Shown here: positions 1 to 64,000 of the stretch, in pieces
How the letters are laid out: every line of letters begins with the position of its first letter
How positions within the stretch are numbered: the stretch's first letter is position 1
DNA from: Chitinophagales bacterium
Lineage (GTDB): Bacteria; Bacteroidota; Bacteroidia; Chitinophagales; Saprospiraceae
Direction: 5' to 3'
Assembly (NCBI GenBank): GCA_026928325.1
Contig: JAIXKS010000011.1
Span: 2,697 to 66,696, forward strand
DNA length: 64,000 nt
Translations under genes and position numbers: made by a program
Notes under the pieces: model-generated
Seen by the model: the letters and a program-made list of their open reading frames with translations, nothing else
Told to the model about the DNA's origin: nothing
Database searches by the model: none

Positions 1-756
1 ATCGCAGCCGAAGCGTCACAAGCGACAGCAACCGCCTGTGGCAGCTATCACTGGGCAGCAGGCGATACGACCATAACGAATAGTGGCGTTTACACAGCAC
101 GATATCTCAATCAATACGGTTGCGACTCAACCATCACCCTATCACTCAACATCGCACCTGAATACGACATCCAAAAGCAGGAAGAAGCCTGCGGTAACTA
201 CACGTGGCCGGTGACAAAGGAGCGCTACACAGCAACCGGCATATATAGCCAACTGCTGAAAACAGTACAAGGCTGCGACTCGCTCATCACGCTCGACCTG
301 ACGATACACCCGGAGTTTGAGTTTCACGATACAGTAAGTACGACCTCGCCATACTATTGGCCACTCAACGGACAGACTTATGACCAATCGGGTGTTTACA
401 CGGAGTTATTCCGTACGGAAGCCTCGTGCGACTCTATCCATGTCCTACACCTACGGGTCAGTTACAACACAGACATCTACTTCCCAAATGTCATCACGGG
501 CGAAGGCAGCAACGGATATTTTACAGGATATAGCACGACGAAAGGCACACAAATCCGATCGTTATCAGTCTTCGACCGCTGGGGCAATCGGGTATTTCAC
601 CGAGAGCACTTCGCTACGAATGAACCGGAGGCCGGTTGGGATGGGAAGTTTGGCGGCAAGGATGTAGTACCGGGCGTATATATCTGGACGGCGCAGATCG
701 TGCATAGCGATGGCAGAGAGGAGACTTTTTCGGGGGATGTGACTTTGGTTCGATGA
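1..756 (+). CDS. T9SS type B sorting (gliding motility-associated C-terminal) domain protein, 5' end outside window
   Basis: The reading frame is open from base 1 to the TGA at 754-756, so only the C-terminal 251 residues are present. Three imperfect units of about 70 residues have the pattern C-G-x-Y-x-W, then Y-x-x-S/T-G-x-Y, then GCDS; these are common in giant Saprospiraceae surface proteins. The last ~90 residues (starting at YFPNVITGEG, with SVFDRWGNRVF, WDGKFGGKDVVPGVYIW and a final DVTLVR) match the CHU_C / T9SS type B sorting domain. It is therefore expected to be secreted by T9SS and kept at the surface. Base composition is clearly richer in G+C than the following genes. The internal ATG at 211 is not the true start. 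The function of the missing N-terminal part is unknown. Confidence 0.88.
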   Translation: MAAEASQATATACGSYHWAAGDTTITNSGVYTARYLNQYGCDSTITLSLNIAPEYDIQKQEEACGNYTWPVTKERYTATGIYSQLLKTVQGCDSLITLDLTIHPEFEFHDTVSTTSPYYWPLNGQTYDQSGVYTELFRTEASCDSIHVLHLRVSYNTDIYFPNVITGEGSNGYFTGYSTTKGTQIRSLSVFDRWGNRVFHREHFATNEPEAGWDGKFGGKDVVPGVYIWTAQIVHSDGREETFSGDVTLVR

Positions 757-910
757 TTACTTGGGTTTAAAAGTGTAATTTTTATTGTTGATTTGTGGAA
801 TCGTTAGATTCGCTGATTCGTTGGCGAAATTGCAAGAACTGATGGAACTGATGAAATTGGTGGATTGGAGATTTTTTTCTTTAAAAAGCAAATTTTCGAA
901 ATTTGAAATT
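757..910. repeat. intergenic run of degenerate GATTCGNTGG-like short repeats
   Basis: Between the two converging genes there is no ORF. Around 800-865 short words such as gattcgctgattcgttgg and gatggaactgatgaaattgg recur head to tail, a slippage-like pattern. At 890-920 there are overlapping AAATTT palindromes (gaaatttgaaatttcaaa) that could form a hairpin between the two stop codons. Confidence 0.35.
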
Positions 911-1858
911 TCAAAATTTTATCCATGGGATTGATTGCTTCAGTGCCTGTATATCTTGACCAATTTTGGCAATAAACTGTTGATGGGCTTCTGTATCCGG
1001 ATTGAATGGTTTGTGTTCGAGTGCTTGATTGATTTTATGGATTTTTTGTAAGACAGCCTTGGTATCTTCGTCAAAAAAATGGGCTGAAAATTTTTCCCAA
1101 ATATAATCAATGGCTTGGTCATTTGGATGAATGAGGTCTCTTTCATAATATCGATAATCTCGTAAGTCGTCTATCATCCATTCATAAGCAGGAAAATAAG
1201 TCGTCTTGGGCACAGATTGAATGATCTTTTCGATAGTAAGTCGAAGTTTTGCTTTGCTCAAAGCGTTTTCTACCATACCATCTTTGATGTGTCGGACAGG
1301 GCTGACTGTAAAAATGAATTGAATTTTGGGATTGATTTGTAGCCATTGATTGCAGGATTGTATTAAATCTTCTGACATACTTTCTACTTCTGAATTTATT
1401 TTAGTAAAGCTAGACGTCGGTAGTTTATGGCAATTGGCCACTAGATTGCCGGATTCGTTTTCTATATAACCTATGGAAGTTCCTAATGTAATAAAGACAA
1501 AATCATGATTTTGGATTTTGGTATGCATACTTTGAATGCTTTGTTGTAGATGCTTCATCATATCTTCTGCATTCTGTCTTCCCATGGAACTATGAAAATC
1601 TGGATGAACAAAAATGCCTTGTGACGTTTTGAGCCTATGAGCTTCTGGAGGCTGATTGGTAGAAATATAATCCATAATTTTGGCTATAGCCTGAGGATGA
1701 AAGATGGTGCCAAAGGGATTTATATAACAATTAAATTTGTACATTTGCAACCTTGTACCGATATTTTGGGAGAAACACGACCCAAGTAAGAGCATAGCAT
1801 GTTGATGGCGGATTTTGGTAGGGGATGGCGGTATTGAGAGTTCTGTGCGAAATATCAT
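911..1858 (-). CDS. GSCFA domain-containing protein
   Basis: A 315-residue protein with the family signature GSCFSQNIG at about residues 26-34, followed by a long alpha/beta domain with the SGNH-hydrolase-like patterns FVFITLGTS (about 120) and VSPVRH (about 205). The GSCFA family is widespread in Bacteroidota and related to SGNH/GDSL esterases; substrates are unknown. There is no signal peptide, so it is probably cytoplasmic. It is a single gene divergent from the next pair, with about 33 bp between the two start codons, so the promoters must overlap. Confidence 0.85.
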   Translation of the reverse strand: MIFRTELSIPPSPTKIRHQHAMLLLGSCFSQNIGTRLQMYKFNCYINPFGTIFHPQAIAKIMDYISTNQPPEAHRLKTSQGIFVHPDFHSSMGRQNAEDMMKHLQQSIQSMHTKIQNHDFVFITLGTSIGYIENESGNLVANCHKLPTSSFTKINSEVESMSEDLIQSCNQWLQINPKIQFIFTVSPVRHIKDGMVENALSKAKLRLTIEKIIQSVPKTTYFPAYEWMIDDLRDYRYYERDLIHPNDQAIDYIWEKFSAHFFDEDTKAVLQKIHKINQALEHKPFNPDTEAHQQFIAKIGQDIQALKQSIPWIKF

Positions 1859-1891
1859 AAGTACAAATTAGATTCGAATAAAAGCGTAAAT

Positions 1892-3205
1892 ATGCGGATT
1901 TTTTCTAGGATTTTTAAACAATCTGAATCAGGAGTGCTTCCCGAAGTTCAATTCGGTAGAATGCGGAGTACTCGGATGCAGGATAAATATCAATCATGGA
2001 CAGCAGCTATTCACAATTTTGAAAATGAAAGGTACCATAGGGCTTATATTCACTTATTGGACTATCTTTCGGATGAAGGTGAAGGAAATATCGAATATAA
2101 TTCAGGTAAAGGAACAATAAAATTTAGGTTGTATCAAGGCTCCGTGCAGGTAGTAGGTTCAGTAGATGCTCATTTTTTTTCAGCCAGAGTCAAATTGGCA
2201 AAGTTGGAAAGAATCAATGAAAGTTTGATGCTTTGGCTATTGCAAGAAAATTACTACTTGAAATATTCTCGGTTTTCAATAGATCGGGATCATCATGTAT
2301 GCCTTGCTTTTGATAGCGGTGTTGAGGATGGCACACCATATAAGATATATGAGGCTTTGAAAGAATTGGCGACAAAGGCTGATATCAAAGATGATGTTTT
2401 GTTGAGCAAATATCCGGAATTGACATTGGTCACGCCTATTCGTGCTAGAATACCAAGCAAGCAAGAGATAGCTGCGAAGTTTGACTTCATGAAAGTATCG
2501 CTCCGTAATTTGCTTCGCGAAGTGGCACAAGGAAAATTAGATAAAGCGCATTTTCCTGGAGGCATATCTTTTATCCTCTTAGATACGCTATTTAAAATTG
2601 ATTTTTTAGTGAAGCCGGAAGGGACTTTGATGGAATCCATAAGCAAGGCCTATGATGTATTCTTTAATAATAGTGCGCTTTATATCACTGACAAAAATCA
2701 AGAGATAATTCAAATCGTAGAAAAAATGGCAGCTATAGACGAGGAAGCATTCGCTAACCAAATTTACGATGTTAAAAAGACCTTTAGTCAAAGCCATTTT
2801 GATGGCCAAGTATATTTTAGAGATTTGGTTCGGATTCAAATGAAGGATTTTGAATGGTATTATATGCATGGTTATGAAGTGTGTGCGTGTGCTATCTGTG
2901 GATATATTGTTGGCTATGCCCTATATACGATGGTACTTCCGGAATTGACGAAGTCACTATTATTATTATACTATAGAATCATGGAAGATGATTATTTTAT
3001 GGCTTTAGGATATACAGGGTCTGCATTTAGACAAGGAATGCAATTGAATGCATCAACAATTAATAAAGAAATAAAAAGAATCTTCAAAACCTATAGTCCA
3101 CCCGAATTGCATATAAAACCTGACCTGAATGATGTCGTGTTTGACGATAAAGCAGTATTTGGAAAAACCTTTGTAGAAATGATAGCAAGGATAGCTTATG
3201 ACTAG
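1892..3205 (+). CDS. hypothetical protein with N-terminal YbjN/CesT-like domain
   Basis: A 437-residue soluble protein that I cannot assign to a named family. Residues ~55-160 have the strand-helix pattern LMLWLLQEN-x-YLKYSRFSI...LAFDSG...Y-x-x-L-x-x-L-x-x-x-AD-x-x-D, resembling the YbjN / type III chaperone-like fold. The same pattern makes up most of the next protein, so the two probably share a domain. Residues 175-437 form a largely helical second half with an aromatic, cysteine-containing stretch (YEVCACAICGY). There is no signal peptide. It overlaps the downstream gene by 8 bp, so the two are translationally coupled. The function is unknown. Confidence 0.75.
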   Translation: MRIFSRIFKQSESGVLPEVQFGRMRSTRMQDKYQSWTAAIHNFENERYHRAYIHLLDYLSDEGEGNIEYNSGKGTIKFRLYQGSVQVVGSVDAHFFSARVKLAKLERINESLMLWLLQENYYLKYSRFSIDRDHHVCLAFDSGVEDGTPYKIYEALKELATKADIKDDVLLSKYPELTLVTPIRARIPSKQEIAAKFDFMKVSLRNLLREVAQGKLDKAHFPGGISFILLDTLFKIDFLVKPEGTLMESISKAYDVFFNNSALYITDKNQEIIQIVEKMAAIDEEAFANQIYDVKKTFSQSHFDGQVYFRDLVRIQMKDFEWYYMHGYEVCACAICGYIVGYALYTMVLPELTKSLLLLYYRIMEDDYFMALGYTGSAFRQGMQLNASTINKEIKRIFKTYSPPELHIKPDLNDVVFDDKAVFGKTFVEMIARIAYD

Positions 3206-3623
3206 TACAAAAGACATAGCATTGGTAGGAATCCGGCGTTCTATTGAATATGTGATTCAAAAACTAGGTTTTGATCCTGCGCAAACACAAAAAGGCCATG
3301 CAATATGGGTCTTAAATTATAATAGTGCGACGCTCCATATAGCGTATCATGAATATTCGGGCTTCATAATTGGAGATGTTTACCTATGTCGGATTCCGGA
3401 TGATAAAAATAAACTATCGGATTTATATTTTTATTTGCTTCAGCAAAATGACAAATTACAAGGGTTTACTTTGTCGATAAATGAGGCATACATCGTATTA
3501 TCATTGTTGATATATGATCAGAGTTTGCACATAGAAACAATGTATCAATTATTCAGAAGATTATTAGATACAGCAGATGCAATGGACAACCTTTTGGTTG
3601 ATTCATATGGTGCCAAATGGTAA
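3198..3623 (+). CDS. hypothetical protein, YbjN/CesT-like, partner of upstream gene
   Basis: A 141-residue protein whose body (residues ~35-138) can be aligned by eye to residues ~50-160 of the upstream protein: LYFYLLQQNDKLQGFTLSI here against LMLWLLQENYYLKYSRFSI there, then a similar spacing to a helix ending in AD-x-x-D-x-L. The fold pattern resembles YbjN/CesT chaperone-like proteins, which often dimerise. Its ATG lies inside the end of the upstream gene. It may be a small paralogue that heterodimerises with the upstream N-terminal domain (inference). Confidence 0.72.
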   Translation: MTSTKDIALVGIRRSIEYVIQKLGFDPAQTQKGHAIWVLNYNSATLHIAYHEYSGFIIGDVYLCRIPDDKNKLSDLYFYLLQQNDKLQGFTLSINEAYIVLSLLIYDQSLHIETMYQLFRRLLDTADAMDNLLVDSYGAKW

Positions 3624-3673
3624 TTATTTTAGATGTCAATTGTTAAAAAAGAAGATTTTAATTAATTTTTTCC

Positions 3674-3681
3674 TATATTTG
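3674..3681 (+). promoter_or_regulatory. candidate Bacteroidota -7 box (TATATTTG) for the porP/sprF-like gene
   Basis: TATATTTG fits the Bacteroidota -7 consensus TAnnTTTG and lies about 90 bp upstream of the ATG at 3772. No convincing -33 TTG at the usual distance was seen. Confidence 0.35.
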
Positions 3682-3771
3682 TGGTGTAAAATGAATTTTA
3701 TGTATATTTTTAGCCTTTATTTTGCAAATTCATTTAGCTAACTAACAACACATTTTAACAATATTATTAAT

Positions 3772-4815
3772 ATGAATAGAGTCGTTACAAGAATTGGAGT
3801 TTTGATTTTCATGGTTATTTCGCTGAACATATCTGCGCAGGATATTCACTTTACGCAGTTCTATATGTCACCGTTAAACCTGAATCCCGCGATGACAGGA
3901 GTTATGAACTGTAAGACGAGAATGATAGCCAATTATCGGAATCAGTGGTCTGCTATCTTATCAGCTAATGCTTATAACACCTATTCAGTGTCTTATGACC
4001 AGAAAATACCAGTAGGGAGAGAAGATTATTTTGGAATTGGAGGTTCGATTTGGGGAGATGTAGCCGGTGAAAGCCGTTTTGGTACTACCCAAGGTCGAGT
4101 ATCTCTTTCTTATTCTAAAAAAATGGCTGGTTACAGGAAGAAAGCCAGTTACTTAGTTATCGGTGCAGATGCCGGCCTTGCCAATAGAGGTATTAGCAAT
4201 CAGGATTTGAGATGGCCTACACAGATTACATCAGAAGGTTTTGATCCGGGAATCGATCCAGGAGAAAATCTTACAGATTTGAATTTCTTATACGGAGATT
4301 TATCTGCAGGGTTCTTGTGGTTTAGTATTATTGATGCTTATACAAACTGGTATTTTGGAGCAGCCATAGCGCATTTAAACAAGCCGAATGTTTCATTTTT
4401 AGGTAATGATGCGGATTTATATGCAAAATATACCCTTCATGCTGGAGTACAGTTTGAATTACAAAAGCGAATTGCATTATTGCCTTTTGCAGTATATATG
4501 GCTCAAGGTCCACACAGATCCTTTAATGGTGGTGCCAATTTGAGATTTGCTATGGGGCCATCAAGAACGACGAATCAATCTTGGGAAATAGGTACATGGT
4601 ATAGAGTTGGTAATAAGGTGCCAAGCGGTTTGCACTCGGATGCTGTTATCTTGTCAACAAGATTCAATTATGAAGAGTTTGGTATTGGATTCAGTTATGA
4701 TATTAACGTTTCAGGCCTAAGACAAGCATCACCAGCGAATGGAGCTTTCGAATTTTCTTTGATTTACAATATCTGTGGTCCAGAAAATAGAGGTGTTTAT
4801 TGTCCAAGATTCTAA
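3772..4815 (+). CDS. PorP/SprF family type IX secretion system membrane protein
   Basis: A 347-residue protein with a signal peptide (residues 1-22, cut after NISAQ) followed directly by the family hallmark QDIHFTQFYMSPLNLNPAMTG. The rest alternates aromatic and glycine residues as in an outer-membrane beta-barrel and ends in FEFSLIYNIC, a typical barrel end. PorP/SprF proteins are outer-membrane partners of T9SS cargo; many paralogues exist per genome, each often next to a giant type B cargo protein. No such cargo is directly adjacent on this strand, although the type B protein ending at 756 is nearby. It stands alone, with a dispersed repeat element about 160 bp downstream. Confidence 0.92.
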   Translation: MNRVVTRIGVLIFMVISLNISAQDIHFTQFYMSPLNLNPAMTGVMNCKTRMIANYRNQWSAILSANAYNTYSVSYDQKIPVGREDYFGIGGSIWGDVAGESRFGTTQGRVSLSYSKKMAGYRKKASYLVIGADAGLANRGISNQDLRWPTQITSEGFDPGIDPGENLTDLNFLYGDLSAGFLWFSIIDAYTNWYFGAAIAHLNKPNVSFLGNDADLYAKYTLHAGVQFELQKRIALLPFAVYMAQGPHRSFNGGANLRFAMGPSRTTNQSWEIGTWYRVGNKVPSGLHSDAVILSTRFNYEEFGIGFSYDINVSGLRQASPANGAFEFSLIYNICGPENRGVYCPRF

Positions 4816-4977
4816 GTATCTTTAGATAATAAATAGACGCTCAGATAAAGTATAACTTTTGTAGAGTAATAATCATCAAGTGATTTCATCTTTGAGGTGA
4901 TTTACAATTGGTTTTTATTATTTTTTGATCAGACCTTAAACATATCCATATATTATATCCCAGTTTGTAATAAGCTA

Positions 4978-5138
4978 GTGCTCCGTCCACAAAATAATCT
5001 TAATAAAATGTTGTTATTTTTTCAAATTTCATCGTTAAAAATACTCGTGATAGTTACCACTATGCCTGCGTTTTTTGCCTTGATCTTTCAAAAAATAACT
5101 TCCATTATAATTTAAGTCTTTTTTTATAGACTGAGTAC
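4978..5138 (+). mobile_element. MITE-like dispersed repeat, copy A
   Basis: A 161-bp element starting GTGCTCCGTC and ending GACTGAGTAC (imperfect terminal inverted repeats), flanked by TA on both sides (4976-4977 and 5139-5140). The core (about 5015-5115) is nearly identical to copies at 46866, 55773 and 62035, including the central ATAGTTACCACTAT hairpin. The element contains no transposase. A 35-codon frame inside it is shared with copies B and C but is probably not a gene. Confidence 0.82.
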
Positions 5139-5207
5139 TAGGTTGTTTTTATATAGCTATTGCAATGGTGATGTATGCTCATTAAAAAACCCAAAAAATA
5201 GTAAAAC

Positions 5208-5621
5208 ATGTTTGGAGGTAAAAGCGAAAAGACAAATAATGCGAATGTACAAGTTTCTGCCAATGCTAGTAATAGTATCGTAGAAGGAACAAGTATAAAG
5301 GGAGACATAGTAGCCGGTAATGATATCCGGATTGATGGAACGTTGGTTGGTAAGCTAGATTGTAAAGGTCGTGTGATCGTAGGTCCTCAAGGAAGGATAG
5401 AAGGCGATATCAAGTGTGTCAACGCCATCATCGAGGGTTCATTTGAAGGCACGCTTAGCGTTCAGGATTTACTTACGGTCAAAGAAACCGGCGTCATCCA
5501 TGGAGATGTAAGTTGTGACAAACTTTTTATTCAGACAGGCGCTGTTTTCAATACGACTTGTACCATGGGTGGTCAAAAAGTAAAACCTTTGGTTAATAAG
5601 GAAGTTGGCGCTAAGGCCTAA
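5208..5621 (+). CDS. bactofilin (polymer-forming cytoskeletal protein)
   Basis: A 137-residue bactofilin: residues ~25-120 form the repetitive right-handed beta-helix core (SIVEGTSIKGDIVAGNDIRI, then GKLDCKGRVIVGPQGRIEGD) with short disordered tails. Bactofilins polymerise without nucleotide into filaments on the inner membrane and help to shape cells or place envelope machinery. It is the first gene of a tight cluster with atpZ (32 bp gap), an arrangement found upstream of the F-type ATP synthase genes in many Bacteroidota. Confidence 0.93.
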   Translation: MFGGKSEKTNNANVQVSANASNSIVEGTSIKGDIVAGNDIRIDGTLVGKLDCKGRVIVGPQGRIEGDIKCVNAIIEGSFEGTLSVQDLLTVKETGVIHGDVSCDKLFIQTGAVFNTTCTMGGQKVKPLVNKEVGAKA

Positions 5622-5653
5622 CCTACACTTTACTACCCGAAAAGAAGGTAGCT

Positions 5654-5881
5654 ATGCCTAATAAAAAGGATCATAAGATATATGAAAAATCGCGCGAATA
5701 TTTAAAGTATTCAGGCTTGGCCTTTCAGTTTGCCGCAGTAGTTTTAGTTGGTTACTTTATAGGTAGCTGGTTGGATCAACGGTTGCAGTTCGATAAGCCG
5801 ATAATGACGATGTTGCTGATATTGGTATTGTTTTCAGGATATATGTACAAATTGTATGTCGAGCTAAGCAAGAAACCATAA
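5654..5881 (+). CDS. atpZ: AtpZ/AtpI family protein
   Basis: A 75-residue protein with two membrane segments (about residues 19-38 and 49-69) joined by GSWLDQRLQFDKP, the signature of AtpZ/AtpI. These small proteins are encoded at the head of F1Fo ATP synthase operons and are implicated in c-ring assembly or Mg2+ supply. Next downstream is another small membrane protein, but atpB does not follow: a biotin carrier gene takes its place, so the ATP synthase structural genes must lie elsewhere. Confidence 0.88.
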   Translation: MPNKKDHKIYEKSREYLKYSGLAFQFAAVVLVGYFIGSWLDQRLQFDKPIMTMLLILVLFSGYMYKLYVELSKKP

Positions 5882-5885
5882 TGCC

Positions 5886-6272
5886 ATGAACATGTATCTC
5901 AAAGGTTTAGCAATAACCTTATTAATATTGGGTCCATTATTGGTGTGCATACATATCATTTTAGCACCTTATGCCGATGTAGCGGTGACTGCTGTCGTCA
6001 TGTTTATCCTTTTGAGTTTAGCCTTATATCTAGTCTTAAAGCGACTTGCGATACATCCCAATCGGCAGTTGTTTTTATCAGTAACGATGTTGAATGTCTT
6101 AGTTAAAATCATTTTTACGGGCATTTTGATTTTTGGGTATATTCAAGAAACTTCACCACCAAATAATAATTTTGTGCTATCAGTTTTGGCCGTTTACGTG
6201 GCATTTACTATTTTTGAGAGTTGGTTTATGACGCGTATAGCACAAAGCGATGCGACAAATAAAATACCTTAA
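5886..6272 (+). CDS. four-helix membrane protein of the ATP synthase cluster (AtpI-like position)
   Basis: A 128-residue, very hydrophobic protein with four predicted membrane helices (about 5-27, 33-50, 62-84 and 93-113). I do not recognise a sequence motif; its position, 4 bp after atpZ, is that of the poorly conserved subunit I-like protein found between atpZ and atpB in Bacteroidota. The likely role in ATP synthase biogenesis is inferred from position only. Confidence 0.7.
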   Translation: MNMYLKGLAITLLILGPLLVCIHIILAPYADVAVTAVVMFILLSLALYLVLKRLAIHPNRQLFLSVTMLNVLVKIIFTGILIFGYIQETSPPNNNFVLSVLAVYVAFTIFESWFMTRIAQSDATNKIP

Positions 6273-6285
6273 AGTTTTAATCATC

Positions 6286-6765
6286 ATGAATACCATAATA
6301 GAAATACCGGGTATGCATCCCGTTGACCAAGATACCTTAAACAATCAACAAATAACCATCCTTGAGGAAAAGGGGCAATCAAAGAAAATATTGTTGGGTA
6401 ATACGATCTATGATGTGCTAGTTAAAAGTTTTGATTATGAGCAAAAAACTGCGGTGATTAATGTCGATGGCTATGATTTTAAAGTTTCTATGCAAGAACC
6501 TTTAGATCAGTTGATCGCTCAATTAGGCTTTTTGAAAGCCAACAAACATTCGGTTAAAGATATCAAGTCTCCGATGCCGGGATTAGTCGTCAGTGTTTTC
6601 GTAACCGTAGGTCAGCATGTCGAAGAGGGAGATAAGCTCCTAAGCTTAGAAGCCATGAAAATGGAAAACATACTAAAATGTCCCGGAACAGGAGTGGTCA
6701 AAAATATATTGGTTAAAGAAGGCGATTCGGTAGAAAAGAATGCATTGTTGATTGAGTTGGAGTAG
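6286..6765 (+). CDS. biotin/lipoyl carrier protein (BCCP-type)
   Basis: A 159-residue acyl-CoA carboxylase carrier protein. The C-terminal domain (residues ~92-159) carries the biotinylation motif EAMKMEN with biotinyl-lysine K125, and the PMPGLV hinge precedes it. The ATG at 6286 is chosen because the longer frame (ATG at 6250) would overlap the upstream gene by 23 bp and lengthen the protein without family support. No biotin carboxylase or carboxyltransferase gene is adjacent, so the partner subunits must be elsewhere; propionyl- or acetyl-CoA carboxylase are the likely complexes. Confidence 0.87.
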   Translation: MNTIIEIPGMHPVDQDTLNNQQITILEEKGQSKKILLGNTIYDVLVKSFDYEQKTAVINVDGYDFKVSMQEPLDQLIAQLGFLKANKHSVKDIKSPMPGLVVSVFVTVGQHVEEGDKLLSLEAMKMENILKCPGTGVVKNILVKEGDSVEKNALLIELE

Positions 6766-7448
6766 GCAGGTAGATTTTTGATATTATTTCTGATTGCACC
6801 TATATCCAGAATTTTCCCTTGCTTAGGTCGTACTTCAATGTATATAAAGGAGATAGTAAAATCTGTATGTTTGTGTTCTGATAAAGTAAACCTTTAATCC
6901 CTTTTCTTGAAGCAAGCTAATATAAATTTGGTTGAGTGTATGTTGAAAAAGAGATAATACTTAAATGAAAAGTAGTATTAATACGTTAATTCTACTTTGT
7001 TAACGTAGGAATTATTAGAAGGATCTTCGAATATGTTGTCAAAATTAGATTTTTTCAACCGTCTTTGTATATCAGTTTTTATACGCTTGTATAATGTTGT
7101 GATTTTTATCTTTTGAAGTGAAGTATTTCTTATAAGGTTTTGTTTTATGGTTAGAATTGTACAAATCTAATGATGTTATTATATGGGCTTAGGTACATCA
7201 ATACTTATTTGTTTTAGTTTTTTAAATTATTTGAAATAATATATACTTCACATAGATAAAAATGTTTATTTTAGCCCTATCATATACTATCTTACTGATT
7301 TTAAAAAGTTAAAATGATAGATAATAATTACGATCTACTGATAAATGTCGATAATTATACATGTATATAATTTTAATATAACTAAAGCCTTATTTAATAG
7401 GTTTTCACTTGAATGAATAATTTTTTTAATCAAAATTAACCTTAAGCT
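6766..7448. other. 683-bp AT-rich gap without a gene
   Basis: No credible ORF on either strand. The only structure I see is the hairpin repeat at 6955-6991, shared with 11307-11343. No clear promoter box was found close to the downstream start codon. Confidence 0.4.
6955..6991 (+). repeat. 37-bp hairpin repeat, copy 1
   Basis: The segment matches 11307-11343 at 35 of 37 positions. It can fold: TAATACT pairs with AGTATTA around an A-rich loop. Both copies lie upstream of genes for T9SS-secreted proteins (458 bp and 60 bp before the start codons). It could be a regulatory site, a processing hairpin or a small mobile remnant. Confidence 0.55.
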
Positions 7449-10400
7449 ATGTGTGCTAGGACTATTTTTACGTTTGTTTCCTTTTTATTTAATTTTTATT
7501 TATGTGGACAAAATAATGATCTGTACCAAACGGTGAATCCGACTTCATCAGAGGCGCATTATTGTGGCACTGATGAATTACACAAAAACTTGATGAGAAG
7601 CAATGAAGCATACAGAATCAACTTTGAGCGAAATGAAAGAGCTATAGATTCTGTAGTGCGTCAGAGACAAGGTATAAGCAAGCGTATGTCAGATCCGCTA
7701 TATACCATTCCAGTGGTAGTGCATGTGATTCATTTAGGAGAACCGGTAGGAGTAGGTAGCAATATATCTGATGCACAGATATTGGACGCCATCGACGGTC
7801 TGAATGAACGGTATAATAATACCTATGACAGCGGCCAAAGCGTAGATATAGGCATTCAGTTTTGTCTGGCCACGACGGATCCCAATGGCTGCCCCACTAC
7901 AGGTATCAATCGGGTTGATGGTTCTTCTGTTCAAGATTACATTTCAGATGGTATTGCTTGGAATAGTCCGTGTGGTGCTTCAGAGACGGATATAAAAGAT
8001 TTAAGCAGATGGCCGGTGTTGGATTATTACAATATCTGGGTTGTACATAGACTATGCGGAGGATGGACGGGTTATGCATATTATCCTTGGGGAGGGGACT
8101 ATGACGGAACAGTTATTGGTGCTGCATATATGAAATATACATTCAATACTCTTGCACATGAATTGGGGCATGGTTTTAATCTGTATCACACTTTCTTGGG
8201 AGATAATGGTGGCACCAAATGTCCTGATAATAATAATTGTTTGATAGATGGTGATAAAGTATGTGATACATCGCCACATAAAATGGAGGATTGTGGCGAA
8301 GCTAATCCTTGTAGTAATGACCCTTATTGGGATAATACCAGGTATAATCATATGAGCTATTGTAGTGGGAATAGATTTACCGATGGCCAGAGAGAACGAA
8401 TGCGTGCTGCTTGTACAGTATATCCACGTGCAAACCTATTGACATCATCAGGATGTGATCCAAATTGGAGTATTTATTTTACCTCCGATGAGGGGATGTG
8501 TGGTGATGATGATGGTTCTGTGACTGTTAATGTATCTGGTGGAACAGGGTATTCGTTTTTGTGGAGCAATGGTGCCACAACGCAAAGTATAAATAATTTA
8601 TCGGCAGGAACCTATATTGTGACTGTTTCAAATGACATGTGTAATATCATCGATTCAGCCAGAATTTATGATGGCTGCGATAGTAAGTATTTTATAACAA
8701 AGTGGAAATATCAGGAGGCATCGAACCAGCTTAGTTTTTTTGCCCAAACAGATGGTACGGTCGATTATACCTATACTGCCTTGCCATCAGGTAATAGTGG
8801 TAGCGGTAGTTTTAAATTGTTCAGACCGGGACTTGTTACATTGTCGTCCTTAAATATATTAGCTGGAGATACCGTAATATTACAAATGGAGCCTCAATAT
8901 TTGAAACTATTTTATAACTATGATGATATTTTGGGGTATAATCCTGATCGTAATAAATTGATAGATGTAAGTCAGTGGGGTTCTGCTGAATGGATTGACA
9001 TGACTTCAGCCTTTTATGGATGTTCTAATATGAATATGTCCGCTGTGGATATTCCCGATTTGAAATCTGTTCAGAGGATGGAAACAATGTTTTATGAAGC
9101 TAGCTCTTTTAATGGAGATATAGGAGGCTGGGATGTGTCAAATGTTACAAACATGAAATCAATGTTTTATGAAGCTAGCTCTTTTAACGGAGATATAAGT
9201 GGCTGGGACGTGTCAAATGTTACAAATATGGATGCAATGTTTTATGGAGCTAGCTCTTTTAATGGAGATATAGGAGGCTGGGATGTGTCAAATGTTACAA
9301 ATATGGAATCATTGTTTTATGGAGCCAGTTCGTTTAACCAGGATATAGGAAGTTGGGACGTGTCAAATGTTACAAATATGGATTTTATATTCATGAATGC
9401 TAGTAATTTTAACGGAGATATAAGCGGTTGGAGCATGTCAAATGTCACAAGAATGTTAGGAATGTTTGAGGGAGCTAGTTCTTTCAATAGAGATATAGGA
9501 AGTTGGGATGTGTCAAATGTTATTCTTATGGAATCAATGTTTAACAGAGCTAGTTCTTTCAATGGAGATATAAGAGGCTGGGATGTGTCAAAAGTTACAG
9601 ATATGAGTTACATGTTTTATGGAGCGGGTTCGTTTAACCAGGATATAGGGAGTTGGGATGTGTCAAATGTTACAAATATGAAATCAATGTTTTTTGAAGC
9701 TAGCTCTTTTAACCAGGATATAGGAGGCTGGGATGTGTCGCAGGTTCATGATATGAAGTATATGTTTTATTTGGCTACATCGTTTAATCAAAATATTGGT
9801 GGGTGGATCTTGAATGATAATGTTGATTTACAATATATGTTATCTGATTGTGGTTTGGATTGCATTTCCTATTCAGCAACCTTGTCCGGGTGGAAAAACA
9901 GTAATCCGGGCGTTAATGATCGAAGATTAGGTGCTGATGGACTGACATATGATGCAAGTGCTGTATCTGATAGAAATGTATTGATTAATGACCGTGGATG
10001 GATTATAATTGGCGATGTTTTTGTATTGGGCATCTGTGGAGATCCAGCGGGTAACTTTACTACCAAATGGATATTTGATTTGCCTGCAAGTCAACTTAAT
10101 TTTTTTGCACATACTACCGATGCTGTCAATTATACCTATACTGCATCACCATCAGGAAATAGTGGTAGTGGAAGTTTTAGTATGATGACATCCGGGCTTG
10201 TTACACTTACTTCATTAAAAATATCTGCTGGTGATACTGTCACGTTAAGTATAGAACCTCATCGTTTAAAGAAATTCTATAGTGGAGCAGGAAGCCCGGA
10301 TTGTAATAAATTAATTGATGTTAGTCAATGGGGATATTGTCAATGGTCTAGTATGAATCAGGCCTTTCGTGAATGCTCAAATTTGAAAGTCTCTGCAACA

Positions 10401-11279
10401 GATATCCCTGATTTGCGAAATGTTACAGATATGTATTATATGTTTAGTGATGCAAGTTCTTTCAATGCAGATATAAGTGGCTGGGATGTGTCAAATGTTA
10501 CAAATATGAGTGGAATGTTCAATGGAGCAAACTCTTTTAATGGAAATATCGGAAGGTGGGATGTATCAAATGTTAGATATATGAGTTACATGTTTAGTGA
10601 TGCGAGTTCTTTCAATGGAAATATCGGAGGCTGGGATGTATCAAAAGTTACAGATATGGATTACGTGTTTTATGGAGCAGGTTCGTTTAACCAGGATATA
10701 GGAAGTTGGGATGTGTCAAATGTTACAAATATGAGTGGAATGTTTTCAGGGGCTGTGTCATTCAATCAATCGATAGGAGACTGGGAATTAAATCCTTCAG
10801 TTGATCTGGTAAATATGTTGGATCAAAGTGGAATGGAATGTGCCATTTATAGTGCTATGCTTAAAGATTGGGCGCAGAAAAACAACCATCTTACTGATCG
10901 CACACTAGGTGCTGATGGTTTATATTTTGGGACAAATGTGATACAATTTAGAGATAGTTTGATCAACCGCGGTTGGACCATCACAGGAGATGTCGCATCA
11001 CAGGAGAAGTGTGGTACTACCTCTGTTGCTGAAACTACATACTTGCCAGTCACTATACATCCTAATCCTGTGGTATCCAATCTGTATCTGATGACAGACG
11101 GCCTAGTCATTGATAGCTATATCATCAGCAATATACAGGGACAGACGGTACGACCGGAGCAGGTCATATCCGCTTCCGTGGCTACTATTGATGTAGCAGA
11201 TTTGGCCGGAGGTATTTATATCCTGACTATAAAAGCAGGAGACAAGATCTATCATAGTCGGTTTGTTAAAGCGGGATAG
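7449..11279 (+). CDS. secreted M43-family metalloprotease with two BspA-like DUF285 repeat blocks and T9SS type A sorting domain
   Basis: A 1276-residue mosaic. A signal peptide (1-20) is followed by a pappalysin-like M43 domain: zinc motif [11 protein letters not shown] (H237, E238, H241, H247) and Met-turn NHMSY (M302). A SprB-type repeat (about 340-405) follows. Then two homologous modules (from residue 415, and from about residue 868), each a conserved 130-residue lead-in followed by 25-residue DUF285 units of the type MFYGASSFN[14 protein letters not shown]: ten units from residue 547 and five from 998. The end (from about 1204, [11 protein letters not shown] to the last residues) is a type A sorting domain. 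DUF285 repeats are surface beta-structures seen in BspA-like adhesins. Probably a surface or extracellular protease that binds other proteins or cells (inference). Confidence 0.9.
9087..9836 (+). repeat. ten tandem 75-bp DUF285-coding units
   Basis: In-frame tandem units of 75 bp, each encoding one 25-residue DUF285 repeat. Several neighbours are almost identical at DNA level (for example around 9100, 9175 and 9250), which implies recent unequal exchange. Confidence 0.85.
10440..10814 (+). repeat. five tandem 75-bp DUF285-coding units
   Basis: The second block of the same 25-codon units, half as long as the first block. The lead-in before it (from about 10054) is a diverged copy of the lead-in before block 1 (from 8691). 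Confidence 0.85.
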
Positions 11280-11306
11280 TAGGAGTATTGATAAAAAATT
11301 GATTTT

Positions 11307-11343
11307 TAATACTTAAAAGAAAAGTAGTATTAATAGGTTAATT
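11307..11343 (+). repeat. 37-bp hairpin repeat, copy 2
   Basis: Matches 6955-6991 with two mismatches. The stem here is 8 bp (TTAATACT / AGTATTAA). It lies between two T9SS-cargo genes, 28 bp after one stop codon and 60 bp before the next start. Confidence 0.55.
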
Positions 11344-11402
11344 AACAATATGCTGGGCAAGGTAGCCATTTATTTTACGGCATTTAAAATAAAAAATATA
11401 AA

Positions 11403-13538
11403 ATGAGGAATAATATTTTCATTTGGTTTCTACTGCCTATTAATATAGTATTGGGGCAAAATACTTGGTACGATTTGTACAATGAGCATAAGGAGAATAT
11501 CCTAACAAGTTTAAAGTTGCAAGAAAATACAATATTTGTATCGAGGGTCTCACCAGGTATGACAGAATCAAATCCTTTTTTGTCAACTGATGTCGTGTCA
11601 TTTGATTTAAATGGTAATGTATCAGGTCGGTTAATGTTCAATGAGTTAATCCCTGCTAAGTATGATGCATGGGGTTATAGATATGCCTATGGAAGACTTC
11701 AGCTACTCGATAAAAATTTAATTATTAGTGGACATATTACAGATCGAAATTTAGAAACAAAGTGCCATGTTTTTTCGACAGATTTAGAGGAAAATAAAAG
11801 TTTTAGTATATTCTCTGTTGATGGGATAATAACAGGCAATGAGGGTATATGTGTAGATGATTCGATTTTGTATATTTATGGTTTGTTATTAAAAGATAAT
11901 GTGGATTATGCGAATGTTATAAAATACAACATGAATCAACAAACGATAATATGGGATAAAATATACAAAAAGGGGATAAAGCAAAATCAAATTTGGGACT
12001 TCAAAAAGACTCATGATGGCAATTTTATTTTTATAAACTACCACTCTGACGCTTATGCAGGTTCCGGAGGGAATTCAGGATATCAGATTGTAAAGATAGA
12101 TCCTTCAGGAGCTATATTGGATACATTTAGCTATAAAGACCCAACTATAGATAGGCAAAATATATTAATAAGTAAAGAAGGAAATATTTATTATACTACG
12201 CAAAACAACCCATTCGATCATATCATTCCAACCAATGGACGTATCAATAAACTTTCAATAGATATGGATACAGTACTATGGAGCCTTGAACTACCGTCAA
12301 ATGCTTTTACTGACGGTAACAAATATAGGATATTTGATTATTTTCAGGCAGCAAACGGAGATATTATGGCTTGCGGCACAGTATGGTATATGCCCGGTGA
12401 ACCATTGAAGGCAGGTCTGAATGCTGGTTGGAATGGATTTTTGGCAAGAGTGAGTCAATCGGGAGAATTAATTTGGATTCGAAATTATAGATTATTCAAT
12501 ACACATACAAAGCTTCCAAGATCAGAATTTGGAGACTTTAGATCAGGGCAGTTAGTAAGTATTGCCGAGACAGAAGATGGTCATTTTATTTTAGGAGGTA
12601 CAGCAGGCTACACTAATACTCAGAGATTTGGACTTGGGGTTGAGGATACGATTTCTTCCTTATGGATTATGGTTGTGGATGGTATGGGCTGTATTGATGG
12701 AGAGGAATGTGAGGATGTCATACATTTGAGTGAGAAGAAGATGAATAATAATCATCAGATTGGAGATACGTGGTATTATGAAACTGAAGCTTATTTTGGA
12801 GGAGGTAACAGTAGTTTTTCCTACAAATCATTTTCTATTCAGGACACATTGTTTGATGGTACATATAATAAATATGTGCTAAATACGCAGGATACATTTT
12901 ATATGGATAACAGTAAGATGTACTTTTGGGATTGGCATTTTAAAGAATATATCATGTATTATGATTTTAAGGCTACTGAACCTTATGATGTGAAATATTA
13001 CAATCAATTTAATAATACAGAAGAAATAGCAACAATAATCATAGACTCTATTTCCTATATGCATTTTGGAAATGATTCGCTGAAGGTACAACATATACAT
13101 ATATTGAATAGTGGTACCTATGAAAATTATCATGAAGTAGTGTATGAAGGAATTGGTGCCGGACATTATGACATAAAATTTTTATTAGGATGTGGATTTT
13201 GTGATAATAATCCCATTACAACACATCTGAGATGTTTTACAAATCAAGAAATGACCTATCAGTTTGTCTCGTATGCTTGTGATAGTACATGGTTGATAAG
13301 TAATACTGTTGAAAGTGCCGAAGATAAAATTTTAACATTTCCTAATCCAGCAGAAGGGACAGTGTTTATCAAAGGTGTAATCGGAGATATCCCTTATGAA
13401 GTTTATACTGTCGATGGTCGGTTAATTCAGCATGGTATCATGGTTAACCAATCATTAAATTTAGACGCATCTGGGGTTTTTATTCTCAGATTATTCCAAA
13501 ACGGTGTGTGGATTAATAGGAGGATAGTGAATATGTAA
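11403..13538 (+). CDS. secreted T9SS type A sorting domain-containing protein, function unknown
   Basis: A 711-residue protein with an N-terminal signal (residues 1-19, ending LGQN). Residues ~25-435 consist of repeated segments such as ISGHITDR, FILGGTAGYT, KTHDGNFIFI and MACGTVWYMPGE, resembling beta-propeller-like repeats of secreted Bacteroidota proteins, each with a G-G-T/D-G-x-F turn. A cysteine-rich pair (CIDGEECEDV) separates this from a second beta-rich part. The end (about 646 onwards, FPNPAEGTVFI to the C-terminus) is a T9SS type A sorting domain. It lies in the same orientation as the M43 protein, 123 bp apart. The molecular function is not recognised. Confidence 0.83.
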   Translation: MRNNIFIWFLLPINIVLGQNTWYDLYNEHKENILTSLKLQENTIFVSRVSPGMTESNPFLSTDVVSFDLNGNVSGRLMFNELIPAKYDAWGYRYAYGRLQLLDKNLIISGHITDRNLETKCHVFSTDLEENKSFSIFSVDGIITGNEGICVDDSILYIYGLLLKDNVDYANVIKYNMNQQTIIWDKIYKKGIKQNQIWDFKKTHDGNFIFINYHSDAYAGSGGNSGYQIVKIDPSGAILDTFSYKDPTIDRQNILISKEGNIYYTTQNNPFDHIIPTNGRINKLSIDMDTVLWSLELPSNAFTDGNKYRIFDYFQAANGDIMACGTVWYMPGEPLKAGLNAGWNGFLARVSQSGELIWIRNYRLFNTHTKLPRSEFGDFRSGQLVSIAETEDGHFILGGTAGYTNTQRFGLGVEDTISSLWIMVVDGMGCIDGEECEDVIHLSEKKMNNNHQIGDTWYYETEAYFGGGNSSFSYKSFSIQDTLFDGTYNKYVLNTQDTFYMDNSKMYFWDWHFKEYIMYYDFKATEPYDVKYYNQFNNTEEIATIIIDSISYMHFGNDSLKVQHIHILNSGTYENYHEVVYEGIGAGHYDIKFLLGCGFCDNNPITTHLRCFTNQEMTYQFVSYACDSTWLISNTVESAEDKILTFPNPAEGTVFIKGVIGDIPYEVYTVDGRLIQHGIMVNQSLNLDASGVFILRLFQNGVWINRRIVNM

Positions 13539-13768
13539 TTCTAAAATGATATACATTTTTTCTAAGTTGTCGAATAAATTGAATAATCAAACTTAATTTT
13601 TTAGAGGTTTGTAATATGTTGTAATTGAAGAAATTTTTTAAATAGATATCATTTATGCATGATGAATCGGAATTTCATTTGGGCTATTCTTTTTGATAAT
13701 TTTCATGTTGAATTATTGTATTTTAAGTGAAATATACATCTTTAAATATTTTTGCCGATAAAAGTCAT

Positions 13769-13776
13769 TATCTTTG
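13769..13776 (+). promoter_or_regulatory. candidate -7 box (TATCTTTG) for pheS
   Basis: TATCTTTG matches the Bacteroidota -7 consensus and is 24 bp before the ATG at 13800. A TTTG at 13751-13754 is closer than the usual -33 spacing. Confidence 0.4.
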
Positions 13777-13799
13777 CAGGCTGAAAGATTATTAAATAT

Positions 13800-14837
13800 A
13801 TGTCATCTGAAATTTTTGATAAAGTTCAAAGGGTGTTAACCGCCTTGCAAGAACAAAATATTGAGCGTGCTCAAGACTTGGAAGCATTCCGAGTGAAGTA
13901 TGTTGGTTCTAAAAATGAAATAAAGGCTCTATTTGGAGAAATCAAAAATGTAGCCAACGAACGCAAGAAGGAATTTGGTCAGCTTTTAAACGATGTTAAG
14001 CAGGCAGCCGAAGAAAAATATAATCACTGGAAAGAAAAGTTGGAAGGTGAATCAGGAGGAGAAGATGATATCGCAATCGACTTGACTGCACCTACAGCTG
14101 CCATTCCACTAGGTTCAAGACATCCGGTTTCTATTATTTTAAATCGAATCATTCATATTTTTGAGCGTATAGGTTTTACGGTAGCTGAGGAGCGGGAGAT
14201 AGAAGATGACTGGCACAATTTTACGGCTATGAATACGCCGGAAGATCACCCGGCCAGAGACATGCAAGATACATTTTACTTGAAGGATTCAACCAATGAA
14301 TTGTTGCGAACGCACACTTCTTCAGTTCAGGCGCGTATCATGAAAAATCAAAAACCTCCTATTCGCATCATTGCACCGGGCAGGGTGTATAGGAATGAAA
14401 CGATTTCTTCAAGATCTCATTGTCAATTTCACCAAGTAGAAGGTTTGTACATAGATAAAGATGTTTCATTTGCAGATTTGAAACAGACCTTGTTGTATTT
14501 TGCCCGAGAAATGTATGGGCCGAAAACAGATATTCGTTTACGCCCGAGTTTTTTCCCATTTACAGAGCCGAGTGCCGAGATGGACGTATATTGGGGCTTG
14601 AATAACGAGGATGACTACCGAATCACGAAGGGTACCGGATGGTTGGAAATCTTAGGTTGTGGTATGGTCGATCCCAATGTGTTGGAAAACTGTGGCATTG
14701 ATCCGGATGTTTATAGTGGATTTGCCTTTGGTATGGGTATCGAACGCCAGGCGATGCTTCAGCACAAGATAACAGATATCCGACAACTCTTTCAAAACGA
14801 CACACGGTTCTTAAAGCAATTTAGTGGTGTGATTTAA
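13800..14837 (+). CDS. pheS: phenylalanine--tRNA ligase alpha subunit
   Basis: A 345-residue class II synthetase subunit; PheS charges tRNA-Phe as an alpha2-beta2 enzyme with PheT. An N-terminal coiled-coil tRNA-binding arm (about 1-90) is followed by the catalytic core with motif 2 (GRVYRNETISSRSHCQFHQ) and motif 3 near the end (FAFGMGIERQAML). The length is typical of bacterial PheS. No pheT is adjacent in this window, which is common in Bacteroidota. The stop codon overlaps the start of the next gene by one base (TAATG). Confidence 0.96.
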   Translation: MSSEIFDKVQRVLTALQEQNIERAQDLEAFRVKYVGSKNEIKALFGEIKNVANERKKEFGQLLNDVKQAAEEKYNHWKEKLEGESGGEDDIAIDLTAPTAAIPLGSRHPVSIILNRIIHIFERIGFTVAEEREIEDDWHNFTAMNTPEDHPARDMQDTFYLKDSTNELLRTHTSSVQARIMKNQKPPIRIIAPGRVYRNETISSRSHCQFHQVEGLYIDKDVSFADLKQTLLYFAREMYGPKTDIRLRPSFFPFTEPSAEMDVYWGLNNEDDYRITKGTGWLEILGCGMVDPNVLENCGIDPDVYSGFAFGMGIERQAMLQHKITDIRQLFQNDTRFLKQFSGVI

Positions 14838-15691
14838 TGAGTATCAATAGAAACAAGGCCATCCTGATGACGGTGGCTGCGGCCGCTTTCTGGAGTACAG
14901 GAGGGCTGATTATTAAGTTGTTGCCACAGGATGCTTTTACGATCCTATTTTATAGGAGCCTTTATGCAGCGATACTTTTTGTGTTTATCTTTGGCAAGCA
15001 ACTGAAATTAATCAATAAAATTTCAATTGTCAGCAGCTTGTTTTATGCACCTTTGCTGATTCTATTTGTTTCTGCAACCAAATTGACGACTGCTGCAAAT
15101 GCTATTTTTTTACAATACACAGCGCCTGCTTTTGTACTGCTGTTGGAGCCCTATTTTAATAAAGTTAAACTTACCAAAATCAATATTTTTACGGTGATCC
15201 TGTGTTTTATCGGGATGTGCCTCTTTTTTGTTGAACAGTTTTCACGACCTGAAAACTGGTTGGGCATTTGGCTGGCGTTGCTTAGTGGTGTAGTCTTGGC
15301 CGGATTGCTGATTTCCCAAAAGATGAATCACGCTGATTTTCAACCTGGTGCCGTGTTTTATGGGAATTTATTGGTTTGCCTTTTTACCTTGCCTCATGTG
15401 TTGCAAGTTCCTGCGCCGAGTATGGTAGAGCATGCTTACTTATTGTTACTTGGTTTTGGACAATTGGGATTAGGATATGCACTGTTTGTCTATGGTCAAA
15501 AGTACCTACCTGCGTTAGATAGTTCCTTGATTGGGATGCTGGAGCCGATCCTCAATCCGGTATGGGTATATTTTGGATATGGAGAATATCCGGGGCATTG
15601 GGCGGTGATAGGAGGTGTCATTATAATAGGTGCATTGGTACTTAGGATGTACTTGGTCGAAGGTAAAACCAAGACTATAGCCTCGAGTTGA
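14837..15691 (+). CDS. EamA/DMT family transporter
   Basis: A 284-residue inner-membrane protein with about ten hydrophobic segments arranged as two EamA repeats (roughly residues 8-135 and 148-277). The first repeat carries AAAFWSTGGLIIK and the second GLLISQKMNH. Such drug/metabolite transporters export amino acids or metabolites; the substrate cannot be told from sequence. The start ATG overlaps the pheS stop codon, so translation is probably coupled. Confidence 0.9.
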   Translation: MSINRNKAILMTVAAAAFWSTGGLIIKLLPQDAFTILFYRSLYAAILFVFIFGKQLKLINKISIVSSLFYAPLLILFVSATKLTTAANAIFLQYTAPAFVLLLEPYFNKVKLTKINIFTVILCFIGMCLFFVEQFSRPENWLGIWLALLSGVVLAGLLISQKMNHADFQPGAVFYGNLLVCLFTLPHVLQVPAPSMVEHAYLLLLGFGQLGLGYALFVYGQKYLPALDSSLIGMLEPILNPVWVYFGYGEYPGHWAVIGGVIIIGALVLRMYLVEGKTKTIASS

Positions 15692-15811
15692 CAATCTACT
15701 TGTAAAGCTCAATTCAAGATATAGCTGGCAATATTTTTCAATGGGTTAGGGGTGAAATAATCACAAATGTTTCGATATTTGATTAGCTTTGCTGCGTCAA
15801 AAAGTAGAAAA

Positions 15812-16204
15812 ATGGTCAAATTCAGATATACAATTTTGTACGTAGCGGACGTGAATCAATCTATAGAGTTTTACGAGAAGTCTTTTGGCTTTGTTCGGAG
15901 ATTTGTAACACCTGAAAACGATTATGGAGAACTAGAGACAGGACAAACTACCATTTCTTTTGCCTCTATGGAACTCGCTAATTCTAACTTTAAGGGTGGT
16001 TTTATACCAAATGATTTGAAACAAAAGCCTTTTGCAACCGAATTGGGTTTTATAACGGAGGATGTCCATAAGATAGTGGAAGTTGCACTACAGCATGGCG
16101 CCACAATTTTGGAAGCGCCCAAACAAAAACCTTGGGGACAAACTGTTGCTTATCTCAGAGATATTAATGGGTTTTTGATAGAGATATGCACGCCAATGGA
16201 CTAA
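15812..16204 (+). CDS. VOC family protein (glyoxalase/bleomycin resistance-like)
   Basis: A 130-residue vicinal-oxygen-chelate protein with two beta-alpha-beta-beta-beta units: KFRYTILYVADVNQSIEFYE, then ATELGFITEDVHKIVEVALQHGA and a final DINGFLIEIC. The position that supplies the last metal-ligand Glu in this family is conserved (LIEIC). The start at 15812 is preferred because the family begins at MVKFRYTI; a longer frame from 15767 adds 15 residues without family character. The specific reaction is unknown. Confidence 0.85.
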   Translation: MVKFRYTILYVADVNQSIEFYEKSFGFVRRFVTPENDYGELETGQTTISFASMELANSNFKGGFIPNDLKQKPFATELGFITEDVHKIVEVALQHGATILEAPKQKPWGQTVAYLRDINGFLIEICTPMD

Positions 16205-16211
16205 TTTGTGG

Positions 16212-16538
16212 TTAATTGGATACCATCTTTAGCCCGATAATGGAGCCTATGAGTGTTGTGATAAATAATATGCGCAAAAAAGTAGCAGGCTCTTTAAATA
16301 CAAGGATCCCAACTAAAACTGTTCCGACAGCGCCAATCCCAGTCCATACCGCATAAGCGGTGCCTATGGGTAGGGTTTGAGTTGCTTTTACCAAAAGAAC
16401 CATACTCATGGTCAAGGTTATGATGAAACCAGCATACCAAAAATACACGTCATTTCCTGTGGCTGTTTTTGCTTTTCCTAAGCAGGACGCAAAGGCTACT
16501 TCAAATAATCCAGCGATGATTAAAAGAATCCAATTCAT
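16212..16538 (-). CDS. SMR family transporter, SugE/Gdx-like
   Basis: A 108-residue, four-helix small multidrug resistance protein. The essential membrane Glu is present at GLFEVAFA (E14), and the stretch GTAYAVWTGIGAVGT is the one typical of the SugE/Gdx branch, whose characterised members export guanidinium by proton exchange, rather than of EmrE. These proteins work as antiparallel dimers. It converges with the VOC gene, with only 7 bp between the two stops. I see no guanidine riboswitch-like structure upstream. Confidence 0.88.
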   Translation of the reverse strand: MNWILLIIAGLFEVAFASCLGKAKTATGNDVYFWYAGFIITLTMSMVLLVKATQTLPIGTAYAVWTGIGAVGTVLVGILVFKEPATFLRILFITTLIGSIIGLKMVSN

Positions 16539-16712
16539 GGGTTATTCTATTTTTGAACAAAATTCAGCAATATTAGCGATTTTTTACCATTTTAAGGTTT
16601 TTATTTGATATTTATACCGTATGGAATCGTCAATGACGAGCCATTGGTCTCTATTTTTCGTAAATTATCTACTTTATAAGATCCACGCGAACTTGAGTTT
16701 TGAATTTCTGCA

Positions 16713-17873
16713 TTATTGTTTAATAAATTTTGATGTTTTCCCATTTGTCAAGTCTTTTAAAAAGTAGATTCCATGCTCTAAATGATGGATGTCTATTTCT
16801 GAATTTTTACTAACTTTTTGGGTTAGAAGAACCTCGCCTAATACATTTACGATGGCTATAGAGGTAACATGATCCGTATTGATACATAAGATATCATTGC
16901 ATGGATTGGGATATATGCTGATGGTTGCATTTGTAAATGGTTGTTCATGTATCAGCGTAGCAGGATTTCGCTCGAAGCTGTTGAAAAATCTCCATATTTC
17001 TTTTGACGCATTAATATCTTGATTGGTAGCTTCCCAAAAATTAATAGGAAACGAACCCGGCCAAGTATGTCCTCCGGCTGCGATTCTAAATAACTCGACG
17101 GTTGTTCCTGATAGTCCTCCCGAATAAATACTATGAATCGCTGTACAATTGTCAAAAGTATTAATATCCGGAACGTTTTGGACTATTGGTGTCGGGTTGC
17201 ATTGGTTGTGACGAACCCAAAATTGAATTATTGTATCTACAGCAACCATGTTTATTCCAAGATTTGGGCCACCGTTGTAAGGTACAGTATAATCTGAATC
17301 TCCATGAATTTGCATGATAGGCATGGGTCTATCTGGATTGCATTGGCTTCCGTTGACGCCATATTGAACGTCATTCATAGTGCCCGATACGGAGGCAATC
17401 GCGGTAATTTTTTGACTTAGTTCACAAGCTAGCGTGTGGCTCATAAATCCTCCATTGCTAAATCCCGTAGCATATACACGATTGGGATTGATGCGATAAC
17501 GAGCAATTAAAGAATCGATGAGATTTGACAAAAACGATACGTCATTAATACCTATAGGTTGAAATTTAGCATTCCAATACGTGTTTAATGTACCCGGAAA
17601 AAAAGAGCCTTGTGGATAAACGATCAGAAAATTAGCGGTATCGGCTATCGGCATAAAATTAGTATAGGATTGCTGTTGCGTAGCATTACTAGTATATCCA
17701 TGCATATTTATAATCAATGGTCGTAAAGTGTTGTCGCTATAATATTTTGCTGGAATATACAATCTATACCCTCGTTGGATACCATTAGCTACAAGGGTGT
17801 CGGTAATCGTAGCTTGTGCAGACAGACTACCTATCCCAACGCAAATAAGGAAGCAAAGAATAAGTCGTTTCAT
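16713..17873 (-). CDS. secreted PHB depolymerase-like esterase with T9SS type A sorting domain
   Basis: A 386-residue alpha/beta hydrolase of the LpqC / poly(3-hydroxybutyrate) depolymerase-like family, which also includes feruloyl and acetylxylan esterases. The signal peptide MKRLILCFLICVGIGSLSAQ is cut near residue 20. The nucleophile box is GFSNGGF, the acid is in HGDSDYTVPY and the histidine in AAGGHTWPG. After about residue 305 (SIYPNPCNDILCIN) comes a T9SS type A sorting domain ending in KFIKQ. The ATG at 17873 is chosen over 17888 because it starts the signal peptide directly. The substrate is probably a polymer or plant-type ester; this is uncertain. Confidence 0.9.
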   Translation of the reverse strand: MKRLILCFLICVGIGSLSAQATITDTLVANGIQRGYRLYIPAKYYSDNTLRPLIINMHGYTSNATQQQSYTNFMPIADTANFLIVYPQGSFFPGTLNTYWNAKFQPIGINDVSFLSNLIDSLIARYRINPNRVYATGFSNGGFMSHTLACELSQKITAIASVSGTMNDVQYGVNGSQCNPDRPMPIMQIHGDSDYTVPYNGGPNLGINMVAVDTIIQFWVRHNQCNPTPIVQNVPDINTFDNCTAIHSIYSGGLSGTTVELFRIAAGGHTWPGSFPINFWEATNQDINASKEIWRFFNSFERNPATLIHEQPFTNATISIYPNPCNDILCINTDHVTSIAIVNVLGEVLLTQKVSKNSEIDIHHLEHGIYFLKDLTNGKTSKFIKQ

Positions 17874-18085
17874 GAATAAAAATATCAATACAAAGATAAA
17901 AGATATTATGTGGACCGCCGGATTTTTTTATCAAAGTTTTTTTGGTATTTATATTTGAAAAATACCGAAATTACCACATTCCATCTATATACCCAATGGT
18001 CAGTAAGGCGTGTAAATAAGATTTTTAAAAGATAGGCTTAGGGCAGTAGGGTAGTTCGGGCTTGGACCAATGGATGAGAGAGAAA

Positions 18086-18126
18086 CTAAAAATGCCCTTT
18101 AAACAAGGTTCAAAGGGCATTTTTAG
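18086..18126 (-). terminator. strong hairpin terminator after tRNA-Gln
   Basis: A perfect 15-bp stem (CTAAAAATGCCCTTT / AAAGGGCATTTTTAG) with an 11-nt loop, directly downstream of the tRNA on the minus strand. A/T tracts are built into the stem on both sides, so it could act in both directions. Confidence 0.85.
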
Positions 18127-18198
18127 TTGACTCACTAGGACTCGAACCTAGAATAACAGAACCAAAATCTGCTGTGTTGCCGATTACACCATGAGTCA
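18127..18198 (-). tRNA. tRNA-Gln (anticodon TTG)
   Basis: The minus strand folds into a cloverleaf. The acceptor stem TGACTCA/TGAGTCA has discriminator A, the D arm contains GGTGTAATCGGCAACAC, the anticodon loop TTTTGGT holds TTG at 34-36, and the T arm is CTAGG-TTCGAGT-CCTAG. The first base pair U-A is typical of tRNA-Gln. CCA is not encoded. Confidence 0.95.
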
Positions 18199-18278
18199 AT
18201 TTTTCTAAGCGACTGCAAAGGTAATACGATTTATATTAAAATTAAAATATTTTCAATTATTTTTTGAATTTTAATTAA

Positions 18279-18286
18279 TATCTTTG
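18279..18286 (+). promoter_or_regulatory. candidate -7 box (TATCTTTG)
   Basis: TATCTTTG lies 18 bp before the ATG at 18304 in an AT-rich leader; it matches the Bacteroidota -7 consensus and implies a very short leader. Confidence 0.4.
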
Positions 18287-18303
18287 CGCGAAATTTCGAA
18301 GTA

Positions 18304-18993
18304 ATGAATTCATGGTCAAATTTTTTTGATAACCGTAAAAAAATATGGTTATTTTTAGGCTTGTTTCTGCTTGCTTTATTGGTGACGATATTGTTTTCGA
18401 AGTTTTTGATGTGGAATGAATCCAGAGTAGGTAAAAACTTTGATGACCCGATCTTGGGAAGATTTCAGCCCGTGGATTTAAGTTTGTGGATTGGTATCCT
18501 TACCAATGGTGCGATTTTCGCTGGGTTGATTACCTTATTTCGCAAGCCAACGACTACGATTTACCTCTTATCGACCGTTTTGCTGATGTGCATTATCCGT
18601 GGATTGTCGTTATACTTTGTTGTCTTAGAACCACCAACCAATATTATTCCTCTTAAAGATCCTATTTTGGAATTGACCTTTTATGGTGGTCAGGTATTGT
18701 TGAAAGACCTATTTTTTTCTGGCCATACGGCCAATATTATTCTCGTCGGCCTACTTTCTGAAAATATTTGGATGAAACGTTCGATCGTTTTGCTAGGATT
18801 TATAGTTGGTTTTATGTTGGTGTTGCAGCATGTACATTATAGTATTGATGTGCTGGCTGCTCCGATTTTTGCGATTATTACGTATAAGTTGTCTATCAAA
18901 CTGGGCAATTTTCTGATGTTGCAACATATTGAAACCGGAAAGCGATGCGGTAGCTTAGTCTATGAATTAGGTCTTAAACCTTCTAGAAAATAA
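18304..18993 (+). CDS. PAP2-like / sphingomyelin synthase-like membrane phosphatase
   Basis: A 229-residue membrane protein with about six hydrophobic helices. Two late motifs are those of the PAP2 superfamily: FFSGHTAN (H141) and HVHYSIDV (H178, D182). The layout matches the PAP2_C / sphingomyelin synthase-like group, which handles lipid phosphate or phospho-head-group transfer at the membrane. Saprospiraceae and related Bacteroidota make sphingolipids, so a role in that pathway is possible but not shown by the sequence. It is followed by a hairpin terminator and is transcribed alone. Confidence 0.75.
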   Translation: MNSWSNFFDNRKKIWLFLGLFLLALLVTILFSKFLMWNESRVGKNFDDPILGRFQPVDLSLWIGILTNGAIFAGLITLFRKPTTTIYLLSTVLLMCIIRGLSLYFVVLEPPTNIIPLKDPILELTFYGGQVLLKDLFFSGHTANIILVGLLSENIWMKRSIVLLGFIVGFMLVLQHVHYSIDVLAAPIFAIITYKLSIKLGNFLMLQHIETGKRCGSLVYELGLKPSRK

Positions 18994-18994
18994 A

Positions 18995-19025
18995 AAAGGA
19001 TTAGTGTAGCACGAATCCTCTTTTA
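18995..19025 (+). terminator. hairpin terminator
   Basis: AAAAGGATT pairs with AATCCTCTTTT around an 11-nt loop, two bases after the stop codon at 18993, with a T tract following. Confidence 0.65.
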
Positions 19026-19071
19026 TGGTTTTTTTATTCATACCTACACAGGTACGATTAAGTTAAAAGGC

Positions 19072-19695
19072 TTATTTTCCAAATAACTTTCCGAATATAG
19101 ATTTTGAAGCCATCGATGCAATGTCATCTACGATGCTGCCGTCGCCATCTTTATCTAATAAAGTATTCAGAATGCTTTGTGTTGAGGATTGACTATTCAC
19201 CGTTTGCGTTGCACCTTTGATGATGTCAAAAAGTCCACCGCCGCCACTCTGTTGAGGCGCTGCCTGTGTCTTGGCCTTACCCAACATACCTAAGACGATT
19301 GGCGCTAATGTTACCATCATTGTCATAATCTTACCGGTATCGATACCACTAGCTTTGGAGATAGATTGAACAGCACTTTCTTGTTGATCGCCTAAGATGT
19401 GTTTTAAAATGCCCGCACCATTGGAAGTAGCAGGATTGGCCGGTTTATTCGAACCTGTCAAAAATCCGGTTAAATCGTCGAAAATGCTACCATTGTGATC
19501 ATTGGTCAACGCATTTTCTAAACTTTGTTGTCCTTCCGGAGTGCTCGCATTTTTCATAATCCCATTGAGTAGGGTTCCAAATATGCCATCTACAGCTGCA
19601 TTGGTCTTTTGATCATTGCCTAAACCTAATTGGTTTCCTAGTTGGCTCATGATTATATTCTTCATTGGGCCTTGTAATAAATCTGTAATATCCAT
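19072..19695 (-). CDS. DUF937 domain-containing protein
   Basis: A 207-residue protein of the DUF937 family: MDITDLLQGPMKNIIMSQLG at the start and helical Gly/Ala/Gln-rich segments in the middle (VTLAPIVLGMLGKAKTQ). Near the C-terminus DKDGDGSIVDDI has the spacing of an EF-hand calcium loop. DUF937 proteins are abundant in Bacteroidota; their function is unknown. There is no signal peptide. It stands alone, converging with the PAP2-like gene. Confidence 0.85.
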   Translation of the reverse strand: MDITDLLQGPMKNIIMSQLGNQLGLGNDQKTNAAVDGIFGTLLNGIMKNASTPEGQQSLENALTNDHNGSIFDDLTGFLTGSNKPANPATSNGAGILKHILGDQQESAVQSISKASGIDTGKIMTMMVTLAPIVLGMLGKAKTQAAPQQSGGGGLFDIIKGATQTVNSQSSTQSILNTLLDKDGDGSIVDDIASMASKSIFGKLFGK

Positions 19696-19968
19696 GTGTG
19701 TTGATTAAAAATTAATGTTATCGAATATTCGACATGCAAGTATAACATTTTTTTTTGAATTCAATTCATTTTTTATTGTTAAAGTATCATTAAAACTAAA
19801 TTTAATTAGTTCGATGGTTGGATTTGATTGATGAAATTTTGGTGCTGCGCTTATTCAATGGCTAAAAAGCCAATATCGGTGCATAAACACTAATTTGAAA
19901 ATTAAAAACGTTTAAAATTAATTTCGGAACGATATTTGTATTTCCCATATTACTAAAATGTTTAATAT

Positions 19969-21063
19969 ATGAAAGTCCTTGCTTCTAAGTTGTTGTTAGG
20001 TATTTGTACTTTGGTATTACTCACGGCCTTTAGTATGCCATTAAGTGTCAAACTTACGGATCAGTATATTGATTCTTATAAATCCATTGCGGTATCTGAA
20101 ATGCACAGAACGGGAATCCCAGCCAGTATTAAATTGGCTCAAGGCATTTTAGAGTCTGATTTTGGTAGAAGCATGCTGGCTGTCAATGCACGAAATCATT
20201 TTGGAATCAAGTGTGGAGGCGATTGGGTTGGAGATACTTTTTTTATCTTTGATGATGACACCGACCATGAAGGCACATTGATTGAGAGTTGTTTTAGAAG
20301 TTATAATTCTGCGGATGAATCATATATTGCACATTCTGATTTTTTGACCAACCCTTCTAAAAAAGCGCGTTATGGATTTTTATTTGAACTTGCGACTACG
20401 GATTATGTGGGTTGGGCCAATGGGCTGAGATTTGCCGGCTATGCGACCGATCCATCCTATCCTCAAAAACTCATTTCGATTATTGAAAAATATAAACTTT
20501 ATAAGTTTGACGAAGATATCATTGCTCCTTCCGGAAATCCGATAGCTCAACAAGAAAATCCAAGAACTGAAAATCCTGTAATGGTTGAAAAGTCTAAAAA
20601 AGAACGACCTTCAACTTGGGACAATGGCCAATCAGGAAAGATGAAAACTGCTACAATTAATGGCCTTAAAATGGTATATGCTGCCGGAGGTGAGACCATT
20701 CAGCGCATAGCCTTAGCTACGGGACATCGCGTTTCTGAACTTCTAGAATACAATGAGGAAATCCAAAGTATGGATTATATGTTAGCTCCGGGGGAGATCG
20801 TATATTTGGAAAGAAAAAAGAAAAATATAGAAGGAGAAGCCCAATTTCATCAGATTCAAAAGGGTGAAACTATGTATAGTGTATCCCAACTTTATGGAAT
20901 CCGTTTAGAAAGTCTCTTAGCAAAAAACAATTTGATGGCCGATGCTTTACCTCTTGAAGGACAAGAAATTAGCTTGGTTAAGCAATTAAATAAAAATCAA
21001 ACGCCTAAATATCGCTTGGTTGAACGCTTCGATTCTTATGTGGATTTGGGTTCGTTGAGATAG
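19969..21063 (+). CDS. glucosaminidase with two LysM domains
   Basis: A 364-residue exported peptidoglycan hydrolase. The N-terminal hydrophobic stretch (1-24) is a signal peptide or anchor. Residues ~28-175 are a FlgJ/AcmA-like glucosaminidase domain with catalytic Glu in LAQGILESDFG and the conserved NHFGIKCGG. Two LysM modules follow (about 225-285, and about 290-340 beginning HQIQKGETMYSVSQLYGI), which bind peptidoglycan. The enzyme should cleave the glycan strand in the periplasm. A proline- and charge-rich linker (about 185-220) joins the halves. Confidence 0.92.
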   Translation: MKVLASKLLLGICTLVLLTAFSMPLSVKLTDQYIDSYKSIAVSEMHRTGIPASIKLAQGILESDFGRSMLAVNARNHFGIKCGGDWVGDTFFIFDDDTDHEGTLIESCFRSYNSADESYIAHSDFLTNPSKKARYGFLFELATTDYVGWANGLRFAGYATDPSYPQKLISIIEKYKLYKFDEDIIAPSGNPIAQQENPRTENPVMVEKSKKERPSTWDNGQSGKMKTATINGLKMVYAAGGETIQRIALATGHRVSELLEYNEEIQSMDYMLAPGEIVYLERKKKNIEGEAQFHQIQKGETMYSVSQLYGIRLESLLAKNNLMADALPLEGQEISLVKQLNKNQTPKYRLVERFDSYVDLGSLR

Positions 21064-21091
21064 ACGTTTTCTCAAAATGCTAATTTTTAGC

Positions 21092-21099
21092 TATCTTTG
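21092..21099 (+). promoter_or_regulatory. candidate -7 box (TATCTTTG) for rluF
   Basis: TATCTTTG is 17 bp upstream of the rluF ATG at 21116 and directly follows the previous gene, so rluF probably has its own promoter. Confidence 0.4.
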
Positions 21100-21115
21100 T
21101 GCTTGATTTTAAGCC

Positions 21116-21835
21116 ATGGAAAGGAAAGATATCAGCCTCAATAAGTATATAAGCGAAACGGGATTGTGTTCGCGTCGGGAAGCCGATAAACTCATCGATG
21201 CCGGTCGTGTCATGATCAATGATACTATCGCTCGCAAAGGCAATCGTGTACTACCGGGAACGGATCAAGTTTACTTAGACGGCACCTTAGTCGCAAAAGA
21301 AGTTGATCCCGTTTATATTGCTTTGTATAAACCCGTGGGCATCGTCTGTACTACAGATGATATCGAACCGGACAATATTATCGATTATTTGGGATATAGT
21401 GAACGCATTTTTCCGATTGGAAGGCTGGATAAAATGTCTGAAGGCTTGATTTTATTAACAAACCATGGAGATATTGTCAATAAAATCCTCCGTGCCGGAA
21501 ATAATCACGAAAAGGAGTACATCGTTACAGTTAATAAACCGATCGATTCCGCCTTCCTGAAAGCCATGGCGACCGGTGTTCCGATTTTAGATACCGTTAC
21601 TCGTCCATGTGTCATAAAAAAAATCAACGCAAATACCTTTAATATCATCCTAACACAAGGTTTAAACCGACAGATCAGAAGAATGTGTGAGTTTTTAGGT
21701 TATCGCGTTAGAACGTTGAAGCGGATTCGCATCATGAATATCCATTTGGAAGGCATACCTTACGGTAAATGGCGCTATCTCAATAAAACGGAGATGCAAG
21801 ATCTGATGGAGTTGATTAAGGACTCTAGACAGTAG
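21116..21835 (+). CDS. rluF: 23S rRNA pseudouridine(2604) synthase
   Basis: A 239-residue RsuA/RluB/E/F-family enzyme. The N-terminal S4 RNA-binding domain ([19 protein letters not shown], residues 9-27) is followed by the catalytic core with GRLDK, whose Asp is the nucleophile, and [15 protein letters not shown]. The whole protein resembles E. coli RluF in detail ([27 protein letters not shown]), which is why RluF rather than RluB or RsuA is chosen. Confidence 0.93.
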
Positions 21836-21838
21836 GCA

Positions 21839-21895
21839 ATTACGAATATTCAATTACGAATTAGGAATTAGGAATTAGGAATTACGAATTACGAA
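21839..21895. repeat. tandem 7-bp repeats (ACGAATT / AGGAATT)
   Basis: A run of heptamers AATTACG / AATTAGG repeats about eight times head to tail between two converging genes, with related words to about 21925. No coding capacity. Such short tandem arrays are typical slippage products in Bacteroidota intergenic DNA. Confidence 0.75.
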
Positions 21896-21934
21896 TGTAT
21901 CTTGTATTCCTAATCACGAATGCTTAAAAATCAA

Positions 21935-22936
21935 TTATACAGATTTTAGAAAAGCCTTGCCTGCTTCTTGTATCGTAGTGCGAATATCCTTGTATTGCAG
22001 CCCTAATTCGCGTATAGATTTGGTGTTGTCATAAATGGATTCGACAGAGGTGCTCATGAGGGTTTCCTTGGTTAGCAGTGGTTCGCTATTCGAAAATAGG
22101 CTTCTCAAGGTGTCTAGCGTTAGCAAAGTCTTGCCTAATGTTGGTGTTAGGGCTGTGGTTGGCTTTTTGGCTTGGACTGCTGTAGCTACCTGATTGAATA
22201 CTTCTTGATAGGATAGGTTTTGCGCACTGATAATAAATCTTTGGCCGGAGAAATCTCCTTGAAGTGCTAAAAGTATAGCTTGAGCGACATCCTCGACACT
22301 TACCCAGCCGGTTGTGCCCGTCGGATAAAAGCGCATGCCTGTATGGATTTTATGAAAAAGCTGAATGGATGACTTATTCCAATCGCCGCTGCCGAGTATC
22401 AAAGAAGGACAAAGTACCGTAGTTTCAAGGCCTTCCGCATGTCCACGCCAAACTTCTTGTTCGCCTAAAAACTTAGTCAAACCATAGGTCGTATCATAAG
22501 GACTATGACTAAATAACACATTTTCATCGATCTGTTCCTTTTGTTTTTTTCGGCCTATCGCCGCAACAGAACTCACATAGATGATTTTTTTTACGCCTTT
22601 TTCCATGGCCGCATTGACTAAGTTGGCTGAAGTGGCAATGGCTTCTTGAAGTAAACGGCTTTTGTTTTTTAAATTAAAAGTAACATCAGCTGCCATGTGG
22701 ATGATGACATCTTGATCGGTGAGTTGATCTTCTAATAAGGGCATGTCCAATAAATCGCCCGTTATCCATTGGCAAGCGCTAGGATTTTGAAAATCAGGAC
22801 TATTCGTTGGATTGTGCTGCCTTGATAGACAAGTTAGATGGCTGTAACCTTGATCTGCAAGTAATCGGATAACATGTTGCCCTAAAAAACCGGATGCTCC
22901 AGTGATAAATATTTTACTTGCTTTTGTTATCGTCAT
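21935..22936 (-). CDS. NAD(P)-dependent epimerase/dehydratase (extended SDR)
   Basis: A 333-residue extended short-chain dehydrogenase. The Rossmann motif GASGFLGQH starts at about residue 13; the catalytic pair is YGLTK (Tyr, Lys), with the serine in IYVSSVAA. The sequence style (VIHMAADVTF, TGWVSVEDVAQAI) is that of dihydroflavonol-4-reductase-like / NAD-dependent epimerases acting on unknown substrates. It is followed on the same strand, upstream in transcription, by a HAD phosphatase 34 bp away, so they may be co-transcribed. Confidence 0.88.
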   Translation of the reverse strand: MTITKASKIFITGASGFLGQHVIRLLADQGYSHLTCLSRQHNPTNSPDFQNPSACQWITGDLLDMPLLEDQLTDQDVIIHMAADVTFNLKNKSRLLQEAIATSANLVNAAMEKGVKKIIYVSSVAAIGRKKQKEQIDENVLFSHSPYDTTYGLTKFLGEQEVWRGHAEGLETTVLCPSLILGSGDWNKSSIQLFHKIHTGMRFYPTGTTGWVSVEDVAQAILLALQGDFSGQRFIISAQNLSYQEVFNQVATAVQAKKPTTALTPTLGKTLLTLDTLRSLFSNSEPLLTKETLMSTSVESIYDNTKSIRELGLQYKDIRTTIQEAGKAFLKSV

Positions 22937-22970
22937 AATTGATGAATCCGCCTATAGGTTTGATATATGT

Positions 22971-23405
22971 CTATTGCTCAAAGACTTCGATTTCTGTATT
23001 AACCTTGATTAAGTCTGTAAACTTACCTTTGTATTGTGTCGCTTTAACGATGTGATTATCGATCCAATGATAATTTCCACCGCGAGGTTTTCCGACTAAT
23101 AATCCATGATATTTAAAACCATGTTGGTTGAGCCATGCTTCGGTTACGCTTCGATGATTTTCAGTGCGAGAAGTGAAAAAAGTAATGATATGGCCTTCGT
23201 CATACCATTTATTACAGATTTTCAAGGCATCTGGATAGGGTTTTACCGTACTCATCCTTTCGGGTTCTTCATTGGGTACGTCATCACATATCGTTCCGTC
23301 GATATCAATAAGATAATTCTTAACGTTTTTAGGTAAAATCGGGCTTAAACTTTTACCTTCGTTATCTTGAATAGCGTGCAATAATGGATTACTCATAACA
23401 AGCAT
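22971..23405 (-). CDS. HAD family hydrolase-like protein
   Basis: A 144-residue protein with HAD motif I at about residue 33 (LIDIDGTICDD), motif II in ITFFTSR (Thr/Ser), and later basic residues (KPRGGNYHW) followed by DNHIVKATQY. It is small, without a large cap domain. Family members are nucleotide or sugar phosphatases, or polynucleotide kinase-type phosphatases; I cannot assign the substrate. An alternative ATG lies 9 bp downstream (23396). Confidence 0.82.
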   Translation of the reverse strand: MLVMSNPLLHAIQDNEGKSLSPILPKNVKNYLIDIDGTICDDVPNEEPERMSTVKPYPDALKICNKWYDEGHIITFFTSRTENHRSVTEAWLNQHGFKYHGLLVGKPRGGNYHWIDNHIVKATQYKGKFTDLIKVNTEIEVFEQ

Positions 23406-23435
23406 GTAAATATGAAAAGGTAAATATACAACGAA

Positions 23436-24257
23436 TTATTGAAAAGTGATATAGTTTTCAGGATTTACATATTTTCCATCATACCACATTTCAAAATGGA
23501 GGTGTGGCCCAGTAGATTGTTCGCCTGTATTACCAATGATGGCTATGGCTTGTCCAGTCTTTATGATATCTCCGGTTTTTACCAGAAGTACAGAATTGTG
23601 TTTATATACCGAGACGACATTTTTGTTGTGTTGGATATAGACGCTATTGCCGGTAGTCAATGATTGCTCAGCACTCAACACGATGCCATCCATAATGGCC
23701 TTGATTGGCGTATCTTTAGGCGCTAGAATGTCCACACCGTAGTGTTGGATGTCTGGTTGAAAACCCGCTGAAATTTTTCCATAAACAGGAGAAGCAAATT
23801 TAAGGAAATTCAATTCTTTCGTACGACTTGTTTCTTTGATATCGGCTTGATTGACGAGTTCTGGAGTTCTTTTTGATTGCAAAGTCCCCGGTGCTGCGGG
23901 TAAATCACCCGAATTGTCAGAACCTGCGCTCAAGATTTTTTGGAGGCCGCCGATATAAACTTGATAGGCAGATACTTCAGATTCGAGTATATCTACTTTT
24001 TTGACGAGTTCGATAAATTTTTTATTATCGGAGATATCACCATAGCCCGGGATGAGTCGCTTAACAGGAGTAAAGAAAATAAAAGAGATAACAACAAGGG
24101 AGATGATAAGTCCTGCGACACTCAATAAAACATAGAAACTCAGTAATGAAAGATTGTAAGATCCTACTTCTTCGAGGTTCTCGTCATCAAGGATGATGAT
24201 GCGATAAGTATCGCGTATTCGTTGCCAAATCTTTTTTTTACCTGTTGTGCCGTCCAT
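23436..24257 (-). CDS. M23 family metallopeptidase (LytM domain)
   Basis: A 273-residue membrane-anchored peptidoglycan endopeptidase. One membrane helix at about 33-58 is followed by a periplasmic coiled-coil stretch (80-110) and the LytM domain (about 165-270). The zinc-site motifs HYGVD (H...D) and GPHLHFEMW are both present, and YKHNS supplies the middle His region. M23 enzymes cut peptide cross-bridges or act as activators of amidases. No neighbouring gene explains its specific role. Confidence 0.9.
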   Translation of the reverse strand: MDGTTGKKKIWQRIRDTYRIIILDDENLEEVGSYNLSLLSFYVLLSVAGLIISLVVISFIFFTPVKRLIPGYGDISDNKKFIELVKKVDILESEVSAYQVYIGGLQKILSAGSDNSGDLPAAPGTLQSKRTPELVNQADIKETSRTKELNFLKFASPVYGKISAGFQPDIQHYGVDILAPKDTPIKAIMDGIVLSAEQSLTTGNSVYIQHNKNVVSVYKHNSVLLVKTGDIIKTGQAIAIIGNTGEQSTGPHLHFEMWYDGKYVNPENYITFQ

Positions 24258-24360
24258 TTTGGACTAAATTTATTACTAGAAATAAAATAATTTTCGGCAA
24301 AAATAGTTATAATATAGTGATGGGTTGCATTATTTATATATAATTAACAAAATAAGGCTA

Positions 24361-24368
24361 TATATTTG
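24361..24368 (+). promoter_or_regulatory. candidate -7 box (TATATTTG) for the PorW/SprE-like gene
   Basis: TATATTTG lies 39 bp before the TTG start at 24408; no -33 box with normal spacing was seen. Confidence 0.35.
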
Positions 24369-24407
24369 CGCTCTGATTTTATACTTTATAACAAATTATA
24401 ATATATT

Positions 24408-27380
24408 TTGAATAGAATTATTATATATTTCCTTGCTTTTTCGGTTATAGCCGGCACTGGATTGTCATGCGTGACGACTAAAAAACGGAATGAAACCTCT
24501 AAAACCGGAAAATTTTATCACAATACGACAGCATACTATAATGGATATTGGAATGCTACTGAAATCATGAAGGAAAGCATGATGACGCTGCGCGCAGCCA
24601 ATGTCGATGATTACAATAATATCATTGAAGTAGAGGACTACGTATCTGTGGATAATCCAAAGATGGTCAAACCGGATATGGATAAAATTCTTGAAAAAGT
24701 TTCCACCGTTGCACAGCTCCATTTGCCGAGTGATTGGGTAGATGATTGTTATGTCATGATGGGAAAGGCACAGTACGTAAAGCAAGAATACGAGACAGCA
24801 GCGGAGACTTTAGAGTACTTTCAAGAAGACTTTAACCCTGCCAATCCGTATGGTAGAAATTATAAAAGTAAAAAATTAACAGGAAAGGCAGCAAAAAAGG
24901 CCAGAGAAGCTGATAAAAAAGTCAAAGAGGCTGAAAAGAAGCAAGCTAAAGCTGATAAAGAGGCCGAACGCAAAGCGCAAGCCAAGCAAAAAGAGCAAGA
25001 TAAAAAGGCTAAAGCCAAGGAACGCGAAAAAGCAAAAAAAGAAAAGGAAAAGCAACGTAAATTAGATGCTAAAAATAAAAAGAAGGGTATCAAAACACCC
25101 TCTCAGATCAAGACTACAGCACCTGAAGTCAAAAAGGATAGCATCTCTACGCCGGTTAGACCAGTTGTTGATAAAATAGTTAAGGAAGAAGAATCCTTGT
25201 ATATTCCAGAACCTCAAAAACTTGAGGAAGACAAAACCGCTTATAGTGAAGGGATGCTTTGGTTGGCAAAAGTCTATATTAAGCGGCAAAATTGGTTTCC
25301 GGCTCAAATGTTGCTCGAAAAACTAAAACCAGAGGTTCTACCGAAAGATGTACGCCATGAGTTAGCCCCGACCTATGCCAATTTTTATATCAAGCAGGAA
25401 AAATACGCCGAAGCTATTCCAAAATTGGATGATGCCATTGCGACTGCGCCTAACAAAAATTTAAAAGGTAGATATGCGTTTATTGCAGGTCAAATATCGC
25501 AGAAACTCAATAGAAATGGAGACGCCCTTCGTTATTTCGAATTGGCCAAAAGCAGTAGCAATAATCCTAAAATGGAATTTATGGCTGAAATGGCGGTTGC
25601 TAAAAACTCAATTGCTTCCGGGACTCGATCCAAGGATGATGTATTGAAGTCTTTAAAGAAGAATTTGGGTGAAGCTAAATATGCGAAACTCAAAGACGAG
25701 ATTTACTTTACGATGGGCGAGATCGAGTTGTCTCAAAATAATGAAAGTATAGCCATTGAGCATTTTCAGAATTCGGTAAATAATAATGAATCGAATGCGA
25801 AGTTAAAGGCAGAAGCATATTATAAAATCGCTAATATTCACTATGATGCCGACCGTTATTTGCCGGCTTCGACTTATTTTGATTCTACCTTCATGTTTTT
25901 GGCAAATACAGATCCACGATACGATCAGATCAAAAGATATTTGGACAACCTAAAAGATATAGCCTATAATATCCATTTGATAAGTTATAGCGATACTTTA
26001 TTGTACTTTGCTTCTCTTGACGAGAAGGATCGCAAAAAAGCTGTGTTAAAATACCTAGAACGAAACCCGAAGAGCACTTCACCTGCCATTAAAACACCAA
26101 ATCAATCCAATAAAGGTGGTGTCTTAATCACTTCAAATGCAAATTTTGGCAACAGTACTTTCTTCGCCTACAATATGGCGAATAAGGAGCGAGGCCGACA
26201 AGCATTTATTAAATCATGGGGCAATATAGCCTTAGAGGATGACTGGCGAAGAAGCGAAAAAATATCTTTTGCAGTTGATCCAGATGACGATAAACATGAT
26301 GGAACAACGGAGGAAGATGCTTTAGGTACCAAAATTTCACAGGATGATTATAACGCCTTAAATCGGGAGATTCCGACCAATCCTATCAAGCTTCAGGAAA
26401 CCAATGATCGCATCACTGCGGCAATGTTTACCCTTGGAAAGCTCTTTAGAGATAAAATTAATAATTATAGCCGTTCAGCAGAAACCCTCGAAACTATGCA
26501 TCACAGATATGGCCCGACGGCTTACGAATTAGACTCCTATTTCTATATTTATTTGGATTATATGGATTTGGGTAATGCCGCAAAACAGGAAGAGTACAAA
26601 AACAAAATCCTGAGCAAATACCCGGAATCTAAATATGCTTCTGTCATCAATGATCCGGAATATTTTGCTAAAGCTCAGAATCAAGCAAATAAGGCCGACA
26701 AGTACTACAGTACCATGTATAAGTTGTTTACGAATGGTCAATATGCACAAGTCGAAAAGATGATCCAAGATGCGCCTTCGGTTATGGGTACAGACCATGA
26801 TTATAACGCTAAATTGAGCCTGTTGTATGCGATGTGTAAGGGTAATACAGAAGGAAAAGAGGCGTACGTCCGAGAATTAAATAAAGTGGTTTCTTCTTAT
26901 CCTGGGTCACAAGAACAACTTCGAGCCAAGGAGATTTTACGATTCTTAGGTGGTGATAATAGCGCTTTCGCCAATGTACAAGATGTAGATAAAATCTATA
27001 CGAGAGATCCTAATTCAGTGCATTATGTGGCCGTTGTAACCTATGGACTTGACGACAGTAAACATGTTAATTTTAAAATATCCATTTCAAATTACAATAA
27101 GCGAAATTTTGCTTCCGATCGTTTGCAATTTGGAGATGCTGTTTTGAATATTGAAGACAATGCGCAAGTTATCCTGATTAGAAAGTTTGATAATGAGGAG
27201 AAGGCAGTCGCTTACTACAAACGTGTCATGCGAGATGTAGCGGATTATACTAAAAATGTTGAAATGACCTATGATGTTTTACCCATCTCTCAAAGTAATT
27301 ATCGAAAGATGATTAGTGAGAGATCAGCGGTCGGATATCGAACCTATTTAGAAAATTTAATCCTTGTAGATTATAATTAA
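24408..27380 (+). CDS. T9SS PorW/SprE-like TPR lipoprotein
   Basis: A 990-residue lipoprotein: signal with lipobox GLSC (lipid-modified Cys21), then the start FYHNTTAYYNGYWNATEIM typical of SprE/PorW. Many tetratricopeptide helices follow (for example about 275-520 and 690-850). SprE/PorW is a periplasmic lipoprotein needed for T9SS secretion and gliding, thought to link PorK/N/M rings with other parts. The start is a TTG; no ATG gives a complete signal peptide. Residues ~150-230 are an extreme Lys/Ala/Glu-rich helix, probably a single charged alpha-helix inserted in the N-terminal region. The C-terminal ~100 residues (VHYVAVVTYGL onwards) are a conserved non-TPR domain. Confidence 0.88.
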   Translation: MNRIIIYFLAFSVIAGTGLSCVTTKKRNETSKTGKFYHNTTAYYNGYWNATEIMKESMMTLRAANVDDYNNIIEVEDYVSVDNPKMVKPDMDKILEKVSTVAQLHLPSDWVDDCYVMMGKAQYVKQEYETAAETLEYFQEDFNPANPYGRNYKSKKLTGKAAKKAREADKKVKEAEKKQAKADKEAERKAQAKQKEQDKKAKAKEREKAKKEKEKQRKLDAKNKKKGIKTPSQIKTTAPEVKKDSISTPVRPVVDKIVKEEESLYIPEPQKLEEDKTAYSEGMLWLAKVYIKRQNWFPAQMLLEKLKPEVLPKDVRHELAPTYANFYIKQEKYAEAIPKLDDAIATAPNKNLKGRYAFIAGQISQKLNRNGDALRYFELAKSSSNNPKMEFMAEMAVAKNSIASGTRSKDDVLKSLKKNLGEAKYAKLKDEIYFTMGEIELSQNNESIAIEHFQNSVNNNESNAKLKAEAYYKIANIHYDADRYLPASTYFDSTFMFLANTDPRYDQIKRYLDNLKDIAYNIHLISYSDTLLYFASLDEKDRKKAVLKYLERNPKSTSPAIKTPNQSNKGGVLITSNANFGNSTFFAYNMANKERGRQAFIKSWGNIALEDDWRRSEKISFAVDPDDDKHDGTTEEDALGTKISQDDYNALNREIPTNPIKLQETNDRITAAMFTLGKLFRDKINNYSRSAETLETMHHRYGPTAYELDSYFYIYLDYMDLGNAAKQEEYKNKILSKYPESKYASVINDPEYFAKAQNQANKADKYYSTMYKLFTNGQYAQVEKMIQDAPSVMGTDHDYNAKLSLLYAMCKGNTEGKEAYVRELNKVVSSYPGSQEQLRAKEILRFLGGDNSAFANVQDVDKIYTRDPNSVHYVAVVTYGLDDSKHVNFKISISNYNKRNFASDRLQFGDAVLNIEDNAQVILIRKFDNEEKAVAYYKRVMRDVADYTKNVEMTYDVLPISQSNYRKMISERSAVGYRTYLENLILVDYN

Positions 27381-27388
27381 ACTCATGT

Positions 27389-28024
27389 TTAATTGCGCGT
27401 TTGGATTATTTTTTTGCCGTGATAATGGGTTAATTTAAGGTTGTTATCCAAATCTGAAAGGTTCTGGTAGGTGATTTTTCCCGCACCAATGATGGTGATT
27501 TCAGGATTTGCTACGTTATGCATGGCTTTCAACATAGCTAAGCCTTCTTGAGCCGTGGCTTGACCTCCCGAAGTCAATAAGTATCGAATATTGGAAATGT
27601 CTTTGAGCTGCGGAATTTCTGATAAAATGTCTGTACAGAGATCAATAGCTTTATGAACGGTAATGGGTAGTGGTGCAGCCGCCTCACTTATTCGCCGTAA
27701 GGCATGCATATCTAATCGAATCGATTGTTCTTCAGTAAGGATTAATGCACCGAACACAAAGCCTAAAATCGGGTTTTGCTTGATGCGCAAGACATCGGCT
27801 ACCATGTCGTCGAGTTCTTCTGCGGTATAGAAAAAATCGCCGCTTCGACTGCGAATCATGACTTTTATGGGTATATCTATTTGGGCTGCGACTTGACGGA
27901 TCAGATCATCATCAGGCGTAAGACCATCTGCTTCCAAATTAGCACATAATTCGATTTGGTCAGCTCCATTTCGGGCAGCGGATAGGGCTTGTTCTAGCGT
28001 ATCCACACAAGCTTCTTTGATCAT
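27389..28024 (-). CDS. cutC: copper homeostasis protein CutC
   Basis: A 211-residue TIM-barrel protein of the CutC family: starts IKEACVDTLEQALSAARNGA then DQIELCANLEADGLTPD, with KVMIRSRSGDFFY and TSGGQATAQEG later. The link of CutC to copper tolerance is old and disputed; the biochemical activity is unknown. The ATG at 28024 matches the family start; the longer frame from 28069 adds 15 residues not found in CutC. It converges with the PorW/SprE-like gene, with 8 bp between stops. Confidence 0.92.
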   Translation of the reverse strand: MIKEACVDTLEQALSAARNGADQIELCANLEADGLTPDDDLIRQVAAQIDIPIKVMIRSRSGDFFYTAEELDDMVADVLRIKQNPILGFVFGALILTEEQSIRLDMHALRRISEAAAPLPITVHKAIDLCTDILSEIPQLKDISNIRYLLTSGGQATAQEGLAMLKAMHNVANPEITIIGAGKITYQNLSDLDNNLKLTHYHGKKIIQTRN

Positions 28025-28143
28025 CAGTATAGGGAGGTTTATTGATGTAAAAACTCCAAAGATAGGCAAAGGGTTTTTATATCATCGGATAAGCACACAT
28101 CTTTTGATAAAATCTTATAGACCAAGCGTGTTTAAAAAAGCTA

Positions 28144-28209
28144 CCCCGTCATGATATGTAGTCGATTAAAATAGGAAGAATCCACTTTTAAAACGGTGTC
28201 ATGACGGAG
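28144..28209. mobile_element. 66-bp mini-element with 11-bp inverted ends
   Basis: CCCCGTCATGA at 28144-28154 and TCATGACGGAG at 28199-28209 are inverted repeats with one mismatch, each bordered by TA (28142-28143 and 28210-28211). The right-hand TA is also the left border of the deletion copy E. It has no ORF. It may be a second type of MITE, or simply a long hairpin; only one copy is seen here. Confidence 0.4.
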
Positions 28210-28211
28210 TA

Positions 28212-28279
28212 GTTATCTGTCTATAAAAAGACTTAAATAATGAATACATTTCATTAAGGTTTTTTTGATGACAGAGCAC
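28212..28279 (-). mobile_element. MITE-like dispersed repeat, copy E (internal deletion)
   Basis: Read on the minus strand, this 68-bp piece begins GTGCTCTGTC, continues through the same left arm (ACCTTAATGAAATGT), then jumps to the right arm (ATTATTTAAGTCTTTTTATAGACAGA) of the 160-bp element, losing about 90 bp of core. It ends 4 bp from the stop codon of the CoA-transferase gene. Confidence 0.72.
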
Positions 28280-28283
28280 TTGA

Positions 28284-29570
28284 CTAGAATATTTTAAATC
28301 GCTCAACTGCTTCTTTTTCCAATGCTTCTCTATCATCTGGATGGGCGATGTCGATGAGCGCTTTCGCACGTTGTCTCAAGTTTTTACCGTAAAGATAGGC
28401 GATACCATATTCGGTGACGATGTAGTGGGCATGAGCTCGAGTGGCTACGACACCAGCGCCTGTTTTGAGAAACGGAACAATCCTCGGTTGGCCTTTTTTA
28501 GTCCTAGAAGGTAGCGCAATAATTGGTTTACCACCTTGGCTGATGGCAGCACCTCTCAAGAAGTCCATTTGTCCGCCAACACCGCTATATTGATACGTAC
28601 CGATAGAATCTGAACAGATTTGTCCGGTAAAGTCTATTTCTATGGCGCTATTGATAGCGACAACTTGAGGATTTCGTCGGATCACGTGTGGATCATTGAC
28701 ATAGTCGATATCTAAAAACGAAAAAGCGGGATTGTCGTCCACATAGTCGTACAATCTTCTACTTCCTAAAGCAAATCCGGTCACGACCTTGTTGGGATGA
28801 ATGGCCTTGTATTTATTGGTAATAATGTCTTTGTCAAATAAATCGATGATGCCATCAGATAACATTTCCGTATGGATGCCGAGATCTTTATGATTATGCA
28901 AGCATTTTAAAACCGCATCCGGTATCGTCCCGATACCCATCTGCAACGTGCTTCGATCTTCAATCAGGGAGGCAACATTAGCGCCAATTTTGAGCTCGTC
29001 TTCAGACGGATTGCCACCAAAAACACGCTCAAATAACGGGTCTTCACAATAGACCATCGCCGCAAATCGTTTCGTATGGATGATGCCGTCGCCGTGCGTT
29101 CGAGGTACATTGGGATTCACTTGAGCAATGACAGTTTTGGCCATGTTGACCGCAGAACGAGCTACATCTACAGATACTCCCATAGAGCAGTATCCGTGTT
29201 CATCAGGTGGCGAAACTTGGATAATAGCCACATCGAGCGGTAGTACATTCCTTTTGAAAAGCTCGGGAATCTCACTTAAAAAGATAGGAACATAATCTGC
29301 CGTGCCTTCATTGACATTCTTTCGTATCGATTCGGAAACGAATAAAGAGTTGATAATGAAGGAATCTCGATATTCCGGCTTGTTGACGAAAATGTCGCCC
29401 ATAACGGTGATAAAAACGAGTTCGACGTTTTTCAATCTATCAGCTTGTAAGGATAGATGATAAAGCATGTTTGTAGGTGTTTGAGCACTTCCATGGACAA
29501 ACACACGATCACCACTTTTGATGAATTGTAATGCCTCGGCTGGGGAAACATAAGATACAGGTAATCTCAT
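28284..29570 (-). CDS. acetyl-CoA hydrolase/transferase family protein (4-hydroxybutyrate CoA-transferase-like)
   Basis: A 428-residue CoA-transferase of the Cat2/AbfT-type group. The N-terminal half carries the first CoA-transferase domain (SGDRVFVHGSAQTPTNML) and the second half the active-site region: the catalytic Glu of this family is expected in NSAIEIDFTGQ, and GVGGQMDFLRGA forms the CoA-binding loop. It moves CoA between acetyl-CoA and short-chain carboxylates. The partner acid cannot be told from sequence. Transcribed alone; an element copy lies just after its stop. Confidence 0.9.
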   Translation of the reverse strand: MRLPVSYVSPAEALQFIKSGDRVFVHGSAQTPTNMLYHLSLQADRLKNVELVFITVMGDIFVNKPEYRDSFIINSLFVSESIRKNVNEGTADYVPIFLSEIPELFKRNVLPLDVAIIQVSPPDEHGYCSMGVSVDVARSAVNMAKTVIAQVNPNVPRTHGDGIIHTKRFAAMVYCEDPLFERVFGGNPSEDELKIGANVASLIEDRSTLQMGIGTIPDAVLKCLHNHKDLGIHTEMLSDGIIDLFDKDIITNKYKAIHPNKVVTGFALGSRRLYDYVDDNPAFSFLDIDYVNDPHVIRRNPQVVAINSAIEIDFTGQICSDSIGTYQYSGVGGQMDFLRGAAISQGGKPIIALPSRTKKGQPRIVPFLKTGAGVVATRAHAHYIVTEYGIAYLYGKNLRQRAKALIDIAHPDDREALEKEAVERFKIF

Positions 29571-29668
29571 AACTGTTTATTGAATTAAAATTTTGCGCAA
29601 ATAAAACCTATTATTTCAAATCTACATATGATATACCTCATGATTTGACCTAATGTGGACCACAAGGC

Positions 29669-31165
29669 CTACATCCAAGGTTTGCGACTGGTTTCGAGTG
29701 TAAACATCAGGACATCAATCATCGAATGGGCATCACCTACCGGAATGTAGGGTATATCAAGCTGCCCTGAAGCTGTAAATAGACAGATATTACAAAGGTT
29801 ATATCTTCGCTGAAAGGGACTTTGCTTGATTTTTATGCCTTGAACCTTATAAACCTGCATTACGTCTGCTCGATGTCCCCATTTTCCTCCTCGGATATAT
29901 AATGTGGATTCATTAAATCCATATCTCTTTTTGCGATACGCTAAATATCGAGCGATTATCAAGTAAAATCCTAGAATCCATATCATGAATAAGGCGCTCA
30001 AATCGTTGATGTAGTAAAATATGCTAGAAAGGAGAATCGCTGTTATAGAAAGAATTACTGTGAAACGGATAAAATATTGAGGACTGACTCCTTGCATTGG
30101 GATGTTCTCGAGGTGTATATCACCCATAACTTCCTTTATGACCTCTTGTACATGGGTTTGACTACAGCCTGGAATTTTGATCAGTTGCTTTGTAGAGCGC
30201 CGTGTACTAGATGCTTGACTGAGGTATAAATCCTTAAATCCGATTGCAGCTTTGAGAAGATTATCTGCCCACGAAATAATCTGGATTTTTTGATCAGGAA
30301 CGGATATTTCTTTTTTACTCAATAATCCTCGGGTGATTTTAAATCCATTTTCTGACCTCAAAAATTGCAAATCAAAATTAGAAAGTGTTACCCGAATTAA
30401 CGAAATAAGCAAGGACGAAATCAAGAGTAACGCCAAGAGTATTATCACGATGCGGAAGGTCCAATTCCATTCACTGACTTGTTCTGAATAGGCTTCTACA
30501 TCCATGCCGGCTTCTTGAAGATTCTGGAAAATCCAATAGAAAAAGATGATAATCACCCAAAAGGATTTGATATGGTTTTCTGTAAATCCTACTTTAAGTA
30601 AATCGAATATTTCAAGGGACATGATTTTCCGATACGCATGATGAGTTTCAGTTGTTGCTGTAGGAAGGCTGTCATCGGTAGCTACTTCCAAGGACTGTTT
30701 ATGTGAAAAAATATAATCTCTCAACGCATGTGCCTTTTCTTCTTCTATTGCATGGAATGCAAATTCTGTCTTTTCAGAACCAGCGGTCTCGATATTAAGT
30801 TGCGTTACCTCTAGCATTTGTTGGACGACATTCTGTTGAAACTGAATCGATTGTATTTTCTCAAAGGGAATTGTCGTTTTTGTCTTTTTTAAGATACCCT
30901 TATGGACTATAAGCTCGTGATCCGAAATATAAAAATAGGTTTTAAAATATTGAATAATGGATATGACCATGGCCAAAATACCAATGATGATGGCGGCTAT
31001 AACCAAATAAGTAGGACTTTTGGATGTCTTCCCAAATAACAAAACTAATAGAATTGGAAAGATCTGAGCTGCAATGACTCGGATGGTTTTCCAAAGGATC
31101 ATGACGATGGAAAAGAAAGACTGCCGATGAGGTACAGTGAAGTCGTAATTATTCTTCTTCATCAT
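29669..31165 (-). CDS. membrane protein with bacterial PH domains (YdbT-like)
   Basis: A 498-residue membrane protein with three bPH_2-type (PF03703-like) modules, recognisable by HELIVHKGILKKTKTTIPFEKIQSIQ (about 85), the SENGFKITRGLLSKKEISVPDQKIQ region (about 270) and STLYIRGGKWGHRADVMQVYKVQGI (about 420), each preceded by paired membrane helices. YdbS/YdbT-type proteins are encoded in pairs and are linked to envelope stress tolerance in Bacillus. Its start lies 17 bp inside the upstream gene, so the two are coupled. Confidence 0.88.
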   Translation of the reverse strand: MMKKNNYDFTVPHRQSFFSIVMILWKTIRVIAAQIFPILLVLLFGKTSKSPTYLVIAAIIIGILAMVISIIQYFKTYFYISDHELIVHKGILKKTKTTIPFEKIQSIQFQQNVVQQMLEVTQLNIETAGSEKTEFAFHAIEEEKAHALRDYIFSHKQSLEVATDDSLPTATTETHHAYRKIMSLEIFDLLKVGFTENHIKSFWVIIIFFYWIFQNLQEAGMDVEAYSEQVSEWNWTFRIVIILLALLLISSLLISLIRVTLSNFDLQFLRSENGFKITRGLLSKKEISVPDQKIQIISWADNLLKAAIGFKDLYLSQASSTRRSTKQLIKIPGCSQTHVQEVIKEVMGDIHLENIPMQGVSPQYFIRFTVILSITAILLSSIFYYINDLSALFMIWILGFYLIIARYLAYRKKRYGFNESTLYIRGGKWGHRADVMQVYKVQGIKIKQSPFQRRYNLCNICLFTASGQLDIPYIPVGDAHSMIDVLMFTLETSRKPWM

Positions 31166-31676
31166 GGGCTATTCGTTTTGTGATAATATCTTTGAGCGCT
31201 TGCGCTTTTTGGTACGGAAGACCTTTGATGACTAAGTCACTTGTGCTACCTCCGGCAGTATAAAGCATCAAACTACCTAGCTCAAAGTATCGATCGATGG
31301 GTCCTTGTTGGAGTTCGGCATGTTGCACCCGATTGAAGGGCACAATAAGGGTTGATCTAAAAAATATTCCGGATTTATACAAGATATCTTGTTCTCGTAG
31401 GGCATATCCTTCGTAGTTATAGCTTTGATACACATAAACCAAAGAACTGGCAAATAAAAGTGACCATATCAACATAATTAATACGATCCATATGAAAGGA
31501 ATGTCCACTTTGTTGAGATAAAAATAAGCGAAAATTATCGGTAGCAGCGTGGCTATAAAAAATATAATGCTAGACAACATCTGCGATGTGCGGTAACGAA
31601 TATCCAATGGCTCAAATTGTATATCATCGATCGAAGGTATCGAGGCTGTTTTGACTTGTAAATTGCTAAATTCCAT
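31149..31676 (-). CDS. membrane protein with bacterial PH domain (YdbS-like)
   Basis: A 175-residue protein with two membrane helices (about 35-55 and 60-82) followed by one bPH_2 domain (YALREQDILYKSGIFF, VPFNRVQHAELQQGPIDRY). This is the short partner of the YdbS/YdbT arrangement, overlapping the long gene by 17 bp. The pair probably forms a membrane complex of unknown function. Confidence 0.87.
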   Translation of the reverse strand: MEFSNLQVKTASIPSIDDIQFEPLDIRYRTSQMLSSIIFFIATLLPIIFAYFYLNKVDIPFIWIVLIMLIWSLLFASSLVYVYQSYNYEGYALREQDILYKSGIFFRSTLIVPFNRVQHAELQQGPIDRYFELGSLMLYTAGGSTSDLVIKGLPYQKAQALKDIITKRIAHDEEE

Positions 31677-31884
31677 AAGAGATTATGCTTAAATGACGGT
31701 GAAAGTACAATAAATAATTCAATGTTTTACGATGTTTTGATTTCTTTTTTGTGATCAACCTATAGATTTGAACCATGAATTCAAGCATAGAACAAAAATA
31801 TTTTTTAAATAATCACCTGGGTTATTGAGCTAATAGCTGAACCCTTAGTCTATGAAATGTGTTTTAAAGCTAAATAGTTGCTAG

Positions 31885-32382
31885 ATGAATCATTTACTAA
31901 AGATGCTGGTTTTATTCGGTTTTTTTAATTCGAGCTGTCAAGGACAACCGGCATATAAAATTGAAAATAAAATGGATAAAAATGAATTTTCCGTACAAAA
32001 ATCGGAAAAGGAATGGAAAAAAGAGCTTACTAATGAGCAATATATCGTGTTGAGAGAGAAGGGAACCGAGCGCCCACATACCGGAAAATACAATCTCTTC
32101 TTTGAAAAAGGCGTTTATCACTGTGCGGGTTGTGGTCAAAAACTCTTCTCGAGTGATAGCAAGTTTAAAAGTAGCTGCGGATGGCCAAGTTTTGATTCAG
32201 AAATCGAAGCTGGCAAGATTAAATATGTCGTGGATCAAAGCTTTGGAATGGTCCGCACAGAAATCGTATGTGCCAACTGTGGAGGTCATTTGGGCCATGT
32301 ATTTGAAGACGGTCCGACTGAGACAGGTTTGAGATATTGCGTCAACTCGATTTCTGTTGATTTTAGAGAAGATGAAGAATAA
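31885..32382 (+). CDS. msrB: peptide-methionine (R)-S-oxide reductase, predicted lipoprotein
   Basis: A 165-residue MsrB: structural zinc cysteines in CAGCG and CANCGGH, substrate pocket GWPSFD, and catalytic Cys in RYCVNSISVDF. It reduces methionine-R-sulfoxide in proteins. The N-terminus (MNHLLKMLVLFGFFNSSCQG) is a lipoprotein signal with possible lipid-Cys18, so this copy probably works in the periplasm or envelope rather than the cytoplasm. Confidence 0.93.
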   Translation: MNHLLKMLVLFGFFNSSCQGQPAYKIENKMDKNEFSVQKSEKEWKKELTNEQYIVLREKGTERPHTGKYNLFFEKGVYHCAGCGQKLFSSDSKFKSSCGWPSFDSEIEAGKIKYVVDQSFGMVRTEIVCANCGGHLGHVFEDGPTETGLRYCVNSISVDFREDEE

Positions 32383-32568
32383 GATATTGTCATCGAATTG
32401 AGATCTAAAATTCTGATGTTTAGGGTTTTGGATTTTATTGAAAGGATATTAGATTGCCTCAAGCAATAAAAGTTCCGAATATTGGAATTTTTGTGTTTTC
32501 CCAACGACTTATGTTTAGATATTACATTTCTATGACAAAGCACGCATTATAAATGTGTCGCTTGCTCG

Positions 32569-32576
32569 TACCTTTG
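32569..32576 (+). promoter_or_regulatory. candidate -7 box (TACCTTTG) for the hmuY-TonB receptor pair
   Basis: TACCTTTG fits TAnnTTTG and is 28 bp before the hmuY ATG at 32604. I see no obvious Fur box. Confidence 0.4.
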
Positions 32577-32603
32577 CGGTTTAAAATATAAAATACGAGA
32601 ATC

Positions 32604-33890
32604 ATGAATAAATTGTTACCTATTCTAATAGGAGGTTTTGCGTTATTGTTGACACAAGGCCAAGCACAAGAATTTCAAAAAATCAGTTGTGGCGCCAATT
32701 ACAAGTTTCAAAGTTATGTGAATTTAGAAAAAGGCACAGAGAAACAAGTGAATAATGAAACTTGGGATATCGCATTTACAGCAATGGGAACTTCTGATGC
32801 GGGAATCTTCATCAATGAGTCTTCTACAAGTAGTACCGGCGAAAACTTGCCACAGACCGAATTGTACGACGCTAAAACGACTGATTTTGATGCAAATATC
32901 GATGTGGCCTCTATTGTGAAGAATATATACTACAACAGCGAAATATCTTGGAATTATGGCGCTTTTAACGAAGGTAGAAACTTAGCAGATCCTTTTGATT
33001 ACGGTTGGGGTAAGTATAATCCACAAAATCACAGCGTAATCGGTGAAAACGTTTATGTATTGAAGTTGAGAAATGGGAAATATAAGAAAATCCAAATTGA
33101 ATCCTTAGCAGGCATCGTTTATAACTTTAAATATGCAGATTTAGATGGATCTAATTTGGTGACAAAATCTATCAACAAGCAAACGGAAAATTATGGTCAA
33201 AACTTGATTTTTTATAGTTTTGATTCAAATAGTACGATTGACATTTTGCCACAAGATGGCTTTGACTTGATGTATGGAAGATATATCTCTTGGGCAAAAG
33301 ATCCGAACGGAACCATAGAGCAATTTTATAATGTTACGGGTGTATTGACCGGTCCCGGTATCAAAGCAGCGGTGGCTAAAGGAGTCAATCCCGACACGGT
33401 AGTAGAAAAAGATGTTGAGGGTCAATATTCTACAAGAATTGATGTTATTGGCTTTGATTGGAAAAATTTTATTGGTACAAAATGGTCTATTGAGCAAGAT
33501 CGCGCTCATTTCTTAAAAATGCCGGATAATACCGTTTGGAAGTTGGTATTCATTGACTTTGAAGGTAGCGCAACGGGCAATGCAGTTTTTCAAAAAACAA
33601 AATTAGGTACTTCTGCTACGACGCAAATCACTGGTATTGAAGCAGGCATTTTCCCTAATCCTGTAGAAAATTCACTTTACATAACGATTGATGCGGACCA
33701 AAATGCAGCTTCTAATTTGGGCGCAAAGATTATGGATATTCAAGGCCGTGTGGTATTTGAAAGTAGCTTAGATCTACAAGCAGGATTGAACGCTTTTGAA
33801 TTCAATACTTCAATTTTGAAATCAGGAACTTTTGTGCTTCAATTGAATAACGGTAAAGAAGTAACGACAAAGAAATTTGTTAAATTATAA
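32604..33890 (+). CDS. HmuY family heme-binding protein with T9SS type A sorting domain
   Basis: A 428-residue exported protein. The signal peptide (1-21, ending GQAQ) is followed by an HmuY-like domain (about 25-335) with the family hallmark NNETWDIAFTAMGTSDAGIFIN and FGYGWGKYN-like tryptophan/tyrosine-rich turns. HmuY captures heme at the surface and passes it to a TonB-dependent receptor. Unlike P. gingivalis HmuY, which is a lipoprotein, this one has no lipobox and instead ends in a T9SS type A sorting domain (from about 350, GIFPNPVENSLYI, to FVKL). The next gene, 29 bp later, is a TonB-dependent receptor, probably in one operon. Confidence 0.88.
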   Translation: MNKLLPILIGGFALLLTQGQAQEFQKISCGANYKFQSYVNLEKGTEKQVNNETWDIAFTAMGTSDAGIFINESSTSSTGENLPQTELYDAKTTDFDANIDVASIVKNIYYNSEISWNYGAFNEGRNLADPFDYGWGKYNPQNHSVIGENVYVLKLRNGKYKKIQIESLAGIVYNFKYADLDGSNLVTKSINKQTENYGQNLIFYSFDSNSTIDILPQDGFDLMYGRYISWAKDPNGTIEQFYNVTGVLTGPGIKAAVAKGVNPDTVVEKDVEGQYSTRIDVIGFDWKNFIGTKWSIEQDRAHFLKMPDNTVWKLVFIDFEGSATGNAVFQKTKLGTSATTQITGIEAGIFPNPVENSLYITIDADQNAASNLGAKIMDIQGRVVFESSLDLQAGLNAFEFNTSILKSGTFVLQLNNGKEVTTKKFVKL

Positions 33891-33919
33891 GATTTAATTA
33901 AATAGGGCAGGGGATAAGG

Positions 33920-35950
33920 ATGCGGTTGAAAAATAGTAAAGCGGTTATTGCAATAGTAGGGTTGTGGTTTGGAATGGGTCCATCGGGTATGGCTCAAACA
34001 GATACCTTAGATTATGATCAAATCTTAGATCAGGTTGTAATAACCGCTCAGTTTACACCTACGGATACACGACAAACCGTCAACTCGGTAAAAGTTTTAA
34101 ACCGCAAGACCATCGAACAACGATCCTTGGTGAGTTTTCAGGAGTTATTACAGACAGAAACCAATATTCGAGTTGCCCAGGATCCGATTTTAGGAAGTGT
34201 TTTAAGTGTGAATGGTCTAAAAGGTGAGAATCTAAAGATATTAATTGATGGTGTTCCGGTTATTGGGCGGCTCAATGGCAATGTCGATGCTGGGCAGTTG
34301 CCACTCAATACCATTCAAAAGGTTGAAATCATTGAAGGTGCTCAATCCTTACTTTATGGCTCGGATGCATCCGGTGGTGTAATCAATATCATTACCAAAA
34401 AAAGTCAAGCGAAAAAAATAGATACAGAAGTCACAGGCCAATACGAAAACAATGGATTCCGTCAAGGAACCGCCTCCTTAGGCTACGCCGTGGATAAGTG
34501 GATTGTTCAAGCGAGCGGTAATATCCAAGACTTTAAGCCAGCGCCTGACGAATCTATGGGACGCGACCAATTATGGAATCCCAAAAAATTGCGTTCGGCA
34601 AGAGGTATGGTTCGATTTTTACCTAATGATCAGACCGATTTAAGAATCACAAGCCAGATATTGACAGAACAAGTGGACAATTTAGGAGATGTGAAATTAC
34701 CTAATAATAAACTTTTTTCTTATGCCTTTGATGACTACTACATTACGGATAAATTTGACGTAAGTATGCACGGTGAAAGATGGACGAAAGGGAAGACGCT
34801 TTGGCAAGGAACGATAGGCTGGAATACGTTTTATCGGGTCAAGAACTCTTATCGCCATGATTTTAATCTCGATTTTGACGAATTGCTTGAAGGCCTTCAA
34901 GATACATCTTCAAGCCGAGGGTTGATGACTAGATTTACAGTAGCTAAGGATCATGTTTCCAATAAATTAGGATATCTTTTAGGTGTTGAAAATTATTATG
35001 AAACGGCTACCGGAACCAGGCTTCATGACACCACCTCGACGACAACCGGTTCAGCGCATAATAATGATTTAGGTTTATTTGGAAGTGGTAAATGGCGTAT
35101 TAATCCTCACTGGACGCTACAAACCGGCGCAAGATGGACGCTAAATATGCGGTATGGTTCAGCGCTTACACCGTCAACATGGGTGCATTGGCAACCCGAT
35201 TTTCCGATACAATGGCGCTTTTCTTGGGCCTATGGTTTTCGATCTCCGGCGATTAAGGAATTGTTCTTCTCATTTATAGATATCAATCACTTCGTTACGG
35301 GCAATCCTGAATTAAAACCAGAAAAATCTCTTAATCTGAGAAGTGAGGTAACTTGGGATATCTATAAACAAGGAAATTGGCACATACAGAGTGGATTGAC
35401 TGGTTTTTATAATAATATCAATGACCGGATCATACTAACAGCCTTAGGACCGGTACATTATGAATATCAAAATGTAAACAATTTTAAAACTGTCGGTGGC
35501 GGAATTAAAGCTAAATTTTTATATAGTGACTGGTTTAAGTTTCAATCAGAATGGGTGAAAACCGGCTTTAATAATACCAATACCGGTGTGGACTTAGAGG
35601 ATGATGTCTTATTGTGGTCTGTAGATATGACCAATGATTTGACCATAACCATGTTTAAAAATCGGCTAACATGGAGCGTCTGGCACAAATTGACGGGTGA
35701 GACTCCATATTTTTACAATCAAGATGGTGAAATTCTCCAAGACGTTACGGCCAAGTGGAATCTATTGAGTTCGGGATTCTCAACGCAATTTTTTAACAAC
35801 AAAGTTCGTCTAAATGCCGGCGTAAAAAACATACTCAACATTCGAGATTTACAACTCAATAATATCAATGGTATTCACATAGAAACGAGCAACCAACAAG
35901 GATTACATTGGGGCAGGACATTCTATGTGGGAGTCATGCTGAAGCCATAA
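33920..35950 (+). CDS. TonB-dependent receptor, probable heme/hemophore receptor
   Basis: A 676-residue outer-membrane receptor. Signal peptide 1-25 (ending GMAQ); plug domain about 40-155 (QVVITAQFTPTDTRQ, IEGAQSLLYGSDASGGVINI); 22-strand barrel to the C-terminus, with the conserved YGFRSPAIKELFF and GNPELKPEKS. The end TFYVGVMLKP fits a barrel terminus. Because the preceding gene is HmuY-like, heme is the most likely ligand (HmuR role), by context. Import needs TonB-ExbBD, which is not in this window. Confidence 0.92.
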   Translation: MRLKNSKAVIAIVGLWFGMGPSGMAQTDTLDYDQILDQVVITAQFTPTDTRQTVNSVKVLNRKTIEQRSLVSFQELLQTETNIRVAQDPILGSVLSVNGLKGENLKILIDGVPVIGRLNGNVDAGQLPLNTIQKVEIIEGAQSLLYGSDASGGVINIITKKSQAKKIDTEVTGQYENNGFRQGTASLGYAVDKWIVQASGNIQDFKPAPDESMGRDQLWNPKKLRSARGMVRFLPNDQTDLRITSQILTEQVDNLGDVKLPNNKLFSYAFDDYYITDKFDVSMHGERWTKGKTLWQGTIGWNTFYRVKNSYRHDFNLDFDELLEGLQDTSSSRGLMTRFTVAKDHVSNKLGYLLGVENYYETATGTRLHDTTSTTTGSAHNNDLGLFGSGKWRINPHWTLQTGARWTLNMRYGSALTPSTWVHWQPDFPIQWRFSWAYGFRSPAIKELFFSFIDINHFVTGNPELKPEKSLNLRSEVTWDIYKQGNWHIQSGLTGFYNNINDRIILTALGPVHYEYQNVNNFKTVGGGIKAKFLYSDWFKFQSEWVKTGFNNTNTGVDLEDDVLLWSVDMTNDLTITMFKNRLTWSVWHKLTGETPYFYNQDGEILQDVTAKWNLLSSGFSTQFFNNKVRLNAGVKNILNIRDLQLNNINGIHIETSNQQGLHWGRTFYVGVMLKP

Positions 35951-35958
35951 CCAACTCA

Positions 35959-36342
35959 TTATTTGTCACCTGTAAGTTCTTTCTTAACCGCTTCAGCGAG
36001 TTTATCTGTTACGAATACATTGCTGAAGGCTCCAAATGCAATCGTTTTAGAATCTCCATCCCAATGCAGGCTTGTAGTCGAAAATAGGAGATAGTTATTT
36101 GTGCTTATTAGGTTATCCGCGAATTGATCAACAAGGGTACCACCCAAAAAAGTCGCTAATATTTGGTCGGCTTGAAACATATCGTTGGCACTTTCACCTA
36201 AGTTTTCTTTCACTGATTTTTGGAGTAAGGTCGTCACCTTATGTTTGATTGCTTTTTTGTGCTGTTCAGGGCTAGGATTGGTTAAAACACTAATCAAAAC
36301 CACAAGTCCGACAAGTATCAAGGGTGAATTGTTGCTTTTCAT
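35959..36342 (-). CDS. DUF4359 domain-containing protein
   Basis: A 127-residue protein with an N-terminal membrane anchor or signal (about 7-22, ILVGLVVLISVL) directly followed by TNPSPEQHKKAI, and the later segments NNYLLFSTTSLHW and IAFGAFSNVFV. These match the small DUF4359 family, of unknown function. The assignment is moderate. It converges with the receptor gene, with 8 bp between stops. Confidence 0.7.
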   Translation of the reverse strand: MKSNNSPLILVGLVVLISVLTNPSPEQHKKAIKHKVTTLLQKSVKENLGESANDMFQADQILATFLGGTLVDQFADNLISTNNYLLFSTTSLHWDGDSKTIAFGAFSNVFVTDKLAEAVKKELTGDK

Positions 36343-36622
36343 TTTATTCGATTGTTTATTGTAACTACTCAGATACGACCAATTTCAATCAAAAAATGAT
36401 AATTTTCCATGATACTTGAACTCTTTTTTCGTCAATAGTACGCTTATTAACTCAAAAATTAGCTTCGTCTGATGAAAAATGCTCCAATTTTATGATTTGA
36501 AAGCACACACAGCGTAGTCGCCTATTTTTACTAATGCAAAATATTTAAATATAGTTTTTATATTTCGTATATTTTTTCAAAATTTGTAATAATTGAGACA
36601 TAAATTTAGTTGCTTAATATAA
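36343..36622. other. AT-rich gap before the palindrome, no gene seen
   Basis: About 280 bp between the divergent-side promoter of the DUF4359 gene and the 3' end of the carbonic anhydrase gene. No ORF, repeat or RNA-like structure seen. Confidence 0.3.
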
Positions 36623-36650
36623 ATAGAATGCGGGATATCCCACATTCTAT
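36623..36650 (-). terminator. 28-bp near-perfect palindrome after the carbonic anhydrase gene
   Basis: ATAGAATGCGGGATATCCCA with its continuation forms a 12-bp stem (one mismatch) around ATAT, 13 bp after the carbonic anhydrase stop codon on the minus strand, followed by an AT-rich stretch. Most likely a terminator; an operator palindrome is less likely at a 3' end. Confidence 0.6.
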
Positions 36651-36663
36651 AAAAATATAATCA

Positions 36664-37314
36664 TTATTGTTCTGCAAACTCTAATTTATAAACGCTGCTA
36701 TCTCTTATCGCATCGTGTGACGAAAATGTTACATCTAAGTCTTTGACCAATCCAGTATCTAATCCGTAAACCCATCCATGAATCGATAATTCTTGACCTC
36801 TACTCCATGCTTGTTGAACTAATGAAGTGACACTTAAATTGAGTACTTGTTGTTTTATATTCCATTCAACAAAGCGGTCAAATCTTTCTTTTTCATTTTC
36901 TATAGATTCTATATCGGTTTTACGAAATTTATAGCTATCTTTAATATGTCTTATCCAATTGTCAATAATGCCATATGACGATTTTGCCATAGCGGCTTTT
37001 ACACCACCACATCCATAGTGTCCACATACAATGATATATTTTACTTTAAGGATATTTACAGAATAATCTAAGACACTTAACAAATTCATATCTGAGTGAA
37101 TGACCATATTAGCAATATTGCGATGAACGAAGACTTCTCCAGGTTGAGCTCCAATAATTTCATTAGCTGGTACCCTACTATCAGAACACCCAATCCATAA
37201 AAGTGGTGGACTTTGCGTATCTTTTAACTTCTTAAAGAAATCTGGATCTATCGCTAATTTTGAAGCGACCCATTGCTTATTATTATCTAAAATTTTGTTA
37301 TAAAAATCTGTCAT
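36664..37314 (-). CDS. can: beta-class carbonic anhydrase
   Basis: A 216-residue zinc enzyme that interconverts CO2 and bicarbonate. Zinc ligands and active site are visible: C43-S-D45-S-R47 (CSDSRVPANEI) and H99-x-x-C102 (CGHYGCGG), plus HRNIANMV. The ATG at 37314 is chosen: it lies 4 bp after the SulP stop codon and matches the family start MTDFYNKILDNN, whereas the longer frame runs into the SulP gene. Directly downstream of a SulP transporter, it probably traps or supplies bicarbonate together with it. Confidence 0.94.
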   Translation of the reverse strand: MTDFYNKILDNNKQWVASKLAIDPDFFKKLKDTQSPPLLWIGCSDSRVPANEIIGAQPGEVFVHRNIANMVIHSDMNLLSVLDYSVNILKVKYIIVCGHYGCGGVKAAMAKSSYGIIDNWIRHIKDSYKFRKTDIESIENEKERFDRFVEWNIKQQVLNLSVTSLVQQAWSRGQELSIHGWVYGLDTGLVKDLDVTFSSHDAIRDSSVYKLEFAEQ

Positions 37315-37318
37315 TTTG

Positions 37319-39046
37319 TTATGCTTTAATGTTTTGTAATTGTTTGGTTTTTGTTTTTGATCTCTTTTTTTCGTTACTTTCATCTGATTTCATTTCTGTA
37401 ATTAGCACACTTGATTCTTTATGTCGTTGTCTGTGTTTCATCAACAAATCGTGCTCAATAGAAACTTTACGAATATCTGTTTCTGTATTTTCAAGGTGAT
37501 AAGCTTCTTTAAAGCCAATGAATGTAACATGAATATTTTTTAGAGGAGCTCTAATATCTTTAAATTCTATTAGGCTATCAAGAATATCATGCGCTATATA
37601 CACGGTATCTGAGGCATTAATAATGACCTTGGATTGTTTTGGAATTGCATTTAATGTAAATAGAATAGCAGCTTTATTTAAGAATGAAACTTCTTGAGCT
37701 AAATGGATGTGGATAATATCACCATCCTCGTATTCTTCTTTACGAAAATAATATGCCCTTTTCATATTTCCTCTTAATATTGCAAAAATGCTTATCATCA
37801 TACCTAAAGCAACACCTATAAGTAAGTCTGTAAATACTACGGCCACTACAGTAGCAACAAAAGGCAGAAACTGGTATTTACCTTTATGAAAAAAATGCCG
37901 AAATACCGATGGTTTTGCTAATTTGTACCCAATTATTATTAAAATTGATGCCAGTACTGCCAAAGGTATTTTGTTTAATATCAGTGGAATAGACAATACG
38001 CTTACTAGTAATAATATACCATGAATAATAGTGGACATCTTGGATTTTGCTCCTGCATTTGCATTTGCCGACGAGCGAACTACTACTGAAGTCATCGGTA
38101 ATCCACCTAAAAGTGAACTTATAATATTCCCTATTCCTTGTGCTTTTAATTCAAGATCTGTATCCGTAAGTCTTTTTTGCGGATCCATTCGATCAGCGGC
38201 CTCAATACATAATAAGGTTTCTATAGACGCTACTATTGCAATTGTAATTGCTACAGTCCAAACCTCTTTATTAAATAGGCTTGAAAAGTTAAATCCATTT
38301 GAAAAGTTTAAAAAATCGGGTAAAATAAAGATTCCATTTAAATCTTTTAAACTAGTTATAATCGGAAGTTCAACAAGGTATTTTGATGATGTGATTGCAA
38401 ATTGACTTCCTGTCAATTTTAATAATTCGTTGACTAAAGTGCCTACAATTACAGCAACTAATGCTGCTGGAAGTAATTTAATTTTTTTAAATATCGTAAC
38501 CTTTTCCCAAATTAATATGATAATCATGGATAAAGCGGCAATTATTACCACACCGATTTGAATTTGAGTTAATGCTAAAGCGATATCTAAAAATATTGCA
38601 AAACCACTACCAACTTCTATATCCGATCCTAAAGCTTTCGGGATTTGTTTTATAAAAATGATGATTCCTATTCCTGCGAGCATGCCCTCTATTACATTAT
38701 TAGGAAAATAATTTGAAATAGTTCCAGCCTTTAAAAAACCTAATGCTAATTGTATTATACCTGCAAGAAATACTGCTGTAAGAAATACTTCAAAAGAACC
38801 TAATGACATTATAGCAGCAATGATAATAGCAGTTAGACCTGCTGCTGGGCCTGAGACACTAATATGTGAATCGGAAATTGATCCAATAATTATTCCTCCC
38901 ACAATTCCTGCAATGATCCCCGAAAATAATGGTGCACCCGATGCCATGGCTATCCCTAAACATAGTGGGAGTGCCACTAAAAAAACAACTAAACCTGATG
39001 AAAAATCATATCTCAGATTTTCAAAATAATTTATCTTTTTTGTCAT
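37319..39046 (-). CDS. SulP family anion transporter with STAS domain (putative bicarbonate transporter)
   Basis: A 575-residue SulP permease with about 12-14 membrane helices (residues 15-430). The SulP signature VSGPAAGLTAIIIAAI is at about residue 63 and the conserved GLPMTSVVVRSSANANAGAKS at about 315. A cytoplasmic STAS domain (about 440-540) and a charged Lys/Arg-rich tail follow. SulP proteins carry sulfate, bicarbonate or other anions; the linked carbonic anhydrase gene makes bicarbonate the best guess (BicA-like role, inference). Confidence 0.92.
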   Translation of the reverse strand: MTKKINYFENLRYDFSSGLVVFLVALPLCLGIAMASGAPLFSGIIAGIVGGIIIGSISDSHISVSGPAAGLTAIIIAAIMSLGSFEVFLTAVFLAGIIQLALGFLKAGTISNYFPNNVIEGMLAGIGIIIFIKQIPKALGSDIEVGSGFAIFLDIALALTQIQIGVVIIAALSMIIILIWEKVTIFKKIKLLPAALVAVIVGTLVNELLKLTGSQFAITSSKYLVELPIITSLKDLNGIFILPDFLNFSNGFNFSSLFNKEVWTVAITIAIVASIETLLCIEAADRMDPQKRLTDTDLELKAQGIGNIISSLLGGLPMTSVVVRSSANANAGAKSKMSTIIHGILLLVSVLSIPLILNKIPLAVLASILIIIGYKLAKPSVFRHFFHKGKYQFLPFVATVVAVVFTDLLIGVALGMMISIFAILRGNMKRAYYFRKEEYEDGDIIHIHLAQEVSFLNKAAILFTLNAIPKQSKVIINASDTVYIAHDILDSLIEFKDIRAPLKNIHVTFIGFKEAYHLENTETDIRKVSIEHDLLMKHRQRHKESSVLITEMKSDESNEKKRSKTKTKQLQNIKA

Positions 39047-39597
39047 AAATTATAAAATTAGTAATGAAAAATATGATAAAATTCTATTTTAATTTATTGA
39101 TAATTGTACAAAATGCCTTCCTTACGTTTAACTTATCATATAATCAATCTATTAAATGATTACTTTTTTAATAATTTTGGCGAAAAATATAGGGCTAAGT
39201 CGAATTATATTTTAATGTTCAACAGTAAATCCCTAGATTATACGAAATTGATTTTAGAATCAGTCCAAAGATTTTTTAAAAAATATATCAAAGTTCAAGG
39301 CAGAATATACGGTCATCGCCTTAGTGGTACTGAGAATTTCTAACCCAGAATTCATATGTTTTTCAATGAAGATTGCCTAATTTGAATGCCACCTTAGAAT
39401 TATCGCTCTTTTGATGTTCATAACGAAACCTAATGCATAATCAAGGTTTAAACGAAAAATAGTATGATATTTAAAAAACAAAAGAAGACAATGAATCCTA
39501 AGCTAAATTTTAGTCATTATCTGTTGTATGATAATGCTCAACCTGTACATTTCAATAAATTAAAATTCTTCGGCAATAAAAAAATTACCTTGATTTC
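39047..39597. other. 550-bp AT-rich region, no confident gene
   Basis: A 79-codon frame on the plus strand (39104-39343) and a 44-codon frame (39491-39625) exist, but neither shows a recognised motif, and the second overlaps the end of the small membrane protein on the other strand. The SulP promoter must lie at the left end. I leave both frames unannotated. Confidence 0.35.
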
Positions 39598-39891
39598 TTA
39601 TGCTAATTCGGGAGGCGGTAATTGAATTTCTGAAAATTCAAAATTGTACTTATGTTGAAAAGTAATTATAGCTTTTTTTGTAAAGATACTAAAGTTAGGA
39701 AGTCGGATTGAATTTAGGTCGGAAATGTAATCTTTTTTTATTTCAGACGGGTTTTTGTGGGTTTCTTCTTCTTCCTCAGCAAATGGTACGGCAATAATTA
39801 TGTTTATTTTATTACTTAAACTATTTACTATAGCAGGTAATATTATAAATGACATAAAAATAACTAATAATGTAAGTGCTTTTGTTCTCAT
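39598..39891 (-). CDS. small membrane-anchored protein with acidic (EEEEE) and PPPE motifs
   Basis: A 97-residue protein: one N-terminal hydrophobic segment (about 5-25, LTLLVIFMSFIILPAIV), then VPFAEEEEETHKNPSE, a polar middle and a C-terminal IQLPPPELA. Short proteins with this layout (helix, acidic run after VAF/VPF, PPPE near the end) are familiar from Bacteroidota genomes as uncharacterised proteins. The ATG at 39891 is preferred over 39927 because it begins directly at the hydrophobic segment. Function unknown. Confidence 0.6.
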   Translation of the reverse strand: MRTKALTLLVIFMSFIILPAIVNSLSNKINIIIAVPFAEEEEETHKNPSEIKKDYISDLNSIRLPNFSIFTKKAIITFQHKYNFEFSEIQLPPPELA

Positions 39892-40259
39892 TATGGGCAA
39901 ATTTATAACATTTAATGTTTTTGGCAAAAATGAATTTAAAATTTTAGAAAAAAATTAACAATTATTGAGTTCGCTTTACGATTATAAATAGAGATTGCGC
40001 ATTTGAAATGAAAAATGATTTTAACTTTTTATTCTCTAAAATTTGATTGATTTACAAAAGATATAAAGAATTATTTTAAGTATTTTTTGTCTCTGATATA
40101 AATATTTTTCTTAAATATCGGTCAATTTTTTTTCATAGGTATAATTCATTTTTTCTATATTTTATTAATATTCAGCGTCCTTTCTTTACTTTCTCTGACA
40201 TATTGTCACTCAATTAAAAAAAGTATCGTAATTTTGCATTCTTATAAATTTTTGGTAAG
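39892..40259. other. AT-rich divergent promoter region
   Basis: Between the small membrane protein (minus strand) and miaB (plus strand). Apart from a -7 box for miaB (TAATTTTG, 40229-40236) I see no gene or repeat. Confidence 0.35.
40229..40236 (+). promoter_or_regulatory. candidate -7 box (TAATTTTG) for miaB
   Basis: TAATTTTG is 24 bp before the miaB ATG; a TTG at 40203-40205 is a possible -33 element with slightly long spacing (23 bp). Confidence 0.4.
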
Positions 40260-41702
40260 ATGAAGTTGTATGACGATAATGTGACCCTCACAGGTATAAA
40301 GAAAGAAATTGACGAAAATAAGCAAGGCGAGGCTTTGTATTATGATTATAATGATACGGGACAACGCAAATTCTATATAGAGTCTTATGGATGTGCCATG
40401 AATTTTAGCGATTCGGAAATCGTAGCTTCTATCCTGTCTAAAGAAGGTTATGGACCAACACGGGATATGGAAAATGCGGATTTGATCCTCATTAATACGT
40501 GTTCTGTACGTGAAAAAGCAGAAGATACAGTCAGAAACAGACTCAAGATATTCAATAATCTAAAAAATAAAAAACCCGAACTTTTGGTTGGTGTACTCGG
40601 CTGTATGGCAGAGCGACTCAAATCTAAATTGTTGGAAGAGGAGAAGCTGGTCGATTTAGTGGTAGGACCGGACGCATATAGGGACTTGCCTAATCTTTTG
40701 GCTCGGGTAGAAGATGGAGAAAAGGGTATCAATGTCTTACTTTCAAGGGAAGAAACGTATGCGGATATTTCGCCACTGAGATTGGATTCTAATGGTATCG
40801 TAGGATTTATTTCTATCATGCGTGGATGTGATAATATGTGTACTTTTTGTGTAGTACCCTTTACAAGAGGGCGGGAGCGTAGCAGAGATCCTTATAGTAT
40901 CGTAGCGGAAGCGACCGACTTGTATAATCGCGGGTTTAGAGATGTGACACTTTTGGGACAAAATGTGGACTCGTATAAGTGGACATCTCCCGATGAAAAC
41001 GAACATGTCAATTTTGCGCAATTGTTAGAGCGAGTTGCACAGATTCACCCGGATTTGAGGATTCGTTTTTCAACTTCTCACCCTAAGGATATCACAGATG
41101 AGGTGCTATATACGATGGCAAATCACGAGAATATTTGCAAATATATTCACTTACCGGTTCAATCTGGTAATAGCCGTATCCTTAAATTGATGAATAGAAC
41201 TTATGATCGCGAATGGTATATGGATCGTGTAAATGCGATTTATAGGATTATTCCGGACTGTGCGATTTCTTCAGATATGATCGCAGGTTTTTGTAGTGAG
41301 ACGGAGGAGGAACACCAAGATACGATTAGCATGATGCACTTTGTAAAGTATAGCATGTCCTATATGTTTTTCTATTCAGAACGCCCGGGTACTTTGGCAG
41401 CAAAAAAATTGGCCGATGATGTGCCGGAAGAAGTGAAAAAACGAAGACTTCAGGAGATCATTGATACGCAAAATAAAATTTCCGCAGAGGCAAATGCCAA
41501 TGATGTTGGCAAAGTCTTTAAAGTGCTAATTGAAGGAAATTCTCGTCGTTCTGATGAAGAATTTAAGGGTAGAAACAGCCAAAATAAAATGATAAATTTC
41601 CCTAAAGGTGAAGGCTTGAAAGCAGGAGATTATTGTTGGGTAAAAGTTACAGAAGCAACGTCAGCATCGCTAAGAGGTGAGCTTGCAGAGCCGATTGCCT
41701 GA
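40260..41702 (+). CDS. miaB: tRNA (N6-isopentenyl adenosine(37)-C2)-methylthiotransferase
   Basis: A 480-residue radical-SAM enzyme that adds the methylthio group to i6A37 of tRNA. The UPF0004 N-terminal domain has its three cluster cysteines ([33 protein letters not shown]). The radical SAM core has [20 protein letters not shown] (CxxxCxxC), followed by a C-terminal TRAM domain. It heads a conserved Bacteroidota gene order, with the sigma-54 activator next. Confidence 0.96.
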
Positions 41703-41851
41703 TGGTTTCTTCCTTGACGAAAGGAATCTTTTCGGCGTACTTTGTTTAAATGAATTTGAGTAGGAAGAATGAGTTGAAGGCCATAGCAGGAAAAGGAAAG
41801 AGAAAATAAGTAAAATTTAATTTTTTGACGCATTATAAAAACCGATATTAA

Positions 41852-43123
41852 TTGAATCTTCAGGGTGTAAAGCAAAGGTTTGGAATTATAGGAAGATCTC
41901 CGTTGTTGGAGCGGGCGCTGGAAACGGCGGTTCGAGTTGCACCAACGGATTTGACCGTTCTCATTCAAGGGGAGAGCGGTGTAGGTAAAGAGGTGTTTAG
42001 CCGGATTATCCATGAGATGTCTATTCGCAAGCACAATAGCTTCATAGCTATCAACTGTGGCGCTATACCTCCTGGAACGATAAATTCGGAACTCTTCGGG
42101 CACGAAAAAGGATCGTTTACCGGTGCTATGGGTGAGCGCAAAGGATATTTTGAAACCGTCAATGGTGGTACCATTTTTTTGGATGAAGTCGGTGAAATGC
42201 CGTTAGATACTCAAGCTTTTCTATTGCGTGTACTTGAAAATGGCGAGTTTCTACGGGTGGGTTCCTCTAAGGTCCAGACCACGGATGTACGGGTTGTAGC
42301 GGCGACTAATGTGAATCTCGAATCCAAAATAGAATCCGGTAAATTTAGAGAAGACTTATATTACAGACTCAATACAGTGCCGATTAGAGTTCCAGCCTTG
42401 CATGAGCGAAGAGATGACATCTATATGTTGTTTCGAAAATTTGCCGGAGACTTTGCTGAGAAATATCGGACAGAATCTATATCGCTGACCACGGAAGCAC
42501 GTATTTTATTTGAAAATTATCGCTGGCCAGGTAATATTCGAGAACTTAAAAATGTCGTAGAACAATTGAGCGTCCTCAGCGAACGCAAGGAAATAGACGC
42601 GGAACTATTAGTGGATTTGGTTCCACAAATTAAAAACCGATTACTGCCTTCAAAGCAAGGTGACCTAGGAAGCGGTGGAGAATCGGGGTTTCAAGAGCGG
42701 GAGATTATCTTTAAGTTTTTGCTTGAAATGAAAAATGATTTGAGCGACCTTAAATCCCTATTTTACGAATTGATACGGACGAATAATCTTACATTGCCGG
42801 ATATTTCTAAGATTAAGTCGGTACCCAATCATGGTTTTAGTGGAGACTATTTTATTCCAAAGAGTTATGAAAGCGATTTGCAAGATCCAGGTATTCCTGT
42901 CTTTGATGACGGCAAGCCGATTATCATTCATGGCAAAGATGTGGCAAGCTATCATGACTCCGAAGACGTAGAAGAAATCCTTTCGCTAGAAGAAATGGAA
43001 AAGGAGATGATCAAAAAGGCCTTAAAAAAGTTCAATAACCGAAGAAAAGATGCCGCTGAAGAATTGGGTATCTCTGAACGAACCTTATATAGGAAAATAA
43101 AGGAATACAATATTCAAGATTAA
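41852..43123 (+). CDS. sigma-54-dependent transcriptional activator without receiver domain
   Basis: A 423-residue AAA+ activator. It begins directly with the ATPase domain (about 10-240): Walker A GESGVGKE, the sigma-54 contact loop GSFTGA, and Walker B FLDEVGE. There is a ~140-residue linker without recognisable domain, then a Fis-type helix-turn-helix at the C-terminus (KDAAEELGISERTLYRKIKEY). There is no N-terminal sensor or receiver domain, so activity must be controlled by other means. The start is TTG at 41852. Position after miaB is conserved in Bacteroidota; lptE, which often follows there, is absent here. Confidence 0.9.
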   Translation: MNLQGVKQRFGIIGRSPLLERALETAVRVAPTDLTVLIQGESGVGKEVFSRIIHEMSIRKHNSFIAINCGAIPPGTINSELFGHEKGSFTGAMGERKGYFETVNGGTIFLDEVGEMPLDTQAFLLRVLENGEFLRVGSSKVQTTDVRVVAATNVNLESKIESGKFREDLYYRLNTVPIRVPALHERRDDIYMLFRKFAGDFAEKYRTESISLTTEARILFENYRWPGNIRELKNVVEQLSVLSERKEIDAELLVDLVPQIKNRLLPSKQGDLGSGGESGFQEREIIFKFLLEMKNDLSDLKSLFYELIRTNNLTLPDISKIKSVPNHGFSGDYFIPKSYESDLQDPGIPVFDDGKPIIIHGKDVASYHDSEDVEEILSLEEMEKEMIKKALKKFNNRRKDAAEELGISERTLYRKIKEYNIQD

Positions 43124-43162
43124 ATAATAGATGCATTTTGCAATTTAACCGATAAAAATATG

Positions 43163-43170
43163 TAATTTTG
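43163..43170 (+). promoter_or_regulatory. candidate -7 box (TAATTTTG) for lemA
   Basis: TAATTTTG about 93 bp before the lemA ATG, with a TTTG at 43137-43140 (spacing 22 bp, a little long). Confidence 0.35.
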
Positions 43171-43262
43171 TCCGATATGAAAGGTTGTTCGTCGGAATTT
43201 TTGCGAATGTAGAACTATTATAGAAAGAATGTTGTTTTTGATAAAAATAAAATAATAATATT

Positions 43263-43817
43263 ATGTGGATTTTAATCGGAGTTTTACTTGTTTTGGGGCT
43301 TTGGGTCATGTCAATGTATAACAAATTGGTATCCCTAAAAAATAGAGTTCAAGAAGGATGGTCAGGTATTGATGTTCAGTTGAAACGCAGATATGATTTA
43401 ATACCGAACTTGGTCAATACAGTAAAAGGCTATGCAGCTCATGAGAGTGATACTTTAGAAAAGGTGATTCAAGCTCGTAATATGGCGATGAGTGCAGGAA
43501 GTAGTGGAGATGTCAATGCTCAAGCACAAGCTGAAAATGCTTTGGCAGGTACGTTAAAGTCTTTATTTGCTTTAGCTGAAAGTTATCCGGACTTGAAAGC
43601 GAATACAAGCTTTTTGCAGTTGCAGAATACTTTGGGCGAAATCGAAGAAAATTTGAGTAATGCCAGAAGATACTATAATGCGCTTGTAAGGGATAATAAT
43701 ACAGCTGTAGAATCCTTCCCTTCTAATCTCATTGCAAATCAATTTCATTTTGGTAAGTTTGATTTCTTCGAGATTGATAATGATGCAGAAAGAAGTAATC
43801 CTGTAGTACAGTTTTAA
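43263..43817 (+). CDS. LemA family protein
   Basis: A 184-residue LemA protein: one N-terminal membrane helix (about 2-18, WILIGVLLVLGLWVMS), then the hallmark YNKLVSLKNRVQEGWSGIDV and QLKRRYDLIPNLVNTVKGYA, and NARRYYNALVRDNN. The C-terminal helical bundle lies outside the inner membrane. Biochemical function is unknown. LemA genes are usually paired with a TPM or DUF2207 membrane protein gene, as here (31 bp gap). Confidence 0.94.
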   Translation: MWILIGVLLVLGLWVMSMYNKLVSLKNRVQEGWSGIDVQLKRRYDLIPNLVNTVKGYAAHESDTLEKVIQARNMAMSAGSSGDVNAQAQAENALAGTLKSLFALAESYPDLKANTSFLQLQNTLGEIEENLSNARRYYNALVRDNNTAVESFPSNLIANQFHFGKFDFFEIDNDAERSNPVVQF

Positions 43818-43848
43818 AAAACGAAGCTCCTTTCAATTTTTGTAATTC

Positions 43849-45531
43849 ATGATAAAGGTTCAATATATTTGGCTTTGGGTAATCATTTTGTTTTCACCAA
43901 GTTTGGTGCAGGCTCAAGATTATATTATTAAGGATTACAAAATAAATATTTTAATTCGAGGCTCAGAAGGAATTTTTGAAGTGGATGAAGTCCTCCAAGT
44001 AAAGTTTAGAGAGCCTCGACATGGTATTTATCGGCATATTCCGGTTAATTATCGTATCAAAGGCGAAAAAGCATCCATCGATGTTTTTGATATCCGAGTT
44101 CCGGATTATCAGTTTTCGGTTTCCTCTCAAGGAAATAATAAAGTGATACGAATCGGTGATCCCGACATCTATGTAGATGATGTTCAAACTTACCATATCC
44201 AATATAAGGTAAAAAACGCCTTTATGTTTATGGATGAATGGACCGAGTTTTATTGGAACTTAAACGGTACTGAAACGAATACAACGACCGATCATTTGTC
44301 TTTTACGATTCAGTTGGATAAGTCCATTCCGATGAGTGAGCAAGATTACTTTGTGCGTACGGGAAGTTTAGGTGATCAAGATAAAGATGCCACTATGTCG
44401 TATTATCTCAATACATTTACGGGTAGTACTACAAAGCAATTAGAGGCATACGAAGGTGTAACGGTTGGGATTAAGTTACCTTATGATTATGTAAAAAGAC
44501 CGTCGGCCTTTGAATTATGGTTGAAGGAATATGGGATATTGAGTTTTAGTAGTTTGATATTTTTGCTGTCGTCTGGGATTTTTTACCGATTATGGTCAAA
44601 GTTTGGAAAGGACTATCCGATAATTAAGGCCGTCGAATTCATGCCACCTAAGGAGTTGAACCCTTCGGAAGCCGGAGTTATCATTGACGAAAAGGCGGAT
44701 AGCGTAGATATTATGGCATTGTTACCCTATTGGGCGCAAATGGGAAAGCTCACTATAGAGCGGATTCCTAAAAGGTGGGGCAAGGATGATCACCGGTTAA
44801 CACGATTAGAAGCACTAGACAGTAATGCGGCACCCTATGAGCAAATCGTTTTTCAGCGGTTGTTTAAAGATGGCAATTCGGTCTTGATTTCATCACTTGA
44901 AAATAGCTTTTATGAATATATGAAGTCAGCCCGTGAGTCTTTGAAAACCCATGTTCAAAATATGGGCGTGTACTATCCGATATCGATTAAATTACAGGTG
45001 TATCTAACCTTTATTTCTGTGGGTTTGACGTTCTTGGCTATTTTTCTTACTATGGTGGTGGGATCATTAATGTTGGGTATAGCTATAGGCATGAGTGGAG
45101 TTGTCGGAATGATTGCTGCTGCAAATATGTTGAAGAAGAATGAATATGGCGTTCAACTCTATCAGAAAGTCAACGGTTTTAAAATGTTTGTCAAATCGGC
45201 GGATAAAGATAGAATCGAACGTTTATTGAAAGAGAATCCGGATTATTTTGAAAAGACACTTCCCTATGCGATGGTTTTTGGATACGCCAAACAATGGAGC
45301 CAGAAATTTGATGGATTACTCCTCGAACCACCAAAATGGTATATAACGCCAGGCGGATTTTATGATGGAGGCAGGTTTATGCCTTCGGACTTTGGAAGTT
45401 CATTTGATTCAGGTATTCGAGATATTCAAAGTGCTTTTTCTAGTGCGCCTTCTTCGGATGGTGGTGGTTTTTCTGGTGGTGGCGGCTTCTCAGGCGGCGG
45501 CTTCGGTGGTGGTGGTACTGGAAGTTGGTGA
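43849..45531 (+). CDS. DUF2207 domain-containing membrane protein
   Basis: A 560-residue membrane protein. A signal peptide (1-23, ending VQAQ) is followed by an extracytoplasmic DUF2207 domain (about 25-205; IYRHIPVNYRIKG, EFYWNLNGTE), a membrane helix (about 230-250), a cytoplasmic part, two more helices (about 380-425), and a glycine-serine-rich C-terminus. The Gly-rich tail is also seen in TPM-type LemA partners. Its function together with LemA is not known. Confidence 0.88.
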   Translation: MIKVQYIWLWVIILFSPSLVQAQDYIIKDYKINILIRGSEGIFEVDEVLQVKFREPRHGIYRHIPVNYRIKGEKASIDVFDIRVPDYQFSVSSQGNNKVIRIGDPDIYVDDVQTYHIQYKVKNAFMFMDEWTEFYWNLNGTETNTTTDHLSFTIQLDKSIPMSEQDYFVRTGSLGDQDKDATMSYYLNTFTGSTTKQLEAYEGVTVGIKLPYDYVKRPSAFELWLKEYGILSFSSLIFLLSSGIFYRLWSKFGKDYPIIKAVEFMPPKELNPSEAGVIIDEKADSVDIMALLPYWAQMGKLTIERIPKRWGKDDHRLTRLEALDSNAAPYEQIVFQRLFKDGNSVLISSLENSFYEYMKSARESLKTHVQNMGVYYPISIKLQVYLTFISVGLTFLAIFLTMVVGSLMLGIAIGMSGVVGMIAAANMLKKNEYGVQLYQKVNGFKMFVKSADKDRIERLLKENPDYFEKTLPYAMVFGYAKQWSQKFDGLLLEPPKWYITPGGFYDGGRFMPSDFGSSFDSGIRDIQSAFSSAPSSDGGGFSGGGGFSGGGFGGGGTGSW

Positions 45532-45692
45532 TTTTTTTGGTTGTCGGTTGACAGTTGAAGTTTAAATGTTTAAGGGTGTAAAGGTGTAAATTCCAATAAC
45601 TAACCGTTATCAACTTTCAATTCTCTATTGTCCATTATCCATTATCCGCTGTCAACTGTCCATGGTCAATTTATTAAAGATATTAGCTTAGA
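45532..45692. repeat. short-word repeats and inverted segments (TTGTCCATTATCC-like)
   Basis: Between the DUF2207 gene and the ATPase pseudogene, words such as gtcc-attatcc-attatcc and gttgacagttg/caactgtc recur in both orientations, similar in style to the arrays at 21839 and 59030. Non-coding. Confidence 0.45.
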
Positions 45693-45727
45693 ATCATTAA
45701 AACTTGCATTTGGCAAGTTTTAATGAT
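45693..45727. terminator. perfect 15-bp stem hairpin
   Basis: ATCATTAAAACTTGC and GCAAGTTTTAATGAT pair perfectly around a 5-nt loop. It lies just before the ATPase pseudogene start and after the lemA-DUF2207 pair, so it is most simply a (bidirectional) terminator; a structured leader of the ATPase gene is the alternative. Confidence 0.6.
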
Positions 45728-45746
45728 TTGAGTGTATCATTTCCCT

Positions 45747-47140
45747 ATGACAAAATATACTAATCGTAAGGATTATATCAGCACATTAGAGGCTTACAAA
45801 GATCAAGACCTCATAAAAGTAATTAGTGGTTTGCGTAGGTCTGGTAAAAGTACTTTGCTTGAGATGTACCAATTGATGTTGCTAAAACAAGGCGTAAAGG
45901 AAAATCAAATTGTTTTTCTGAATTTCGAAGATTTTGAACTACGTAAGTTTTTAAATGATTTGGATAGCCTATATTATTATATCATTGATTAATTGGATTT
46001 GTCAAAACCTTACTATGTGTTTTAGGACGAAATACAAAATGTAAATGAATTTGAGCGTTTGGTGGACGGGTTGTTTGTAAAACCCAATATAGATGTTTAC
46101 ATGACAGGTACTAATGCATTTTTACTATCTAGCGAATTGGCAACCTTGTTAAGTGGACGCTATATCGAGATTTCTATTCTTCCATTTTCATTCAAAGAAT
46201 ATTTAACAGCACGAAATATTGATGTCAGCAATAAGTATCTAAATTATGAAATTTTATTTTTTGAGTACATCAATGAAACATCACTTCCCAAAGGTGTTGA
46301 ATTACGAGAAGGTGGTTTCGATAAAATATACGAATATTTAGAGGCCATATATAAAACCATTATCGAGAAAGATATCACGCAGCGACATCAAATCAATGAT
46401 AAACGTGCTTTTGAAAATATTGTGAAATTTGTGGCTTCTAATATTGGTAATCCGCTCTCGCCAAGCAACATTGCCAAAACATTGAAACAAGACGGACAAA
46501 GTGTACACAATACGAATGTTGAAAGATACTTAGATTATTTGGTGGCATGTTTCGTGTTTTACAAAGTAAATCGTTTTGACCCTAAAGGTAAGAAGCAACT
46601 TGCTACACAAGAAAAGTACTATTTGGTCGATGCAGGTTTACTCAATATCTTAGCAGGTAAAGAGAGAACAACAGATAGAGGACATATTTTAGAAAATGTA
46701 GTTTATCTTGAATTACTTCGAAGAGGTAATAAGATATGGACAGGTACAAGTCGTAACAGTGAAGTTGACTTTGTATGCAGAACAAAAACTGGCGATATTG
46801 AATATTATCAAGTGGCAAGGCTGATGACCAACGAAAATACTGTGAAGCGGGTGTTTGCGGCATTAGTGCTCTGTCCACAAAAAAATTTTAATGAAATGTC
46901 GTTCTTTTTTCAAATCTCATCGTTAAAAATACTCGTCATAGTTATCACTATGCCTGCGTTTTTTGCCTTGGTCTTAAAAAAAATAACTTCCATTATCATT
47001 TAAGTCTTTTTATAGACAGAGCACAAGAATCAATCAAAGACAACTACCCTAAGTTTTTATTGACTACTGATAGCTTCACCCAAGATCGTAATGGAGTTAA
47101 GCATTTGAATGTATTTAATTGGTTACTTGATAATAACTAA
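45747..47140 (+). pseudogene. AAA-family ATPase with DUF4143 domain, broken by two stops and a MITE-like insertion
   Basis: The intact protein would be about 410 residues: Walker A GLRRSGKSTLLEMYQ near the start, Walker B at YYVF-stop-DEIQNV, and the DUF4143 C-terminal half (YYLVDAGLLNILAG, NSEVDFVCRTKTG). Two in-frame stops interrupt it (TAA at 45990-45992, TAG at 46023-46025; the TAG replaces the Leu codon of the Walker B region). A 159-bp repeat element is inserted at 46866-47024. Beyond it the frame continues as ESIKDNYPKF...NWLLDNN and stops at 47140. Such ATPases are common, transferable and often decay; the cellular role is uncertain. Confidence 0.88.
46866..47024 (+). mobile_element. 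MITE-like dispersed repeat, copy B (inside ATPase pseudogene)
   Basis: 159 bp, beginning GTGCTCTGTC and ending GACAGAGCAC (perfect 10-bp inverted ends). Bordered by TA (46864-46865) and AA (47025-47026), the latter probably a mutated copy of the duplicated TA. Deleting the element and one dinucleotide joins GCG-GCA-TTA to GAA-TCA-ATC in frame, which restores the expected DUF4143 end. Confidence 0.88.
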
Positions 47141-47465
47141 TAAAGAAAAATACGATAATAATGGTATATCCTTAGATATTCAAGACTACGTGTGTTGTGT
47201 GTGGTGCGTCACAAAACTATCTGTATTTAGGAATGAAAAATATTTTTGCGCACTGTATTACAATATGTACTGATAATCAATATAATACAAATTATAAAAA
47301 TAAGTTATTTGTAAAATATTGAATTTCTTTGAAAAAATATATTAAAAATATTTGTAATATGTAATTTGCGTAATATCTTTGCGGGGTGATATAGTCTAAA
47401 ACTGTATTGCGATTCCCATAAACAGTAATTAATGATTTTTATTTCTCAAAGTAAAAAAATTAATT
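47141..47465. other. AT-rich leader region of the 2113-aa protein gene
   Basis: No gene. Contains the well-formed promoter at 47351-47381; the leader from there to the ATG is about 75 nt and AT-rich. Confidence 0.35.
47351..47381 (+). promoter_or_regulatory. Bacteroidota sigma-type promoter (TTTG-N19-TATCTTTG)
   Basis: TTTG at 47351-47354, a 19-bp spacer and TATCTTTG at 47374-47381 match the Bacteroidota primary promoter consensus in both boxes and spacing. It should drive the giant gene at 47466. Confidence 0.65.
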
Positions 47466-50400
47466 ATGTCGATTTTACACAATTTTAAAACAAGCAAACC
47501 ATTATTCGTTAGATGGATACCGGTATTGTTTATGATGACCTTCCTTGCCTTGCCAGGGGAAGTGTCGAGTCAGATTTCAAGATATGTCGATTCAGCAATT
47601 GGGGCGGATGCGGGAGATTGTTCTGTTCCGGGTACACCTTGTGCGACCATCTCTTATGCGTTGGGACAAGCTGCTGCAGGAGACGATATCTACGTTGAGG
47701 CAGGTTCAGGAACATATAACGAAAATGTACTGATCAATAAATCAGTCAACTTATATGGAAATGGAGCTACAGTTCAAGGTAGTGCTTCAAATCTTGGTAC
47801 TTTTCAATTATTGCCGAATGTTAACAATGTTACGATTGATGGCTTTACATTGTTAGGTTACGATAATCCAAATCCGGCTGTTGAATTTGCAGCCTTGTAT
47901 TTTCAAGGTAACCATAGCAATATAACGGTTACTAATAATACCATAACAGCCGATGGCGAAGGAGGGTTATTGACTGAGTACAACACGACTATTGCAAATT
48001 TGACAATTAGCAATAATGTTTTTAATGGAAAAACCTATGTAGGTGCCGCTCCTGGTGGTAATTGTATCTCTGATAATCAATATTCAACGCCGAACTTTCC
48101 TAGACAATTGGTTGTTATCAGTCCTAACGCTACAAATATAGTCTTTACAGATAATCTTATCGAAGGACAAACCGGAGATTTGGGAAGTGGACTTTGTAGC
48201 ACATTAGGTAAAAGCAATTTTGCAGTCACGATTGATGCTACGAATGCGACCATTTCAGGCAATACATTTAAAACAAAGATTGTAGGTGGTAACTCTGCAT
48301 TATTGAGGACAAGAGGTAGTGGATTTGATATTAATGATAATACTTTCGATTCTGAAAATCTCTCGGGAACAGCTTACTACCATTTTTATAACGCAACAGC
48401 ATTAAATGGAGGAGATCCTTCGGATATTGCTGGTCTATTTGCTAGTAATACTTATTTGCCGAGCCCGAGTTACTCCACGAGTAGCGGTAATACTCTTATT
48501 TTTATGTGTACCGGACCAGTGCTAACAGCAGAGATTAATGCCGTAATATTATCTAGTAATCCAAATGATGGTATTTCTGAAGTATTTGATTCTCTTCATT
48601 GTGGAATAGATGTTGATCTTAATTTTGGAGATTTCACTCATACTGGTGGAATCGGTCTAGAATCTCAAAGAAAGGTTTTCCAATCTTGGGAAGGCGAGAA
48701 TGTTACTGTAGGTTTGTGTACAGATTGTAATAGAACAGCCGCTTCTATGTCGAATACGATAGAGACGGTTGCTTTGGTTGATCCTTCACTTCCCGGTAAG
48801 ATTACTATTAAATTTCTAGCATATATTGATGCTAATAATAATGATCAGATTGATTTAAATGAGTGTAGTAGTGACACGATTATATATATATATACCTTAC
48901 ACCCTCCGATTACAAATGTGCAGATTGTAGCAGTTCCGGATGGGGATGTATGTTTAGGAGCAACAAATGTACAGTATAGTGTCAATGTAGAAGGCGGTGT
49001 TGCCAGTGAACTTCAATACTATTGGACAGCCTATAATTCAGGAGATGGTTCAGGTACGGGATATGACGGATTTCTACCTAGTAGATACGATGAAAGTCCT
49101 ACTCGATCATGGACAGCAAGCACAGGAGCCAAGTCTGTGGGGGTAAGTGTTTGGTTTGACTCTTGTCCTAATATTGGCGAAGACTTATATTCATTTGAAG
49201 TAGCGGCAGATCCTGTTGCACCTACATTAGTTTCTGTATCAAATACTGATGATGAGGTATGTGAAGGCACAGAATTGTCAGCAACTATTGCTCCGGGCTC
49301 AGATGGTGCAGGAGATTGTGAAGATGAGATCAGATATTCAGTAGATGGTGGATCTACTTGGTATCCTTATGTTTCAGATAATGTCCTTATTATAGGTAGC
49401 GAGGATTTAATCATTGAAGCTAGAAGAGTTTGTGATGGCGCAGGATGTGATGGTTCTGGGACCGATTTTGCAGAACTTGTACGTTGGAGTTCATTACCAG
49501 TACCTACTGTTGCTATCGATCCTATTGATTATGACATTTGCAAAGATGAAGATGTTGATATAGCGGCAACTATTTCTGGAGGAACTACGCCTTATGTTAT
49601 AGATTGGACAGGTTCAGGTGCTGGATACTTGAGTAGTACAACAGTAGCTGATCCAACATTTAATAGCCCTGATTTTGGAAGTTTCGTATTGAATATCAGC
49701 GTAACAGATAATAATAACTGTGTTGCTTCTGACGAAATAACCGTTCATGTTAGAGATGAAGTTAGACCTACGATTACATGTCCTGGTGATATCAGAATAG
49801 AGTTGGCTCCTTCTGAATGTGAGATCCTTGTAGATTTTGCTGCGGACATCAATCCTGATGATAACTGTGATGGAGTTGTGTATAAGTATGTAGCTGGATC
49901 TTTAGAATCAGGAGATATATTCCCAATAGGTATCCATACTGTTTCTATTTATGCAGAAGATGTAGCAGGTAATTTATCTGACACTTGTTCATTTACCGTA
50001 ACAATTGTAGATTATATAAATCCGAATTTGGGATGTAAGCCGATTAATTACTCTTTAGATCAAAACTGTGAAGGTGTTTTGACGCCTACGGAAGTATTGG
50101 TAGGTTGGGAGACAGGTGGTATTCCTGACTTAGGTTGCCCGGGATCATTCACGATCGAAATCACCGGACCAAATGGAGAGTCTTTAGGTAACCACATTAC
50201 TGGAGAGTTTTTAGGAAAAACATTGGGATATACTATTTCGCATTTGTCAAGATTCAAGTGTTGGAATACAATATTAGTTGAAGATAAAATGCCTCCAATC
50301 ATCGAATGTAGAGATACTTCAGTTCACTGTCTAACTGACTTAACGAAGTTGGATATGTATCGAGTATATGACAATTGTGGTGCTGTTGGCGTGAAAATAG

Positions 50401-53400
50401 ATGAAAAAATCATCGACTTGCCTTGTGATGATGATTATGTTTGTAAAATCGAACGTACTTATAAAGCAGTAGATAATTATGGCAACGAAAGTGCACCATG
50501 TACTTCAACGATTTATTTGTTGAGACCATCAAAAGATGGTATTCAGGCTCCAGGAAATCCAGATCCATTGGAATGTTCAGATAATTATAAGAAAGATGCA
50601 AATGGTCATCCTCATCCGGATATTACAGGTATTCCTACCTATGATGGACGTAAATTATGGCCTCAAAGCGAACTTGATTTGATTTATTGTAACTCTATCA
50701 TAGATTACAAAGACAAAGTTCTTCTAAGTAGTTCTTGTAAGACAATCATTCAGAGAACATGGAGAATTACCGAGTGGCATTGTAGTTCAGCTGTTGAGTT
50801 GCTTGTTGCCGTTCAGACCATTATGATTATTGATTCTAAACCACCGGTTATCCCACAATTAGACGATGTTGTAGTTACAACCAGAGCATTAAGTTGTTCA
50901 TCAATAGTCCATTTCCCTACATTGGATATTACGGATAACTGTAATGAAGTAACTAAGGTGATTATCAATGTTACTACAGATGGTGTGGCTTCAGGAAGTG
51001 TGACTGGAAACGGTGGTAGCTTAGAATTAGGCGTTGGAGAACACATAATTACTTATACTGCGGTAGATTATTGCAAAAACATTGGAGAAATGTCTTATAA
51101 AGTGACAGTTCGCGACCAAACAGACCCAGTCGCTATATGTGATCAATATGCAACAGTGAGCCTAAGAGAAGATGGATTGACTTTTGTAACAGCGGATGCT
51201 ATTGATGATGGTAGTTTTGATGCGTGTGGTGATGTTACGTTGAAGATTAGAAGAATGACGGATCCATGTGGATTAGGCCAGGATGAAGGATGGCATGATC
51301 GACTTGAGATCTGTTGTGCAGATGCAAATCAATCTCCTATGATTGTACTTTTAGTTACAGATAAAGGAGGAAACACCAATATGTGTATGGTAAGCCTAAA
51401 TGTTCAGGATAAAATTCAACCAAGAATTAGCTGCCCAGATGATTTGGAAATAGAAAATTGTGAATTTACATTTGATCCGTCTTTAGCTGGTGCAAATCAT
51501 GCTTTTGGTGAGGCGACCATAACAGATAATTGTCCTTCAAATCTTGATATAACGCATGAATTGATTGATAATCGTTCACAGTGTGGTACGGGAGAAGTTG
51601 TGCGTACAATTGGTGTTAATCTTAACGGAAAATTAGTACAAACTTGTACCCAGACGATTACCTTTAAAAATAACGATCCATTCTATATCAACGAATCCGA
51701 TGATAACGATCCAAATGATGATGTAATTTGGCCAAAGGATTATGTAGCTTTAGGACAGTGTTCATTTTTAGGATTGGCTCCTGAGAGCCTTCCTGATTCA
51801 TCTGCTTTCCCAATTTTAACGGAAGATGCATGTGATATGGTCGGTAAATTGTACACTGATCAAGTACTTGAATTTACTCAAAATGGTGCTTGTTATAAGA
51901 TTTTGAGAACTTGGTCAATTATTGACTGGTGTCAAGCAAACAAAGAGTGGACTTATGTACAAGAAATAAAAGTTATGGATAATGATGCACCTCAGTTTGT
52001 GGATCTTCCAACGACTAAATTGACATTTGAAACAGCAACTTGTGATAGTAGAGAAATAACTTTAGTTGCCAATGCTGTTGACTGTACACCGGCAAACGAA
52101 TTGGTATGGACATATATCATTAAGAAAGATGGTGTAAATTATGTTTCAGGTAATGGCAATAGTGTTACTAGAATATTTACAGTAGGAGCATATAGTATTG
52201 AGTTTAAAGTAAGCGATAGATGTGGTAATTTATCTCAAGGATCTTACGAATTTGAAGTGATTACAACTAAACCAGCTGTTCCGGTATGTATCTTTGGGCT
52301 TTCTTCTAATATTACCATGATGGATACAGATGGAGACGGTATTGGCGATACACCACAGACGATGGTGAGACCTGAATTATTTGATAATAAGAGTTACCAC
52401 TTATGTGGTTATGACTTTGTCTTGAGTTTCTCTGCTGATGTCACTGACAGATTAAGAACTTATACTTGTGATGATTTAGGTGAGCAAGTAATTCAGTTAT
52501 GGGTTACAGATTCTCACGGAAATACAGCATTTTGTTCAACTACTATTGATATTCAAGACAATGATGAATTATGTCCTCCTACAGGGCCACTTGTATCTAA
52601 TGTATCCGGAAGAATTGTGAAGGAAGATAACAAGGCGATCGAAGAAGTAGGTGTAGAATTGATAGGTGTTGAAAGCGATTTCACAGAAACAAACCGTGAA
52701 GGCCAGTATGCATTTGGTAGAGTTAAAAATGCCGGTAACTATAATATTATTCCATCTAAAAATGGAGATGATATGAATGGTGTGAGTACCTATGACTTAG
52801 TATTGATACAAAGACACATTCTAGATATTGAACCGTTGAAATCTCCATATAAGTTAATAGCAGCGGATATCAATAATAACGGATCGATAACTGCGTCTGA
52901 CTTGTCAGAATTGCGTAAGCTAATATTAGGTATCTATGATGAGTTCCCTAATAATTCTAGTTGGAGATTTGTGGATGCTTCTTATAAGTTTAAAGATGCA
53001 CAAGATCCATGGGCGGAATATGTACCAGAGCTTTATGAAATCAGCAATTTGAGAAACAATATGGATATTAATTTTATCGGTATTAAAGTTGGTGACGTTA
53101 ACATAGATGCTCAAGGTTCAAAATTTGATGAAACGAAAGTTGCTTCAAGAGCGATCAATAACTTGGCAATTGGCGACAGAAGTGTTGTGAAAGGTGATTG
53201 GTTAAATATCCCAGTAGTAGCTACTAATTCTGGAGTATTATATGGTTTACAAGCTCAATTAGCGACTTCAGGATTGAAAGTCCATGGCATTAAAGGTGCT
53301 TCAATGAAGGTTGCGGATGCAGATTTTGCGATTGTGGATGATAATCAAGTACGATTAGCATTGGCAGCGGGTCAAGGTGTTCATGTGGTTGCTGGACAAA

Positions 53401-53807
53401 CCCTTTTTGAAATCGAAGTTGAGGCTACACAATCCGGAAAATTGAGCCATATGCTTGATTTAGGTACTGATATGCTTGCAGAGATATATTCAGATGACCA
53501 AACTATCGGTGCACTAGGTATTCAGTGGAGAAATGGTGAAACAGCTCAGACTGAATTGGCTTCTGTAACACCTAACCCTTGGAGTACACATACTGAAATC
53601 GGATTTGAACTTCCAGTGGATGGTATGGTTACCTTCAAAGTGAAGGATTATACAGGTAAGAAGTGGATAAGTACAGTAGATTACTATCCTTCAGGCCAGA
53701 ATGTAATCAAGCTTTCAAGAGCAGATCTTCCTCAATCAGGCGTATATTTTTACGAGATTAGAACTGAAAATCAGATTTTAACTGGTAAGATGATAGTCAT
53801 TGAATAA
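47466..53807 (+). CDS. giant secreted beta-helix / HYR / dockerin-like protein with T9SS type A sorting domain
   Basis: A 2113-residue protein. Signal peptide about 1-36. A DUF1565/right-handed beta-helix domain (about 40-330) begins RYVDSAIGADAGDCSVPGTP. Ig/PKD-like segments (about 480-770) lead to a long run of HYR-type and related repeats (about 775-1690) with signatures such as PTITCPGDIRI, VAGNLSDTCSFTVTIVD and CADANQSPM. A carboxypeptidase-like fold (about 1705) is followed by a dockerin type I-like pair of EF-loops (about 1770-1823, AADINNNGSITASDLSELR), a cohesin-like beta domain (about 1880-1990) and a type A sorting domain (from about 2031, VTPNPWSTHTEIGF). Probably a cell-surface or matrix protein; carbohydrate binding is possible through the beta-helix. 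Confidence 0.9.
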   Translation: MSILHNFKTSKPLFVRWIPVLFMMTFLALPGEVSSQISRYVDSAIGADAGDCSVPGTPCATISYALGQAAAGDDIYVEAGSGTYNENVLINKSVNLYGNGATVQGSASNLGTFQLLPNVNNVTIDGFTLLGYDNPNPAVEFAALYFQGNHSNITVTNNTITADGEGGLLTEYNTTIANLTISNNVFNGKTYVGAAPGGNCISDNQYSTPNFPRQLVVISPNATNIVFTDNLIEGQTGDLGSGLCSTLGKSNFAVTIDATNATISGNTFKTKIVGGNSALLRTRGSGFDINDNTFDSENLSGTAYYHFYNATALNGGDPSDIAGLFASNTYLPSPSYSTSSGNTLIFMCTGPVLTAEINAVILSSNPNDGISEVFDSLHCGIDVDLNFGDFTHTGGIGLESQRKVFQSWEGENVTVGLCTDCNRTAASMSNTIETVALVDPSLPGKITIKFLAYIDANNNDQIDLNECSSDTIIYIYTLHPPITNVQIVAVPDGDVCLGATNVQYSVNVEGGVASELQYYWTAYNSGDGSGTGYDGFLPSRYDESPTRSWTASTGAKSVGVSVWFDSCPNIGEDLYSFEVAADPVAPTLVSVSNTDDEVCEGTELSATIAPGSDGAGDCEDEIRYSVDGGSTWYPYVSDNVLIIGSEDLIIEARRVCDGAGCDGSGTDFAELVRWSSLPVPTVAIDPIDYDICKDEDVDIAATISGGTTPYVIDWTGSGAGYLSSTTVADPTFNSPDFGSFVLNISVTDNNNCVASDEITVHVRDEVRPTITCPGDIRIELAPSECEILVDFAADINPDDNCDGVVYKYVAGSLESGDIFPIGIHTVSIYAEDVAGNLSDTCSFTVTIVDYINPNLGCKPINYSLDQNCEGVLTPTEVLVGWETGGIPDLGCPGSFTIEITGPNGESLGNHITGEFLGKTLGYTISHLSRFKCWNTILVEDKMPPIIECRDTSVHCLTDLTKLDMYRVYDNCGAVGVKIDEKIIDLPCDDDYVCKIERTYKAVDNYGNESAPCTSTIYLLRPSKDGIQAPGNPDPLECSDNYKKDANGHPHPDITGIPTYDGRKLWPQSELDLIYCNSIIDYKDKVLLSSSCKTIIQRTWRITEWHCSSAVELLVAVQTIMIIDSKPPVIPQLDDVVVTTRALSCSSIVHFPTLDITDNCNEVTKVIINVTTDGVASGSVTGNGGSLELGVGEHIITYTAVDYCKNIGEMSYKVTVRDQTDPVAICDQYATVSLREDGLTFVTADAIDDGSFDACGDVTLKIRRMTDPCGLGQDEGWHDRLEICCADANQSPMIVLLVTDKGGNTNMCMVSLNVQDKIQPRISCPDDLEIENCEFTFDPSLAGANHAFGEATITDNCPSNLDITHELIDNRSQCGTGEVVRTIGVNLNGKLVQTCTQTITFKNNDPFYINESDDNDPNDDVIWPKDYVALGQCSFLGLAPESLPDSSAFPILTEDACDMVGKLYTDQVLEFTQNGACYKILRTWSIIDWCQANKEWTYVQEIKVMDNDAPQFVDLPTTKLTFETATCDSREITLVANAVDCTPANELVWTYIIKKDGVNYVSGNGNSVTRIFTVGAYSIEFKVSDRCGNLSQGSYEFEVITTKPAVPVCIFGLSSNITMMDTDGDGIGDTPQTMVRPELFDNKSYHLCGYDFVLSFSADVTDRLRTYTCDDLGEQVIQLWVTDSHGNTAFCSTTIDIQDNDELCPPTGPLVSNVSGRIVKEDNKAIEEVGVELIGVESDFTETNREGQYAFGRVKNAGNYNIIPSKNGDDMNGVSTYDLVLIQRHILDIEPLKSPYKLIAADINNNGSITASDLSELRKLILGIYDEFPNNSSWRFVDASYKFKDAQDPWAEYVPELYEISNLRNNMDINFIGIKVGDVNIDAQGSKFDETKVASRAINNLAIGDRSVVKGDWLNIPVVATNSGVLYGLQAQLATSGLKVHGIKGASMKVADADFAIVDDNQVRLALAAGQGVHVVAGQTLFEIEVEATQSGKLSHMLDLGTDMLAEIYSDDQTIGALGIQWRNGETAQTELASVTPNPWSTHTEIGFELPVDGMVTFKVKDYTGKKWISTVDYYPSGQNVIKLSRADLPQSGVYFYEIRTENQILTGKMIVIE

Positions 53808-53831
53808 ATAAGACTGTTGTAAAATAAGTGG

Positions 53832-53868
53832 AGCGGTTTGTCAGCAAGTGCGGGCAAACCGCTTTTTG
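53832..53868 (+). terminator. rho-independent terminator
   Basis: AGCGGTTTG pairs with CAAACCGCT around a 14-nt loop and is followed by TTTTTG, 25 bp after the stop codon of the 2113-residue protein gene. Confidence 0.82.
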
Positions 53869-54196
53869 TTTTGGGTCAGATTATCTTGAATTATGCTTGG
53901 TGCTTAGGTAGCTGAAGTTACAAAAGGAGCAAGATCATCTCTAGTTGTAACTTGGGTCACTGATAGTATGAATAAATTGCAATATCATTGTAGTGAGAAA
54001 AGATTGAATCTATTTTTAAAAGTATTGACACTAAATAATGAAAGTGAGAAGTATAAATTAAATAGCGTTCTTTAAAGAAAGATTTGATTTTCTTCAATTG
54101 GTAAATCGTGGGTTTGTATGGATGGAGCATCCTACGATGATTAAATGTGTATTATTTTTTGAAATTAATTTTTTGCAATCTATAAAATGTATAACA
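53869..54196. other. gap before the second beta-helix protein gene
   Basis: About 330 bp without repeat or RNA-like structure. A frame from 54098 runs into the next gene but encodes no signal-like or conserved sequence before 54197. Confidence 0.3.
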
Positions 54197-55699
54197 ATGA
54201 CAAACCAAACATTTTTTAAGTATTTTTCTGTGTTTTTATTCTCGTTAATCTTAGTTTTTTCGGCGGAAGGTCAGATTAGCAATCCTCTAAAAAAGGCGAA
54301 AGATGCCTTAAAAAAGGAGACGGACAAAACATTAAACCAAAATAATACAAACGTTCTAAAGTCAGGAGACAAAAAATCAAACGACCCAAGTGTAAGTGCT
54401 GTGGTTCCAAAAGGAACAAAGGATATCTACGTATCTGTTGAGCGTGGAAGTAATCGCAGAGATGGTAGTAAATCTTCACCTGTGAAGGATTTGCAAAAGG
54501 CGATAGATATTGCTCCTGAAGGTGCAGTTATTCACGTTGCGCAGGGCAATTACTTGGGAAAACTTGATGCCGGATATTTTGAGGTAAAAAAGTATTTGTC
54601 TATTATCGGTGGCTATTCGGATGATTTTTCGACAAGAAATCCGGTGAAGTATCGGACTATGATTCAACCACCAGCTACTGCCATTGGCACCAATGCCAAT
54701 CATGGATTGATGGATATTTACGTTAAGGGTAAGCGAAATGGCGTGATTCTTATCGATGGCTTATTCTTTGATAAAGGTTTCATGAATAGATATGTATCTC
54801 CCAATGTGTCTGATCCTAGGTTTGCAGCTCCTGAAGGCTGTGAAACTGGAATCCTAAATCCGCCGGGAATGAATATTAATCAGCCGTATATGAGAGCGGA
54901 AACCTCTGTGTCCAATCAACTGATTCATGGCGATGTAGAAGGACAGGTGACGATTAGAAATTGCGTCTTTGTCAATGGTAGCCATTTTGGAATTCAAATG
55001 GGACATATCGGTGGGCATTATGAAATCTATAATAATATTTTTATCAATAGTAGAATGGCAGCCGTTGAAATCCGCGGCATGAATAATAAACCTGGCGAAT
55101 CAACGGTAGATTTTCATCACAATACTGTGTTGTTTACTTGGCGACGAGACTGGGCGCCGGGTGATAAAGATATGGGTTATGCATTCAGGTTTATGACAAG
55201 AGTAGATGCAGACATTCATCATAATATTATAGGATGTAGCGATTTCTCGGCATTAGATCGGACTTATATTGACGCAGATAAAACTAGAGAAAGCGAAAGA
55301 GTAACTTCTGCATGGGATAACTTGTTTTTTAACAATATAGAAGCAGACCTTACACTTCCATCGGGAGGTGGGAAATTTTTGAGAATTTTTGCCAAACAAT
55401 TTGAAGATGTAGATCAATTGGTCAAATACGAGGGAAATAGGGAAATGAATAATACGGAAATCGGAATGCTCAGCCAAAAGATTGATGAACCATATCTCAA
55501 AGCATTTTTATCTATGGAAAGTTCATCATCTTTGACCCATAACCCAAATTCTTCAGAGAATACCGCTCGTCAAATCCTAGGATTAAACCAGAGAGGAACT
55601 TCGAAATTTTCAGTTTCCATGTATTCCAATGCCTATCCTTTTGAAAAGGCAGCAGATTTATTTGGTGCCATAAAAAGTTATGGTGCGCAACTCCCATAA
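54197..55699 (+). CDS. secreted right-handed parallel beta-helix protein
   Basis: A 500-residue protein. Signal peptide MTNQTFFKYFSVFLFSLILV... cut after residue ~25 (SAEGQ). A Lys/Asn-rich linker leads to a DUF1565-type start (DIYVSVERGSNRRDGSKSSP, then VKDLQKAIDIAPEGAVIHVAQGNY) and helical coils with HGDVEGQVTIRNCVFVNGSHF and YEIYNNIFINSRMAAVEIRG. This domain fold is common in pectate lyase-like and surface proteins; no lyase active-site residues can be identified with confidence. Unlike its neighbour it has no T9SS sorting domain. The ATG at 54197 is chosen over 54098 because it starts the signal peptide. Confidence 0.85.
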   Translation: MTNQTFFKYFSVFLFSLILVFSAEGQISNPLKKAKDALKKETDKTLNQNNTNVLKSGDKKSNDPSVSAVVPKGTKDIYVSVERGSNRRDGSKSSPVKDLQKAIDIAPEGAVIHVAQGNYLGKLDAGYFEVKKYLSIIGGYSDDFSTRNPVKYRTMIQPPATAIGTNANHGLMDIYVKGKRNGVILIDGLFFDKGFMNRYVSPNVSDPRFAAPEGCETGILNPPGMNINQPYMRAETSVSNQLIHGDVEGQVTIRNCVFVNGSHFGIQMGHIGGHYEIYNNIFINSRMAAVEIRGMNNKPGESTVDFHHNTVLFTWRRDWAPGDKDMGYAFRFMTRVDADIHHNIIGCSDFSALDRTYIDADKTRESERVTSAWDNLFFNNIEADLTLPSGGGKFLRIFAKQFEDVDQLVKYEGNREMNNTEIGMLSQKIDEPYLKAFLSMESSSSLTHNPNSSENTARQILGLNQRGTSKFSVSMYSNAYPFEKAADLFGAIKSYGAQLP

Positions 55700-55772
55700 T
55701 TTCGCATTTTATCGGAGAAATAGGCAAAAGTGAAAGCCGTTTATTCTAGGAATTTTCTTGTTGACAGAGCAC

Positions 55773-55931
55773 TTGCTCAGTCAACAAAAGAAGTTTAATG
55801 AAATGTCGTTCTTTTTTCAAATCTCATCGTTAAAAATACTCGCCATAGTTACCACTATGCCTGCGTTTTTCGCCTTGATCTTTAAAAAAATAACTTCCAT
55901 TATTATTTAAATCTTTTTATAGACAGAGCAC
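55773..55931 (+). mobile_element. MITE-like dispersed repeat, copy C
   Basis: 159 bp, core almost identical to copies A, B and D, ending GACAGAGCAC|TA. The left end is degenerate (TTGCTCAGTC). It is immediately preceded by another GACAGAGCAC end at 55763-55772, so GTTGACAGAGCAC and TTGCTCAGTCAAC form an inverted pair; perhaps a remnant of an older copy into or next to which this one inserted. Confidence 0.78.
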
Positions 55932-55976
55932 TAAAAATATCACATATCGTTTTCAATTGTTTTAAAAAGGGTGTTC

Positions 55977-56009
55977 AGGTTTGTCAATTAAAATTGGCAA
56001 ACCTTTTTT
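55977..56009 (+). terminator. strong hairpin terminator
   Basis: AGGTTTGTCAATT pairs with AATTGGCAAACCT (13 bp, one G-U) around a 2-nt A linker, followed by TTTTTTG. It would terminate transcription coming from the beta-helix gene and the element. Confidence 0.75.
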
Positions 56010-56255
56010 GTCTTCTACAATACTAAATTGAAATGAATGACGTTTTGATATAACCCTTTCCTTAAAATAATTGTTATAACAAATAACTTGTACGTAATTG
56101 ATATTTGAATGCATGGATGTTTCAGTGCAATTTAATAGGTAAAGCAAAGTTTAATTTTTTTTCACTACGAGAATATTTGTTTGAATGCTTTATCTCGAAT
56201 TAATAATTTGCATAAGCATTTTATAAAGAATCTTATTGAAATAAATTAATATTTT

Positions 56256-56285
56256 ACATGGTTTTGTTTCGTTTAAAAACCATGT
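56256..56285. promoter_or_regulatory. perfect inverted repeat in the cysE leader
   Basis: ACATGGTTTT at 56256-56265 and AAAACCATGT at 56276-56285 are perfectly complementary (10 bp, 10-nt spacer), 33 bp before the cysE ATG. Either a transcription-factor operator or an RNA hairpin controlling cysE-cysK. No known riboswitch pattern is recognised. Confidence 0.5.
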
Positions 56286-56317
56286 GAGACATTGATATCA
56301 TTTAACCATATCTAAAG

Positions 56318-57139
56318 ATGTTAGATAAAACTTTCAAGCATATAGACAATTTTAAACCTAGCGCTATTGATATTCCGGTAAATAAATGCGAATTAGAAGC
56401 GGTGATCGTGTCGCTATATCAATGTATGTTTCCGATTTGTCAATGTCCGGATTTTACGACGGTGCATGGTGAGATGAAGGAAGTTGCACAAAAATTGTGC
56501 GACCATATTGCGCGATTATTGGATATAGACAAGGCTATAGCTATAACCGAATACTTTTTTAGTCGATTTGATGATTTACATATTCAGTTGCTGAAGGATG
56601 CAGCGTGTTATGTTGACAATGATCCGGCTGCCCGTTCGCTTGAGGAGGTCATCATCACTTATCCTGGGTTTTATGCCTTGTCCGTATATCGTATGGCTCA
56701 TGTATTATATGAGCAAGGTGTTCCGTTGATACCACGGTTCTTTACGGAATACGCGCATTCAAAAGTTGGTATTGACATTCATCCAGGCGCTGTTATTGGT
56801 AAAAACTTTTTTATGGACCACGGTACAGGGATTGTCATCGGAGAAACAACGGTCATCGGTGATAATGTCAAGATTTACCAAGGCGTTACCCTTGGAGCAC
56901 TCTATGTAGAAAAGAAGTTGTCTGATATTAAAAGACATCCTACCATCGAAGATAATGTGGTGATATATTCCAATGCGACGATACTTGGAGGAGATACTGT
57001 GGTAGGACATGACTCTGTGATTGGCGGCGGTACTTGGTTGACGCATTCGGTTATTCCTTTTTCTCTGGTTTACAATCCGGCAGATGTCAAAATAAGAACG
57101 GTCAAATCTTTTGACCAACCTCATGATTTTGTGATATAA
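56318..57139 (+). CDS. cysE: serine O-acetyltransferase
   Basis: A 273-residue SAT that acetylates serine for cysteine synthesis. The N-terminal helical domain (about 1-135) is followed by the left-handed beta-helix with hexapeptide repeats: GIDIHPGAVIGKNFFMDHGT (catalytic His region), then GIVIGETTVIGDNVKIYQGV and TILGGDTVVGHDSVIGGGTW. The length fits the long-form bacterial enzyme. It forms an operon with cysK (31 bp gap), which condenses O-acetylserine with sulfide. Confidence 0.95.
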   Translation: MLDKTFKHIDNFKPSAIDIPVNKCELEAVIVSLYQCMFPICQCPDFTTVHGEMKEVAQKLCDHIARLLDIDKAIAITEYFFSRFDDLHIQLLKDAACYVDNDPAARSLEEVIITYPGFYALSVYRMAHVLYEQGVPLIPRFFTEYAHSKVGIDIHPGAVIGKNFFMDHGTGIVIGETTVIGDNVKIYQGVTLGALYVEKKLSDIKRHPTIEDNVVIYSNATILGGDTVVGHDSVIGGGTWLTHSVIPFSLVYNPADVKIRTVKSFDQPHDFVI

Positions 57140-57170
57140 ATAATTGTTAAATAATAATAAACATATTAAT

Positions 57171-58079
57171 ATGAAATATAATAATATATTAGAATCTATT
57201 GGAAATACGCCGCATGTACGGTTGAACAAGTTGTTTCCAAGCCACGAAGTTTGGATTAAGTTAGAAAAACAAAATCCGGGTGGTAGTATCAAAGACCGTA
57301 TTGCCTTGTCGATGGTAGAATCTGCAGAAAGATCCGGTCAGCTTCAGCCTGGTGGTACGATTATCGAACCAACTTCAGGAAACACAGGCGTAGGTTTGGC
57401 AAGTGTAGGTGCTTACAAAGGGTATAAAGTTATCATTGTGATGCCCGAGTCTATGTCTTTAGAACGACGAAGATTGATTGCCCTTTATGGAGCTGAGTTG
57501 GTCTTGACACCTAGAGAATTAGGTATGAAAGGCGCTATTGCCAAGGCCGAGGAATTGCAAAATGAGATTTCAGGTTCATGGATTCCTATGCAGTTTGAAA
57601 ATCAAGCGAATGTTGAAGTCCATGCAAAACAAACGGCTCAAGAGATATTGAATGATTTTCCTGAAGGGTTCGATTATTTGATTTCCGGAGTAGGAACAGG
57701 TGGACATATTTCAGGTGTCGGAAAAATGCTTAAAGCTCAATTCCCAACCTTGAAAGTTATCGCAGTAGAGCCTATCGATTCTCCGGTTATTTCTGGTGGA
57801 AATCCAGGACCACATGCCTTACAAGGATTAGGTGCAGGCTTTATTCCCAAAACTTTGGATATGTCTGTGGTCGATAGTGTGATCACCATAGGCAAGGATG
57901 AAGCCTTCGATGCTATCCGAAGATTGGCAAAGGAGGAAAGTATCTTAGGTGGGATTTCTACTGGGGCTTCCCTCGCGGCCGTGGCTAAAAAGATCTTGGA
58001 GTTACCGGAAGGTTCTAGGATTTTGACTTTCAATTATGATACAGGGGAAAGATACCTCTCTGTAGAAGGTTTGTTTTAA
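57171..58079 (+). CDS. cysK: cysteine synthase A (O-acetylserine sulfhydrylase)
   Basis: A 302-residue PLP enzyme. The PLP-lysine is K41 in [12 protein letters not shown]; the substrate loop [23 protein letters not shown] for the PLP phosphate, and GISTGAS are all present. The ATG at 57171 matches the family start ([18 protein letters not shown]); the frame from 57144 adds nine residues without support. Directly after cysE, so the products can form the cysteine synthase complex. Confidence 0.95.
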
Positions 58080-58158
58080 AAGGCGGGAATCGTAGGATTT
58101 GTAGTGAAAGTTGGGTGGATTCGGATGGCTTTAGTTGATAAATTGCTTCATACGTAAT

Positions 58159-58166
58159 TATCTTTG
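58159..58166 (+). promoter_or_regulatory. candidate -7 box (TATCTTTG) for thyA
   Basis: TATCTTTG lies 62 bp before the thyA ATG; a GTTG at 58134-58137 is a possible -33 box with 21-bp spacing. Confidence 0.45.
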
Positions 58167-58227
58167 TGACTGTTTTATATATATTTCGAAATTTTATTTA
58201 TAATTTTACGCAATTATATTTTTAGCT

Positions 58228-59022
58228 ATGAAGCAGTATCTCGATCTATTAAACCATATTCTGGACCATGGGACGTCAAAATCAGATAGAACCGGAACAG
58301 GAACAATCAGTGTATTTGGTTATCAAATGCGTTTTGATCTTAGCAAGGGATTTCCGATGTTGACAACCAAAAAATTGCACTTAAAATCCATAATTTATGA
58401 ACTGTTATGGTTTCTTAAAGGTGATACAAATATTAAATATCTGACAGACCATGGTGTAAGGATTTGGAATGAATGGGCAGATGAAGCCGGAAATCTCGGA
58501 CCGGTCTATGGGAAGCAATGGAGATCTTGGGCTACTGTTGATGGAAAAACGGTGGATCAGATTTCTGAACTCATCGATACCTTAAAAAATAATCCCGATT
58601 CTCGTCGAATGATTGTGAACGCTTGGAATGTTGGAGAGCTCAAACAAATGGCACTCACGCCGTGCCACTGCATGTTTCAATTTTATGTAGCTGATGGGAA
58701 GTTGAGTTGCCAATTGTATCAAAGATCAGCGGATACCTTCCTTGGCGTTCCTTTTAATATAGCCTCTTATGCACTATTAACCATGATGATAGCGAATGTG
58801 TGCAATCTTGAATATGGTGAATTTATTCATACTTTTGGCGATGTACACTTGTACAATAATCACTTAGAGCAAGCTAGAGAGCAATTGGCGAGAACACCCA
58901 AGGCGCTGCCTAAAATGCGCATAAATCCCAACGTAACCTCCATTTTTGATTTTGAATATGAAGATTTTACATTAGAAGATTATCATCCCGATCCACATAT
59001 TAAGGCAGAAGTTTCCGTATAG
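58228..59022 (+). CDS. thyA: thymidylate synthase
   Basis: A 264-residue ThyA, the same length as the E. coli enzyme. It methylates dUMP to dTMP using methylene-tetrahydrofolate. The catalytic Cys146 lies in [25 protein letters not shown] and [19 protein letters not shown] form the nucleotide-binding site. The first residues fit the usual start. Confidence 0.97.
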
Positions 59023-59240
59023 GTTGATGTTTGGAATGTTTAATGGTTTAAGGATGTAATTAGTATTGTTGATTCGTGGATTAGTTGAAGAAAGTGGTGG
59101 AACTTATGGAAATGCTGGAATTGCTGAATTGATGGATAAATTGTTGGATTTGTATTAAAGGCTTTAGGGTTTATATGTGTAAGAGTTTAGTTTTTAGGTG
59201 TGGTAAACCAAAAAACTCCCAACTCCTAATTCGTAATTGA
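59023..59240. repeat. degenerate short-word repeats between converging genes
   Basis: Words such as tgttgattcgtggattagttga, gctggaattgctgaattgat and aactcctaattcgtaattgatt recur; similar in style to the arrays after 756, 21839 and 45550. No ORF or RNA structure. Confidence 0.4.
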
Positions 59241-59876
59241 TTATTTTTTTCGAATCAATTGAATCCCGTCTCTTAGCGGAAGTATCATACTTTCTACCCG
59301 AGTATCGGCTGCTATTTTTTTGTTAAAATCTTGGATGATTTTTGTCTTTTTATCGGGATTTGGGTCAATTACTTTTCCGTCCCAGAGTACATTGTCCACC
59401 AAAATTACAGCACCAGGGCGGCATTTGTCGATGACTAAATCAAAATAGACAGAATAGCCTTCTTTATCTGCATCAATAAAGACGAGATCAAAGGTTGAAT
59501 CAAGGGTAGGTATGATGGCTTTAGCATCTCCTTGTATCAAGCGGATGCGGTCATTCATAGATGATTGATTAAAAAATCGTTCGGCGATAAAAGCGTGTTC
59601 CGGATTGTACTCGATGGTGATCAAATGGCCATTTTGAGCCAATCCATGCGCTAAGCAAATAGCCGAATACCCCGTAAAAGTGCCTATTTCCAAGATAACT
59701 TTTGGATTGACCATTTTACTGATAAGGGTTAGAAATGCACCTTGAAGCGATCCGGACAGCATCCGTGGTGCGAGCGTCTCCAGATGTGTTGCACGATCGA
59801 TGTCACGAAGTATAGGGTCAGGATTAAGGCTTAGTTTTTCGCAATAATCATGGATGGCTTCACTTAAATTATTCAT
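59241..59876 (-). CDS. O-methyltransferase (class I SAM-dependent, COMT-like)
   Basis: A 211-residue methyltransferase of the small caffeoyl-CoA/catechol O-methyltransferase family. The SAM motif is EIGTFTGYSAICLAHGL (about 80), with metal-binding/catalytic residues in LVFIDADKEGYSVYFD and VDNVLWDGKV. The substrate is unknown. Its start lies 8 bp inside the upstream transporter gene, so the two are co-transcribed; the transporter might export the methylated product (inference). Confidence 0.91.
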   Translation of the reverse strand: MNNLSEAIHDYCEKLSLNPDPILRDIDRATHLETLAPRMLSGSLQGAFLTLISKMVNPKVILEIGTFTGYSAICLAHGLAQNGHLITIEYNPEHAFIAERFFNQSSMNDRIRLIQGDAKAIIPTLDSTFDLVFIDADKEGYSVYFDLVIDKCRPGAVILVDNVLWDGKVIDPNPDKKTKIIQDFNKKIAADTRVESMILPLRDGIQLIRKK

Positions 59877-60780
59877 ATTGCTCTAGGGTTGATGATTTAT
59901 ATTTACTTAATATAGGATACAAAAATACAGATAAAAGGATGATAGCAGCTCCTATATAAAACATCGGTGTTAGAGATTTGTGCTCCTTGAAGAGTAAAAT
60001 GGCCAAAATAATACCATAAATGGGCTCGAGATTTATGGTCAGATTGACTGCAAATGCCGATAATTGCCGGAGCGCTTTAAGTGTTAGGACTTGAGCCCAC
60101 GTTGTACAAAGAAAAGCCAAAATAATCAGCCACAACCATTCGATCCATGTCACTGGAAGGTAGGTATGAAGTTCTACGCCCGATATGGTCAGTAGGAGTA
60201 ATGCTAAGCTCACGAGCATCCACGAACCGGACAATTCGATGAAGGACATGGTATAAGGATCTGTCTCTTGAATATAGATTTTATTCAAGACTGAAAATAT
60301 AGCTGCAAATAAGGCCGAAAGCAAGCCAACACCAACACCCAAATAATATCCTGACTCAATATTATTGACAATGAGTATCATCCCGGGTATAATCAACATT
60401 CCGGTAAATACTTGCATAGGTTCTATCTTTTTATTTGTAAACCAAGGTTCAAAGATCGAGGTAAAAAAGGTGGTGGTACTCAGACAAACAAGACATATCG
60501 AAACATTGGAAAGTTTTAAAGAACCATAAAAACATATCCAATGCAAGCCGATGATGGCGCCAATGCCTAAATATCGCCATATTAACGCTTTAGGAAGTTG
60601 GCTCAGATGCTTACCAAACTGAATAAAAAAGAGCAAGCTAAAAACCGTCAACAACACGCGCCACCAAACTAAAACCACGGCGGGTAAGTGGATGAGTTCA
60701 CCTAAAATGGCTGTAAGACCAAACAGCAAAACAGCTGTATGAATCTGAATATAAGGAACCACTTTTTCGGAACGTGCCAT
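59869..60780 (-). CDS. EamA/DMT family transporter
   Basis: A 303-residue inner-membrane protein with ten helices in two EamA repeats (AVLLFGLTAILGELI at the start; LLSALFAAIFSVLNKIY begins the second). Drug/metabolite transporter superfamily, substrate unknown. The ATG at 60780 is chosen for its A-rich upstream sequence typical of Bacteroidota; an ATG at 60798 would add six residues. It overlaps the O-methyltransferase gene by 8 bp. Confidence 0.88.
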   Translation of the reverse strand: MARSEKVVPYIQIHTAVLLFGLTAILGELIHLPAVVLVWWRVLLTVFSLLFFIQFGKHLSQLPKALIWRYLGIGAIIGLHWICFYGSLKLSNVSICLVCLSTTTFFTSIFEPWFTNKKIEPMQVFTGMLIIPGMILIVNNIESGYYLGVGVGLLSALFAAIFSVLNKIYIQETDPYTMSFIELSGSWMLVSLALLLLTISGVELHTYLPVTWIEWLWLIILAFLCTTWAQVLTLKALRQLSAFAVNLTINLEPIYGIILAILLFKEHKSLTPMFYIGAAIILLSVFLYPILSKYKSSTLEQYE

Positions 60781-61039
60781 TGTTTTTAAAATATACATGC
60801 AAAAGTAATGTTTCTACGGTCAAAAAGACTCAAGGATACATATATTTCATCCTTTTTGGCTGATATGCGGATTATGCCATTGATTTCGTATAAGTTGAGC
60901 AGAGTAGCTGATTTGGAGCTGTTGTGGTTTGGAATGGATTTTCTAAAGCTCAATTTGAGTTAAATCAATGAATCTTGCAAATAATTATTTGGTTTTGGTA
61001 CGAAAACTGCTGAAATTTGGAATAAAATTGTTCGACTAC
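60781..61039. other. divergent intergenic region without a gene
   Basis: Between the DMT gene (minus) and the prs promoter (plus). No repeats or RNA genes seen. Confidence 0.3.
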
Positions 61040-61069
61040 TTTGAAAGAGTAAAAATAGCTGTATTTTTG
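61040..61069 (+). promoter_or_regulatory. Bacteroidota promoter (TTTG-N18-TATTTTTG) for prs
   Basis: TTTG at 61040-61043, an 18-bp spacer, then TATTTTTG at 61062-61069, matching both consensus boxes; 23 bp before the prs ATG. Confidence 0.6.
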
Positions 61070-61091
61070 TGTTTCCAATCTAAGAATCAAT

Positions 61092-62027
61092 ATGGCTGAC
61101 GTTAAACTATTTTCCGGAACACAATCTCGACATCTTGCAGAACTCATTTCTGATTACTACGGATATCCATTGGGAGACATTACAATCAGTAATTTTTCTG
61201 ACGGCGAAATGCAGATTGTCATCAATGAATCCGTACGAGGATGTTATACTTTTTTTATAGCTTCAACCTATGGAGCTGCAGAAAATCTCATGGAATTGCT
61301 CCTGATGATAGATAGTGCAAAACGCGCATCATCGGGATATATTACGGCTGTAATACCATATTTTGGGTATGCACGTCAGGATAGAAAGGATAAGGCGAGA
61401 GTTCCGATTTCGGCAAAACTTGTCGCTAATCTTTTACAAGCTTCCGGTGTCAATAGAATTATGACAATGGATCTTCATGCTGAGCAGCTGCAAGGATTTT
61501 TTGACATTCCGGTTGACCACTTGAAAAGTGAAGCCATTTTTATTCCTTATTTGTCAGAGCTAGATTTGAGCAATGTCACCTTTGCTTCGCCCGATGTCGG
61601 TGGTGTAAAGCGTGCTAGAAGTTATGCTAAATATTTTGGAAGGGATCTCGTTATTTGTGATAAAGAACGCCGTGTAGCCAATCAGGTGGCAGGAATCACT
61701 GTAATCGGAGATGTTGCCGGCAAAGATGTGATATTAATCGACGATATCATCGATACTGCGGGAACCTTGTGTAAGGCTTCTGACGCCCTTCTTGAAAAAG
61801 GCGCTAAAAGTGTAAAGGCGATTTGCACACACCCAGTTTTATCAGGCAAGGCTTACGAAAATATCAACAACTCTTCCTTGAGTGAAGTAATCGTAACTGA
61901 TACGCTGCCTTTCAAAGGTCAATCGGACAGGATTAAAGTACTTTCTTGTGCCAAACTATTTGCACGAGCCATTAGAAATACGCACGAGTTTAGATCTATA
62001 GAAGCATTATTCGTAGATAAGAATTAA
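61092..62027 (+). CDS. prs: ribose-phosphate pyrophosphokinase
   Basis: A 311-residue PRPP synthase (ribose 5-phosphate + ATP to PRPP + AMP). Type I domain pair: the ATP-binding DRKDKARVPISAK flexible loop, the Mg-binding DLHAEQLQGFF motif, and the PRPP loop VILIDDIIDTAGT. The length is normal. Followed by a MITE-like element 8 bp after the stop and then a bidirectional terminator. Confidence 0.97.
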   Translation: MADVKLFSGTQSRHLAELISDYYGYPLGDITISNFSDGEMQIVINESVRGCYTFFIASTYGAAENLMELLLMIDSAKRASSGYITAVIPYFGYARQDRKDKARVPISAKLVANLLQASGVNRIMTMDLHAEQLQGFFDIPVDHLKSEAIFIPYLSELDLSNVTFASPDVGGVKRARSYAKYFGRDLVICDKERRVANQVAGITVIGDVAGKDVILIDDIIDTAGTLCKASDALLEKGAKSVKAICTHPVLSGKAYENINNSSLSEVIVTDTLPFKGQSDRIKVLSCAKLFARAIRNTHEFRSIEALFVDKN

Positions 62028-62034
62028 GTGGTTA

Positions 62035-62191
62035 GTGCTCTGTCAATAAAAGGATTTTAATGAAATGTCGTTTTTTTCAAATCTCATCGTTAAAAATTCT
62101 CACCATAGTTACCACTATGCCTGCGTTTTTTGCCTTGATCTTTAAAAAAATAATTTCCCTTGTAATTTAAGCCTTATTATAGACAAAGCAC
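62035..62191 (+). mobile_element. MITE-like dispersed repeat, copy D
   Basis: 157 bp, GTGCTCTGTC to GACAAAGCAC, flanked by TA on both sides (62033-62034, 62192-62193). Same core as the other copies with a 2-nt deletion near the left arm. Confidence 0.85.
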
Positions 62192-62203
62192 TAAAGTAGA
62201 TAT

Positions 62204-62245
62204 AAAAAAAGAGGCTGAACCTATTGTGGTCAGCCTCTTTTTTTT
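62204..62245. terminator. bidirectional terminator between prs and sdhB
   Basis: AAAAAAAGAGGCTGA pairs with TCAGCCTCTTTTTTT (perfect 15-bp inverted repeat), so a T tract follows the hairpin on both strands. It serves the converging prs and sdhB transcription units. Confidence 0.87.
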
Positions 62246-62276
62246 ATGCGGTAATTCTATTACAAAGATTACCCTG

Positions 62277-63029
62277 CTATTCCTCGCCAGAAAAAACAGC
62301 TTTGAAATAAGCACGATTCATGTAGGCTATATTGTACAATTGAATTTCTTTAGGGCACTCAGCCTCGCAAGCTCCGATATTACTACACATACCAAATCCT
62401 TCTTTATCCATTTGAGCCACCATATTTTGCACTCTTTGTTCTTCTTCGACTTCACCTTGAGGAAGTAAGCCCAAGTGTCTTACTTTGGCCGAAGTAAATA
62501 ACATAGCGGATCCATTTGGACAAGCAGCTACGCAAGCACCGCAACCGATACACGCTGCCGATTCAAAGGATTGACTGGCTCTTTCTTTTTCGATAGGAAT
62601 GGCATTGCCATCTTGAGCTTGACCTGCATTGACAGAGATAAAACCTCCTGCTTGAACGACTCGGTCTAAAGCACTACGATCTACTACCAAATCTTTTACC
62701 ACCGGAAAAGCGCCGGCTCTGAAGGGTTCTATCGTGATGGTCTCGCCATCTTTAAAAAATCTCATATGCAATTGGCAAGCGGTTGTACCTGCATTGGGTC
62801 CATGTGGCTGACCATTGATGGTCAAACTGCACGTTCCGCAGATACCTTCGCGGCAATCATGCTCAAATGCGACAGGCTGTTTTCTTTGATTTACAAGATC
62901 TTCATTCAACACATCTAACATTTCTAAAAATGACATGTGTTCATTGGCAACCACATCGTACATTTCAAAGTGGCCTTCTGATTTATTATTGGTCTGTCTC
63001 CAGATTTTTAATTTTAAATTCATGTCCAT
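62277..63029 (-). CDS. sdhB: succinate dehydrogenase/fumarate reductase iron-sulfur subunit
   Basis: A 250-residue SdhB/FrdB. The [2Fe-2S] ferredoxin domain (about 1-120) has [20 protein letters not shown], and the two further cluster motifs [15 protein letters not shown] and [15 protein letters not shown] are intact. It transfers electrons from SdhA to the membrane subunit in the citric acid cycle and respiratory chain. The sdhA gene lies directly upstream (26 bp). Order sdhC-sdhA-sdhB is expected, with sdhC outside the window. Confidence 0.95.
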
Positions 63030-63055
63030 GATAGGATGATTTTTTTAATGATTGA

Positions 63056-64000
63056 TTATTTGTAGCTTCTTGTTTTAAGTTCTACATTTTCAAAAACAAG
63101 AGGCTCCTTAAACATTTCCGGCTTGCCTTCATTCCAGTTCCAAGCAGCTACATAGGTAAACTCTGCGTCATTTCGCATAGCCTCACCCTCAGGAGATGCG
63201 GATTCTTCCCTAAAGTGTCCTCCACATGATTCACTTCGATTTAAAGCATCGAGCATCATTACTTCTCCTAATTCCATAAAGTCTGCAACTCGAATGGCTT
63301 TTTCAAGCTCCGGATTATACTCGTCATTAGTACCTGGTACGAATACATTTTTCTTGTATTCTTCTCTTAATGCGCGTATCTTTTCGATGCCTTCCTTGAG
63401 GCCGGCTTCGTTACGTGCCATACCACAATGATTCCACATAATCTTACCTAATCTTCTATGGAAACTTTCAACCGAATGTTCACCTTGTACACTCAACAAA
63501 TGATTGATATTGTCTTTTACTCTCTTTTCAGCCTCTAAAAATTCTGGCAAATCAGGATTAATCTTAGGCGTACTGATATCGTTAGCTAGGAATGTACCGA
63601 TGGTATAAGGTAAAACGAAGTATCCGTCTGCAAGGCCTTGCATCAATGCGGATGCACCTAGACGATTCGCACCGTGATCAGAAAAATTACATTCGCCAGT
63701 AGCAAATAATCCCGGAACATTGGTTTCGAGATTATAGTCCACCCAAAGACCACCCATCGTATAGTGCACGGCTGGATAAATCTTCATCGGATGTTTGTAT
63801 GGATTGTCACCTGTAATCTTCTCGTACATCTCGAAGAGGTTTCCATATTTTGCTGAAACGACATGTTCGCCCAATGCGATGACTTCTTCATTCGTAGGAT
63901 TGTGATTGCCTCGCTTATTGGCTTCCATATGGCCATATCGATTGATAGCAGCTGAGAAATCCAAGAAAACAGCCAATCCCGTAGGGTTCACACCATGTCC
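63056..64000 (-). CDS. sdhA: succinate dehydrogenase flavoprotein subunit, 5' part outside window
   Basis: The frame is open to the window edge, so the N-terminal FAD-binding half is missing; 315 codons of the C-terminal part are present. Diagnostic segments: [39 protein letters not shown] (substrate and FAD loops) and [14 protein letters not shown]. Bacteroidota-type SdhA, co-transcribed with sdhB. The internal GTG at 63991 is not the true start. Confidence 0.95.

Follow-up and report, generated by a model that had tools for sequence, protein, structure and literature searches.

Within a stretch of 64,000 nucleotides from a Chitinophagales bacterium (the window), several short, gene-less repeats share inverted ends, which raises the question of what kind of element they are and what moves them. 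The initial annotation placed four long copies and one core-deleted copy here, and all five are present as it described (Table 1). The inverted ends it pointed out, GTGCTCTGTC/GACAGAGCAC, occur in the window copies with zero to two changes per end, and, as it also stated, the elements (mostly 159 bp) encode no transposase. It is probable that they are the local form of a class-wide superfamily, namely a high-copy, non-autonomous MITE-like element that inserts at TA and is moved in trans.

Table 1. Element copies and the interrupted gene in the window; the strand of a copy is defined by its core reading AAGGCAAAAAACGCAG..CGAGTATTTTTAACG.
Feature	Position	Strand	Remarks
Full copy	4978..5138	-	161 bp, flanks CTA|..|TAG
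Core-deleted copy	28212..28279	+	68 bp; inverted-repeat match to the 46866 copy; TA left, TT right
ATPase part upstream of the element	46059..46865	+	DUF4143 E 7.7e-26, AAA_14 E 1.6e-9
Full copy	46866..47024	-	159 bp, inside AAA_14/DUF4143 ATPase gene; TA left, AA right
Last 37 codons of the ATPase gene	47027..47137	+	begins after two extra bases AA, 47025-47026
Probable leftover of another element's right end (..GTTGACAGAGCAC)	55753..55772	+	abuts the 55773 copy
Full copy	55773..55931	-	159 bp; TA right; left border formed by part of a different element's end (..GTTGACAGAGCAC), no TA
Full copy	62035..62191	-	157 bp, TTA|..|TAA

Copies, flanks and an interrupted gene

The other three long copies in the window are 75-92% identical to the copy at 46866, whose RNA fold has a z-score of -9.05, while the short copy retains the left and right arms and has lost the core. 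At the gathering threshold the sole Rfam match in the whole window is a tRNA, and with E values up to 10 no element match in seven element-bearing loci came near the gathering score. Two plant miRNA models overlap the element at one of these loci, L041 (E 2.9 and 4.1).

The genome-wide search with a list of flanks that the initial annotation proposed returned 218 core matches. A 22-nt core pattern with at most three mismatches matched 119 + 120 times, and its reversed version 0 times, so that the repeat family, of about 220-240 copies, is far above chance level. The length is exactly 159 bp in 57 of the 94 delimited copies, 33 of 127 having been left out of the flank count beforehand because of N runs, a place at a contig edge or ill-defined ends. 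The elements are thus short, gene-less, bounded by terminal inverted repeats and present in high copy, as MITEs are. TA at the borders, as initially annotated, holds for the genome, with TA on both sides of 38 of 46 delimited single copies and absent from one or both sides of eight, but in the window it is found at both borders of the 4978 and 62035 copies only. The outer left ends carry CTA in 43 of 67 cases and the outer right ends TAG in 50 of 70. IS630 elements prefer a CTAG target context, and the outer flanks agree with this preference. Units in tandem meet at their ends; of the 32 junctions, 15 consist of TA and 11 of one T or A, while 3 have nothing in between and 3 have other bases. 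Neighbours in tandem resemble each other more (mean 95.7%) than random pairs do (91.7%), and 10 of 18 exceed the 95th percentile. Element copies also fall on some of the contig ends and N stretches of this assembly. The copy number, the tandem arrays and the class-wide core with changing arms described below are all invisible from a single window.

Most copies had been thought to sit just after a stop codon. This applies to the 62035 copy, which lies 7 bp past a ribose-phosphate pyrophosphokinase stop codon, and 27 of 86 gene 3' ends lie within 30 bp of a copy, but the median distance is 72.5 bp. For gene 5' starts the median is 165 bp (n = 61), with five within 30 bp (76 array blocks of this genome, simple ORF caller). 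These two distributions indicate that copies avoid the 5' sides of genes rather than sitting at stops.

The copy at 46866 splits an ATPase gene. Once 159 + 2 bp are removed, the protein is continuous across the junction and matches 188 plasmid records. The frame extends further upstream of position 46059 through two in-frame stops, so the split gene is decayed and its breakage is not necessarily due to the insertion. This interruption, with TA on the left and AA on the right, together with TA on both sides of most single copies, corresponds to a duplicated target. The proposed comparison with empty sites was answered in part: a congener (G005) has, at the one comparable syntenic site, a homologous gene pair without the element between, the aligned parts being 222 bp apart there and 271 bp apart here, but a strain-level empty site was not seen. 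The TA flanks, the split gene and the congener's element-free pair uphold the view of a non-autonomous, TA-flanked, MITE-like mobile family.

A shared core between changing arms

At the centre of these ~160-bp elements lies a hairpin of ~53 nt, CAAGGC..GCATAGC-N4-GCTACGG..AACG, which within the class is present in 33 of 396 genomes (this one included), in 20 of 199 genera and in 15 families. Mesonia profundi MT50 (L075, L078) is a cultured carrier. In another class, five core matches were found in one genome, and in the one of the five that was checked the arms are paired. Phages, plasmids and viral contigs gave no match, and no description of this core was found among the listed titles and abstract openings of open-licence PMC papers. 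As the rows of the alignment (A1) and the matches of the covariance model (R1) were gathered through the core, its conservation is inflated, while arm pairing and element length are unaffected by this sampling.

The arm sequences vary between genomes but remain complementary. Of 42 pairs in the fold, 32 have changed on both sides, with a covariation of 0.535 as against 0.167 after shuffling. Paired cells make up 90.2%, while shuffling gives 69.0% and sliding no more than 46.5%; arm pairing above 50 shuffles was absent in 6 of the 26 loci checked. The arms of 31 elements show an asymmetry that points to a single strand, with more G.T than A.C (121 to 43; higher in 26 rows, lower in 0 and tied in 5), but G.A also exceeds C.T (95 to 17) and G.G exceeds C.C (25 to 5), so that the G.T asymmetry may reflect a G-rich strand rather than tolerance of wobble pairs. 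In one genome, G392, the space between the same arms is taken up at four places by 310-690 bp of different hairpins and the core is lacking, so it may be dispensable for movement. Each member of the superfamily is a palindrome of ~160 bp, a single strand of which folds into one long hairpin, with the ~53-nt tip conserved across families and the arms varying in sequence while remaining paired. The conserved core would work in the folded single strand, and a role in mobilisation appears somewhat likelier for it than one in the RNA processing of host transcripts.

Candidate movers and rival readings

A mobiliser was sought in this genome among three transposase families (DDE_3, DDE_Tnp_1 and Y1_Tnp), and none was found among them. 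The initial annotation had favoured an IS630/Tc1-type enzyme and recommended looking for an IS630-type transposon with the same ends. No insertion sequence with these ends was found; DDE_3, the IS630-type transposase, has 0 matches here and occurs in only 1 of the 16 further genomes searched. The element is borne by 13 of the 16, and 12 of these 13 lack DDE_3 (the search was positive in 3 of 14 known genomes used as a control). An IS630 parent was rejected on these searches. An IS4/IS5-type parent was likewise discarded, as none of the 13 DDE_Tnp_1 loci examined (13 of 13) has an insertion sequence with the element's ends; the end matches in L099, L101, L103 and L108 are neighbouring element copies, with one lone end-like match (L103, position 367) as the exception. 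A lone-end pattern occurs in 10 places over five genomes, and a non-exhaustive examination of 1.5 kb at these ends revealed no inverted partner with at most one mismatch at a gene-sized distance. One of these lone ends (L331) is a divergent element copy, and another (L330) has an end-like partner at 104 bp. A Y1/HUH mover was dismissed too, since the stretches examined at the three Y1_Tnp loci contain no core or end match.

Orientation was followed in 99 array blocks of this genome, among the places listed. Neighbouring blocks are co-oriented in 46 of 66 cases (shuffle mean 32.8; 12 of 20,000 shuffles reach 46), and in 71 of 95 blocks the core strand runs against the GC skew of its contig (leave-one-out p 0.0004), to which the strand of local genes contributes nothing further. 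Eleven further genomes did not bear this out (40 of 77 regions), though their skew is weak, and replication-linked orientation was rejected as a general property. A bias against the gene strand looked firm in one ORF calling, with the core strand opposite to co-directional neighbours in 25 cases and along them in 11, but was lost in a second (24 to 18, p 0.54); by either count, read-through transcripts are not biased towards the core strand.

As a rule, the ends of a MITE link it to a single parent transposon. One alternative is an ordinary MITE, an internal deletion of one IS630/Tc1-type insertion sequence with the core as its remnant. The TA flanks and the CTAG preference agree with such an origin, and RUP of Streptococcus pneumoniae is thought to be a case of it (PMC2229807, in the part consulted), but the scarcity of DDE_3 speaks against it, and a remnant is not expected to retain one core over 15 families while the ends change; we regard this origin as unlikely. 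Movement of single-stranded DNA at the replication fork, by an HUH-type or similar enzyme, would explain the orientation bias of this genome, both among neighbours and against the skew. Its absence from the other genomes and the few Y1_Tnp matches, with no core copy in the stretches examined, count against this, as does the TA duplication at 46866, which to our knowledge is not expected of HUH elements, so that such movement seems even less probable. More serious, yet still the lesser possibility, is a conserved structured RNA, regulatory or acting at 3' ends, that hitch-hikes on several MITE families, its core being selected for an RNA function such as the RNase III processing of NEMIS. The covariation, the stable fold, the excess of G.T over A.C and the other hairpin modules within the same arms in G392 fit this explanation, and RNase III acts on Correia hairpins according to the portion of PMC2649163 drawn on here. 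Against it, the copies of this genome are young and scattered and do not occupy shared sites, the element is absent from the sole comparable site of the congener, and read-through does not favour the core strand.

A TA-inserting element moved in trans is retained as the probable reading. Insertion would take place at TA, with CTAG preferred, through a transposase acting in trans on the inverted ends; as this genome shows no enzyme of the IS630/DDE_3 type, the mover is taken to be of another type or to have been lost. Here the ends vary while a core and the palindromic fold persist across a bacterial class, whereas a single transposase that recognises the ends would be expected to give the opposite. 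The core offers a way to track down what moves such elements, perhaps Correia elements included, and model R1 can be used to annotate the present copies.

Comparison with known systems

REP/BIME sequences, palindromes of 20-40 bp found beside the Y1 transposase RAYT, differ from the present element in its 159 bp and in the lack of core or end matches at the three Y1_Tnp loci. RUP is also a small gene-less repeat with a TA target, but has a matching IS630-Spn1 in the account available (PMC2229807), whereas none was found for the element here. MITECca01 of Cardinium is a high-copy MITE from the same phylum, Bacteroidota, but of ~240 bp and, in the section of PMC9769881 used, derived from a resident IS982 element, while no parent insertion sequence was found here. 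The ERIC/IRU repeats of enterobacteria share TA ends and a small palindrome with the element, as far as PMC2229807 was available, but measure 127 bp as against mostly 159 bp. For one ERIC copy (E. coli locus L338) the core-block score of 15.0 is near the shuffle mean of 12 and no covariance model matches in register, and kinship was rejected on this single locus.

A further comparison is with the Correia elements (CREE/NEMIS) of Neisseria, which, in the parts of the sources consulted, have TA ends, inverted repeats and a hairpin transcript, measure mostly 105-107 or 154-156 bp, number just over 100 copies in gonococci and are described as having a mover that is not determined (PMC2649163, PMC2229807, PMC5039591). 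TA ends and inverted repeats are common to both, and the Correia blocks CAAGGC, GCAG, a hairpin with a 6-bp stem and 4-nt loop, GCAAG and AACGC are spaced similarly to the present core. Their ends differ (TATAGTGGATTAA as against GTGCTCTGTC), their arms are shorter and the CATAGC/GCTATG hairpin is missing. The Correia block score of 29.14 was reached by 0 of 20,000 shuffles and 0 of 24,844 other pieces, the sole control piece at or above it being itself an element (L241), with blocks and ranges chosen after the likeness was noticed; two true members score below it (L234, 26.07; L239, 18.24), as does L236 (28.48). Over 1.3 kb, the covariance models gave weak or negative results (R1 E 0.017, R2 E 0.068, R3 no in-register match). 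The one shuffle test suggests a possible kinship. The broader idea, that the Bacteroidota elements and the Correia elements might both belong to one old superfamily of mobile hairpins in which the core is fixed and the arms can be exchanged, the core and not the ends marking the target of a widespread mobilising system, is a doubtful extension of this likeness.

Copies, ends and arrays in the own genome

The four long copies and one deletion copy of the ~160-bp gene-less element reported in the initial annotation are all present at the positions given there; their strands are named plus where the core, a central hairpin of ~53 nt, reads AAGGCAAAAAACGCAGGCATAG..CGAGTATTTTTAACG. In the own genome (3.72 Mb, 74 contigs), with up to three mismatches allowed, a 43-nt core pattern gave 110 + 108 matches and a 22-nt core pattern 119 + 120, and the two reversed patterns used as a control gave none. 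Both ends could be delimited in 94 of the 127 distinct copies sampled, and 57 of these 94 measure exactly 159 bp. TA borders 38/46 single copies on both sides; the outer left ends carry TA in 60/67 cases and CTA in 43/67, and the outer right ends TA in 65/70 and TAG in 50/70.

Tandem arrays of the element are oriented head to tail, with TA between units at 15 of 32 junctions, one A or T at 11, no base at three and another arrangement at three. Because 10 of the 18 delimited tandem pairs are more similar than 95% of random pairs, local growth of the arrays is probable, the breakpoints falling at the element ends. Nearly all array blocks (72/76) are located between ORFs, 22 in convergent and 10 in divergent settings. 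The window also contains 75-bp tandem repeats inside an ORF of 1276 aa with DUF285 repeats, a peptidase M43 domain and a secretion-system C-terminal sorting domain.

Coordinates of the element copies and other features
Feature	Location	Strand of core
Full copy	window 4978-5138	minus
Full copy	window 46866-47024	minus
Full copy	window 55773-55931	minus
Full copy	window 62035-62191	minus
Core-deleted copy	window 28212-28279	plus
75-bp tandem repeats	window 8990-10792	
1276-aa ORF	window 7449-11279	
IS between two element copies	L103 (contig C49) 1152-3233	
Isolated end-like sequence	L103 367	
Arm-enclosed array, G392	L245 420-1104	
Arm-enclosed array, G392	L245 15411-15864	
Arm-enclosed array, G392	L248 12245-12576	
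Arm-enclosed array, G392	L243 323-688	

Insertion sites, orientation and candidate transposases

The copy at 46866 interrupts a gene whose product has an AAA_14 and a DUF4143 domain. The 5' part of the gene ends in ..FAAL, and its frame resumes past the element and two further bases as ESIKDNYPKFLL... The joined 85 residues matched 188 plasmid records, in every one of which some place spans 80% or more of the query; each of the five matches detailed consists of one piece, and their E values go as low as 3e-12. The site has thus gained 159 + 2 bp, the right TA now being AA. Since the split frame has two stops farther upstream, the gene is decayed regardless of the element. In the four congeners compared at the 46866 locus (L201 and L204-L206), nothing could be aligned as a homologue of this gene, which makes them uninformative on an empty site. 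At the 62035 site, the congener G005 has both homologous genes with no element between them, the intergenic DNA being too diverged for alignment of the exact site.

With one ORF calling, the core strand is opposite to co-directional neighbours in 25 cases and along them in 11; with a second calling, in 24 and 18, respectively. Orientation is clustered along the contigs in 99 blocks, drawn from the places listed rather than from all copies, and the core strand opposes GC skew in 71/95 blocks, independently of local gene strand (joint fit, n=68). Strong regional bias of this kind occurs on contigs C2, C13, C14, C30, C39 and C41. Contrary to expectation, the bias did not extend to 11 other genomes, where 40/77 regions followed it (3/80 had been dropped for mixed orientation); the often weak skew in those stretches makes this test blunt. 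The orientation bias stays an observation on the own genome.

Three transposase families were sought as the mover: DDE_3 (the profile for the IS630 type), DDE_Tnp_1 and Y1_Tnp. DDE_3 gave no match in the own genome and was found in one (G009) of 16 other genomes searched; the element or its core is present in 13 of these 16, none being found in G001, G004 and G005. The own genome has 13 DDE_Tnp_1 genes and three Y1_Tnp matches, none of which owns the ends of the element. At L103 two element copies, each without its IS-facing end, flank an IS whose DDE_Tnp_1 transposase is 563 aa long, and the end-like sequence CTAGTGCTTTGTC occurs at the same locus without an adjacent arm or core.

A paired fold with a shared core and differing arms

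RNAalifold on 31 elements gave 42 pairs, 32 of them with double changes. Paired cells amount to 90.2% versus 69.0% in shuffled and 39.6-46.5% in slid controls, and covariation to 0.535 versus 0.167 when shuffled; the shuffle contrasts are inflated by related rows, and the slid controls retain this relatedness, with a structure derived from the same sequences. The fold z of one own copy is -9.05 as RNA and -5.43 as DNA. Arm mismatches are G.T in 121 cases versus A.C in 43, G-rich mismatches dominating generally.

Whole-element BLAST found the element in 16 of 60 genomes, counting the own one; the matches listed from beyond the genus are confined to query positions 36-134 of 163, i.e., the core and inner arms. 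Kinship puts the own genome in the Saprospiraceae: among the matches listed, 29/34 named stretches carrying the core bear that label. Compared by eye, L038 (genome G025, of the window's family f1) and L092 (a Saprospiraceae record) have the same sequence around the element. The covariance model R1 (core plus inner arms) matched at least 33/396 genomes of the class, in 15 families, a lower bound with 11 candidates per genome scored, and 10/395 genomes of a phylum sample, including G683 of another class with five matches. At 26 loci, many of them weak matches, the arms of 20 pair better than all 50 shuffles and those of six do not; the arm-paired elements are 159-172 bp long.

Loci from other genomes and named records share one core and differ in their inverted arms, which include GTGCTCTGTC, ATACCAAAT, AGGGTCTG, AGGCATTG, TTAAGTAGT, TAGAGCTAAATTG and GTGTCATGTCAA, so the core is joined to many arm types. 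Identity between genomes averages 64% in the core, 46% in the arms and 40% in shuffled arms, and within genomes 80% in the core and 71% in the arms, the core figures being biased upward because the rows were found via the core. The single-contig genome G370 bears seven copies (L260-L266), each with a different arm sequence and with divergent core subtypes, e.g., AAAATTTT..CATAGC..GTTACGG..AAAATTTTAACG. In G392 the arms of the local form also surround, at four places, arrays of other hairpins that span 310-690 bp and lack the core, so arms can travel or be retained in its absence. Hairpins replacing the core there include GGTCGATTTACGACC.

Likeness to Correia elements

Bacterial MITEs are reviewed in PMC2229807 and PMC10969869, and PMC9769881 describes one from the Bacteroidota whose parent is an IS982. 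PMC2649163 places the Correia 26-bp repeat in Neisseria only and calls the mobilising mechanism of these elements undetermined; Correia copy numbers appear in PMC5039591. Open-licence PMC papers, searched by title and abstract start, yielded no description of the present core.

ERIC gave no Correia-type signal on the core blocks or models. A 40-nt query based on the Correia core matched two PLSDB entries for N. gonorrhoeae (NZ_CP119140.1 and NZ_CP119142.1); both are listed as plasmids, but their length of 2.17 Mb suggests chromosomes. The Correia core attains 29.14 on blocks drawn from the alignment A4, versus 35.39 for the own core, 34.29 for the locus L335 and only 18.24 for L239; 0/20,000 shuffles and 0/24,844 other pieces (mostly AT-rich) reached the Correia score, with blocks and ranges fixed after the likeness was noticed. 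In 1.3 kb, R1 placed the Correia core roughly in register (E 0.017), the model R2 gave E 0.068 and the core-only model R3 missed it. Like the own core, the Correia core has a 6-bp stem, a 4-nt loop and a 7-nt second spacer, its first spacer being 9 nt versus 7 here, and kinship between the two may be taken as a lead.
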